A stretch of DNA of 60,000 nt from Bolinopsis microptera (taxonomy: Eukaryota > Ctenophora > Tentaculata > Lobata > Bolinopsidae): NCBI RefSeq assembly GCF_026151205.1, contig NC_087077.1:436001-496000 (forward strand), in the 5' to 3' direction. The position numbers and the translations under genes were made by a program. Position 1 is the first letter of the stretch. The number at the start of each line of letters is the position of its first letter. Positions 1 to 60,000 of this stretch are shown in pieces. The notes under the pieces were generated by a model. That model did not search any database, was not told the DNA's origin, and worked only from the letters and a program-made list of their open reading frames with translations.

Positions 1-355
1 AGATATCAGAAGGGTCTATGTACTCAGCATTATCTTTGAAAAGGAGAACATTGGCTGAGAGTCCTGCTTCATTTATCCCGTCGCATGTAGTATTGCACCA
101 GTCGCCATTAAATCTCCCCAGGATAACGATCTGTTTGTAGCGGTTAGTAAAAGAAAAAGGAGCACCAGGACAGTTGGGAAGTGGGTGGGCTTCATGTTTA
201 GTACCAGCAGGCTCCGTTGCTATGTGGAAGTCCAGGGGAATACTAAACTCCAAGCTGCGTCCGAGTACTACGCCCCCATCCTCCGCTTTGACTCGGATCT
301 CTTGACATGACTCAGTTAGGGTCAGTAATGTGGCGAGGATAGCAAATCCCAACAT
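1..355 (-). CDS. Secreted Ntn-hydrolase amidase (choloylglycine hydrolase / penicillin V acylase-like), 5' part
   Basis: The minus strand reads open from ATG at 355-353 to the window edge (118 codons); the rest lies to the left. The start gives a hydrophobic leader of 16 residues followed by Cys17 (TES/CQEIRV). In the CBAH/penicillin V acylase family the nucleophile is a cysteine exposed at the mature N-terminus, so signal cleavage before Cys17 would create the active site. GRSLEF (residues 32-37) resembles the family GRxxDW block, with Glu where Asp is usual. DGINEAGLSANVLLF (92-106) closely matches the family DGMNEKGL motif. Members cleave linear amide bonds (bile salts, penicillin V, N-acyl amides); the substrate here cannot be told. 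This form is best known from bacteria, but animal copies exist, so transfer is possible and not shown. The family call is fairly secure, the substrate unknown. Confidence 0.8.
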   Translation of the reverse strand, partial: MLGFAILATLLTLTESCQEIRVKAEDGGVVLGRSLEFSIPLDFHIATEPAGTKHEAHPLPNCPGAPFSFTNRYKQIVILGRFNGDWCNTTCDGINEAGLSANVLLFKDNAEYIDPSDI

Positions 356-1620
356 ACTGTTAACAAATATTATAATAAAGTATTAAGGTTCAATTTATGC
401 AAATACAAAACAAAAATGAATTAAAGCACTCCGATAACCTGCAGTAAGGTACAGAAGGGGTAATGATTCTATATTTGGAAACAGGAAAGGAATCAGTAAG
501 TGATAAACTTATTATCAAGATTTAAACATTATATTTTATAATTTCATTCGCCTTCGTCTCTTTGGGAAAAAAATAAAGTTTTATTTCCTTTTTTAATATG
601 CAGATTGCAGCATTTATGATCTTAGTTTGCATAAAAAATGTACACACATTTTATTTGCGAAATAAAATTATACGGGTAACCTGTTCCATGGGCAAATAAT
701 TAGCACACAGCCACTCGAGTTTTAATCAATCAAATTATTTTTCACTATGTAATCAAATTATTTTTCACTATGTTTTTAATAAATAAATCACGATATTCAA
801 GTTTTAATTTTAAAGTTTTTGGTTTTATAAAAAAAAGAATAAACGATTTTTCACTTAATTAAATAAAATTATATTGTTTTGTATCATATGATTTTGTAAA
901 CCAAAAACCGGTCCCCAAACAAACAATTTAGTACTACTAATTAGGATACACAAACACAAACAGAAACTTGGGTGCGGGACAACAAAATGCAATTATGATA
1001 TCGAAAAGAGCTAATGTTTACAGGCCTTGCTGACGTCAGCAAAGTTACCTGCAAACATGGCCAAAAACTTGTAGACGTAATATGTGAACGCTCCCCAACA
1101 ACGTAAGAGCAACTGATTATAAAAGATATTATTATTCTGACTTTGATCAGCACTATAGGTATCATGATGTGATTCTCCTAAAGCCGTGTATTGTAAGAGT
1201 GTAACTGCAATTATCAGAATGTTTAAAATATCTACTCACCAGAGAAATTTGGTGTCCTTTTACTCAAACTCTACACTGTTAAAGACCACGGTTAATATTT
1301 AAACAACTATAACCACGGTTACTATACATGACTCTGGTCTCGGGTTTCGAGCTAACCTCATCAATATGCTAGAGAGGAGCCTATTTCATGATTAATATTT
1401 ACTACAAGAGATTATGTATAATATATAGCAATCCTAATTATGGTCATGACCGTCAATGGAGTGAGAGCTTGCCGTTCTCACTCGAGATTACGCGGCTAAA
1501 CTCTGCTATTTTCTGGAACTTCAGTTGCTTTAAATAGTCGCTTCAGTTATCACGTGACACTGATTAATGATTATGTGATAATGTAACAAGGTACATGAGG
1601 TGTAACAAGCTTGTCCTCCA
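356..1620. other. AT-rich intergenic region
   Basis: This is the upstream flank of the amidase gene. It is AT-rich with short T/A homopolymers and has a small direct duplication around 735-775 (TTATTTTTCACTATG twice). A 74-codon open frame on the minus strand at 941-1165 has no recognisable domain and no coding look. An isolated CACGTG lies near 1551. I see no gene. Confidence 0.5.
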
Positions 1621-1627
1621 TTCGGCC

Positions 1628-2401
1628 AGGACTGTTAATGTCACGTGACGTGGACGACCCGCTTCAGGTGTGTCAAAGAGTTTCCGCCTGTACCAGGACT
1701 GTTAATGTCACGTGACGTGGACGACCCGCTTCAGGTGTGTCAAAGAGTTTCCGCCTGTACCAGGACTGTTAATGTCACGTGACGTGGACAAAGAGTTTCC
1801 GCCTGTACCAGGACTGTTAATGTCACGTGACGTGGACGACCCGCTTCAGGTGTGTCAAAGAGTTTCCGCCTGTACCAGGACTGTTAATGTCACGTGACGT
1901 GGACAAAGAGTTTCCGCCTGTACCAGGACTGTTAATGTCACGTGACGTGGACAAAGAGTTTCCGCCTGTACCAGGACTGTTAATGTCACGTGACGTGGAC
2001 GACCCGCTTCAGGTGTGTCAAAGAGTTTCCGCCTGTACCAGGACTGTTAATGTCACGTGACGTGGACAAAGAGTTTCCGCCTGTACCAGGACTGTTAATG
2101 TCACGTGACGTGGACGACCCGCTTCAGGTGTGTCAAAGAGTTTCCGCCTGTACCAGGACTGTTAATGTCACGTGACGTGGACAAAGAGTTTCCGCCTGTA
2201 CCAGGACTGTTAATGTCACGTGACGTGGACAAAGAGTTTCCGCCTGTACCAGGACTGTTAATGTCACGTGACGTGGACGACCCGCTTCAGGTGTGTCAAA
2301 GAGTTTCCGCCTGTACCAGGACTGTTAATGTCACGTGACGTGGACGACCCCTGTACCAGGACTGTTAATGTCACGTGACGTGGACGACCCGCTTCAGGTG
2401 T
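1628..2401. repeat. Higher-order minisatellite of E-box palindromes, 14 units
   Basis: Fourteen copies of a unit starting AGGACTGTTAATGTCACGTG lie head to tail. The distances between copies are 67, 67, 48, 67, 48, 48, 67, 48, 67, 48, 48, 67 and 40 bp. The 48-bp form lacks an internal 19-bp block present in the 67-bp form. The order 67-48-67-48-48 repeats, giving a 278-bp higher-order unit. Each unit carries the perfect 10-bp palindrome GTCACGTGAC followed by GTGG. Short open frames on the plus strand here are products of the repeat. Confidence 0.95.
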
Positions 2402-2965
2402 GAATAAAAGTAAACCGTTAAGATTTGGAAATCAATCCTTTACCTAAATAACAGCTGCTACTATACCAGTTGTCATATCTTATAGACTTATAGGTCTTCG
2501 TGAGTGAAGCACAGGGTGATTGGGTGAATTTGTTGGGTGCTTATTGTCAAGGAGAAGCTATACAGTACATGTATCAGTGTGAGGCGATAGCAACAACTGT
2601 GTGTGCAGTGATGAGTGAATTAAGCTTTCTTGTCACGCCGTCCTGTACGTGGTTCTGCTAAGAAGCTTGACAGGGCGCTCCATTTAAAGACAGGCGAGCC
2701 AGATATAAGGCCTAGATGGTGGATTGATTATCTGTGGCAATCCTGGACAATGAAGCCGTGTAGAATGTAATGGTTGGTGCATTTCAAGGACCAAAGAAAA
2801 TCGCGATTATTTAGACCAAAAATCGCGGCGCCGCGACAACTAGGAAAACTAGGACAACTAGGAAAACTAGGAAAATTCGCGGCGAATTCGCGGCGAAAGA
2901 TGATGTATTTGCATCCGGAAGATGATGTATTTGCATCCGGATTCTCAAAATAGAATAAATATTTT

Positions 2966-3006
<41 letters not shown>

Positions 3007-3844
3007 CGGGGGATGGTGGGGGTGGCTCATTGGCCCTCGAGAATAATACCAATTCAACAGTTTTGTTATTCAAATTTTACTCAATTTCACTAGTTTTTAG
3101 GAACCGATCAAATATTTGGCTGAATTCAGTTCTGGCTTCAATATCTGGTTATAGTGACAAAGAGGAAGGGGGTTTGCAAATCAAGTTGCATTTGGAAGCT
3201 TTTCGTTTGATTAAATATTCTTTGTTTAATTTAATATGCAAGAAATTTCTGCAGTTAAACATTTAAAAGGCAAGATGTCGATATCAACGGTCGATACAAT
3301 TATTTTTATACATACATTAACTAAAGCAATCAATGAATTTAATTCACAAATTTAAGATAAATTGTTCGGAGGTAACATGTGAATAGTGCGATTTGCCCAA
3401 ACCTGTGCGACAAATTTGGAGGCAAAAACACTGCAATTAAGCTGAAAAATTCGCTGAATTTGCAGCCTTCGACTTCGAGTTAGGGCGGCTTCAACGTCCG
3501 AACAGAGATAGTTTTTTTCCAAATCTGTCTATCCAGCATGAGTTTGTTAATCTCCTTGCTGTCGTCATTTGCAGCCTATAAAGCTTAAAGTACTCTCAGG
3601 TTGGATTATTCAACAGTATAGTTGTTGAATAACACGCTAATTAATTTACAAGGTGTCTTATATATATATTATTAGGTGTAATGCCTTACACTGAGTTTCT
3701 GACAAGATATATAAACCTAAAATTATCCTCATAGAAGGTTTTACAATTAGATGGGTAGGATGGCTAGTTGAGCTGGTAGAGTATTCAATATTATAACTTA
3801 ATATTAACAACTCTACAATTATATAACATTCCAACACACTATGA
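2402..3844. other. Non-coding region with a 35-nt G run
   Basis: No convincing gene. A run of 35 G residues (2971-3005) followed by more G-rich sequence gives proline-rich or glycine-rich frames that are artefacts. Just left of it a 22-bp unit containing ATTTGCAT (the octamer sequence bound by POU factors) occurs twice (about 2899-2942), and AGGAAAACTAGGACAACT-type direct repeats lie at 2840-2880. The stretch 3360-3560 looks like unique AT-rich DNA. Confidence 0.5.
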
Positions 3845-4333
3845 CGTGTATACAACGATGGTCCAACCAGCAAATGCCATATGCCAAGATGCAAATGCTG
3901 CGAACTTGTCAAAGGCAGCCATGAATTCAAAGTGAACGGCAAGAAGGTTAAAGCTTCCCCTGGAAACTGCCTGAGTTACAACATCATTTATCTGTTCCAA
4001 TGTAGTTTCTGTGGAAAGGCTTACGTCGGTCGCACTACTCGCTCTCTACGGGTTAGGACTGGAGAACATAGGGTCAAATATTATAAACTTTTAAATGATG
4101 ATAAGGTAGATGAAACAAGTGATGAATATAGTTTGGGCTTACATTTGTTGGATCATGGTTTTAGACAAAGGGAAGATTTTAACAATATTTTTAATGTGTC
4201 AATTATTGATAATTCTGGTCCTAAAACTTTAGAAGTTCGTGAACATAAATATATTCAACAACTCAAGACTTTAAAACCTTTGGGAATAAACACTATAAAT
4301 CCTTTTGGCCTTCCCTTACTCCTAACATCTTAA
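3845..4333 (+). pseudogene. Penelope-like element remnant: GIY-YIG endonuclease end
   Basis: An open frame from after the stop at 3842-3844 to TAA at 4331-4333 encodes about 160 residues ending a Penelope-like polyprotein. It starts with a Cys-rich piece (PRCKCCELVKG), then YNIIYLFQCSFCGKAYVGRT and RSLRVRTGEH, then a downstream Glu in LEVREHKYI. The CxxC plus YVG-R-R-EH order is the GIY-YIG nuclease that Penelope-like elements carry C-terminal to their reverse transcriptase. No reverse transcriptase is readable upstream in this frame, so this is a 5'-truncated or decayed copy. The nuclease would nick target DNA during retrotransposition. The internal ATG at 3881 is probably not a real start. 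No transposase or other gene accompanies it. Confidence 0.75.
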
Positions 4334-4632
4334 TTTTAATTATATAACCGTTTTAAGAGTGTTCAGATTTTTAAAGGAATTTTGGGTTTTACTAACTTTT
4401 TACAATTTGTAGGCTTATGTCACTGAAGATGACGCCTTGCAACATGTTTGACGATAGCCTGTAAATTGATATTGATCTCAGAATTTACAACAAATCATCT
4501 AGCTTGATTGATTCAAAGGAAGAATTAAATTCCTCTGTTACAACGATACTTCATACTAAGTTGAAGTACACAAATCTGATAGAACGAATATAAACAACGG
4601 CCGACGGTGCAGAAAAGTGCGGTATGAGGTAA
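4334..4632. other. 3' flank of the Penelope-like remnant
   Basis: AT-rich sequence after the endonuclease frame. The segment near 4420-4460 (CACTGAAGATGACGCC and onward) resembles the short 3' untranslated tail often following such elements, but no end can be fixed. No gene seen. Confidence 0.35.
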
Positions 4633-5154
4633 CAGGGACGTAGCCAGGATTTTTCTTTGAGGGGGGCTGTCGGCGAGCGAAGCGAGCCGACGCGTCCAAT
4701 CCACCTGCGCAGGGAGCAAAGCGAGCAAGCTGTGGCAAAAAAAATTTTTTGCGAAACAGGGTGTTTTAGACGACATTTGGCATTAAAGAAATTTGTAGGA
4801 CAGCAATAAACTGGGATTGAAAAGAATCAAGTACTCACGTAAATTTGGTAACTTCACAACACAGCAATCTGCATTCTCCAATCAGAATTTACGACTTACT
4901 CAGGCCTCATCGTCTTAAGATTAAGACGGTCTAGGGGACACTATTGACTATTTATAGAAGTCTTCTAGAATGTTTGCTTGGATTTTATGACAGATATTTA
5001 CTAATCCACAGTTCAAATCTTTGACTGACTGCAGTCATAAACACAGCCCAGTTACCAGGCGACCATGGGGACTACGGGGCTTATCTTTTTTCTGTGGTTC
5101 GATTTTTTCCGGGAGGGCTGCCGCCCCCCTAGCCCCCCCCTGTCTACGTGCCTG
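4633..5154. mobile_element. Non-autonomous hAT-like element (MITE), 522 bp
   Basis: The left end CAGGGACGTAGCC and the inverted right end (CAGGCACGTAGAC on the minus strand) form terminal inverted repeats. The element is flanked by a perfect 8-bp direct repeat TGAGGTAA (4625-4632 and 5155-5162). An 8-bp target duplication with CAGG-starting termini is the hAT signature. The interior contains GCGAGCGAAGCGAGC and G/C-rich subterminal tracts but no transposase. Open frames across it are incidental. Confidence 0.85.
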
Positions 5155-5163
5155 TGAGGTAAC

Positions 5164-5480
5164 TAGAGCGAATCTGCACCCACCGCACTTAATACATAAA
5201 TGTTGCCTCTGAAATCATTTATCTTACAATTTGATGAAAACCACTTAATAACACAACTAAAGTTAACGTTTAATTTTGATTATTCAACAAATCAGCTTGG
5301 GAAAATTACATACACATAATCAAAATATATACGTTCAATTGTAATAAGCAAGGTGTTTTAACAAGCATATATGCTTGCTTTCAGTAACTGAGATTTACAA
5401 GTAAATAATAGTGTTACAAGTAGTACAAGTCAGTAATCACCCGACCTGAACCGGAACTATATTCTCAGCACTTCCCAACT
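5164..5480. other. Intergenic spacer
   Basis: AT-rich DNA between the hAT-like element and the 58-bp array. At 5429-5480 the minus strand would encode the short alternative C-terminus of the F-box protein described in that entry. Nothing else is recognised. Confidence 0.4.
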
Positions 5481-5895
5481 TCTGTCTCACCTCCAAGGAG
5501 GTGGTTATCTTAGAGCACTGCCTGAAATACTCGTGGTGTCTGTCTCACCTCCAAGGAGGTGGTTATCTTAGAGCACTGCCTGAAATACTCGTGGTGTCTG
5601 CCTCACCTCCAATGAGGTGGTTATCTTAGAGCACTGCCTGAAATACTCGTGGTGTCTGCCTCACCTCCAATGAGGTGGTTATCTTAGAGCACTGCCTGAA
5701 ATACTCGTGGTGTCTGTCTCACCTCCAAGGAGGTGGTTATCTTAGAGCACTGCCTGAAATACTCGTGGTGTCTGCCTCACCTCCAATGAGGTGGTTATCT
5801 TAGAGCACTGCCTGAAATACTCGTGGTGTCTGCCTCACCTCCAAGGAGGTGGTTATCTTAGAGCACTGCCTGAAATACTCGTGGTGTCTGTCACC
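5481..5895. repeat. 58-bp minisatellite, about 7 copies, over the F-box gene 3' end
   Basis: The unit (beginning TCTGTCTCACCTCCAAGGAG on the plus strand) recurs every 58 bp with few substitutions (AAGG versus ATGA, TCTGT versus TCTGC). The right-most copy and a half are coding for the F-box protein on the minus strand. Because 58 is not a multiple of three, each further copy shifts the frame. Confidence 0.95.
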
Positions 5896-7338
5896 TCTTG
5901 CTCTAACCCTGAACTTCTCTAGTTGGAACAGCCACACAGCAGTGTCACTCAGATAGTCTTTGTGTTTGTACGTTATGAGGCAGGGTCTTGACACATCTCC
6001 GAAATCCCCATTTAACCACGACCGGAAGGGTACGGCGACAAAGTAGGACATGTGATAAATACCATGGTAGATCGGGATTTGGAACTCACATTCGTTCCTA
6101 TCGTTACCAACGGTTGTGATGAGAGATCCTGTTTCCACATCAAATATAAGGATTCTAGGAAAGACGTGAGTATCAACTGTGACTAAGAACTTGGAACCTA
6201 TCCCAACTAAATTCACCCTATCACGAGGGAAGATGAGTCTCTCGTTGGGGGAGTACAGTTTGTCAAACACCTTATATAGAACAGGAGCTGATACTTTGTT
6301 CGTTTGTTTGTGATAAAGTCTGACAGAGCAGGATGTCCTACAGCAGATATATTTGTCTGATACCACCACACTTGGCCAGAAATAACACTTCTGGCATTCA
6401 GCGTGGTCATGGTGAATATCAACTGTCTTTACTGTTAACAGATCAGCGATAGTGAAGACGTAAAGCTTCTTGGGGGACACAGCAACAATCTGATCCCTAG
6501 ACATAAACTGGAGGAGGTTTTGATAAATGCCATCTTTAGGTGTTTTACCATCCCAGAGGAGCTTGGACCAGCTGAAACAAGCGACGTCACTTATAGTGGG
6601 ACTGATATCGTGCAGGATAACCCCATCACGGTAAACAGTCAGAACACTGTCACATATCATGGCGATAGTCCTGCTGCTGTCATCTATCTTAACACACTTC
6701 ACTCCACTGAGTCTAGCTCGGAAGCCACACGTGATCTCTAAAGATTTACAGTCACGTGACGTCATGGGATTATCACGTGACGTCATCACGTAAACAGTTA
6801 CACAACCGCTGATATGTCCAACAACTATAAAAGAATCACTGCATTCCAGGAATACCACTTCGTCAGAATGTCTGAGATACCCTCTCAGTACAGTGTTCCA
6901 CGAGATGTTATCTATACAAATAATCTCGTTTCCTCCCAACACCATTACAATGTCTTGGCTGTTACAAGACATAAATCTAACGTCCAGGGGTTCTACCTCT
7001 TCGTCAAATGAGTAACCTTTCATGTTGAATTCCTTGCATCGCGTTGTCATGAGTCTGATCTTTTTGTGGTAGAATTCAGCTGAGTTGAGCACGTGCTGTG
7101 GTGACGTCACGTGCTGTGGTGACGTCACGCGTCCTGGCGACGTTACCTGGCAACCATGTCTGAGATTTTCACTTCCGCTGAGTGTTATGCTGTTCTGATG
7201 ACACATCTCCAACCAAACACTGCTCAGAGAAATGATCACGTGGTACCAGTCCCTGTTTACTAAACAACATTGTTTGAGAGTGTAGTAGTCAAGGTTACAT
7301 AGGATCTCCTCCAGTATCTCCGTCGGTAACCAGATCAT
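5800..7338 (-). CDS. F-box protein with WD/beta-propeller-like region
   Basis: A single uninterrupted frame of 512 codons, with no introns although neighbouring genes have many. The N-terminus (WLPTEILEEILCNLDYYTL, then CCLVNRDWYHVI) is a typical F-box of about 45 residues, which binds SKP1 in SCF ubiquitin ligases. After a linker, repeated hydrophobic blocks such as HSDEVVFLECSDSFIVVGH and GCVTVY look like degenerate WD-type blades for substrate binding; this part is inferred. The linker holds in-frame repeats (TSPQHV twice, MTSRD twice) produced by copies of CACGTGACGTCA-like DNA in the coding strand. The last 30 or so residues come from the 58-bp minisatellite, read in one frame and then stopped by TAA in the next copy's frame. 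Substrate unknown. Confidence 0.8.
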   Translation of the reverse strand: MIWLPTEILEEILCNLDYYTLKQCCLVNRDWYHVIISLSSVWLEMCHQNSITLSGSENLRHGCQVTSPGRVTSPQHVTSPQHVLNSAEFYHKKIRLMTTRCKEFNMKGYSFDEEVEPLDVRFMSCNSQDIVMVLGGNEIICIDNISWNTVLRGYLRHSDEVVFLECSDSFIVVGHISGCVTVYVMTSRDNPMTSRDCKSLEITCGFRARLSGVKCVKIDDSSRTIAMICDSVLTVYRDGVILHDISPTISDVACFSWSKLLWDGKTPKDGIYQNLLQFMSRDQIVAVSPKKLYVFTIADLLTVKTVDIHHDHAECQKCYFWPSVVVSDKYICCRTSCSVRLYHKQTNKVSAPVLYKVFDKLYSPNERLIFPRDRVNLVGIGSKFLVTVDTHVFPRILIFDVETGSLITTVGNDRNECEFQIPIYHGIYHMSYFVAVPFRSWLNGDFGDVSRPCLITYKHKDYLSDTAVWLFQLEKFRVRARGDRHHEYFRQCSKITTSLEVRQTPRVFQAVL

Positions 7339-7485
7339 GACAACAAGTCATGGGAATGGGGGTGAGTCACGATTGCACTTTCCCTTAGCAAAAACGGTTG
7401 GTGAGCATCAAGTTATAAAAAGTAAATAAACAAAACACTAGATATTAGGCGAAGATACACTTATTAAACACGAAGCGTAAGTAAG

Positions 7486-7557
7486 GTAACTAGTAGTGTA
7501 ACTAGTAGTGTAACTAGTAGTGTAACCATGGTAACTAGAAGTGTAACTATGGTAACA
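7486..7557. repeat. Short tandem repeat upstream of the F-box gene
   Basis: Copies of GTAACTAGTAGT and a variant GTAACCATG alternate over about 70 bp, 150 bp upstream of the F-box start codon. It lies in the likely promoter region; no function is evident. Confidence 0.75.
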
Positions 7558-8652
7558 GACGTAAGTAAGCAAAACACTAAACGTTCCGCGGAAGATCTAT
7601 TTATTAAAAGCAAACAGCAGAAAAAAACACTAAACAGTCGGTGGTGTTCAATTTATCAAAGCTAAATAGCAAGTAAGATGACGGAATAATATCATGCTAA
7701 TATTTATGTAGTATTTAAAACATACCGCGAAATGGGTATTGTATATATGCTCTCGCGGGATCTATCTCGAACAATAGGGCGTACTAGAATGCAGTTTGCG
7801 TATCTGATTTATCAGATGGTGCTTTCAAATGGAAGGCAAACAAACGATAAAATAATAAAACTTGAAAACATTCTTTCAGTTAAGAAACTGCAAAGCTTCG
7901 GTTGAGCCAAATGAGGGATGTACAAATTAGAAGCGCCGGGTTACGCTCTATGTTATAACAGTGTGTACTAGTTGAAGCACAAAACTGTTGAAATACTTTG
8001 GGTACATAGTACACTTTGGAGTACAACATTATATAGTGGTACTACGAGTGTTAAAGTGATGACACAACAAGCTGCTTCAACTTTTTGTTAATTGTGAAAC
8101 GGGACCGGGAGGAAACACGTGACGTTGCTGGGATAGTATGTTGGAGTTTCAAACGATATTAAAATTACGGAAAGTAGACAGAAGTTAAAGGAAAGTCGTT
8201 GACATGTTCTAGCTGTTCGAGAAAGTGCGAGATCAAATTCCCGACTATAGAACTTGTAAACAATCCAGCTGATATTTGTTGAGTAAAGACATAGCAAAGA
8301 TTTCAATGTTTAATCTTGTCATTGCTCTGGTTCCACCTGCACAAGCCTTGTAGTTGTAGCCTAATTAGCTGGTAAGCTGTACGAGCGCGAGCGGTTCGAG
8401 AAAATGGCCCGAAAATCACGGATGCTTATTTGACCACACCTATATTAATATAGTGCGTTCTACAGAAAAACTCATATATCAGCTTCTAAAGGTCGACCAG
8501 ACTTCCGGCTCCCACGAACAGGGCACTTACAAACTATAAACGAATTATATTGCAACATATTATATTGTCTAAGGTAGTAAAGTGCTTGCTTTCTAACAAT
8601 AGGTCAAAACATCGTCTATAGGCAGTTCCAGCAAGGTAGTTTAACCATATTT

Positions 8653-9830
8653 AAGTATATTAAAATGTACCTTAGTCGGTAATATTATGTGGGAGAAAAT
8701 TATGGGTGTTAAAAATATGCACTGTTATAAATATGGTTCTTTGGCCCGAAAAGAACCAAATTTGACCCCCCACAATTTTAACTGCGACTTTCCTTTCGTG
8801 AAAAATCGAAAATCGAAAATATTGATCAAATTTTTTTCGTATAACCACATTGCCGCTTTCACACCAAATTTAATATTTTTTCATTAGATTTCCGATCCCT
8901 ATCAGGTGTTAAAGTTCTCAATTAAATCAATGTTTATCACAAAATGCGATAGAAACAGCTGCTACTGAACTTGTATTATTCATCTGAAGTTGCTGATCTG
9001 AAATTTAAATTGAAATTGTTCCTAGTTAACCCCTCAAATTGAAAGGATGGGGGAATAGTCGACAAATCGGACTTTTTGAACTAGAACTAGCTTCAATTCA
9101 GCAAACAATAACGTAAGCATACTTCTGGACGTGAATGAAAGAAACGTTAAGCATATTATAAAGCAATGAAAGGCATTAGTTTGGTCAAATCAAACAGAAC
9201 ATATGCTATCAGACTTTCAACTGACTAAGGTAGGGTATATACCAAAAGGAACACCAAAATTTGACTCGGGGGGGTTAAATTTTGGGGGGTACAAATATGG
9301 ACTGTTATAAATATGGGCTGTTATAAATATGGAATGTTATAAAGTTATAAATATGGTTCTTTGGCCCGAAAAGGACCAAATAAGACCGACTAGGGTAGGT
9401 TTTTTGCTGATTTGACCCCCGGGGATATACTTTAATATACTTCAATATACCTATTATTTATATCGATTCCGAAAATGTTAATGAAATCGCTTTCGCGAAT
9501 ATGGGGAATATTACGCACCGAGATAATATAGGCAATTTTGTTAATTTTTGGTGGTATTTTTGCCACTTTTCAACAGATATTGAGCTATATCACAAGCAAT
9601 GTTTAGTTTAGGCTTAACTTTCATATAAAGTTAGTCTCATTCAAAAATATTGAAATTCATATACGAATTCAGGAGACCAATTCATATACGAATTCAGGAG
9701 ACCAAAAAACAGGCTTATCTTGCCAATCTAAACGAAGAATACGGCAAGGCTAATTTTAGGTACATTTAAGTATATTAAAATGTAGGTTTATTTGCGATTT
9801 GACCCCGGGATATACTTTAATATGGTTGCT
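8653..9830. repeat. Related dispersed repeat blocks
   Basis: The phrase TATGGTTCTTTGGCCCGAAA followed by a few bases and a tract of C occurs near 8730-8770 and 9350-9420. TATATTAAAATGTA flanks it near 8655 and 9770, and GATATACTTTAATAT occurs near 9425 and 9805. ATAAATATG runs precede each main copy. This looks like several diverged copies of one short non-coding element. Ends and class are not determined. Confidence 0.5.
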
Positions 9831-10008
9831 CCCCCTCCCAGAATTGATACCATTGAGTAGCTGGCTGCTTTCAATATACTAAGGAATAATTAAACCTTAA
9901 AAGCAAGGAAAGAATGATCATGATATAAACGACATTTTAATTTTAAACTGAGGAAGTACACTTTTGCTTTTTTACAGGATGACCTGCCACCCAGGGGTGT
10001 AGGAAGCG

Positions 10009-10033
10009 GGGGGGGGGGGGGGGGTGTAGGAAG

Positions 10034-10066
<33 letters not shown>

Positions 10067-10096
10067 GTAGGAAGCGGGGGGGGGGGGGGGGGGGGC
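10009..10096. repeat. Poly-G tracts separated by TGTAGGAAGC
   Basis: Three long runs of G (roughly 15-30 nt each) are separated by the same decamer TGTAGGAAGC. On the minus strand this reads as polyproline, which is not a gene. G-quadruplex formation is likely from the sequence alone. Confidence 0.9.
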
Positions 10097-10724
10097 ATTC
10101 AACTTTTCTTAACGTATGACTGTTAAGTGCGGTGAGTGTGGCGCACAGTGAGCACTACATTATAAAAAGTTTAAGATTTTGGTCCCCCCACCGCCCACCA
10201 TGAGCAGTTAAAAGGCTGAAACAGTGGTTGGTAACCACTTCTCTTTAGGATATATTAAGTGTGCTGAAAGTTGTAACTACACAATAGTGTGAGCTGGTGT
10301 TATTTTAATAACATGCGGCTAACTAAGACTTTAAGTGGTGAAATCAAAACATATGTCAAGTAAATGACATGTAGGGAAATGACTAACACAAAATACAGTG
10401 CAGAGCTACGAATACATATTGCACAGCTCGCTGTATCAGTGCCTGGCCTGCTACATGACTTGTAAAAGCAATATATAAAAAGTATATATTAAAGTATGTT
10501 ATATAAAAGTAAAACATTATATAAAAGTAGAGGTGAATAACAAATTTAATAAGTGATTAATTAAGCTGTCAGCAAACTAGGTCGAGACAAGCTCGCCTGC
10601 CTGCCTACCTGCAAGCTCGCACTGGGTCATAATCAGCTGTCCAGTGTGGCCCACGTTTCTTATTAATGTATATTAGGCAAGGTGGTGTCATGGTGACCAA
10701 CGTGGTAACTGATGAGTCGGTAGC

Positions 10725-10860
10725 GTGACGTCGGTACACGTGACGTCACGCTAGACACGTGACGTCGGTACACGTGACGTCACTGCAAAGAAGTTTTGAG
10801 ACATAACTTAGTGTACTGAGCTGTGTAGTGTGAAACTGTGACGTCACTGTGACGTCACGA
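10725..10860. promoter_or_regulatory. Cluster of overlapping E-box and CRE motifs
   Basis: CACGTGACGTC occurs four times within about 65 bp in a duplicated block (ACACGTGACGTCGGT and ACACGTGACGTCAC), followed by three more GTGACGTCA sites to 10858. CACGTG is a bHLH-zip site and TGACGTCA is the palindromic CRE bound by CREB/ATF. No gene start is seen next to it, so a regulatory role is conjecture. Confidence 0.45.
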
Positions 10861-11734
10861 GTCACGTCGTAAATGTAAAGATGTCAGTCGCTGCAGCATG
10901 AAACGAAAGTTATCATCAATTTAGTTCACAGTGCCACAAATCAGACTGATATATAAATATGATTTTGAAAGGAGTGAAATATGAAGTTCACTTTACCGGA
11001 GTGGTTTCTAATAGGGGTGAGAAGTTTTTATACCTTAAGGGATCTAATAACTTAAATCTATTAATAGATGTATAGCAGCGGAAATAACTATAAAATAGCA
11101 AGCTGTCATTCGTGTTCGAAAATTAATATGTATAAAGTTGAATCTAACAGAAACAATGGTGGAACAGAATATTTATAATTTTCGCGATTTAATAGTCCCT
11201 TAAAAATTAGCCATTTTTGAGATAGGCAAGTATTTATATACGGATTGAGTAATTCGTATCTTACCGTCAAAGCCTATTCTATAACAATTAAGGACAAGGA
11301 GCTGTGATAATATATGGCGATATGATACTTTCTGTCGAATTTATAATTTGTTCATTGCAACTAGACATCTCTAAGAAGATAAAAAGTCAGGTCTTCTAAA
11401 AATTTTCTCTTCGGCACAAAAATGTCCTCCAAAATCCAAATTTTCCGCCTTTCTGAATGTGCTTTTGTGGGCGAGTGAGCCACAGAAAATGAAAAAACAA
11501 TATTATGATCTTCTGGTCTGGACCACAGCAGAGGACGATTATTACCGGAAATCCGTGCACTTTTTTCTTCTTCTAGACTATTCCGATTAAAAATCAAAAG
11601 AAACGCCTTAAAACGAGAGTAACTCAAATGAAATTGCACCGGTACCAGGGACAAAAGGATACCTAGGACCTTACCAACTTTTCATTAATTTGTTATATAT
11701 AGCAGCTGGACCGATTTCTAATTTTATTCGCATG

Positions 11735-13332
11735 TTTGTGTAATATAAATACTCACTAGTATTGGCAGCACGGTAGTTTGGGTAATATAAGTACTCACTA
11801 GTATTGGCAGCACGGTAGTTTGTGTAATATATGTACTCACTAGTATTGGCAGCACGGTAGTTTGGGTAATATAAGTACTCACTAGTATTGGCAGCACGGT
11901 AGTTTGTGTAATATATGTACTCACTAGTATTGGCAGCACGGTAGTTTGGGTAATATAAGTACTCACTAGTATTGGCAGCACGGTAGTTTGTGTAATATAT
12001 GTACTCACTAGTATTGGCAGCACGGTAGTTTGGGTAATATAAGTACTCACTAGTATTGGCAGCACGGTAGTTTGGGTAATATAAGTACTCACTGGTATTG
12101 GCAGCACGGTAGTTTGTGTAATATATGTACTCACTAGTATTGGCAGCACGGTAGTTTGGGTAATATAAGTACTCACTAGTATTGGCAGCACGGTAGTTTG
12201 TGTAATATATGTACTCACTAGTATTGGCAGCACGGTAGTTTGTGTAATATAAGTACTCACTAGTATTGGCAGCACGGTAGTTTGGGTAATATAAGTACTC
12301 ACTAGTATTGGCAGCACGGTAGTTTGTGTAATATATGTAGTCACTAGTATTGGCAGCACGGTAGTTTGGGTAATATAAGTACTCACTAGTATTGGCAGCA
12401 CGGTAGTTTGGGTAATATAAGTACTCACTGGTATTGGCAGCACGGTAGTTTGTGTAATATATGTACTCACTAGTATTGGCAGCACGGTAGTTTGTGTAAT
12501 ATATGTACTCACTAGTATTGGCAGCACGGTAGTTTGTGTAATATATGTACTCACTAGTATTGGCAGCACGGTAGTTTGGGTAATATATGTACTCACTAGT
12601 ATTGGCAGCACGGTAGTTTGTGTAATATATGTACTCACTAGTATTGGCAGCACGGTAGTTTGGGTAATATAAGTACTCACTAGTATTGGCAGCACGGTAG
12701 TTTGGGTAATATAAGTACTCACTGGTATTGGCAGCACGGTAGTTTGTGTAATATATGTACTCACTAGTATTGGCAGCACGGTAGTTTGGGTAATATAAGT
12801 ACTCACTAGTATTGGCAGCACGGTAGTTTGTGTAATATATGTACTCACTAGTATTGGCAGCACGGTAGTTTGGGTAATATAAGTACTCACTAGTATTGGC
12901 AGCACGGTAGTTTGGGTAATATAAGTATTCACTAGTATTGGCAGCACGGTAGTTTGTGTAATATATGTACTCACTAGTATTGGCAGCACGGTAGTTTGGG
13001 TAATATAAGTACTCACTAGTATTGGCAGCACGGTAGTTTGGGTAATATAAGTACTCACTGGTATTGGCAGCACGGTAGTTTGTGTAATATATGTACTCAC
13101 TAGTATTGGCAGCACGGTAGTTTGTGTAATATATGTACTCACTAGTATTGGCAGCACGGTAGTTTGGGTAATATAAGTACTCACTAGTATTGGCAGCACG
13201 GTAGTTTGTGTAATATATGTACTCACTAGTATTGGCAGCACGGTAGTTTGTGTAATATATGTACTCACTAGTATTGGCAGCACGGTAGTTTGTGTAATAT
13301 ATGTACTCACTAGTATTGGCAGCACGGTAGTT
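11735..13332. repeat. 42-bp minisatellite (about 38 copies) carrying a splice donor in every unit
   Basis: The minus-strand unit reads AACTACCGTGCTGCCAATAC, then YAGTGAGTACATAT-type sequence, to a total of 42 bp. The first copy is the end of MED14 exon 20, and the phase-compatible donor (ACTA/GTGAGTAC) is repeated in every unit. Two main variants (ATATATGTAC and ATATAAGTAC on the plus strand) are interspersed, and several units have GG instead of AG in ACTAGT. Since 42 is a multiple of three, the array stays open in two of the three minus-strand frames. In the MED14 frame it reads NYRAANTSEY(I/L)YY(T/P) repeated, then about 20 unique residues to a stop at 11671. Confidence 0.95.
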
Positions 13333-16300
13333 TGGACTGCCCAGAAGGTGCTGGGCGGAGCCTGGTGAGGGCTGCATGGAGGGACTGGGCACTGCTGCTG
13401 GAGAGGGTGGCATGTATTGTGGAGTCTGGGGCGACATCAGTGACATTATAGCGGGAGAGGGTGCACCTGGAGGAAGAGGAGGTTACATTAACCATTACCA
13501 TAGTGATTACCATAGTGATTACCATAGTGATTACCATAGTGATTACCATAGTGATTACAATAGTGATTACCATAGTGATTACCATAGTGATTACAATAGT
13601 GATTACCATAGTGATTACCATAGTGATTACCATAGTGATTACCACAGTAAGCATAAAATCAATATGAATAGGAGGCGATGATACAATATGCATATTGTAA
13701 CAAGAAATGCGGCCGCTTTTCTTTTGTGGATGGCCGCTAAATTTCCCGATCCGTGATGACTTATTTTATTATATTCAATATAACCTGGGGCCCCAGTCTT
13801 TGCTGTTTATAGCATGCAGATAAAGCGCGCGGAGTGACAGGCCGAGCGCCGCCCAGTTAATTCCAAATTGAATTTGAAAATCGTGTAACTAGTATGTTTA
13901 TTGTTTGACTATTGTTTATGCAACCTGACAAGGATCTGTGCAAAATAGTAACACTAACAATAATAACAATATGCTATCAATAAGTGCCTAGTGGGATACG
14001 TACATATCATGGTGAAATTAACAATTTACTTGGTCAGTTCAGTGCCGCGCGACAACAATTATTTAATTCAGAATATCTCGCAAAATAACTTTGCGCAGGC
14101 TAACGTGGCTAACGTGGGCGACATATTGGAGCGCAGGCACGTACGCTCGCTCGCACGGTCGCAAAGCTGCAATATCGAAAAAAAACCTCGATCGCTAACC
14201 CTTGTCCTTGACTCTTTTGTGCACTTTGAGTCATGGATCGGGAAAAAATAAGTCTCAATAAGCAAGGATCTACCCATAGGTGAAGGCTGAGGTTGGACGA
14301 AGGGGTTCTGAGGTGAAGGTTGTGGTTTGTTAGCGGGGGAAGGGTTGTGGTAGCTGGGTGTGTTAGGTTGCTGGCTGTAACCTGGAGTACCGGGAAAACC
14401 TGACAAAATGAGAACGTCATGTTAAGCTTAACAACAGAGCTAAACAACAATGGCAAATGAAAAGTCAATTACGGTTCATTTTGGCAAGTCATAAGCAGCA
14501 TCAACAAAGAAAACGGAGAATTCAAAATAAAGCAATAGTTGTAGGATACGAGATGAAAGTGAAGGTACCGGGGGTGGTCGGCTGAGTACTACCACTATTG
14601 TAGCCAGGTGTTGCTGGCTGGGGGGAGGCAGCAACGTATCTCGAATTAGTATCGGTAGAGTAAGCTGGCACTGCCAGCACTTCAACTGTAGCTCCATCAA
14701 TCCTATCATTTTTAAAAGTGAGACTTTAGAATCCAGACTGTGAAAATCAGTTTTGAAACTGATTTTATGAGAGATGTATGCTAAAAACAAATGCTTATTT
14801 TCAGACACCAATTCCTAAAACCAATTCCTCCAACTTTCACGAACCGTTTAGCGATTAATTCCAGTATTTTCCCCAGCAGATGTATGGGGCTATATTTAGC
14901 GACCCTGGTTGCCCCAGCTGCAGCGGCGTCTCTGATGCAATATGAGTCAGCTGTGTAACATGTGATGTCTACTGCCATGCTGTTCGGACTGTTTCTGTAC
15001 TGGATCCTGAGAATTGTAGGAATTCAAACACACAACATCTTCAAGAGGGATCATGAATAAAACAGTGTTGTTTAAATTTAGGGCATAAATCTTGTATTTT
15101 TAAATATTAACAGAGATATCTTAAATTTGATCCGTTAATTATCTGGTAAGTATGGTTACACAGAATCTCTCCTCACTTACACATATAATCCATGGATAAA
15201 TCTCAATAAAAGAGCATTGTTATTTATCTCTTGCAATTTCTGAACAATCTTTTCAATTAGTTTGCCAAAGACAAAATTATAATAGTCAATTAAGCTGAGA
15301 AAAGTAGATTGGACCATTTCAACTTTAAGGTCGTGAGACAATTTTGAATCGATTCTGCCGATTTTGCTTTCGTTGAAGTATCTCAAATTTTAAAATCTAG
15401 TTCTTTAAAAGAACTTTAAACTACCCATCTCATCTGATTGATGTGGAAATATTATTATTATTCTAATCTACATCGACATTTTTGTAGACCACATTGAACG
15501 ATGGATCAATTATTTAATAACAGCATATAATACAGAGAAATCTAGTAATATACATTATACATTATACATTATACATTATACATTATACATTCATGACGTC
15601 TTGTTACTTGTTCAACAGTTGATAAACTTATATACTACAGTAATTGTTATATACTAGAGGATGTTTGGTGAGTAATTTTATAAACAAACATCATTAATTA
15701 ACATGCCAGCCGCCAGGTGATAATTATCATCTATTAGTTGCAATGTTGTTTTGTTTGCGTTGGCTAGTTAATACTCTTTACTAACGTTCAACATATACTG
15801 AGAACAAAGTCTGTCACCCTGATACATGATCGTCACAACAAACAATAAAAGTAATAATAGAAGCAGAAGAAGCAGAAGAATTTAAAATGGAAGACGAACA
15901 TCTGCATCTGACTTTGTACGAGCTGCTGAAAATGCTGACGGAAGCGGAAACGAAGACCACGGTACAGAAGCTGCAGAAGATTCTAGAACAACAGCAGGTG
16001 CACGTGATGACAGGGAGGATGGATAAAGGGAGGACTCTGCTGCATTATGCTAGCATGTTCAGGTTACCTACGGTTACTAATGGTTACTAATGGTTACTAA
16101 CCATTGAGGACAAGTAGCCGCATATTAGCAACGATCACGATTGGCCAGTTGATCATGACACCCTAGCCTCTGAATTTAAGATGTTTATGAGTGAGATAGT
16201 TGGAACTGCTAAAATCGGGTAACCACATTTATATTTTATAGAAATAATCAAAGGAGATTAAGGGCAGATTTTATTCTTCCAGGAGCACAGTTGCTGTTAA

Positions 16301-19300
16301 AGCGATGTTGAAGATGGAGTGCTGGAAGGGTCTGATAAACGATCAAGACGAAGAGGGCTACACTCCTCTTACACTAGCCTGCCGGATTAAAGGTAGTCTT
16401 AATTTTTAGGGCTCAACAAAATAAAGCGAGGCATTTATGAGACGAAACAAAGTTATGCAATTATCCAGTAATACAGCTCATTAACCAGGCAGCAAAGTAG
16501 CGGAGACATTGATAGACCACGGTAACCAGGTAACCAGGTAACCAGGTAACCAGGTAACCAGGTAACCATGTAACCAGGTAACCAGGTAACCAGGTAACCA
16601 GGTAACCAGGTAACCAGGTAACCAGATAACCAGGTAACCATGTAACCATTAATACAGCCATTAACCAGGCAGCAAAGTAGCGGAGACATTGATAGACCAC
16701 GGAGCACGACCTGATATCTTGACTGCACAAGGACAGTCAGTGGTACATTACTGCTCGATTGCTGGTGATATCTTGTTCCTACGGTATATAGCAACTAGGA
16801 TTGATTTGAGGCAATATTGTAGGGTACAGGCGGTGGGGGAGGTGGAGCCTATACATCTGGCCAGTCAACATGGTAATTACCTTTATCTCTATACCTTATA
16901 TCTTATCTCTTATTTTATCTTTATCTCTAACAGCCGCAGCAGTGCTTCATTGGTTGTGAACCAGAACCAATAGTGCTAGTAGCATGAATAAATGACTTTC
17001 ATTTCTCCTTCTGCCAGGGAATACTGATGTACTAGAACTATTAGTTGAACTGGGAGCAGATGTAGATGTGGCTGATGGAAAAGGAAGAACTCCGCTATTC
17101 TTAGCCATTCTCTCAAGTAACATTCAGGTCATACAGAGGCTTTTATTTTCAGTATTGACTATTTTTTGTGCCACTGTTTTCAACAGAATCAAACATGATT
17201 CATCTCAATTTTCATACAAAAAACGAAAAACGAAACTCAATTTAAACCCACAGGCAATAGAGTTATTACGAAGAGAAGGAGCTCAGTTTATGTTCGATAC
17301 AGAGAACTGTAAAGCAATGGTTGTTGGGCTGATATCCCGACAATCAACCCAGTGTATCTGCTACCTGTTAGGAGAGGATCTCAGGTACATTTTCAAGATC
17401 AATATTCAGGTTCTTATAAGAGCCTTTTATGACAAAGAGCTTCAAGATTCACATATCCAATCACTTTCGCTCTCACTTTCACTTGTAATGGTATTTTCTT
17501 TCAGGTACATCACAGCATTTAGCAATATAATATTCAATCTTCCCTTTACCAAAGAAACTGATGATTATGTGAGAAGTGTTTTAGGTAGGCTCCTCGAGGA
17601 CAACTACAACACTTCCATCGAGTTAAGGCGTGAAATGGAGGGAAGGATGAAAGAGGAACTCAGACTCATACTGGCTGGGAGGTCTGCAGCGTTAAAAAAC
17701 GAAAGTGACTGTAACAGCGTGACGTCGTCAGAGATAAGGGGTAAAATAAAGCGGTTTATAGAATGGCTGACGTATTGTTATCACGCAATAGATTTTAAGA
17801 AAAGACGCGCAACGATTCCCGAATACGTCAAACAGAAGAAAGCAAGCTTCCCAGGATACTTTTCTCAGCTGTGGAAAAATCCTCACTTCTTTTTGAGTAC
17901 AAAGAAGCCATCAGCTAAAAAATCTCCCAGGTAAATATGTACAATAGTAGATATGCCAAACTCCAGAATCCAGCTCACGTTTAAAATACCGATATCAGAA
18001 ATCAATAACGCAGTATCAAGCATCATTTTGATAGATCAGTTTTGTGGATAATAACGTCTTCTTTCAGTTATCTTGCAGCCTGGCATGCAATGGATGACAT
18101 CTGGGAGAAGCTTCAGAAAAAAGAAACGAGTATAAAGAGTCTGAGTGACGAAGCCAAGTGTTTCCTATTGGATTGTTATCACTTGTGGACTAAGGACACT
18201 ACAGAGGAACAGGGGTTCTGTATCACTATCTCTTCCTACAAAGAAGAAATCAGACTCGTTCTCAAACAAGTATGGAGAAATTCTCTACGTTTAACAAAAC
18301 CTTTGTCTAAAAATGTGACTCTTTTTCGCATATTTTCTAGGTGCTCATTAGTCATTATCACATCTTATTTTGTTAACTTACAATCTTCATAACATTAACA
18401 GGACCCAGCAACACTGCAAGATTTGCTTTGTTTCCTTGGAGCACTGGCTAGGTTACCCGAGTTGAATGACTTTATAAACGAGACTTTATACAACTGTGAT
18501 CTGGACGCAAGGAAGAATTTGTTCTACAAAACTATCAGAGGGACGCACAGGTAGGGGAATCAACTGAGGAAATTAATAAACGTTGGAATTTTTGGCATTT
18601 ATAAGACCTCTGATAACTAAGTGCTGAGCGTTATTAAAAATTAAATGGACTTCACGAACAACACCTAGTAACACCTAGTAACACCTAGTAACACCTAGTA
18701 ACAGTGAGACACTGAAAAGGTAGCAACAACTCAAAGTAAGTTCTAGTACTTGTGTCTAATGTCCTTGTACAGGTACGATGAAGAGAATGAACCACACAAC
18801 ATGGTTAAGCTGGAAGTAGACCGGTTTCAGATATTCAAGAGTAGCTGTGACAAGGTATGTATTAGCCATATTATTAAATGATATTGTTTTGAGATCCAAA
18901 TTGATGTGCCTCAACAACGCGAACGTTCGTTCCTCTTGATCTGTTAACTATCTTCCATCTGTAACAATTGAAAACTGGTAGGTTATGAACATGACCAACC
19001 CGGAGGACCTATTTAATTTGTCAGTAACGTTCATGGGAGAAGATGGACAAGGCATAGGGATCAGACGAGAATGGATCAACGAACTCATCGAATATATTCT
19101 AGATTTTAGGTATACAATAAACATATCGTTTTGTAAGAGCAATACAACCAAAATACCATATTTGGCCAATTCTGTTAGCGACATTGGACATACACAAAAG
19201 CAATCGCGTGTCAGAGTTTACGGAGTTCTTCCATGTGGCGGGAAAGGTTATTACCAAAGAATTGTCCGGTGTTAATTTATATTTTGTATTTGTGTCAGAG

Positions 19301-22300
19301 TTAAAAGTTTACTATAAGCCAAGTATAACAGAAAGCTTTCAGGAATGGTTTGTTTACAACGAAGAATGGAGGACTCAACTTCCAGCCCAGCATGATAGCC
19401 GAAGATATATACGGGGACAAGTTTACGGAGTTCTTCCATGTGGCGGGAAAGGTTATTACCAAAGAATTGTCCGGTGTTAATTTATATTTTGTATTTGTTA
19501 CGTGCTATCATTAATTATCTCTAATAATCATGAGTCATTAGGGATAAGTTATTAAATGAGTCACACTAATGAGTCATCAGTCAATGAGTGTATGCACATT
19601 TTACAAGAAAAACTTTCCATGAGATTTAATTTCAGGTGATAGGCTTCAGTTTATTACATGGAAATACAATAAATGTGCACTTTACCAACTCCTTCTACAA
19701 ACACATTCTTGATTTCCCTCTCAGTTACAAAGACTTGCCTGAAGAACAGGTTATTTTGAAGATTCCTTTCGTTTTCAATTTTTATGAAACACTATCAGAA
19801 TTAACGAAGTGCTATCATTTATAAGAAGACTATAGAAAAATCCAGCAGTTAGACTTTATCCTTCAACAGTCAACACTGATCCTCTTAAACAATAATTATA
19901 AATCTGCTTCATATTATATAATCAAGAGGCTTGCATATGAACATATTGACATGGGTGTAGAGTTGAGCCTGTACGGAACCTAGTAGTTTCAGTTCCTTGT
20001 TTAACTTGCCGTACAGCAAGGACATCCACTACTTTAGCCCGGCGAGGCACATAGCTCACTCCACAACTCCGTGTCAAATGTTTCATATATACTAGCCAAG
20101 AACACAAGATATATCCATTATCCTTGTGTGTTTGCGAAGCGCTCATTACCGGTCATTATATCAGGTGAGGCACATGGGGACCATTCTGAAGGAAGATGTG
20201 ACGAATTGGGATCTGACTTTTGCTAAAGACGAGGCTGATCTTCTAACTGGAGAATTGACGACTTATAATTTGATAGAAGACGGTGCCAATATACCAGTCA
20301 CAGAGGTCGGTACAATATCAACATCAAACTTTATTTAAAGCAAATTACAAAATTTGAGAACAGAGGTGAAAGCGCTATATAGAGATTACAGACAGCACAC
20401 ATGTTTCAGGAGAACAAGGCTCGGTACGTGGAACTATACTCGACCTACATCATGACAGAATCAATCAAAGCCCAAATAGACAGCTTCGTGATGGGATTCT
20501 ACAGCATAATTCCCAAAGCAAGTATCAGGTTCTTTAAAGCGGATGAGCTAGAGTTGCTCCTGTGTGGGCTTACCGACATTTGTCACGACAACTGGAAGTT
20601 GTACACCGAGTACGAGTCCTGCCAGGTAAAATTAAGTGACTACAATTTGGGGGTTTAATAGTATTGATAACGATATGATAATAACATAGTTGACTAAAAT
20701 GACATCCACTTGTGCTGTGCATGAACCCCGATTTACCGCGAAGTTTGGGGAATGCAAACAGCCGCGGTAAATCTATATTTTATAATGACAAACAATTCAA
20801 AGGAATTACAATTCGTGCAATTCGTTTCTGTTAAAGGAAGAACTTCGATACTCTCTCAGGTGGTGGAATGGTTCTGGGAGTTAGTTTGCAAGATGCCACA
20901 GAATGAGCGCCAGAAACTTCTCCTCTTCTGGACAGCATTTCCGCGCGTTCCGTACGGGGGCTTTGCCGCGTTTAAACAACCCCTGGTAGTGGAGGTGGTG
21001 GACGAGGGTGACGAGTACCTGCCACGTGCACACACGTGCTTTAAAGTTCTCAAGTTGGGGAGATATTCAAGTGAAGAGGTGCTGAGGAGGAGGCTGAAGA
21101 CTAGTGTAAAGTTTGCTAGTGTGGGACACGGAATGGCATAGTTTGAGAGATTTGCTACTGAAGCTATAAACAAGGTTCAGAGGTGTACCAAGTTCACCAA
21201 TTTTTTACAGATTGATTTTTGGATGATCTCTTGTATAGTTGTATATTATTCAATTTAATTTGGGCGGTTAAGTTCATTCGAACCCTTGTTGTCAATTCAA
21301 TTCTATTAAACCACTACATACAGAGTTAGGTTTGTAAACTTTAGCACAGCAGCACACATCATATCACATGATATCACTGGTCAGTACCAGTAATCGACCG
21401 GGATTACCAGCGCCGTGAAATCCCGGCACGGGGGAGCTATTTCTTCCCGGCCCCGGCCGATTTTCAATTTTTGCCGGGAATTTGGCCGGGAATTTTTGAT
21501 CGAAATCGGCCTAAAACTTTCATATAAATCTTAAAATGGATTTTCAATTTTGAAAGGATGATGTCCAGAGTGCCAACTTTCAAGAGCAATCCTTTGTTTT
21601 TGTAACCTCTGATAGTTTTTACAATTACGATATTCCACCTAAATCCTTAAATTGAATTAATTTATTATATTCACGGCCCCGGCCAAATTCCAGAACGGCC
21701 AATTCCCGGCCCCGGCAAAATTTGGACATTCCCGGCCCCGGCCAAATCCTACCCCCGGTCGTTTACTGGTCAGTACAACGCACCTAAAAGTATTAGCGGA
21801 GTGTGTGAAGTAGGACCAGGGACTCCTGCAGTTGCTGCTCGCCTTGTCCAGGCCCCAGTAGGAAACCTTGAGCTTGGGGAGGCTGTACACAACAGAGCAG
21901 AGGTGCGCAGTGCGTTGTAAGGTGTGAAGTAGCTTGAAGATACTCTGATGTGTTCCTAGTTCGTGTTCAAGGTGCTCCTGAAAATACGAGCCATTGTTCT
22001 AACATATTTTAATATTTCTATAATAATACTATAATATGATGCGAGCTTCTACTTGTACTTAAAAGATCGCAATAACCGAGCATCCTCCGATTAACGATTC
22101 CTACATGACAGAAACCAATTTACACAACGAAATGGAAACCCACCTTTATGAGCGCGTGGGGATTAGGCCTGCCTGATCTGGACTGATAGAACACGAGTCG
22201 GTACTTGGTTTGTCTGAGGTTAATGTAACACTCATACTCTACCCCCTCCACTGAGTAGCCCAGGATCATATAGTGGAAGTTGTACTGTTTAATGTAGCCG

Positions 22301-25300
22301 AGAGAGGTGTTGTTCAGGCATTGGAAGTTGTACAGCAGGGTAAACAGGAAGTGGATTTCCTTCCATTTTAAGGAGAAGTTCTCCACTACTAGTTTCAAGC
22401 TCTGTGGGGAGGAGAAGTTAGTGAAACTGTGAGATACCTTACTCGGGATTATTACGACGGGTTTATTAACGACCGGTTAAAATATGGTTCGGGAAAAATA
22501 TGGCGAAATTGCTCAAAACCCACCACATTTTCCCGGTCGCCATTTTACCGGTGTCCAACCCCAATTTTAGATTCAAAAATTTTGTCTCAGATGTAAATTT
22601 CCTTATTAGAGATAAGCAAGTTTAGAAATTTTCGCATTGCTAAAACTTGTGAAACAAGTCGAATTATCAATAATTGTTGAAAGTAGACAGAAATAATGAC
22701 TCGTGGTTAATCAAACTAGATGGAAAATAATTTTTAACATTTGAAGCGTAACAACCAGATCGATATTAAGATAAAGGGAGAGCTGTTTAGTCTTCCAATA
22801 AGTTGTAATCATCTTCGTTATCTTCATCTGGATCATCCCTTTCATCAGTTTTAATTAATTCAAGTTTTAATTTAACTGTTACTTTTACTTTGAGTCCTAT
22901 TTCATTATGTAGAGATAGTCAATACCTAAGAAATTAAAAATTGGCCTATTTAAATCAAATTTGACAATAAGGATATATGACAAGAATTGGGCAAAAAGGT
23001 GAATTTATTGCAATTTTAGCCAAATGAAGTCGAAAAACCTACAACAAGTGTCCCAATAGTCTTCTTTAGTGAATATAAGACAACGATTAAAATATGAGCA
23101 CCCATACCCCTTGGGAACCCTAAAAGCTGAGTAGGCGGGTTTATTAACGACCGGTGAAAATGTGGTTCGGGAAAAATATGGCGAAATTACCCTAAACCCA
23201 CCACTTTATCCCGGTCATAATAATCCCGAGTAAGGTAGTTAACTTTGAGCGGCGCATGATGCCTCAGCACCGTGAGGACTATTACGAAATAGAAGAGAAC
23301 GAAAACTTCCACATTATAGAGGAATAAAGAAATAAAGAAACGCTTACGTTAGAGTAGAAGGTCTGAACCACGCCACATGTGTTAGGGGGGAGAATCTTGT
23401 GTTTCGTGTCGAACACAAGGGAATATTTTATAACAGCCGGGCTCACACAATGGACGTATACTGTCAAGTCCTGGCGAATGATAAGTTTAGAAAAATAAAA
23501 TTAACTCTCGACTTTCAGAGCAGTTCATGAAGACATACCTTTTATAGTATGATCTAATTGTTTTAAACAACATGGGCTAACCCTAAGAAGTTGTTTCAAC
23601 ACGGGGTGGTTGGTTGGAAGAGTTAACAACTTCAAACACCAATTTCCACCCTGCGGAACAATTCCCAAACACTTTTGTCCTTTCTTCTTCCACTCTTTCT
23701 TTAGGTTTATGTACAGGATCGCTCGTTCCATCTGAATGTAAGATTTAGATTTGAAGAAAATGTAAAGGGATTTTATTGTTTATTGTTTATTGGGACGCCC
23801 TATCAGTGGATTTAAACGACTTTATTTGACCGATTTGTTGGATTCATCTTAAAATTTCGAACTTTACCTTTAAAATAACATCAAGAGGTGACATAGAATC
23901 TAGATCGATTATAGAAAACACTGAGATATCTTTTACCTCCGTACATGCTATCACCCTGCAATGAGGTGTTCTTTTGTGAATTTTCAACTTGAAGGCGATT
24001 TTCTGAACCGCGTTAAAAAAGGGGTTAAGTTGCCAAGTTGTTAAACACCGAACTAATAGATAAGTTCTACATATTCAGAAGGAATCTCAAAAATTTTAAC
24101 CTGTTAAGAACACAGTGTTTGAGATCTGGGGTGTTGACTTGAGGTTCCAATTTTAAGAGCAGATATCTCAGTTTACTGTGTTGTAGATCAATCGCCTGAA
24201 GTTAACGTTGGGATCACAATTAAGCAGGCGAACGTGTACAAATTCGACATAACATGTAAAATCATCAAAAAACTTAAATAGTGTCATTGAAACAAGAATT
24301 GCGCCCGTTGTTTCGTTTTGGCGGACGCTAGATTTCCATTCACTATAACTATAAAAGTATAAATATAATATAATAATGCCTTCGGCTCTTCGGGCTCCGC
24401 TTGATAATTCCCGACAGCTTGCTGGAGGGAATTTGCGGCCCGAAGAACCGGAGGTATTATAATATAATAATAGCTTGGCTATTGAGTGCTGAGCGCGATA
24501 ATTCCCGACAGCTTGCTGGAGGGAACGCGCGGGCACGAATTTGCCAAGCTGTTATGTATTATAATACCTTCCGGGAATTATATCCACTAAAAGTCTCGGA
24601 CACTGAGAGCTGATAATTTGCCGATATATCCCGCAAGGGAAGCCAAGGTATTATCAGCATAGACCTCAGACTGGCTGGCGGCAAGTTGTAAAACAAATAA
24701 CACTGGCGTTCTATATATTAGACACTATATTGTATCATGCGCACGTATCGGATTACACCCCTTCCAATTCGGAACCGGAAAATATTATAATACATAACAG
24801 CTTGGCAAATTCGTGCCCGCGCGTTCCCTCCAGCAAGCTGTCGGGAATTATCGCGCTCAGCACTCAATAGCCAAGCTATTATTATATTATAATATTTTCC
24901 GGTTCCGAATTGGAAGGGGTGTAATCCGATACGTGCGCATGATACAATATTATTATCAAACTTTACACAAATCCAAAGTAGTTACTAGGAACATCCTAAA
25001 GACCTGATAAGTCTACTTAAAAGACTTGTAGAACTGAAAACTTACTATAAATACAAAAAATGGAACTTAAAACTGAACTTATCAAAATAAAAAATTATGC
25101 AAAAAATTGAACTTAAAACTGAAATTATCGAACAAACAAATTTAAAATAAATTTCTCCACAATTGGCGGTTCGAGGCTAAATACCTTAAGTCTGTCAAGT
25201 TGTCACTATTATTCAAATTAATCTTTCTTTTATTCAAATCGTCTAAAATAGTTTTAAAAATATTACATTGATGTCTACCAATCCTTCCCCTCATATTTGA

Positions 25301-28300
25301 CATACTATCAACAGCAAAATTTAGAGCTAGTTGTGGTGGTGAGTTGCAGTCGCTACGAAGAATGTGCCCAAACATTTTCCAGCGGGATTTATGAACTCTC
25401 TCTGAAAGTGGAGTTACATTGCAACGAGCATACAAGTCCTTGTTGCTGATGATGCGGGGATAGGTCATGTTGATGATACGTCTTAGATGTTTGCGTTGAC
25501 ACACATCAACTTTATTGATAATGTTCTGTGGAGCTGCCCAGCTGTTACAGTTGTACAATAAAACAGGGGTAACAAATGCTTCATACAGCTTGATTTTTAC
25601 AGGAAGAGAAATGCGGGATTTCTCTGCCCATACCTTGCTGTATTTCTCAAAGGCAACGTAAGCAAGGATGCATCGGCGAGAGATATCAGCCTTACTGCAG
25701 AGCTTGGATCCAAGAGAAATAGTGTTGCGCCAGGGCTCTCTGTTCTTCACGGGTTCACCCTTGGCGTCTACCTCGTCCTTATCTGAAATGTAGAAGTGGA
25801 CATGTTCTGTTTTGTCCTCGTTCACAAACAGGTTCCATTCTTCAAGGATCTCCTTACATATGGGCAGCATTTCTTTAAGAGTTTCCTCATCCTCATCTGC
25901 AAAATCGCCATCGTCGGCGTATTCCCATTCAATAGGCATGAGGGTCTCGGGGTTGAACGGTGGGTTAGGCCGAATGGTAATCACTACTGCACGGAAGTGG
26001 TACAAAGCTCCAGCAAAGTACAGTGTGAAGAATGCACCAGATGCAGCATCACCTTGAAACGAACCCTCGGATGTTTCAAACTCTAAAGAAATGGTGTTGT
26101 TGATTTTTATCCTCAATTTGGTGTTGGAGAGCAAGTATCTCGCCAAACGAATGTCATCCTCACAACAACCAGCATCAGCCAAAAGATCCAGGATAACTGA
26201 TCTCTTGATGGTATCGAAGGCCGAGCTCATGTCGATTCCCATCTTGTGGAACTCCCATCTCTTCTCTTTCACAACAGAAATCAGAATTCGTTGAGTCCAG
26301 ACAATATTGGCACAACTATGACCAGCCTTGTAGGCATTTTGCCATGGTCCTGTGTACTCTGCAATTTGTCTTTGAATTCTGTGTAGAGTAATCAAGGAGA
26401 GCAGTTTCCTAGTTCCATTCAGAAGGCAAAGAGGTCTGAGGCTCTTTAGAGGTCCTTTTGGTTTCCCTGGCTTCTGAAGAGGGGTTAGAAACCCTTCCGT
26501 GAAAGAGGGTACATGCTCATGTACTTCGAATGATCGATTAATGAGACATGCATATTGCTGGAAGAATACAGGTGGTGCGTACTTCAGCAGCTCGTTAGGA
26601 ATCTCATCAGGACCTACTGCTTTTCCATTTTTCAACTTTGAAGCAGCATATTGGACTTCTAAGGAAGTTATAGGAGTATTCAGAGGACGTGGGAGTCCAG
26701 TGAAAGGTACCAAAGGAGGGTCTGAGCTGGTGTAGTGATTTTTAAACCACTCTCTAATGATACTTGCTTTCATATCGTCACTTGCAACTAGCTGATTTTC
26801 AGAGTTGAAGACAGATATTGGCTCTGACTCTTTGTTGGCAGCAAGAGCTCTGGTAGCCTCGAACATCCTCTTCGTGTCATCTGCAGCGTTGATGGTGTCA
26901 GCTAGTTGGTTGGCTAGAGCTGTCTCTAGCACTTTAAGACGTTTATTGATATCGTTCTTGAGTTTATTGATACGTTTTCTCAATACTGTCCTGTCTCTAA
27001 CTGAATTGTCGTTCAGTTCTTGTAAAAGTTTGTGTCTCTCGTCAGACATATTACATACATGCTGATCTGATGAATGATGATGTCTTTGGGTTTTCTTCTT
27101 GACACCCACAGTGTTAGAGGCTGAAGACTTGATAGTTTCAAACAGCTGTTCGAATCCTGTCTTAGTGTCAGCGGAAGGTGGAAGACTGTCAATTTGCTGA
27201 GTGACAGTTTGCTGGTACTGATCTTGTAGTTCCTTGTTACAAACCAGCGATGTCGTGTTGTACCTTTTAGCAGCTGATGTACTGTTTCGGTATAACTTAG
27301 TTTGCTGCCTCAGGTCTATGGTAGCTTTTACAATCTTATGATCAGAATGTAGTTTAGCTCCTGCATAGGCCCTTGCATCATTGAGAAAAACAGTGCTGCG
27401 TGACCGGCATAAAACATAATCAATCTGAGAAAAATAAGGGCGACTTCTTTTGGTCTTCTTGTCTTTCACCCAACCAGTTCTTGTGGTTATATGACGACTG
27501 GAATGACGAAATGCAGTGTTTGCAGCAAACAAACCATTAGAAACAAGAAAATCCAATAATCTCCCACCATTTTCATTTCGTCTTCCAACGCCATGCCTTC
27601 CAATGTTCTTATGAAGGCCATTTTGAAAGTCATGATCAGACCTTTTGCCAAGTTTGGCATTGAAATCTCCTAGGATCCAGATTTCATGTCTTGCAGGCAC
27701 ATTAATTGCTTCCTGAAGCTCACAGTAAAACTGGTCAGTAGCAGCCGGATTTGATAAAGTTTTTGGGTTGGTTGGACTGTAACAGTTCACGATTCGCATT
27801 TTGCATGGTGGTTTGTTAACAAACTTGGATGGAATAAAAAAGTCCATGAAAGCAACTCGATCGCTGATCTGATGAAATGAACGGAAATAATGATTTACAC
27901 GAGCGTTGATTAAGAAACCCAGTCCACCATGACGTCCTGTCTTCTGATCAAACAAAAGGAGGCGATGATTTCCTGGTAGTTTCTTATCCTCAAACTGACA
28001 AATTTTAGTCTCTTGAATCCCTATAATGTCCAAGTCATACCTGTCACAGTCGTTAGCAAGCAAGCACTGCTTGTCTGTCTTCGTCAAACCTCGAACATTC
28101 CAAGTAGCAAAGCCGAGAAGAGCAATTGGTAACAAGGATTACGGTGTCCAGTTCTACAGCGATCCTTCGCATAGGGGTAGATAGTCTGGTTGCAGCAACC
28201 ATGCGAGTTCATCACGAACTACACGCCATCCTATATTGATACAATATAGTGTCTAATATATAGAACGCCAGTGTTATTTGTTTTACAACTTGCCGCCAGC

Positions 28301-31300
28301 CAGTCTGAGGTCTATGCTGATAATACCTTGGCTTCCCTTGCGGGATATATCGGCAAATTATCAGCTCTCAGTGTCCGAGACTTTTAGTGGATATAATTCC
28401 CGGAAGGTATTATAATATTTTCCGGTTCCGAATTGGAAGGGGTGTAATCCGATACGTGCGCATGATACAATATAGTGTCTAATATATGGAACGCCAGTGT
28501 TATTTGTTTTACAACTTGCCGCCAGCCAGTCTGAGGTCTATGCTGATAATACCTTGGCTTTCCTTGCGGGATATATCGGCAAATTATCAGCTCTCAGTGT
28601 CGGAGACTTTTAGTGGATATAATTCCCGGAAGGTATTATAAGCTCTAATCAGCTCATTTATTTTGAATTGTAGTTGACGAAGTGAGAGTCTCCACTTCGT
28701 CAACTACAATTCAAAATAAATGATTGACCCACTCATAAGAGCAAAAAAAGATTACCAGTATCTAATCAGCTCACTTCATAATAATAATATACACAGAGTA
28801 CATTATACTACGCATGCCACGTACAAATTGGGCTTATTACCTAATACTGTACATAACATAGCATACATTAAAATACACTCGCGCCGCGCATTCATTGACA
28901 TGCTAGCTATATACATTAAATCTCCGCGCGCTGCACTGCGCGCTAGTTGTCATGGTAACTAACGGAAGGAAGGAAGGACTGACGACATATTTATACCCAC
29001 CTACCTCGTTCTCCAAAATCCACGTTTTTCTGCAAAAACGTCCATTCGTAACCTTTCACTACTGTCGTTTTACAAAAGAGTGTGAACGGAAAAAATAAAA
29101 CAAAAAAATATATCAAATAAACTATACTTACCAAGCAATATTCGATGTTAGACTTGAATCTAATGTAAAGAGCGGCAGTAACACTGTTCAGTAGGGGGAC
29201 TGTCTCCACTTGCTTCGGAGAAGTGAAGGGTACTAGCTGGTGCCTAATCTGGTGGATTTGTAGGGAATTCTTTATCAGAAGCAGGTCTACCCTCATCCTG
29301 ACAAAAAAAAGGTTTTTAAATTACAACTTGCGAATTACTAGAACTTTGTAGCTTCTAAACTTCTTTAAAGAATGGAGCAGACTGTGAAAATAGACGAGTG
29401 AAACGGTGGAGATTCTCCATACCAGCCAGTCTTGAGTCTATCATTACATTTCAGTTAGCATTGTGGAAATGGGACTGTAGCCAACTGCCAAATCATCAAC
29501 TTAATAACACCAGAATGTGTGTGTGTCTGTGTGTGTGTCTGTGTGTGTGTCTGTGTGTAATTTCCGAACGGTTATACAAAAAAAACGGTCATAGTTACGG
29601 GACTGGTTTTTTCGGTATAGTGCCGACAAAACTCTGACGAAGCCAATAAGCAAATTTTATAAAAATCGGCCGGTGGTAAGTGGTTTAATTGATGGTTTTG
29701 TACCACAAAATATGTTACATAAAATGGCTTGAGAAGAGCGGCAAGAGTTACGGGGCTAGCTCTCTCTCTCTGTGCATATGTAGCGTATATATTACATGGC
29801 GTATATATATATATATTTGTATAATTGCTTTTGCGTTGATTTAGTCGCTCTCTTATCAGTTGTTGATAATCGCACTGTGCTATCATTGTGCATACATTGT
29901 ACTGTGAGTGTGGCTATACACAAGTGGTTGTACATTGTCTGAAATGGAGTTATCGAATGAATTATCGATCGGGAACTTGCTTCTCCGTGCGGGAACGAAC
30001 GAAATAGTAAAACAAGTCATCTCGAAGTTTGATCATTCAAAAAAGCGAGCTGAAAATCTCAAAGCATTAAAGTCGTCTAATCTTGAAATGTTGGAGCATT
30101 GTGCTGAATTTTTGTGTATTAACTTAGCTGACAGTGATCGTAATAAGATTTACACAAAGGACACACTTGCCAGTAGAATACTGTTCCAGTTAAACGCTTT
30201 GCTCCCCTCACAATGCCCGGAGTGTAACCAGAAATACGTGATAGATCTCGAGCCGGAACAGAAACCGCTTTTTCACTGCCATATGTGTTTTCGGGGATCT
30301 CACGATTGTGCTGTTGTATCTGGTTTACATGATGTTTTAACTCAGGCTTCGATAGACCTACCTTCCAGCTACGTTTGGCTGTGCAAATCTTGCAACGAGT
30401 CTAGTTTGCCTATTGTGTCTAGAAAGAGGAAAACTCCCCATGATAGCGTGAGTATCACGGACCCCGCTATCCTTGCGAGACTTAATGCTGACACTATATC
30501 TTCTTCGCAAGTTTCCTCGCCTCACAACGAAACATCGGAATCTTTCAAGCAGAACCAGGAGAAGTTAAATCTTAATGATCTCAACTCAAAACTGGATAAA
30601 GTTGTCAGAGAACGGGTGTGTGAGAAGTATAAGCGAGGAAAATGTCCGCATGGTTTAAGGGGGAAGAAAGAACATGAAGGACGTGTCTGTGAGTTCGAAC
30701 ACCCTAGATACTGTGATAAGTACTGCCGCTTTGGTACTCAGCGTAACTTCGGGTGCAATAAGGGTTCCAGCTGCAAGTTCTTTCACCCCGTGCTCTGTAA
30801 GTTCTCTGTCAAGAACAAGCTGTGTACTAGCTCAGAGTGCACATTTATCCACCTGAAAGGGACCCGGAGAAAGGAGAATGGTGATGCTCCTCGGCCCAAG
30901 AAAGGTGATAAAGCTGCCCCCGCCCCTACAACTACCCAGGATTCTACCTCAGTTGCTGATTATGGGGCTTCTTTTTTAGAGTTAGCGAGACTGATGGACA
31001 GGATGCAAACCTGCTTCACTCGGGAAATCTCGGAAATCCGTGCCAGTCTCCGCCCCAACCCTCAATACCAGTTTCCCCCACCACACCTTCAGTCAGGATT
31101 GGCGTACCCACAGCACCAGTACCCCTACCCGACACCTCTGCTCCCTACCCATGCCCAGATGATGCAGAACGTGCCCACTATTCCTCATGCATTGTCTTAA
31201 ACGTGCAGTCCATGAATCCGAGCGCTTCAAGTACAAGCCGTTGGAAGGTGCCCGATATTTCCGCTTACATTAACGATGAACGAGCGAGAAATCATTCCTT

Positions 31301-34300
31301 ACCTTTTGTAGCGCTCACTGAGACTTGGCTCAAACCCTATATGGCTGATGCCCAACTACATGTTCCAGGGTATACAGTCTCCCGATGTGACCGAAGTGGG
31401 CGGGTCGGAGGCGGAGTTTTGCTCTATTCCCACATCAACATACCTGTAAGTGAGTGTGATACGTTTGATGATGGTACCTGCGAGGGTTTATTTTGCAGAT
31501 TCAGCACGATTAATACATGTGTTGTAGTGGCTTATCGACCCCCAAATGCCCCCCTCAGCAGTTTCAACTCACTTTTGGAGTTTATCTCCACGTGTATTCA
31601 CCGTGTTAATGATGAAAGCTACGATATTATGCTCACAGGTGACTACAACTTACCCTCAATAGACTGGCAGACTGTATCCGTGTCGTCAGGAGGTTCCAGT
31701 GAGACTCAGCTATCAGCTCACTCCCTTCTCAACTTCATGGCCAAGCATCTGCTGAGTCAATACGTCCTTTGTCCAACCAGGGGTAACAATGTTCTAGACT
31801 TGTTCATCACGAATAACAGCAGACTTGTTACTAATGTTCAGGCACAAGCTACCTCACTGTCTGACCATCATCTGGTGGATGTTATGCTCGCTACCAATCC
31901 GCTATCCCGAAAGGAGGCTACCATCCCTAAGTTTGACGAAAGTAGCTTCAGGTCTCTTGACTTTTTTAAGGCGGATTTTGATGCACTAAAGGAGGAGTTA
32001 CAGGAAGTTAACTGGTCTCAGCTTCGTGACTCATGCTCCTTTGAGGAGTTTCCTGCTCTTTTTACGGAGACCCTGTTCCAGATTTGCTGTTCGTGTGTTC
32101 CTCAGAAATCGGTGCCCTCTGGACGTCCTAAGCACAGCAGCGCGTTGAGACGGAAATGCAACCGGCAAAAAGCACGACTCCAAGCATTAATTGACAAGAA
32201 TGCTTCAGAAGACCAGATCAAGGCAGTCAGGAATAAAGTTGCACTCTTACAGTACGACATCATGACTGCACATACCAAGAAATTGGATGAGAAGGAGAAC
32301 AGAGCCATCGAGAAGATTAAAAGTAATCCGAAGTTCTTCTATAGTTATGCCCGATCCCTCTCAACTATCAAATCCAGTATTAACATGCTATTTGATGCAA
32401 ACCAGGAGATCACTACTGACACAAAGCAGATGGCGGACTTACTTCAGGAGCAGTTCAGCTCCGTGTTCAGTGATCCAAGCTCTCCTGATATCAAGGACCC
32501 AGATTTCCCGTTACCTATGATCGAACATCCGCAAACTCTTGAAGATTTTTGCATCATGGATGACGATATCATATCTGCAATTGGGAATATTCCTCCTAAC
32601 TCTGCTAGCGGACCTGATGGAATACCTGCTATCCTCTTAAAGAGCTGTGCAAAAGAGATGTGCGAGCCGATACGGCTCATCTGGAGCGAATCCTTTGAGC
32701 GTGGTGAAGTACCTAAGTTCTACAAAGATACCTACATCACTCCTCTATACAAAAAGGGTGATCGGGCGAGAGCTGTCAACTACCGGCCGGTGGCGCTCAC
32801 ATCTCACGTTATAAAAGTGTACGAACGCATACTGCGTGGCAAGATGGTTAGCTTCATAGAGAAGAACGGATTACTCTGTGATAATCAACATGGCTTTCGA
32901 TCTGGGCGGAGCTGTCTCACCCAACTGCTCAGTCACGTTGATGACATTGTTCAAGGATTGGTGAAAAACGCTGATACTGACGCCATATACCTTGACTTTG
33001 CGAAAGCATTTGATAAAGTTGATCACCGACTGCTTATTAAGAAACTTAGAAGAATGGGAATTCACGAAAAGGTGGTGTCGTGGATTGAATCCTTCTTAAG
33101 TGACCGCACACAGTGTGTTGTGTTGGACGGGATGTCATCACTTGCTGCAGCAATCATAAGCGGAGTGCCACAGGGTACAGTTTTGGGCCCGCTGCTTTTC
33201 ATTTTGTTCATTAATGACATGAAGCTGTGCATCACAGGATGTGTCATTAGATTCTTTGCTGACGATACACGGATTTTGAGGCACATCTATACACTTGATG
33301 ATGCAAGTATACTGCAAAATGATCTCAACTCTGTCATTGACTGGGCAAGATGCAATAACATGTCATTGCATGAGGATAAATTTGAGATACTCGTGCACAA
33401 ACACTGTCCCCGAAACAGCTTGCAAGACCTCCCGTTTGCCATCCTGACGCAAACTTATCAAGTTTCGCATGGTAACATAATGTACCCTACGGATGCAGTC
33501 AAAGACCTGGGGGTTTTGATCTCGGCGGACTTGTCTTGGAGCTCACATGTTACTATGATAGCAGATCGTGCCCGTAAAGTTGCCTCTTGGGTTCTGAGCG
33601 CTTTTAGATCGAGAAACAAGATCACTATGCTGACCCTCTACAAGTCATTAGTCAGAAGCCATCTCGAGTACTGTTGTCCCCTCTGGAATTCAACTAAGCA
33701 AGCTGATATCGCTGAGCTAGAGGGAGTACAACGTACATTTACGTCCAAAATACATGGTGTGCAACATCTGAACTATTGGCAGAGACTGAAGGCCTTAAAA
33801 TTGATGTCACTTCAACGGAGGAGAGAACGTTACACTATCATTCATATGTGGAAGATCCTACACAAGAAGTGTCCTAATGATGTCAACGTTCAGTTTACAG
33901 ATACACTCCGTTATGGCCAGAAAGCAGTAGTCCCTAGCTTGTCAACGTCCAGTAGCCAAAGGAATCAATCGATCTTTGACAGCTCATTTGTAGTGATGGG
34001 GCCTCGATTGTGGAACATCATTCCCGCAAACCTGCACCTTATCGAGGACCCCCTACGTTTCAAGTCATTGTTGACGGAGTTTGTTACATCTATTCCGGAC
34101 GAACCTCCTGTTACTGGATATTGTTGCCAGAACGGGAATTCGTTATTGAACTGGAGCGCAGAAAAGACAGCAACTTCGCTGCACGGGTGGTCAGCCGTTC
34201 TGATGACCCGATAGAGGATCTATGAAGCAACCCCAAGTAACCCCAAGTAAGTAATATATTACATGGTCATATAATACTATAAACTTATTAGGGGAGGGAG

Positions 34301-37300
34301 TGCTCAAACGGTCTGTTTGGACTGTAGAGAGAGTTCATACTTTCATACGACAATGTAATGCATGTTCACAAATATGATAGGCTGGTGTGGTGCATGGTGT
34401 TAAGGGTTAATTTCTATTGATTATTGATTAAGAATTACTATCTTTTAAGCATACTATTGGATACGTGAGGGCACTCCGAATAGAATTGCTCGCCTAATCC
34501 GGGTTTTGACTTAGCGGGTAATTACTCCTACCCTTTTTAACTGCGGCAGTGAAATCCCGGCCGTAGGCCGGGTTACACTAGTTCAGTCTATAATATGCTA
34601 TAGTCAGTATACACTTTATACTCTACATTCTGGATAACACCTTACCAAAGCCTTGGTAGCGGTTTTTAAATAAATATTTGCATTCTAAACTGCAAATCGC
34701 CAGACTTGATTCGACAATATTCTGGTTGATGTTACTTGACACAGACATAATATGGTCCTTACAGCCTCAAAGCCAGGGGGAGGTCCATTATAACGGTGTT
34801 ACCATAGAGACAAAATAACATTTTCTTGAAAAATAGACATCAGAAGCATTAATTTCCATGCCAGTTACCGACAATTTATTTTAAAATTGTCTTGTCGTAG
34901 AGTGACGTAGAGTGATCGGGGACGCGTATGAAATCGATTAAAAGGAATTTTAATTTTGCTCGGGAAACACGTACACGAATCTTATTTCATCACTTTGAAC
35001 ACGAGGTCCGTTACACAGCACACTGTCCGTTATAGTTGTTGATATGAGATCAACCTTGTTCCTCCTTTTGTGCTTACAAACACTTCTGGGCAAAAGTCCA
35101 GATCGCAGAAAAAAAGTCTACTGCAAAAAAGTCTATACAAATCTTTCTAAATGTGTGGATAAACACGGATACGTATTGTCGATCTGTCTTTTACCAGACC
35201 TATCTGGTAACATGTACCAAGCTGAGCACCGACAAAGAAAAAGGAAGATCAGGAAATGCACAAAGACAGAAAAGAAGTTTAAACTGCACTGCGGTTGTCC
35301 GGGAGTCGATTTATCTTCAACTCTTCCGGGCGGTGATTTACCTGTAAATCATGGTCAGGATTGGAAGAGATCACAGTCAGGATTGGAAGAGATCATCCCC
35401 CACAAAACATGTTACCTGGGTGATGGTACTGGATACCGTGGTAACGTTAACGTCACAGCTCGAGGAGACACGTGTCAAAGCTGGTCCCATCAACTGCCAC
35501 ACTACCACAGTCGGACATCTCAAAACTACCCTAACAGTGGTTTGGGCGACCATAATTTCTGCAGAAATCCCGATTTTGAGGCATTACCTTGGTGTTACAC
35601 AACGGATCCTGATCTTAGATTTGATTATTGTAGTAACATTGAGAAGTGTCCTGGTGAATACGATTACGAATGTCAGCAAGGGGCAGGCTACTTGTACAAG
35701 GGGGATGTGATGGATACAGTAGATGGGCTAGTCTGTGACTTGAGCTTGGACAAAGCCAAGACTACTCTCAACTGTTTAGAAGGAAATGGTGTTAGCTACA
35801 TTGGAAATGTCTCGGTAACTGAAGGTGGGTTCCAATGCCAGGAGTGGAGCAAACAAGTCCCTAACCCTCATCCTTATTACGGTCTAGGAGAACACAATCA
35901 CTGCCGCAACCCTAATGGGATAAAAGCTAAGCCGTGGTGCTACATCACCAACCCCGACCAGTCTAGCCAGTGGGACTTCTGTGATGTCCCAGTGTGTAAT
36001 GAAGACCTGAAGGAGGGCCGAACCATCACCTACCACGCGAACAGATGTGGCAATTCTCCACATGACGATCACATGACAGGGGCTTGGTGTCGTAACTCTA
36101 AATCTGAAAAAACACTTTGTGTTGTCCGCCATTGTACTGATATGATTGATGATGGTGAGTCCAACTATACATTTAATTGCATGAATGAGGAGGACCTAGG
36201 AGCGGGATATCGGGGCTCTGTAGACACCACTCAGTCCGGATATGAGTGTCAACGTTGGGATGAACAGTCCCCCCACGCCCACAGCATATATCTTAACCTA
36301 GAAAAGGGGATTGGCGAACATAACCGCTGTAGAAACCCCGACGGAGAACATAAGCCCTGGTGTTATACGACAGAACCGACTCATCGGTGGGAAGTATGTG
36401 ATGTTCCTTACTGTACTACTGAAGAAGAAGAAGAAGAACATTTTTTAAATATAGAAATTTTACATTAACTATATCATTGATTCAGTTATATCAGTATTAG
36501 AAATGCTACCAAGTGAGACAACGAATTAGCTTATTAACACGAGAAAGATAATTCGTTGGGGAGAACAGATTCGATGATGTAACAGACAGCAGTAGAGTTT
36601 AGGCCTGTTTTTGAACTTTATTTTATTTTTAGTTAACAACAAACAGTTATCGAGTTGCATTGTATTATGTATCTAAAAGTATTACTTACGGTAGTGCTAA
36701 TCTTCGTAATGTTTAACAAAATATTATTCGCTTATTTTATTTTGTACGAAAAAAATAATAATAATCGTCCGGAGGACAAAACATAGGCTGCTATCACGTG
36801 ACACCACTGCAAATACCTGATTTTGTTAAGAGCATCAGATATGGAGAGCATGGTATCGTTGATAGCCTTAGTTAGCTCGGATACCAAGACGTTGTAGTTA
36901 CAGAAAGTTATCGCGTAGCCAGTATAGTGAACCAAAAGGAACTTCAGCTCGATCTTCTTGTGATATCTCGTGACCAGCTCTTCACAGTTCAGGGAAACAA
37001 TCTGAGCGAGAATAAGGATATTTCCTAGAAATTGAACTCAACAAATCAAATATCAATAAGAAAAATGTATGGATATCTGAAATCATCCCTAGTACATAGG
37101 TTGAAATTAAATGTCTAAAATATTGACATTAATTATACAATGACAACAAATTTACCTCGATATCAGGCACCAGTGAGAGTCTGTCCTTTAGTTTAGATAG
37201 AAACTCGTATGTCCTATGCTCGATTGTTTCCTCCAGCAGCCGTTCCAAAGATAGATTTGAAATATCTAGTTTAACCTGATGGGGAATATTTTCGTTTAAT

Positions 37301-40300
37301 ATCACTCCACAAGCCCTTTAACCGGGCTCACCGTCCCATCTCGCAACAGTAAATCAATCGTAAAACAACAGTAAATCAATCGTATAAAAATACCAAGAAT
37401 ATTAAAAAAACAAATCCGAGTGATAATAATATAATAAACAGTAATTGACTACTCCCATCTGACTCACAGTGTCTCTGTCTGGAATCTTGCTAATATCAGG
37501 CCGGTGGTCTATCTTGAAGGAGTCCAGAGGATCACCCCCTGGTAGGTATATCACAAGGATTGCGTAAGACATTATCCCTGGTTGAGCAGCTCCAACTGCC
37601 ATCACTCCACTGAAATAAAGAACCTGTTTGAATTGAGTTTCTAGGGGAACAGAATAATAACGACCGTGATTATAACAACAAGTGTTAGGTAAAGTTCGAG
37701 AATTTCCACGCCGGTTTATTTCCAGTCTACATGCCATTATAAACAGAACGGGGGTCTCTTGAATTGCTTTTGATTTGCCATGCAATTGTTGGCTGACAGG
37801 GCCGATTTTTGAGGACCAGGAAATATATCTAATAATGACATCAGATTGTGGTGTTTGATAAACTGAAGACTCGTACTCGTTGTATACATTTATATTTAAA
37901 GTGCATAGGTTTAGTATTATACTATATAATATATACTGTATATGTATTGAAGTTATGATTATTTTACTAAAGTTTCAATAACACCAGAATATCCTGGAGA
38001 CTAGTAACTGTCTTACAAATTTTAAATTCGAGTTTTTTAGTTTTTAAATCCATTTAATTTTCGCTTTCAGTTTGTTCTAGAAGATCAAGCACTCGCAGTC
38101 TCCTTCATTCACTTCGGTTCCGGTGTTATGGTCACGGTTGGCTCATTCAATACATTCATCTAATATCTTGAGCAAAGATCAACCATTTTAGTTTTCAAAA
38201 TTTTGAGAAGTTTGCAGTAGTGTTTTATTTTCTTTTAGATGAACGGTCTTAGTGATGATTAACCCCACAAAAACAAGAGAAGGTATGGTTGAAATAGAGA
38301 ATATGATCACATACCGGGTTATTTCCGGGGTCATCATGTGCCTAATGACAATCCTCGCTATTTTCGGGAACATTATTATCATTATCACATTGGTTGCGGT
38401 GCGGAAAAAGAACCCTGGATACTTTCTTATAGCTTGTAAGTTTATACATACGCGTACGTCCTCAATATTTAGTATCAAATGAGATGAAAGTTAAGTTTTA
38501 GTTTATCGGAGATTTTTTCAATTTCAAGACTTCCACAGGTCAGTCATTAGCAGACTTTGTTGTGGGCTGCACGTGCATGACAACTATCCTCTACTCAATA
38601 GTTACCGGAGGTCCGATCAACGTTCTAATTTTTATGTTAATATTATAAATATCGTGAACTTCTGCGAATTTATGTGCAGATTGAAACAGTACATGATATC
38701 GACTCATTTCTTTTCACTTTCAGATATTTGTTCCATTTTCACGTAGTTGTTATTTGTTCTTCAGACAGGGGCGTGGAAGAGAAATACGGTGCAAGCGACA
38801 CCTGGCTGTCAGTAGGAGGACACAGACATTGGTGCGAGATACAGACTTATATTGGGAGTGTTTTCATGAACATTGCTTATACTCAGCTTGCTATTATCAG
38901 TATCGACAGGTTGCAGCAAATTATTATGTATAAAATTATTAGGTACATACATAATTACGTAAATAATCGGCCGAGAATGTTTGACAGGGTTGATCGTTAG
39001 TTGCATTTAAGATTCAAGAACTCATCATTGTTGTATTCATGATAATATATCATCTGTAATAATGTTCCAGGTTTTTTGCAGCATTTCGTCCGTTACAGTA
39101 CAGATCCCTAGTCACTAGAAAGCGTATGAGATACGTGCTGCTAATGACATGGGCGACACACGGATTAATACCAATATACCCCTCTTACAAAGGTATATAA
39201 CATTAAATAAGAACTTTGAAGTATTTCTAGTGAGTATCACAAAAACGAGAGCCTTTAACTAGTAACTAGACCTTTATAATCAACTTTACAGGGAGTATCA
39301 TCTTCTTTCGGAGCGGCTACACTTGTATCCTTACAATGGACACCAGTCTATCAAGCTTGAAGATATTTTACTGGTTCCAGTGGGGGTTGCGGTTCCTTCT
39401 TACTCTAATAATGGTGGTATGCTATGTCGCTATATTTTGTGCAGCCCATATCAACAGTAAGAAGCCTGTTAGAATAGAGAGAATGTTGCTAAACAGCAGG
39501 AGGAAGATGCAATATAACCGCATGGCCAAAACAAAGCACAGGACTTTGAAAGAAGTTGTAAAAGACCACAAAAGCGACATAAAAGTCGCGTCAACCGTGT
39601 CAATAGTCATCTTCACATTCGTAGCAACGTGGCTACCCTCATTTGTAGCGGAAATGTCCTACTTCAGAACAGTAGACCCCGACAAGCTGCTTAACTCCTA
39701 CTCGCTGACCTCGCACATTGTCCTCTGGATGGTCTATATTAGTCCTGCTCTGAACCCCATAATATATGCCATGCACAATACAACTATTCGGAGAATGGTG
39801 ATTAGAGTGATCAGGGACAGAAAGGTGTACCGGAGATCGTCCACAAATATTGCAACCACCATGGTAACGGAACCCATACGACGTATGAGTACTGTGGACA
39901 ATTTTGAAGTGGTTAAGAATATGAACCCTGCACAGCCCTTCAGAAAACGAGCTAGTATTATTGTTGATATGTTGAAAATTCATAAATCCATGAACCGAAA
40001 TGAGAGTAGAGATGAGGATGTAAGCGATGAGGTGATACACGAGAAGGACGAACTAGTGGATGAGGTGATACACGAGGAGGACGAACTAGTGGATGAGGTG
40101 TCCGGAGTATTGAGTGTGCACTCCATTATTGCGGAGAATAATACGAAAAAGAGAGTGTCAATTTGTGAGGATAATATTAATGTACATGTTCCAGGTGAAA
40201 CACCAGAGAGTGATAATAGCTCTTGATTTTACGATAAATATTGTTGGTTTCGTTCGAATGTGATCGTTTCATTTGTTTTGCAGAGTCTAGACTAACAAAT

Positions 40301-43175
40301 ATAGATGTACAATCACGTAAAAGGTTTTGCAAGAGTCTGGATATTGCGAGCTCAATTCAAAATTTAGAAGTATGTATTTATAGAGATGCCGCTAGTCATT
40401 AGCATGTTGAAAGGTTAAGCATTCCGGCGTGTAATTTGGAAAAACCACATTTTTCAATGATCTACATGGTCATTTTGTCGAATGATGAATTAAAACAAAT
40501 CCATTATAGCCCATAACATAGAAATCCGGCTGCCTTCATGATTTGGTCTCGGACCCGATGTGGAGTTTATTATCGTGCCGGTCTCCGGACTCATCACACT
40601 TCACAGAATCGCTAAAATGTGCCTTTAGGACACGATTGGCGATTTTATGTCAAAGAGATTATCATACCTGTCAAGTCAACACAGAGGCCAGAGTAATTCT
40701 TTCGGTTCGGTAAAATTAAATAAAACGTCTGATCGAGGAGTGGCCAGTGTGTACGTATTTCATGACGTTACGTGCCGCGCGCGGTATATACAGATAACGC
40801 GCGAAAATAATTGATATTTTAATGTTAGCGAAGTATCGCGTGTTACAAGAACACATTATATTTTGGGGACCAAATAGCCACAACATCTTCATTAGCATCT
40901 CAGACCAACCTCCAATAACGAACTGTTAATCGATCACCCTCAATGTAGTCCACAACTTGCAGCATCTTTATGCGGCTCGTATTCCACGACACATTCTTCA
41001 TCTTCATTGCTTGTTGATAGAGTATTTCCAACTGTAAAGATCGTATATTTACAAACTTTTATTTGAAGGTCGTACTCCCGAAAAAACAACAAACTGGACA
41101 TACAAATTAACAGGATGTACTTGATAATAAACTGACCTGTAAAGATAAGCAGAACTGATGGGCAACAACACACAGATTCTCAAGGGGTTCCTGGTCTGGG
41201 TCAAATAGTCTTGACTGCAGCAACTCCGTCAAGTATTCTTTCTGCAAAACGTTTGGTATAACGACACGACCAAAAGTGGTCTTATCAAGTAATGAACTTT
41301 GCATTAATATTCAGTTAAAACTGCTCATATTACTATCAAATGGTGGCTAATGAGGCTACTGAACATACAACGTCACACACAACGTCACACACAACGTCAC
41401 ACGCAACGTCACACACAACGTCACACACAACGTCACACACAACGTCACACACAACGTTACACACAACGTCACACACAACGTCACTCACAACGTCACACAC
41501 AACGTCACACACAACGTCACACCACCTGTTGTAAGTGCACTACAGGTCGAGGATCATCATCTTTAGGGTTCTGTACCAGCACATCAAACGAGAGTAATCT
41601 CCAGGGATTCTTAAAGTCATCATTTGGGACTGTAAGTCGGACTGTAAACTCGTGAGGTACTGTCAGCTTAACGTAACCTTGCTCTGATAAAGAGATTGCT
41701 AACTGTTAACATGGGTCTATGTGCCACGTTGGTATATTTCAATGAGTAGTTATTTTAATGGATATAATAAATTGTATATAATATATTCTACAGCGGGGTT
41801 TTACTTTTGTGTACTAAATCCTGTACATTAATTTGAAAGATTTAAGTTTGAACTGTTGAAATAGTTCAATGAGTAGCATTACTGGTATTTCATGTACAAA
41901 TTCTACAGCAATATTTAAAACACAGTACACTCCTTAATTCTCACCTATCTCAATATTCTTGTACTTTATTGGTATCTTAGACAAAACCAGCCGCTGTTCT
42001 ATCAAACTGGTCAGCTTGTTCAAAGTTTCAGTTTTCTCCTTGTCAGACAGGGTTAGAGAAGGTATGATCTTGTCTTTTATACAGAGCGGTAGTCGTGAGT
42101 ATGTACCAGTTACCAGGACGTCCACTGCTGATTGTAGTCCAAATACGGGGAAACTATCGAGGGAGAATGTTCAGTAACAAAATAGGGACTTAGTTGTTTA
42201 TCACTCATTACTCATTAGGCATATGTCATGATTATGGAATCGGTCGATTTGTTAATTAAAGTAGAATTTAAATTGAGTTCGTGAAACAGATTTAAATCAT
42301 AGAGTTACCAAAAATAAGCCAGACTGTTAAGCGGAACTAAACTAAATTAGACGTCAAGGCGGGGCAATTAAAGGTTAAGTGGTTAATGAAGGTTGAGCAA
42401 ATAGTTAGTATATATAGTATAGAGATGTATAGTATAGAGATGTATAGTATAGAGATGTATAGTATAGAGATGTATAGTATAGAGATGTATAGTATAGAGA
42501 TGTATAGTATAGAGATGTATAGTATAGAGATGTATAGTATAGAGATGTATAGTATAGAGATGTATAGTATAGAGATGTATAGTATAGAGATGTATAGTAT
42601 AGAGATGTATAGTATAGAGATGTATAGTATAGAGATGTATAGTATAGAGATGTATAGTATAGAGATGTATAGTATAGAGATGTACCTTGCTCCCATCAAC
42701 CGTTCCTTTGATATGGTAAACAAACTGTCAGCAGTTTCAACAAAAAGAGCAGCCTGCTTATCAAGAAACATGATAATCTCTGTACATTTGTCTACACGGG
42801 ACGCTTTGCACGCCCATTTCACTAGTGCTAGCAGTCTGATGAACTGAAGCTGGGTACGGTTTGAGAACTGGTAGATTGAGGTTTTACGTTCTGTGTCGCT
42901 CTTTCTGGGCAACCTGTAGTGAGTACATAGGTTAAATTTTAGCATTTAGCCATTAAACACCGCCGTAAAATGACAATTTATCAGTCATAAACCAGGCAAG
43001 CGTAAAATAAAGGTAAATGATAAGATCTCATGGCATGATTACTAAAATTTGTGCACCCAAAAAAAAAGAAGTTCATAACTTACAACTCAGACAGGACGAT
43101 GAGGTCATGATAAGTTTTCTGGACGAGGTAGTCGATTAGTAGAGTAAGGGGCACTACATTCTGTCCCTCCTCCAT
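13311..43175 (-). CDS. MED14: Mediator complex subunit 14 (MED14), at least 20 exons; C-terminus unresolved
   Basis: MED14 is the backbone subunit joining the head, middle and tail of the Mediator co-activator. Exons on the minus strand: 43175-43084, 42913-42686, 42153-41945, 41683-41526, 41241-41137, 41031-40910, 37609-37468, 37275-37156, 37001-36817, 29297-29132, 24195-24101, 23955-23868, 23731-about 23582, 23470-23348, 22401-22144, 21977-21784, 15006-about 14845, 14702-14569, 14399-14274, 13466-13311. Phases agree at nearly every junction; the donors of exons 13 and 17 are uncertain. Family landmarks: LLPRKSD, RLLALVKWA, TGTYSRLP with CIKDKIIP, ELLQSRLF, HQFCLSLQ, LSLERLLEETIEHR. A Ser/Pro-rich linker follows, with repeated SP, in exons 18-20 (ATPGY, PSPAAVPSPSMQPSPG). 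About 1,000 residues are visible; the human protein has 1,454. The conserved C-terminal block was not found, and read-through of the 42-bp array ends at 11671. HACE1, a kringle gene, a GPCR and two retrotransposons lie in its introns. Confidence 0.85.
13491..13641. repeat. 12-bp tandem array next to MED14 exon 20 acceptor
   Basis: About twelve copies of ACCATAGTGATT (a few with ACAATAG) end about 25 bp from the acceptor of MED14 exon 20 (CTTCCTCCAG at 13467-13476 on the minus strand). Frames through it (HSDY-type peptide on plus, VITMVIT-type on minus) are repeat artefacts. Confidence 0.95.
13690..14270. other. MED14 intron 19
   Basis: Intron between MED14 exons 19 and 20. Small open frames on both strands (for example 13991-14251) have no recognisable content. 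No repeat or gene is identified. Confidence 0.5.
15177..15400 (-). pseudogene. Non-LTR retrotransposon fragment (reverse-transcriptase C-terminal region)
   Basis: A 69-codon minus-strand frame contains MVQSTFLSLIDYYNFVFG followed by IVQKLQEINNNALL and RFIHGL. This pattern (a short Leu/Ile helix, IDYxN, then a KLQxxxNxxxR(F/L)I stretch) is the thumb-like segment just after the reverse transcriptase of Jockey/CR1-type elements. No catalytic part is present. It lies in MED14 intron 16, between exon 17 and HACE1 exon 1. Confidence 0.5.
15550..15592. repeat. Microsatellite (TACATTA)n
   Basis: About six copies of a 7-bp unit, 300 bp upstream of the HACE1 start codon. Confidence 0.9.
15887..21141 (+). 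CDS. HACE1: HACE1-type ankyrin-repeat HECT E3 ubiquitin ligase, 15 exons
   Basis: HACE1 attaches ubiquitin to targets such as active RAC1. Exons: 15887-16062, 16283-16392, 16669-16872, 17018-17127, 17254-17384, 17505-17930, 18068-18269, 18402-18550, 18773-18854, 18982-19109, 19343-19451, 19636-19749, 20165-20305, 20410-20625, 20860-21141. All junction phases agree, giving 859 residues (human 909). Exons 1-5 carry ankyrin repeats (GYTPLTLACR, GQSVVHYCSIAGD, EPIHLASQHGN, GRTPLFLAI). Exons 10-15 form the HECT domain: GIGIRREW, FTNSFYKHIL, FYSIIPKASI, PYGGF. The catalytic cysteine is in RAHTCFKVLKL (TGC at 21037-21039, Cys826), 33 residues from the end as in human. The middle part (LAAWHAMDD, ARLPELNDF) also follows HACE1, so HECTD1 and other ankyrin-HECT proteins fit less well. 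The gene is nested in MED14 intron 16 on the opposite strand. Confidence 0.92.
16463..16702. repeat. Duplicated HACE1 exon-3 acceptor flanking a GTAACCAG array
   Basis: The last intron bases and first 33 bases of HACE1 exon 3 (TTAACCAG/GCAGCAAAGTAG and onward) occur twice, at 16481-16521 and 16661-16702. Between them are about 16 copies of the 8-mer GTAACCAG, which begins with GT and ends with AG. The second copy continues into the real exon; the first runs straight into the array at GTAACC. Confidence 0.9.
19196..19500. repeat. Partial duplication of the HACE1 exon-11 end and donor
   Basis: The 3' end of exon 11 with its donor and the start of the next intron (TTTACGGAGTTCTTCCATGT and about 60 further bases) occurs at about 19215-19297 and again at 19423-19502. 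Only the second lies in a complete exon. The first is preceded by unrelated bases and sits in intron 10. Confidence 0.9.
21142..21387. other. HACE1 3' flank
   Basis: Probable 3' untranslated region and spacer within MED14 intron 16. No canonical AATAAA was located with confidence. Nothing else is seen. Confidence 0.35.
21388..21768. mobile_element. Second hAT-like MITE, 381 bp, GC-rich
   Basis: Termini CAGTAATCGACCGGG (left) and the inverted CAGTAAACGACCGGG (right) are flanked by a perfect 8-bp repeat GTCAGTAC (21380-21387 and 21769-21776). The interior has many CCCGGCCCCGGCC and GCCGGGAATTT blocks in both orientations and no transposase. It is unrelated in sequence to the element at 4633. 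It lies 16 bp from the donor of MED14 exon 16. Confidence 0.85.
22437..23235. mobile_element. Tc1/mariner-like MITE, about 800 bp
   Basis: Terminal inverted repeats CCTTACTCGGGATTATTA (then CGAC or TGAC) face each other at 22437 and 23235. Both are bounded by the dinucleotide TA, as expected for the Tc1/mariner superfamily. Just inside each end lies a direct copy of about 90 bp (GGGTTTATTAACGACCGG, then GGTTCGGGAAAAATATGG). No transposase is encoded. It occupies MED14 intron 14, ending 36 bp from exon 15. Confidence 0.7.
24371..24950. repeat. Nested foldback repeat on the 3' side of the retrotransposon
   Basis: Arms of about 105 bp (ATAGCTTGGCTATTGAGTGC and onward, 24468-24570) recur inverted at 24783-24893. 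Between them is one copy, in inverse orientation, of the 227-bp monomer found twice at 28.2-28.6 kb. A smaller hairpin (CCTTCGGCTCTTCGGG against CCCGAAGAACCGGAGG) lies at 24378-24458, and a further inverted copy of the monomer end at 24890-24950. The whole block could fold extensively. Confidence 0.85.
25142..28135 (-). mobile_element. Non-LTR retrotransposon, intact endonuclease-reverse transcriptase ORF (997 aa)
   Basis: One uninterrupted frame. Residues 1-270 form an apurinic-type endonuclease: FATWNVRGL, IIGIQETK, WILGDFNAK, SQIDYVL and SDHKIV. A central reverse transcriptase follows, with PLCLLNGTRKL, GIDMSSAFDTI, GSFQGDAASG and the catalytic WEYADDGDF. The C-terminal part has PVLLYNCNSWA. 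A single EN-RT polyprotein with no separate ORF1 suggests the RTE end of the non-LTR tree, but the clade was not tested. The open frame implies recent activity. It is in MED14 intron 10, on the same strand as MED14. On its 5' side are two tandem 227-bp monomers and on its 3' side an inverted copy of the same monomer. Confidence 0.9.
28238..28645. repeat. Two tandem 227-bp monomers 5' of the retrotransposon
   Basis: A unit starting GATACAATATAGTGTCTAAT at 28238 is repeated from 28465 with few changes; the second copy is truncated at about 28640. Relative to the retrotransposon frame on the minus strand these occupy the 5' leader, like promoter monomers of some LINEs. An inverted copy lies beyond the 3' end at 24.55-24.79 kb. 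Confidence 0.9.
28654..28723. repeat. Perfect hairpin, 31-bp arms with 8-nt loop
   Basis: The sequence from TCATTTATTTTGAATTG to GACGAAGTG is followed, after AGAGTCTC, by its exact reverse complement. The hairpin starts inside one copy of a 13-bp direct repeat TCTAATCAGCTCA (28644-28656); the second copy is at 28761-28773. The stretch between them therefore looks like an insertion with a target-site duplication. Confidence 0.9.
29944..31200 (+). CDS. Retrotransposon ORF1 protein with Cys/His zinc-binding domains
   Basis: A 418-residue frame from ATG 29944 to TAA 31198-31200. The N-terminal third is helical. Around residues 85-150 lies a Cys-rich module (CPECNQKY, FHCHMCFRGSHDC, WLCKSCNES) resembling a PHD/RING-like zinc ribbon. 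Residues about 230-310 hold three CCCH-type fingers (CEKYKRGKCPHG with CEFEH, CDKYCRFGTQ with CKFFH, and CKFSVKNKLC with CTFIH). The tail is Pro/Gln-rich. ORF1 proteins of non-LTR elements bind element RNA and act as chaperones; CCCH fingers in that role are unusual and the role is inferred. ORF2 overlaps in another frame. The element lies in MED14 intron 9 in the opposite orientation to MED14. Confidence 0.8.
   Translation: MELSNELSIGNLLLRAGTNEIVKQVISKFDHSKKRAENLKALKSSNLEMLEHCAEFLCINLADSDRNKIYTKDTLASRILFQLNALLPSQCPECNQKYVIDLEPEQKPLFHCHMCFRGSHDCAVVSGLHDVLTQASIDLPSSYVWLCKSCNESSLPIVSRKRKTPHDSVSITDPAILARLNADTISSSQVSSPHNETSESFKQNQEKLNLNDLNSKLDKVVRERVCEKYKRGKCPHGLRGKKEHEGRVCEFEHPRYCDKYCRFGTQRNFGCNKGSSCKFFHPVLCKFSVKNKLCTSSECTFIHLKGTRRKENGDAPRPKKGDKAAPAPTTTQDSTSVADYGASFLELARLMDRMQTCFTREISEIRASLRPNPQYQFPPPHLQSGLAYPQHQYPYPTPLLPTHAQMMQNVPTIPHALS
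31212..34214 (+). mobile_element. Non-LTR retrotransposon ORF2: endonuclease and reverse transcriptase (CR1/Jockey-like)
   Basis: An open frame of about 1,000 residues. The endonuclease spans roughly residues 1-240: VALTETWL, GGGVLLYS, VAYRPPN, LTGDYNLP, NNVLDLFITN and SDHHLVDV. The reverse transcriptase follows: NYRPVALTSHVIKVYERIL, GFRSGRSCLTQLL, YLDFAKAFDKVDH, GVPQGTVLGPLLFILFIND and RFFADDTRI (FADD codons at 33255-33266). The C-terminal region has RSHLEYCCPLWN and LEGVQRTFT. The first ATG is 31212, but the same frame is open upstream inside ORF1, where CIVLNVQSMN matches the usual beginning of the endonuclease. Translation may therefore start upstream or by frameshift. A short repeat of TAACCCCAAG just after the stop may mark the 3' tail. 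Confidence 0.9.
34215..35043. other. Spacer between the retrotransposon and the kringle gene
   Basis: Probable 3' untranslated region of the retrotransposon followed by the kringle gene promoter, all inside MED14 intron 9. It includes a small palindromic segment CCCGGCCGTAGGCCGGG (34556-34572). No gene seen. Confidence 0.4.
35044..36468 (+). CDS. Secreted multi-kringle protein, intronless
   Basis: A 474-residue single-exon gene. A signal peptide (RSTLFLLLCLQTLLG) starts the protein, followed by a basic Cys-containing region of about 80 residues. Three full kringles, each with six cysteines and WCYTT or WCYIT near the end, follow: one from CYLGDGTGYRGNVNV to YCSNIEKC (residues about 119-200), one from CLEGNGVSYIGNVSV to FCDVPVC, and a third from CMNEEDLGAGYRGSV to VCDVPYC. 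Degenerate partial kringles lie between them (CQQGAGYLYKGDVMDTVDG; CGNSPHDDH with GAWCRN), as if whole domains had decayed. There is an acidic tail and no protease or transmembrane domain. Kringles bind proteins, lysines or lipids outside the cell. The partner is unknown. The gene is nested in MED14 intron 9 on the opposite strand. Confidence 0.9.
   Translation: MRSTLFLLLCLQTLLGKSPDRRKKVYCKKVYTNLSKCVDKHGYVLSICLLPDLSGNMYQAEHRQRKRKIRKCTKTEKKFKLHCGCPGVDLSSTLPGGDLPVNHGQDWKRSQSGLEEIIPHKTCYLGDGTGYRGNVNVTARGDTCQSWSHQLPHYHSRTSQNYPNSGLGDHNFCRNPDFEALPWCYTTDPDLRFDYCSNIEKCPGEYDYECQQGAGYLYKGDVMDTVDGLVCDLSLDKAKTTLNCLEGNGVSYIGNVSVTEGGFQCQEWSKQVPNPHPYYGLGEHNHCRNPNGIKAKPWCYITNPDQSSQWDFCDVPVCNEDLKEGRTITYHANRCGNSPHDDHMTGAWCRNSKSEKTLCVVRHCTDMIDDGESNYTFNCMNEEDLGAGYRGSVDTTQSGYECQRWDEQSPHAHSIYLNLEKGIGEHNRCRNPDGEHKPWCYTTEPTHRWEVCDVPYCTTEEEEEEHFLNIEILH
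38255..40226 (+). CDS. Class A (rhodopsin-like) G-protein-coupled receptor, 5 exons
   Basis: Exons 38255-38435, 38539-38610, 38765-38909, 39071-39192, 39292-40226; phases agree at all junctions. TM1 has FGNIIIIITLVAV (the conserved Asn). TM2 has SLADFVVG, with the conserved Asp. TM3 ends SIDRFFAAFRPLQYR, a DR-F form of the DRY motif and following loop, created by splicing exon 3 to exon 4. TM5 and TM6 lie in exon 5 (FTFVATWLPSF, with W-L-P). TM7 carries SPALNPIIYAM, the NPxxY motif. The extracellular Cys of TM3 (HWCEIQ) and a loop Cys (GYTCIL) could form the usual disulfide. The long acidic C-tail contains an 11-residue duplication (DEVIHEKDELV and DEVIHEEDELV). The ligand cannot be told. The gene is nested in MED14 intron 6, opposite strand. 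Confidence 0.92.
41366..41525. repeat. 12-bp array abutting MED14 exon-4 donor
   Basis: About 13 copies of ACACAACGTCAC, with single substitutions. On the minus strand the array begins 1 nt inside the intron after exon 4 (CAACAG/GTGGTGTGACG). Peptide frames HTTSHTTS and RHTQRHTQ on the plus strand are artefacts. Confidence 0.95.
42411..42683. repeat. 15-bp array abutting MED14 exon-2 donor
   Basis: Eighteen to nineteen near-identical copies of TATAGTATAGAGATG. On the minus strand the array starts immediately after the donor of exon 2 (GCAAG/GTACATCTC). YSIEM and YISIL peptide frames are artefacts of a unit divisible by three. Confidence 0.95.
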
Positions 43176-43628
43176 ATAATAGACGGAACTTCAAACACTC
43201 ACTGTCACATTTCAAATTGGAGCACTGGATATCAGCGAGTCTTAGTACCGTCTACATTTTCACTGGATTAGTTTCCTATTTTATTTTGGCTGTAAAACAT
43301 AAAGTAATGTTTCGTCAAGTAATTTCATTGTTTATTTTAATTTGCACAACTTTGATTTTCACCATTTAAAAGTCATTTTTAATATGAGAACTTTGATTTG
43401 AACCATTTAAAAGTCATTTTTAATATATGAGAGAGACGATGAAAATACTGGAATCATTGAAATAACTTAAAATTGTGACAATGATATGTAAAACTTGCAA
43501 AAACTTATATCTATTGATAAACATTTCACCTTTCCTGTCCTTATCATTAAACAAAACTACCAAACTAATGAGGTATAATCCCGCAATACAAGTACCAAAT
43601 TGGAACAACATTTAGTGCACAGTATTTA

Positions 43629-43946
43629 TTCTTTCCCGGTAGTATGTATCCGACATTCATTCCCTCCAACGTTTAGCATCTATATGATGTTCTCTTTCCC
43701 GGTAGTATGTATCCGACATTCATTCCCTCCAACGTTTAGCATCTATATGATGTTCTCTTTCCCGGTAGTATGTATCCGACATTCATTCCCTCCAACGTTT
43801 AGCATCTATATGATGTTCTCTTTCCCGGTAGTATGTATCCGACATTCATTCCCTCCAACGTTTAGCATCTATATGATGTTCTCTTTCCCGGTAGTATGTA
43901 TCCGACATTCATTCCCTCCAACGTTTAGCATCTATATGATGTTCTC
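43629..43946. repeat. 63-bp minisatellite, 5 copies
   Basis: Five nearly identical copies of a unit containing TTCTTTCCCGGTAGTATGTA and CCTCCAACGTTTAGC, about 450 bp upstream of the MED14 start codon. The unit begins with a variant of the motif described for 43.6-49.3 kb. Confidence 0.95.
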
Positions 43947-44889
43947 TGATATGTTCAATGGAATTTTACCATGCGCCATAAAAAAGGGGAAATAAGAGGA
44001 TCGTGTCAAAAGTACCTCCTGTTCTTATGTTGTAACAGTAAGGAAAATATCAATAATAGGTATCATTGATAATTTATTCTTTCCCAGTTTTATTTGTCTT
44101 GCAATAAACACGCCATGTTTCACATGACATACATGATGCTCTTTGACATGTTCCAAATTCATCGACACAAACGTTACAGAGCTGACAGGCAAGTCCCGGC
44201 ACGTTGAAGTGATTTTATTCTTTCTCAGGTAGATTTGTCGACAATGATTTCAGTTAACAATCATTGAAAACATTAATTTTTCTGCTAGTGCGGAACCTCA
44301 CTTATTCCCTCCCAGAAAATACCTGGAGGACACGTCACACTGTCAATGTTCACATGTTGTTATCATCCCCCACTTTTTATTCTTTCCAAGCAATATTTGT
44401 GTAACTTCATGCACACAAAGAATTTTGCCATTATACATATTAATGATTTATTCTTTCTCATGTATATCTGTTGAGCAATAAATCCGGCCATGTTCAAAGA
44501 TCTAAATGATCTTCGGTTACATGATTTTCAAAGCATCACTTTATTCTTTCTCAGGAGGATATGCTCACGAATATTTCGCTGTACAGTCTTTGACAACGCT
44601 AGAGATAGAGATAGAGAGATACCCCACATTTACCAGGTTCTAACATATTATTCTCTTATCTTTCAATGCAACAAAGTAGGCAAATTTATTCTTTCCCAGT
44701 TTTATTTGTTCTGTAACAAATCTCAGAGCACAGTTCACAGATGCCATGGTGCTCTTTTACATGAAATGAAATGAAATGAAATGAAATGCATCACTTTATT
44801 CTTTCTCAGGAGGATTTGTTGACAAATATTTCGTTGGACATTCTTTCGCGAAATGAGAGATAGAGAGCCATGGTTTCATTAACTGAAAC

Positions 44890-44988
44890 ACAGTTGAGCC
44901 ACATGTTAAGACACAGTTGAGACACGTGTTGAGCCACATGTTAAGACACAGTTGAGACACGTGTTGAGACACGTGTTTAGACACAGTA
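44890..44988. repeat. Short tandem repeat GTTGAGACACGTGT / CACATGTTAAGACACA
   Basis: Alternating 14-16-bp units over about 100 bp. A microsatellite (AAATG)n lies at 44761-44789. No gene is associated. Confidence 0.85.
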
Positions 44989-45120
44989 ATACAGTATACT
45001 ACTAAATTATACTCTGCTGCTCCTACGTTTTGCTTCTAGTCATATCCAACACTTATCATTCTTCTGAAATGAAATAAATAATAAATAATTATGCAATTAT
45101 ACAATTATACATACCTTATA

Positions 45121-47143
45121 GGGGGGGGGGGGTGTCATGTCCGTCTATGTCCGCCTATGTCCTGTCCTTTTTGGATTCTATGAGACAACGGACGTGTTTT
45201 TTGGGACATTGGCGGACACGGACGGACATTGGCGGACTCGGACGGACATTGGCGGACTCGGACGGACATTGGCGGACTCGGACGGACATTGGCGGACCCG
45301 GACGGACATTGGCGGACTTGGACGGACATTGGTGGACATTAGCGGACATTGGTGGACATTAGCGGACAAAAATTTTGAGGACTGAAGAGTACTGAAGAGT
45401 ACTGAGGAGGATGGCTGAGGAGGATGGCTGAGGAGGATGGCTGAGGAGGATGACTGAGGAGGATGACTGAGGAGGATGACTGAGGAGGATGACTGGGAGG
45501 GAGGAGAAGGATCAGGAAGACCCAGGAGGAGGAGGAGGAGGAGGAGGACCCAGAAGGAGGACCTAGGAGGAGGAGGAGGAGAACTGAGGAGGATGACTGA
45601 GGAGGAGGAGGACTCAGGAGGAGGACTGAGAAGGAGGAGGACTGAGGAGGAGGACTGAGGAGGATGGCTGAGGAGGATGGCTGAGGAGGATGACTGAGAG
45701 GGAGGAGGAGGAGGAAGAGAAGGAAGAGGACTGAGGAGGAGGAGGAGAAGGACTGAGGAGGAGAAGGAGGACCCAGGAGGAGGAGGACCAAGGAGGAGGA
45801 GGACCCAGGAGGAGGACCCAGGAAAAGGCCCCAGGAGGAGGAGGACTGGGGAGGAGGAGAACTGTTGAGGACTGATGAGGAGGACTGAGGACGAGGAGGA
45901 GGAGTAGGAGGAGGACTGAGGAGGGGAGGAGGAAGAGGACTGGGGAGGATCAGGAAGACCCAGGAGGACCCAGGAGGAGGAGGAGGACTGAGGAGGAGGA
46001 CTGACGATGACTGAGAAGGAGGAGGACTGAGGAGTACTTAGGAGGATGGCTGAGGAGGATGACTGAGAAGGATGACTGAGGAGGATGACTGAGAGGGAGG
46101 AGGAGGATGACTCAGGAGGAGGACTCAGGAGGAAGAGGAGGAGGAGGACTCAGGAGGACTTAGGTGAAATGAGAAGGAGGACTGAGGAGAACTGAGGAGG
46201 AGGATGAGGAGGAGGACTGAATAGGAGGAGGAGAAGGAGGGGGACTGGGAGAGGACTGGGGAGGAGGAAGGACTGATGAGAAGGATGAGGAGGAGGACCC
46301 AGGAGGAGGAGGACTGAGGACCGAGGAGGAAGAGGAGGAGGATGAAGAGGAGGAGGAGGACCCAGGAGGAGGAGGACTGAGGAGCTAGGAGGACTGAGGA
46401 GGACTGAGGAGGATGGCTGAGGAGGATGCCTGAGAGGGAAGAGGAGGAGGAGGATGAGGACTCAGGAGGAGGAGGAGGAGGACTCAGGAGGACTGAGAAG
46501 GAGGAGGACTGAGGAGGAGGAGGAGGAGGAGGAGGACTGAATAGGAGGAGGAGGAGGGGGACTGGGGGAGCCCTGAAGAGGAGGATGGAGGACTGAGGAG
46601 AAGGATGAGGAGGAGGACTGAGGAGGACTGAGGACTGAGGAGGAAGAGGAGGAGGATGAAGAGGAGGACCCAGGAGGAGGACTCAGGAGGAGGAGGAGGA
46701 CTGGGGAGGAGGAGGACTGTTGAGGACTGATGAGGAGGACTGAGGACGAGGAGGAGGAGTAGGAGGAGGACTGAGGAGGGGAGGAGAAAGAGGACTGAGG
46801 AAGATCAGGAAGACCCAGGAGGAGGAGGAGGAAGAGTAGGAGGATGAAGCATCTAAATGTTATTTCCATTTTTGTCCGTTTTAGTCCATTTTTGTCCGTT
46901 TTTGTCCGCTCTATTTTTGTCCGTTTTGAAAATATAGGGTACCGAACGGACAAAAAAAATAAGACCCCTATAACAGCAAAAATTGAACATTTTATTTAGC
47001 AATTAAGGTGTCCATTAATGTCCGCCTATGTCCGCCTATGTCCGTCTATGTCCGTCTATGTCCGCCTATGTCAGCCTATGTCCTGTCCTTTTTGGATTCT
47101 ATGAGACAAGCGGACATAGACGGACGTGACACCCCCCCCCCCC
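45121..47143. mobile_element. 2.0-kb element with G12-starting terminal inverted repeats
   Basis: The left end is twelve G followed by TGTCATGTCCGTCTATG; the right end, read on the minus strand, is twelve G followed by TGTCACGTCCGTCTATG and CCGC. The inverted repeats extend about 34 bp. TTATA flanks both sides (45116-45120 and 47144-47148), a likely 5-bp target duplication. Inside each end the phrase TCCTGTCCTTTTTGGATTCT occurs in direct orientation. The interior is a GGACATTGGCGGACTC tandem array (45205-45366), then about 1.5 kb of pure-purine GAGGAGGA(CT) sequence, then GTCCGTTTT repeats. No transposase is encoded. Confidence 0.7.
45376..46850. repeat. Long purine-rich (GAGGAGGACTGA)n-like tract
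   Basis: About 1.47 kb in which almost every base on the plus strand is G or A apart from scattered CT and CC. Poly-Ser/Pro frames on the minus strand are artefacts. Such tracts can form triplex (H-) DNA. It forms the core of the 2.0-kb element. Confidence 0.95.
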
Positions 47144-47354
47144 TTATAAAAAGATACCTGAATAAAGTTTTACTTTTTGAGTTTGTATGAATTCATAAAA
47201 TATGTCGATCAATTCATTCATCCAATATTTAATTAATTTAATGATCTAAGGACGTTGAGATTGAAACAAAGTTGGCAATAAATGTCAATGGTCCCATACT
47301 GAGCTTTCTATAGTTTAGCTGGATGGTTATCATTAATATTGATTATTTAGTTGG

Positions 47355-47566
47355 TATACAGCAATAGCTGCTATGGTCATTCGAGCGGAGACCATGGCCT
47401 ATCGGGCGCCTATTGGACGCCTATCGGGCGCCTATCAGACGCCTATCGGGCGCCTATAGGCGTCCGATAGGGGCCCGATAAGCGCCCGATAGGCGTCCGA
47501 TAGGCGCCCGATAGGCCATGGTCTACGCTCGAATGACCGCTGCTATATCTATATATATTGCTGTAT
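47355..47566. mobile_element. Long near-perfect palindrome (foldback MITE candidate)
   Basis: The two halves are mirror complements around 47457/47458. Each arm, from ATACAGCAATA through GGTCATTCGAGCG and AGACCATGGCCTATCGGGCG, is about 100 bp. Each arm is itself built of five or six CCTATCGGGCG/ACGC decamer-like repeats. The whole can fold into one hairpin. There is no coding capacity. Confidence 0.85.
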
Positions 47567-50295
47567 CGTTATTACTTATTTATAGGTCTTGTTATATGTA
47601 AAAGAAAAAAGAACGCAGTTTCACGTAACTATGTATATTTTTAAAGTTTCGATACGATTTAATTTATATGTTATATCATATTCAATTTCACGACGAAAAT
47701 TATCTTTTTTTCAATATCTCCGATTTACATTATAAACCAATTTTAGCGGCTTTCTCAGTTTGTTTCTCGAACATTAAAACTCAATGTGACGAAAAAAATG
47801 AAAGAATTCAAAACGATTCCAACAATATTAATACAACTCGTACACAACGTAATAATTCCAGTTTCACCAATGAAAATGTTTTCTCATTAATAACTGCTTA
47901 GCGAAGAATTAGGATAACAAATACAAGACACAATTAAGAAATATTGCAAATAAATGCAAGATAAAATCAATGCCATACAGAGCACCTAGTATAAGATGTC
48001 ATTTTAACCCCAACAAGGACAGGGCCTTGATAAATATGGAATCTATTTTTGTGACAGATAATTTATTCTTTCTCAGTACCATAACTGTCCACGAGTTAAT
48101 TCATATTAATATACAATTATACAGCTGTGGTGATGAGTAATTCTAATTCTATCTATCTAGACGATAAAAATAATTTATTAGTAACATTAGCCATGTTAAC
48201 ACCTACCACAAATCAAACCAGGGGTCAGACTCAATACCCATGTACCAGAGTTACGTTATCTTGCTGCTAATAGTAAAGAGTCTGATTTACACGATCATGC
48301 TTTAGTCACACTTATCACCACAGTAAAGTGTCCAAGAATTCCGACCAGCATTTGAATGGTTTCTAATTTATTCTTTCTCAGTGAAGATTTTCCACAGATC
48401 GGATGTAAGTCCACATAGGTTCCTAGTAACGCATTCTGGATAATTCCCCCTGCAATTTGTTTCGTCTAACAAAAAGCTAGGTATAAATGTGGGATATTGT
48501 TGAATAAGCTGCTAAGTAAAGAATTGGAGATATGAAGTACAGATCTCCACAGCCATATGTCTAATATGAACCACAGCTAGTAACATTAACCTTATTAACA
48601 TCAATATTAAAATCAACCACAGCTAGTAACATTAACCTTATTAACATCAATATTAAAATCAACCACAGCTAGTAACATTAACCTTGTTAACATCAATATT
48701 AATATCAACCACAGCTAGTACCATTAACCTTATTAACATCAATATTAATATCAACCACAGCTAGTAACATTAACCTTGTTAACATCAATATTAAAATCAA
48801 CCACAGCTAGTAACATTAACCTTGTTAACATCAATATTAAAATCAACCAGGATTGGAATCACTCATGGTTTGCTGCCAACAAGCTAATTATTTATTCTTT
48901 CCCAACAACTCTGATCACAATGACACACTGAGAAGTCGTGGTTATCAAACAGCAGAGTTTGCTGCTTAGTAAAGTGTTAGCTTCCCATGATAACCACACG
49001 GTCAGGAAATTGCTTTAAGTTTCCTGGTCCAAGTTTCTTAACTGCATGAACGTAAATTGTTAGACAGCATTTCTCTTTACCACATTTAGTAGGTCTAAGG
49101 TCACACTTGCTCTCATATTTACTCTAGCGGCAAAGGTAATGTTACTGCTATTTCTAGAAGTACTGCTGAGTAAAGAATCTGATTTATTCACTAATTCACA
49201 AATCATCCTGCTGCAAATATGTAATATAAGAAGAATTCTTGCATCGTACGCAAGCATTTTATTATTTCTCGTCAAGATTTGTTCACAACTGATACTGGGT
49301 CTTGGTCACTGTTCTTCTTTCCAGTTTCCATAACATCTGGATAATTAATAAAGTAATAAGGTTAAAAAACGAAGCAATTCATTTCTTATCAATCCAATAT
49401 CAGAGAGGGGAGGGCTCATCTTACTCATCTCGCAGTAAAACGAAAAATCACAATCAAATTTATAATGATGATAGAAATTGGAAAATGCACTATAAGCAAT
49501 AAACATCCATAACCGATTAAGATAGATACGTTATAATATTAACAGACAAATTATTGTACAATGATAAAACTCACAGAAAGTATTATAATTCATCAGGCTG
49601 ATCCGTATTCTCATAAATATAAAACCAAATACTAATCAGTCGCAATAACGGAATCAATTTGAAATACAAATTCATTTTTTTAAATGTTGATAACGACACT
49701 GAAAAATCAAACATGGTCTTAATTGCCAAACTCTGTACAGCAGTACAAAATTACCAAATCAAAAATAAACACTAGCAAAACACTGTCATTTCAAACTTTT
49801 AAGCGACAACAACATTACAGAAGTTCAACTTTACTCCTAAACAACGAAACGGGTACTTTAAATGATAACCGGACGCAAAGTGATGTGATCAAAGGGAATG
49901 TGATGCAGCTAAGGGCTAGGCTTCAATAAACTCTAATTTACAGGAAGAGAAAACTCTATTATATGAGGACCCAAATTAAATTAAGTTTTGCTACATCATG
50001 GCTATAAATTCTCGATCTTTACATAAATACTTTACTCGATTACAATACTTTAATACTTATTTATTATTTATCTATTTATTTATACTATCATAAATACTGC
50101 TAAAGGAAGGTTAAAACAACAGACTATCAAATTTGTTACACAAACAAGAAAATCATCTTGTTATTTCCTTTCCAACGAAACTACCTGTTGTGGAAAGGCA
50201 TTTCGAATTCAGTTAGGATAAAATCGTAATAATTAGTACTGCAATATATCACTCATACTAATTTATGAGCATTTAATCTATAGTATCACAGCTTT
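47567..50295. other. Intergenic region
   Basis: AT-rich DNA with the 46-bp minisatellite (separate entry), some of the TTTATTCTTTCYCAG motifs, and no convincing gene. Frames of 60-77 codons in this stretch lack domains and have biased AT-driven codon content. Confidence 0.45.
48571..48848. repeat. 46-bp minisatellite, 6 copies
   Basis: Units starting CCACAGCTAGTAACATTAAC recur every 46 bp, with minor alternation of CTTATT and CTTGTT. Confidence 0.95.
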
Positions 50296-52997
50296 TTAAG
50301 CCCTCTTGCTGAGCTCATCCAGTGCTTCCTGCATTTTAGTCTGGACACTGTTCGTCAGTTCAGTGACGTCATCAGAGGAGAGACCCACGGTGGAGATGGG
50401 TTCTAGAACCTTCATTCTTATCACCCCGCTGTTGAACACCCAGTTCTTACCTGGTGGCATAGTTTGCTAATAGAATTGAGATTTCAATGTTTTTACTGAA
50501 CGTTGACTTAGTATGGCTAGAGATATTGATGTTATGGAAAAGATTAAAATCGTTGTAATGTATACCTTTATTTTTCGAAATTGTAAATCAAATTCCGTCT
50601 ATCAGTTGACCTTTTAATTTCAAAAATGTTAAATGCAGAAATATCCGAAATAATTATTCCTTATTTTTAAACTTACCATCGTATAGTGACGGTGGAATGT
50701 ATATCACAACTGGTACTATCGGAGCTTGACATTGTTGCGCCATATGGAATCCACCTGACAGGAAATCAAGAAATTTAGCTAATTATTAGACGATGGTCAG
50801 CAGAGGTTGGTTTGCTTCTAAACTAGTTAGAATGATCGTAATGATCACAATTACTGAATTACAGGTTTCATTATTGATTGTTTAGCTACGACAGCTCATG
50901 CATGATTAGTAATTAGTCGATACCGTCATCCAATAATTAGATTGCAAAGTGTAAATACTTAACCATTCAGAATCGTTAAAACAAGCAAGTAGTCCGCTAT
51001 GTTCCATTACATAATAATAATAATACAATATAATTATTAGATTATAAATTTAATATAATAATAATATAATTATTAGATTATAAATAAAGTAACAAACGGG
51101 AACAAAAAATGCCTTAATATACTTTGTATAAAAACGTTACCTTTCTTGAAGGGAAGCATTTTCCCATCGAAGGCCTTGTTTCGGGTTCCTTCAGGGAATA
51201 CACAAACACGGAGCCGTTCATTCTTTATACGCTCATTTATTAAGTTCATGTGGTCACGCACTTCCCCGCTGGCTGAATGGGTTCGGTAATAACAGATTAG
51301 CAATTGAAAATTAAAATACTTTTCATTAGACATTCGATATAAAATTAATAAAGAATTCGACAATTTTCTTCATTATAAGCATTAAGCATATTGGACTAAC
51401 ATATCCGAATATATAACAATTATTCCAAAAATAGTGACAGTTAGTGAACATGTCTCACCTCCACTACACTGCACTACAGTTAGTGAACATGTGTCTAGTA
51501 TAGTGTATAGTGTATAGTATAGTGAACATGTCTCATGTATTTATAGTTGCCATGTTGCACACTGCACTCACCTCCACTTTTACGTGTTATAAACTCGTGG
51601 CCACTGAGATAAGCCGCCCATCCAAAGAAGGGAACGTATAATAGGGAGCGCTTCATCAGAATGATGGCTCTGTGGGGCCAGATCCTGCGGAGATGTGATT
51701 AGCCAGCATGTCAAGTGTGGAGTAGGACAGTTTAGGTTGTAGTTTAAGTTTAAATCAACAGCTCTTTTTAGGTGAGTTACATAGCTGTGACTACAAGAAC
51801 ACAGCTGTAGATCCCCAGCTCAGCTGTAGATATTATGTGGTTGTTGAAAATAACAAACCTAGCAATACACAAGGTATCACAAACCTAGCAATACACAAGG
51901 TATCACAAACCTAGCAATACACAAAGTATCAAGAGAAGACTGGTGATTGGGGGAGAGAATGTAACCACCCTCGTGAGACTCCAGGTGTTCTTCACCCTCA
52001 GCTTCTACTGTTATACCCAATAATAATCTGAAGAGGAAAACTTATAAAAAAGAAATTACGCATCTGCTTGTTAGTGAACTGTTCCGCACATTGCTGAGAA
52101 AAGTGTTACTCGAAACAACGATTTAACGAACAACAAATAAGACTGTAAAGATTAAAAGACACAGCATAAACGCTGCAAGAACAAACAACAAACCACATCA
52201 CACTGTTTGAGATGATTACTCCGCAATAGAACACACACTAGACTCAGACTAGAAATCGGCTCTTACACTAATGCCACAGTACACACAGTACACACAGTAC
52301 ACACAGTACACACAGTATCCTAACATTGAGTAATGATAGTAGCCCGTGCTAAACCGAGTAATTAATGGCACACTACTTTAATAAGGGCTGTTCATAAAAT
52401 GGACGATAAAGTATATGCATATTAGCGACAAGAGAAACGCCATTGTTGGACGTGAGGAGAGTGAGGACTCCTCAAACGACATTAAATAAATTCCTTCTGT
52501 AACGTCCTCAATAAATTTAATAGATTTGTAGTGTTGTAATTAGTTATACAATATTCCTTCTGTAACGTCCTCAATAAATGTAATAGATTTATAGTGTTGT
52601 AATTAGTTATACAATATTTAAATTCCTTCTGTAACGTCCTGAATAAATGTAATAGATTTGTAGTGTTGTAATTAGTTATACAATATTTAAATTCCTTCTG
52701 TAACGTCCTGAATAAATGTAATAGATTTGTAGTGTTGTAATTACTAATTACAACACTACTAATTACAGTAATTAGTTATACAATATTTTACCTGGAGAGA
52801 TGGTAAAATAGGGGAGCAAGTGTGTAGGTGTTATCTCTGTTTTTAGGGAAGAACGGACAATAAACCATGTGAACCACAGCTAACACCAGGAAAACCCAAG
52901 AGTAAAGGACCATCCTGAGGATGTAGTTGACATGTTTGGAGAGGAGGCTGAGGAGGAGGGTGAGAAGGGTGGTGGCGGCGAGGTATAACAACCACAT
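50296..52997 (-). CDS. 1-acyl-sn-glycerol-3-phosphate acyltransferase (AGPAT), 6 exons
   Basis: It converts lysophosphatidic acid to phosphatidic acid at the ER in glycerolipid synthesis. Exons on the minus strand: 52997-52792, 52027-51911, 51684-51572, 51272-51141, 50754-50677, 50450-50296. All phases agree, giving 266 residues, close to animal AGPAT1/2 (278-283). An N-terminal hydrophobic segment (LYLAATTLLTLLLSLL) and a second one (VLYSWVFLVLAVVHMVY) anchor it. The four acyltransferase motifs are present in order: NHQSSLD (motif I, catalytic His and Asp), GHEFITR (motif II), FPEGTR (motif III) and PIVPVVI (motif IV). Exon 2 ends in a triplicated donor. Which AGPAT paralogue this is cannot be decided here. 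Confidence 0.93.
51855..51930. repeat. 26-bp triplication of the AGPAT exon-2 donor
   Basis: ACAAACCTAGCAATACACAA occurs three times at 26-bp spacing. On the minus strand each unit holds the last bases of exon 2 and its donor (TGTGTATTGCTAG/GTTTGTG). The right-most copy joins the coding sequence in phase. Confidence 0.95.
52478..52790. repeat. About 65-bp array downstream of the AGPAT exon-1 donor
   Basis: Four copies of a unit with TTCCTTCTGTAACGTCCT, ATAGATTT and TAATTAGTTATACAATATT. On the minus strand the array begins just inside intron 1 (CTCCAG/GTAAAATATTG) and contains a local inverted duplication TGTAATTACTAATTACA at 52736-52752. Confidence 0.9.
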
Positions 52998-52999
52998 GG

Positions 53000-53637
53000 C
53001 TAACTAGTAGTATTCAGAGAGATTAGTTTAATTAAAAGTTAGTGTCAAAAGCAAACAGTTACTTTTGACTAGAATGATTGGTTAACTTACGTAGTTTCAC
53101 GTTAATTTTCATCAATTGACTTGGTAACTGAGAAGTGAGAGTAGAAATAATACAATATCTCATTCATCTTATCAGATGAGGTTACATCCATAAAATAACA
53201 AAATAAAAAGATAAAACAAAAATATGTTCAATAAATAAACACTGAAGATGTATCAATTGCTAATGCAACTCAGCAACTCTTCACAAACAAATCAATTATA
53301 ATAGATTTTCGTACCCATTTTAACGGGTACTTTTGATTTTAAGAAGAATTCGTCAATAAATTTTTAAAGGAGCTGAGTCCGATCATCAGCAAATGGGAAG
53401 TCATAGCTCAACGAGGACATTTTATCAGGGTTTTGCAAATTTGTTAGGCGATCACACTGGTATTCACCTAGTCATCTTATCTGAAGTTAAAAAACTGGTA
53501 GTCCACCTGGACTCTCTCTCACACTCTTTAAAACTTATCAAATACTAAAAATTCAGACTCTCCAATAAACGGTCATCTTGAAAACACTTCCTAGATCAAT
53601 GGAATCAGTGCGCACAGCACACTGCTCAACATGTCTC
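53000..53637. other. Spacer between AGPAT and the RGG gene
   Basis: Upstream region of AGPAT and 3' flank of the RGG-protein gene, both on the minus strand. AT-rich; no further gene is seen. Confidence 0.4.
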
Positions 53638-56600
53638 TCAAGTCCTATTAGAGTTAGCCCACTGATCGCTGGACTGAGAGCTAGGGGGGCCTCCTCGACC
53701 ACGACCCCTGAAATCACCACGGCCCCTACCCCGGTCACCACCACGACCACGAGCTCCTCCTCGGTCTCCTCTTCCTCGGGAGTTACCACGGAAACCAGAC
53801 CCTGCGGAGAACAAAATATATTAATATTAAATAGAATCTGGTTAATTAGTACACTTAAGAGTAAGGTCGCTGATTGAGTTTTTTTTAATCGACAATCCCC
53901 GGAAAAAATTTTCAATTCTTCAAACCTCTGTTAGATCCCCTATCTCCACCCCTTGAAGTGAAACCTCTGCCCTACTACTGGGATCTGGATACGGTCTGCT
54001 CCCGTCTCCTCTACCTAATATAACTCAAGTTAGCTAATGAAGATACGGTCTGCTCCCGTCTCCTCTACCTAATATAACTCAAGTTAGCTAATGAAGATAC
54101 GGTCTGCTCCCGTCTCCTCTACCTAATATAACTCAAGTTAGCTAATGAAGATACGGTCAACTCCCGTCTCCTCTACCTAATATAACTCAAGTTAGCTAAT
54201 GAAGATACGGTCTTCTCCCGTCTCCTCTACCTAATATAACTCAAGTTAGCTAATGAAGATACGGTCTGCTCCCGTCTCCTCTACCTAATATAACTCAAGT
54301 TAGCTAATGAAGATACGGTCTGCTCCCGTCTCCTCTACCTAATATAACTCAAGTTAGCTAATGAAGATACGGTCTTCTCCCGTCTCCTCTACCTAATATA
54401 ACTCAAGTTAGCTAATGAAGATACGGTCAACTCCCGTCTCCTCTACCTAATATAACTCAAGTTAGCTAATGAAGATACGGTCTGCTCCCGTCTCCTCTAC
54501 CTAATATAACTCAAGTTAGCTAATGAAGATACGGTCTGCTCCCGTCTCCTCTACCTAATATAACTCAAGTTAGCTAATGAAGATACGGTCTGCTCCCGTC
54601 TCCTCTACCTAATATAACTCAAGTTAGCTAATGAAGATACGGTCTGCTCCCGTCTCCTCTACCTAATATAACTCAAGTTAGCTAATGAAGATACGGTCTG
54701 CTCCCGTCTCCTCTACCTAATATAACTCAAGTTAGCTAATGAAGATACGGTCTGCTCCCGTCTCCTCTACCTAATATAACTCAAGTTAGCTAATGAAGAT
54801 ACGGTCTGCTCCCGTCTCCTCTACCTAATATAACTCAAGTTAGCTAATGAAGATACGGTCTGCTCCCGTCTCCTCTACCTAATATAACTCAAGTTAGCTA
54901 ATGAAGATACGGTCTGCTCCCGTCTCCTCTACCTAATATAACTCAAGTTAGCTAATGAAGATACGGTCTGCTCCCGTCTCCTCTACCTAATATAACTCAA
55001 GTTAGCTAATGAAGATGCGGTCTGCTCCCGTCTCCTCTACCTAATATAACTCAAGTTAGCTAATGAAGATACGGTCTGCTCCCGTCTCCTCTACCTAATA
55101 TAACTCAAGTTAGCTAATGAAGATACGGTCTGCTCCCGTCTCCTCTACCTAATATAACTCAAGTTAGCTAATGAAGATACGGTCTGCTCCCGTCTCCTCT
55201 ACCTAATATAACTCAAGTTAGCTAATGAAGATACGGTCTGCTCCCGTCTCCTCTACCTAATATAACTCAAGTTAGCTAATGAAGATACGGTCTGCTCCCG
55301 TCTCCTCTACCTAATATAACTCAAGTTAGCTAATGAAGATACGGTCTGCTCCCGTCTCCTCTACCTAATATAACTCAAGTTAGCTAATGAAGATACGGTC
55401 TGCTCCCGTCTCCTCTACCTAATATAACTCAAGTTAGCTAATGAAGATACGGTCTGCTCCCGTCTCCTCTACCTAATATAACTCAAGTTAGCTAATGAAG
55501 ATACGGTCTGCTCCCGTCTCCTCTACCTAATATAACTCAAGTTAGCTAATGAAGATACGGTCTGCTCCCGTCTCCTCTACCTAATATAACTCAAGTTAGC
55601 TAATGAAGATACGGTCTGCTCCCGTCTCCTCTACCTAATATAACTCAAGTTAGCTAATGAAGATACGGTCTGCTCCCGTCTCCTCTACCTAATATAACTC
55701 AAGTTAGCTAATGAAGATACGGTCTGCTCCCGTCTCCTCTACCTAATATAACTCAAGTTAGCTAATGAAGATACGGTCTGCTCCCGTCTCCTCTACCTAA
55801 TATAACTCAAGTTAGCTAATGAAGATACGGTCTGCTCCCGTCTCCTCTACCTAATATAACTCAAGTTAGCTAATGAAGATACGGTCTGCTCCCGTCTCCT
55901 CTACCTAATATAACTCAAGTTAGCTAATGAAGATACGGTCTGCTCCCGTCTCCTCTACCTAATATAACTCAAGTTAGCTAATGAAGATACGGTCTGCTCC
56001 CGTCTCCTCTACCTAATATAACTCAAGTTAGCTAATGAAGATACGGTCTGCTCCCGTCTCCTCTACCTAATATAACTCAAGTTAGCTAATGAAGATGCGG
56101 TCTGCTCCCGTCTCCTCTACCTAATATAACTCAAGTTAGCTAATGAAGATACGGTCTGCTCCCGTCTCCTCTACCTAATATAACTCAAGTTAGCTAATGA
56201 AGATACGGTCTGCTCCCGTCTCCTCTACCTAATATAACTCAAGTTAGCTAATGAAGATACGGTCTGCTCCCGTCTCCTCTACCTAATATAACTCAAGTTA
56301 GCTAATGAAGATACGGTCTGCTCCCGTCTCCTCTACCTAATATAACTCAAGTTAGCTAATGAAGATACGGTCTGCTCCCGTCTCCTCTACCTAATATAAC
56401 TCAAGTTAGCTAATGAAGATACGGTCTGCTCCCGTCTCCTCTACCTAATATAACTCAAGTTAGCTAATGAAGATACGGTCTGCTCCCGTCTCCTCTACCT
56501 AATATAACTCAAGTTAGCTAATGAAGAACCTATCAAGATCTAGCAAATTAGTGGTTATTTGAGCCACAGTCTGTTTTCTCTATTAGATAAATAAACTAGT

Positions 56601-58880
56601 GACCCGGACCAGTGTAATTCTTATCTAGAACAAAAGTCTTGACCAGTGACCACAATACAGCTAAAATCTAGATTATATACAGTGAATACCTAATATTACA
56701 ATGATTGTATTTACAATAATAAATAATATTAGCCTATAGTCATTGTAAAACATATTGTTACCTCTGAAGCTGCCCCTGTCTCCGCCCCTGAACCCTCTCC
56801 TTCCACGTGACCCGTCACCCCTCCCACGTGACACAGACCCTTCATGTTGTTGTTGTCCCTCGTTACTGAAGGTCCTTCTGGGGGGCCCTCCCCCTCTTTG
56901 GGGGGCTGTGTTGTAGTTGAAGGTGGACGGCTCTGAGGATGGCATTTCTAGGATCGTTATTCTTCAAAATATTAACGAAATTTACTGTCTAAACCATGTC
57001 ATCATCTGTGAGTTAATCTCAGGTCGGATAACGCACAGTATAACTACAATGCAGCTGTTACCTTGTCCAGGAGGAGGTGGCTGGTTGAAGCCGGTTGTCT
57101 GCTTGTTGGTATTTTGGTTACTCTGGTTCTGGGTATCCCAGCCTCCTGTATTGTTCCAGTTCCCTTGTTCTACGTACGTACCTTGCTGGTCGAACCTGGG
57201 GCATGTCACGTGGTTAGACATGATCACGTGTTGGTCAGCAATAAGTTCATGTCACTGCAATACCCTTTAACTTTAGGTTAGAAGTTCCTTGGAAATGATA
57301 TGTAAAAGATAGGGTAATGTGATAAAAAGTGAGCTTACCCATATTCGTCGTTAGCATTGAAGCTGGTTAGATTGGCTGTGTTCTGTTGTTGCTGCTGCTG
57401 TTGGGTCTGGGTTTGACCTTGTTGTTGATTCTGGTTTTGTTGTTGGTTCTGTTGGTTTTGTTGGTTCTGGTTTCGCTGATTTTGCACTCTGGAAAGAACT
57501 TTTGTTAACCACTTATACTCGTTATGTGATTCCAGAAAATAATTACACGGCCGTTAAATAATACTAATTCCAAAATATTTCACAGAATATTTTGAATAGG
57601 ATATGCTTTGTTCAATTATAAAACCTGCGCAGGAATTCCAGCTCGCAAAAGAAATCCCAATTAAAAGAAGACAGGGCTGTGAAAAAGAAGAGAACGATCT
57701 AAATTATTATAAATATACTTCAAAGGGTGAACTAACGTGGCAGCTATCTCGAGTTCTCCCTTCATCTTCTCAGTACTGATCTGTAGTCCAGGAACCACCT
57801 CTGTTCTTATCATGGGCAGGATCTGGTGCAGGGACTTGCTGCTCGTCTTCTCGTTACTCTTACTGATCACCTGATGTCAGAGGGGGCTTGTGACGTCATA
57901 CTTGTGACGTCATATTACTCGTGTCATTCTTGTCACTTGTGGCGTGATATTGAAATTATTCAGCAAAATCAGCGGGATTTATTGGCAAGTGTCGTTATAC
58001 AGGTGTTCAAATAACTAAGCAACAGTGAAAACATGAGAGTTTAAAATCACAACATATGCAACAGTGTAACAATATTCAACACGAACAAAGAAAATATTCG
58101 AAACAAACAAACAAAGGAAACGACCCTTAAAATATATAAAATAAACTAGTGTAACTGTAACTCTCAGGAAATTCCCTCAATAATGCGTGAAACTTGATTA
58201 AAAACTAACCTTAGAAGGAGCGAGAGTATTGATGACATTATCATCCACCTGTAGGTTCTGCGTCTCACCCATACCCGGTATTACTTTAGAGTCCAATATA
58301 ACTGGTTCCTGGTCTGAAATACAGGTAATTGTACTAATTGACTGCTAATTAAATGATAATCACACTGTTGACTGTTCGAGTACACTGATCAACTGAGGAA
58401 GCTTCATTACTCTTTTTTTAAATTTCAGACAAAACGATTTAGCTTGGAACGTAGGAGAACAAGGCACTAAGCATACATTAATATAATATTTTAGTTAGAA
58501 AAGCCGGTGTAGAAAAGCCGTTGAGCGGTTCATAGCCGGCTCTAAGCCAATTCTAGAGCGGTTCTAGCCAGTTCTTTATCGGTATTCAACCTTTTGGCCA
58601 AATATTACTGAGCTTATTATGTTTAATACATACCACTAACAATATTACTGAGCTTATTATGTTTAATACATACCACTAACAATATTACTGAGCTTATTAT
58701 GTTTAATACATACCACTAACTAATTACTGAGCTTATTATGTTTAATACATACCACTAACGCACACCTACCCATTTGTAATCCATGAGGATCCTCAATAGC
58801 AAGGTCCTGAAGCTCAGTTTGATCGTACAGTCCCTCGTTAGGGTTCGTGTTCAAATTGTATTTATCCTGCATCAGATCTC
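53638..58880 (-). CDS. Gln/Asn-rich RGG-box RNA-binding-like protein, 3' part
   Basis: Exons on the minus strand: 58880-58770, 58313-58210, 57870-57737, 57488-57339, 57195-57062, 56947-56762, 54014-53979, 53801-53638, with all phases agreeing (about 339 residues). The 5' part lies beyond the right edge. The N-terminal visible part (EPVILDSKVIPGM, HQILPMIRTEVVPGLQ) is unrecognised. A Q/N-rich stretch follows (NQNQQNQQNQQQNQNQQQ), then WNNTGGW, then RG/RGG boxes (SRGRGDGSRGRRGFRGGDR; RGNSRGRGDRGGARGRGG; RGRGRGGPP) to the stop. RGG plus prion-like Q/N sequence is typical of RNA-granule proteins. Caprin family C-termini look similar, but no caprin homology domain is visible. Intron 6 holds the 54-bp array and the 5'-most visible acceptor lies in the 82-92-bp array. 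Confidence 0.75.
53991..56526. repeat. 54-bp minisatellite, 47 copies, each with a splice acceptor
   Basis: The unit ACGGTCTGCTCCCGTCTCCT (first 20 of 54 bp) repeats almost without change. On the minus strand each unit has a good acceptor (GAGTTATATTAG/GTAGAGG) followed by 22 nt and GTATCT, a possible donor. Copies 4, 5, 8 and 9 carry variants (AA, TT, TT, AA instead of GC in TCTGCTCC), in mirror order. Copies 20 and 40 share ATGCGG. The left-most copy leads into the small RGG exon at 54014-53979. Confidence 0.95.
58607..58760. repeat. 41-bp array next to a donor of the RGG gene
   Basis: Four copies of CAATATTACTGAGCTTATTA with TGTTTAATACATACCACTAA. On the minus strand the array begins about 10 nt inside the intron after exon 58880-58770. 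Confidence 0.9.
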
Positions 58881-60000
58881 CTAGAAAATACAAAGTATAG
58901 GGTTAACTACAGTCCCTCGTTAGGGTTCGTGTTCAAATTGTATTTATCCTGCATCAGATCTCCTAGAAAATACAAAGTATAGGGTTAACTAATACAGTCC
59001 CTCGTTAGGGTTCGTGTTCAAATTGTATTTATCCTGCATCAGATCTCCTAGAAAATACAAAGTATAGGGTTAACTACAGTCCCTCGTTAGGGTTCGTGTT
59101 CAAATTGTATTTATCCTGCATCAGATCTCCTAGAAAATACAAAGTATAGGGTTAACTACTATAACATACAGTCCCTCGTTAGGGTTCGTGTTCAAATTGT
59201 ATTTATCCTGCATCAGATCTCCTAGAAAATACAAAGTATAGGGTTAACTAATACAGTCCCTCGTTAGGGTTCGTGTTCAAATTGTATTTATCCTGCATCA
59301 GATCTCCTAGAAAATACAAAGTATAGGGTTAACTACAGTCCCTCGTTAGGGTTCGTGTTCAAATTGTATTTATCCTGCATCAGATCTCCTAGAAAATACA
59401 AAGTATAGGGTTAACTACTATAACATACAGTCCCTCGTTAGGGTTCGTGTTCAAATTGTATTTATCCTGCATCAGATCTCCTAGAAAATACAAAGTATAG
59501 GGTTAACTAATACAGTCCCTCGTTAGGGTTCGTGTTCAAATTGTATTTATCCTGCATCAGATCTCCTAGAAAATACAAAGTATAGGGTTAACTACAGTCC
59601 CTCGTTAGGGTTCGTGTTCAAATTGTATTTATCCTGCATCAGATCTCCTAGAAAATACAAAGTATAGGGTTAACTAATACAGTCCCTCGTTAGGGTTCGT
59701 GTTCAAATTGTATTTATCCTGCATCAGATCTCCTAGAAAATACAAAGTATAGGGTTAACTAATACAGTCCCTCGTTAGGGTTCGTGTTCAAATTGTATTT
59801 ATCCTGCATCAGATCTCCTAGAAAATACAAAGTATAGGGTTAACTACTATAACATACAGTCCCTCGTTAGGGTTCGTGTTCAAATTGTATTTATCCTGCA
59901 TCAGATCTCCTAGAAAATACAAAGTATAGGGTTAACTAATACAGTCCCTCGTTAGGGTTCGTGTTCAAATTGTATTTATCCTGCATCAGATCTCCTAGAA
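58828..60000. repeat. 82/85/92-bp minisatellite copying an acceptor and half an exon, at least 14 copies
   Basis: CAGTCCCTCGTTAGGGTTCG recurs at spacings 82, 85, 82, 92, 85, 82, 92, 85, 82, 85, 85, 92 and 85, and the array runs off the window. On the minus strand every unit contains the acceptor TTTGTATTTTCTAG and the first 53 bp of the exon at 58880. Only the left-most copy continues into the rest of that exon. In all other copies the reading frame meets a stop soon after. Confidence 0.95.

Follow-up and report, generated by a model that had tools for sequence, protein, structure and literature searches.

Intron 18 of human ABCA7 is a direct precedent for tandem arrays at splice sites. As described in PMC5954066, its VNTR, with a 25-bp unit and 23.7 reference copies, directly flanks exon 18, the first GT of the array is the canonical donor, the intron is greatly lengthened, and RNA shows that one unit is retained. 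Some of the arrays analyzed here have in common with it, as far as position goes, a repeat unit that holds the donor, an array that flanks the exon, and a lengthened intron; unlike that VNTR, the arrays here have units of 4 to 92 bp and involve both donors and acceptors. The ABCA7 work covers one locus in humans, backed by population and RNA data (PMC5954066); here several genes were studied in one assembly, from sequence alone. Internal tandem repeats also alter human gene structure in segmental duplications (PMC2812944). The common feature is that minisatellite expansion changes exon or intron length, and some intron gains were proposed there; unlike here, those repeats belong to recent paralogs, and half of them lie in coding sequence. 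With intron gain by tandem duplication, as presented in PMC2891723, the arrays share a duplication that spans the exon-intron boundary or carries splice signals; however, in that process the intron itself is new, whereas here the array sits in an intron of normal residual length.

We analyzed a window of 60,000 nucleotides from Bolinopsis microptera (NC_087077.1, positions 436,001-496,000, forward strand) and mapped the window together with its flanks. An array was considered touching if it spans a splice site or has an end no more than 5 bp from one. Period-1 arrays and introns shorter than 40 or longer than 6,000 bp were excluded from the counts. Two null models were used: units dropped uniformly for the window and flanks, and neutral random placement for introns. 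It should be noted that the p-values treat arrays as independent while cases cluster by gene, and are therefore optimistic. The gene that a sequence-only reading of this window had called "RGG protein" is WDR33. The arrays and copies concerned are as follows.

11734..13334, minus strand: 42-bp x38 array with a candidate MED14 donor (repeat detection and phase; first copy 13310/13311)
16062..16100, plus strand: 10/20-bp array beginning at a HACE1 donor (repeat detection and site map)
16489..16668, plus strand: HACE1 exon-3 acceptor region, duplicated upstream, with an 8-bp x16.5 array (16516-16648) between the copies
19214..19294 (approximate, counted from translation), plus strand: copy of the HACE1 exon-11 end and donor, in the preceding intron
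41363..41522, minus strand: 12-bp x13 array, 3 bp behind MED14 donor 41525 (repeat detection and donor map)
42413..42684, minus strand: 15-bp x18 array, 1 bp behind MED14 donor 42685 (repeat detection and donor map)
51853..51931, minus strand: 26-bp x3 array spanning AGPAT exon-2 donor 51910, with 21 bp of exon within the array
53988..56527, minus strand: 54-bp x47 array within a WDR33 intron (repeat detection)
58601..58759, minus strand: 40-bp x4 array, 10 bp behind WDR33 donor 58769 (repeat detection and site map)
58826..60000, minus strand: 85/92-bp array spanning WDR33 acceptor 58880, with 55 bp of exon within the array

Of the 53 arrays in the window and flanks, 11 meet a splice site among the 84 that were mapped, compared to 3.07 for uniformly dropped units (p 0.0001); one of these sites, the MED14 13310 donor, entered the map because of its array. 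Inside introns of up to 6 kb, 10 of 21 arrays are touching versus 4.24 expected (p 0.0027), and five of 14 intronic arrays of the window genes have an edge 0-5 bp from the intron edge versus 0.97 expected (p 0.0019). Near copies of the 24-bp splice-site context were found for 5 of 66 window sites. Besides HACE1 donor 16062, further touching cases lie in the flanks, in MED14 (-5165, -3974) and WDR33 (60601, 65308, 65883).

A unit that contains the donor or acceptor itself was identified at position level by homology in AGPAT and at WDR33 58880, and by phase, judged by eye, in MED14. The AGPAT exon-2 donor, which lies inside an array of 3.0 copies, forms a junction that homology places without gaps. 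The 85/92-bp array, which carries the WDR33 acceptor and exon start, extends past the window to 60294 (L013:294) and comprises about 17 copies, in line with the 14 or more expected from sequence; the copy beside the exon body fits protein homology (NRPG|DLMQDKYNLN). In HACE1, the exon-3 acceptor (16668) and about 34 bp of exon occur twice, as had been described, and both acceptor copies are in the normal range of strength (40th and 34th percentile). The second copy of the HACE1 exon-11 end sits at the exon end itself (donor 19451). The two arrays said to abut MED14 donors do so, whereas those said to abut the AGPAT exon-1 donor and one WDR33 donor actually lie 48 bp and 10 bp away.

The largest MED14 array, with a copy number of 38.1, contains the candidate donor AATACTA|GTGAGT in phase 1; the open exon starting at window position -3313 (CTCTCTCCAG|GC) is, judged by eye, likewise in phase 1. 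The claim that this array multiplies the exon-20 donor therefore stands as to the array, but the donor is a candidate based on phase, because the aligner did not place the junction by homology. The acceptor that follows touches no array. The host intron, of about 16.6 kb, keeps this array out of the 6-kb intron counts. Among the matches listed for the 42-bp unit, all 17 fall in its own array and no dispersed copy was seen; for this unit we rejected a mobile element of the introner type. The array could also be a coding repeat, its copies translated into 14-residue repeats of variable number: one frame, of 603 codons, stays open throughout, TRF reports 0% indels, and a unit length of 42 bp, divisible by 3, keeps successive copies in frame. 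However, another frame shows no stop for 570 codons, so that openness says little, and GTGAGT is kept in 36 of 38 copies, so that read-through would cross many donors. We consider the coding reading highly improbable.

The 54-bp WDR33 array was likewise only partly as proposed. It is real and lies inside an intron, but the real acceptor was not established: the acceptor within the unit is weak (5th percentile) and is accompanied by 22 bp that encode RGG sequence, and an exon spliced at the last copy is out of the RGG frame. The first candidate acceptor lies 16 bp past the array end. Three routes keep the frame at exon G: (i) the direct acceptor GAG|GTT; (ii) a 22-bp array microexon followed by CAG|AGG; (iii) skipping of exon G. 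Both acceptors are at the 0th percentile.

These observations bear on whether the arrays create introns. The sequence-only reading had suggested intron birth or growth in stages of 2, 3, 14, 38 and 47 copies, with a tandem duplication bearing AG and GT making the new intron. Intron origin of this kind has been documented in potato, and it has been put forward for some introns of Drosophila, in the accounts of PMC4974935 and PMC2891723. In WDR33, a 26-bp GT...AG piece splits exon G, and one array microexon together with the remainder restores the RGG frame; the paralog L021 lacks the ATP1A intron at aa-731, which carries an array at its donor and, by exon lengths, matches no cattle boundary. 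Against this, an intron born by duplication would barely exceed its repeat, whereas the introns of the 31 touching arrays, with arrays collapsed to one unit and introns of up to 20 kb admitted, are of ordinary length (range 36-13,759 bp; median 211 bp, compared to 210.5 bp for all 312 introns; 108 bp or more for 29 of the 31). We therefore rejected gain in which the intron is the duplicated segment. Furthermore, the ATP1A aa-984 intron, with its 58-bp x28 array, fits by exon lengths a cattle boundary that precedes the final boundary by 92 bp, and the aa-731 intron retains about 180 bp outside its array. In WDR33, the donor that a new intron would need is at the 1st percentile and the acceptor at the 0th, and leaving out exon G also preserves the frame. 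Intron birth, with the arrays as its stages, is thus very unlikely, with exon G a possible exception. A paralog comparison of intron age in AGPAT matched no second AGPAT gene. A third ATPase, apparently of a distant type, added nothing on intron age.

For a test outside the window, we used a blind sample of 269 introns with 94 arrays, in genes chosen without knowledge of their repeats, from those with a familiar human protein. MCM7 and PARP1 were left out, their best matches being single long exons; HSPD1, named in advance, had no match among those listed and is absent; dynamin is represented by an intron-bearing paralog in place of better-matching single-exon copies. Touching arrays number 20 of 94 versus 14.8 under the neutral model (p 0.067), and spanning arrays occur at the rate of random placement in short introns (7 versus 6.5 expected). 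Conversely, 12 of 46 wholly intronic arrays have an edge 0-5 bp from the intron edge versus 4.0 expected (p 3.6e-4); when one paralogous V1A intron and ATP1A aa-731 are removed, the latter because its array holds exon copies and really spans, the count is 10 of 44 versus 3.83 (p 0.0034). For donors only, it is 8 of 24 versus 2.27, with gaps of 1, 3, 4, 4, 4, 4, 4 and 5 bp. Touching arrays were found in 7 of 21 genes (XPO1, COPA, ACO2, ATP1A, POLR2A, EFTUD2 and ATP6V1A), which are unrelated and lie also on other chromosomes. In the pooled data, ends of wholly intronic arrays fall 0-5 bp from a splice site at roughly three times the expected frequency; where the site is a donor, they lie mostly 3-5 bp into the intron.

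In the replication fixed in advance (set V, where short or weak exons underlie several terminal introns), no significant excess was found: 2 of 12 versus 1.40 (p 0.43), or 1 of 9 versus 0.89 after a flank-identity filter. Sets V and V2 together gave 4 of 19 versus 2.10 (p 0.13), and 3 of 16 versus 1.20 in the edge test (p 0.11). All six touching arrays in V and V2 are in ATP6V1A genes and none in the other genes there; two of the six represent the same intron in a pair of paralogs, and another relies on a weak terminal exon. The expected enrichment of array ends within 5 bp of splice sites is accordingly present as a pooled edge excess, but is not significant in the blind total or the fixed replication; and the number of cases, thought hard to explain by chance, is in excess in the window, while spanning arrays elsewhere match random placement.

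A process that targets repeat formation or expansion to splice sites, above all donors, for example instability linked to co-transcriptional splicing, would account for the edge stacking in the blind sample. It would also account for the over-representation of arrays with at least three copies at splice sites: in the blind sample 16 of 40 such arrays are touching versus 4 of 54 others (p 2.2e-4), although this cut-off was picked after set C had been seen, and V and V2 alone gave 4 of 19 versus 2 of 35 (p 0.17). This excess is not predicted by a purely neutral model. However, a selective barrier also gives the 3-5-bp donor gap, the total touching rate of the blind arrays is not significantly raised, and replication is weak and limited to ATP6V1A genes. 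In the first seven control genes, copied 24-bp contexts were found at 0 of 180 splice sites and 0 of 17,638 exon-interior positions, compared to 10.8% of intron-interior positions; that splice contexts are copied less often than intron interior argues against a strong genome-wide effect. We regard targeting as unlikely. It is somewhat less likely still that this comb jelly lineage has a preferential drive of repeat expansion at its splice sites, donors in particular, which would make their multiplication a routine means of intron lengthening and would occasionally split an exon and begin a new intron, as perhaps in WDR33 exon G.

The arrays are probably the result of ordinary tandem duplication across or near splice sites, which lengthened introns and did not give birth to them, with the exon-proximal copy used and the edges held by splice signals. 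On this view they are minisatellites that grew by slippage and tandem duplication within introns already present, most of them short. Given a median intron length of about 210 bp, the neutral model shows that a unit dropped at random will often fall across a splice site. A straddling duplication may be nearly harmless if the spliceosome keeps to the copy beside the exon body, because extra copies then become intron, and arrays may spread through unconstrained intron until a constrained splice signal stops them. The exon-proximal copy fits where checked, by homology in AGPAT and at WDR33 58880 and by phase in MED14, and the array-embedded sites are ordinary in strength (53rd, 36th and 17th percentile, respectively). 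We rejected the view that abutting arrays began as spanning arrays and then aged: exon remnants would be expected beyond their edges, but mean identity there is 0.32 at splice edges and 0.37 at other edges.

A splice site that has been multiplied 3 to 50 times offers a natural experiment on spliceosome choice among identical sites. These results also suggest near-neutral tolerance of duplications that cross an exon edge. Donor-side stacking, should it prove general across the genome, would bear on intron lengthening and on whether splicing affects DNA stability.

Using gene models predicted with our own spliced aligner, guided by human protein sequences, we mapped 84 splice sites and 53 tandem arrays in 75 kb of window and flanks (Bolinopsis microptera assembly, 264.65 Mb in 232 contigs). 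Two of the genes that carry splice-site arrays are located as follows:

43.1 kb to past the window start, minus strand: MED14, on whose identity the second exon and the gene models agree
53.0-50.3 kb: AGPAT, from its model

Inside the MED14 span (window:5803-43148) lie an F-box gene, genes for a three-kringle protein and a rhodopsin-type receptor, and HACE1, which is on the opposite strand. The span also holds two open reading frames, 998 and 1084 codons long (window:25145-28138, minus strand, and 30960-34211, plus strand), both with endonuclease and reverse transcriptase domains and resembling non-LTR retrotransposons. Elsewhere there are long poly-G tracts (window:2971-3005 and 10008-10095) and about 1.4 kb of imperfect, purine-rich, GAG-type repeats (window:45401-46844).

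Eleven of the 53 arrays contained a splice site or ended at most 5 bp from one (hereafter, touching arrays), compared to 3.07 expected for uniformly dropped units (p 0.0001). In introns of the window genes of up to 6 kb, 10 of 21 arrays were touching versus 4.24, with the unit allowed to straddle the exon edge (p 0.0027). Because the window had prompted the question, further genes were then chosen blind to their repeats, as set C (13 genes with 186 introns), set V (eight of nine genes named beforehand, 66 introns, with criteria written down first) and set V2 (17 further introns from genes already sampled, under the same test). For arrays of at least three copies, a cut chosen after looking, set C gave 12 touching of 21 versus 5.08 (p 2.6e-4); for all its arrays, 14 of 40 versus 9.77 (p 0.066). 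At the same cut, the replication set V showed no significant excess (2/12 versus 1.40, p 0.43), nor did V and V2 together (4/19 versus 2.10, p 0.13). The whole blind sample yielded 16 of 40 versus 7.2 for at least three copies (p 1.4e-4) and 20 of 94 versus 14.8 for any copy number (p 0.067), these 20 falling in 19 of 269 introns and 7 of 21 genes. The sequence-only reading had held the number of cases hard to explain by chance. That claim shrinks: in the blind sample, spanning arrays (7 versus 6.5 expected) are about as frequent as they would be if units fell at random in short introns.

The touching arrays of V and V2 are all in ATP6V1A genes, where such arrays are unusually frequent. Two ATP6V1A paralogs have their introns at the same positions over the stretch compared; in each, the array of the aa-293 intron begins 4 bp behind the donor.

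The edge test took wholly intronic arrays whose nearest gap to a splice site was 0-95 bp and conditioned the expectation on the size of the intron. The gap was 0-5 bp in 12 of 46 blind-sample arrays versus 4.0 (p 3.6e-4) and in 5 of 14 in window genes versus 0.97 (p 0.0019). In the blind sample the excess came from donors, with 8 of 24 versus 2.27 and most commonly gaps of 3-5 bp; acceptors gave 4 of 22 versus 1.74 (p 0.09). Without one of the two paralogous ATP6V1A introns and the ATP1A aa-731 array, which holds copies of the exon end, the blind count was 10/44 versus 3.83 (p 0.0034); the replicate sets alone gave no significant excess (3/16 versus 1.20, p 0.11). The edge excess in the pooled data is real, but most of it comes from set C and the window, in tests that take arrays of the same gene as independent. 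Enrichment within 5 bp of splice sites shows in the pooled edges but not in the touching arrays of replication set V.

Of the individual arrays, that of AGPAT contains a splice site identified through homology. For MED14, GTGAGT is intact in 36 of 38 copies of the 42-bp array, and any copy would preserve the frame, the unit length being divisible by three. The candidate donor is in phase 1, as is the open exon from -3313, 16.6 kb off; this match was judged by eye, and the aligner placed the junction elsewhere, so that the proposed donor is supported by phase, not homology.

The gene previously described as an RGG protein is, by its sequence, WDR33: four WD40 exons just beyond the window are 63-75% identical to human WDR33, and in the model the NRPG|DLMQDKYNLN junction is gap-free and in phase. 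Its 85/92-bp array includes a homology-placed splice site, as had been claimed, but the last copy of its 54-bp array leads out of the RGG frame. Relative to 241 introns of other genes, the three candidate acceptors between this array and the nearby exon G all fall in the 0th percentile, the unit's own acceptor in the 5th and its microexon donor in the 1st. A 26-bp GT...AG piece precedes exon G and splits an otherwise continuous RGG-coding stretch (window:53926-53988, minus strand, with 56762-56950). The frame would be kept by a direct acceptor (GAG|GTT), by one 22-bp array microexon joined to the rest of the stretch, or by skipping exon G. This arrangement may represent a decaying exon or an intron that is just arising. 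In the flank past the window end, a 12-bp array of about 314-327 copies (L013:603-4369) reaches as far as the acceptor of one WDR33 WD40 exon; its unit contains CTAAC, a sequence similar to a branch point.

Tandem duplication leading to intron gain has been reported in potato and Drosophila (PMC4974935; PMC2891723), and birth or growth of introns in stages had been proposed here. Introns with touching arrays, after each array was collapsed to one unit, measured 36 to 13,759 bp with a median of 211, against 210.5 for all 312 introns, which speaks against birth. Over the stretch compared, six introns are common to two ATP1A paralogs; one paralog (L022) has two extra introns, at aa 731 and aa 984, each with a splice-site array, at first sight a coincidence favouring birth. 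A comparison to cattle ATP1A1 was anchored on the last intron, assuming no length change. By the exon lengths tabulated in PMC8388727, cattle has boundaries at the places of the aa-906 and aa-984 introns, the exon of aa 984-1015 being exactly 92 bp, like cattle exon 22; the other L022 introns (686, 731, 803, 848 and 948) match none of the boundaries in that table. The aa-984 intron is therefore probably old and was lost in the other paralog (L021). The aa-731 intron could be a gain, though about 180 bp of it remains past the array.

In human ABCA7 intron 18, the first GT of a 25-bp VNTR is the exon-18 donor, and one-unit retention and exon skipping have been measured (PMC5954066). Titles and abstract beginnings in the literature searched revealed no genome-wide survey of array position relative to splice sites. 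Arrays at splice sites are a real, recurrent and modest pattern, most of which has a plain explanation; this may not extend to the stacking on the donor side and the excess of arrays of at least three copies.
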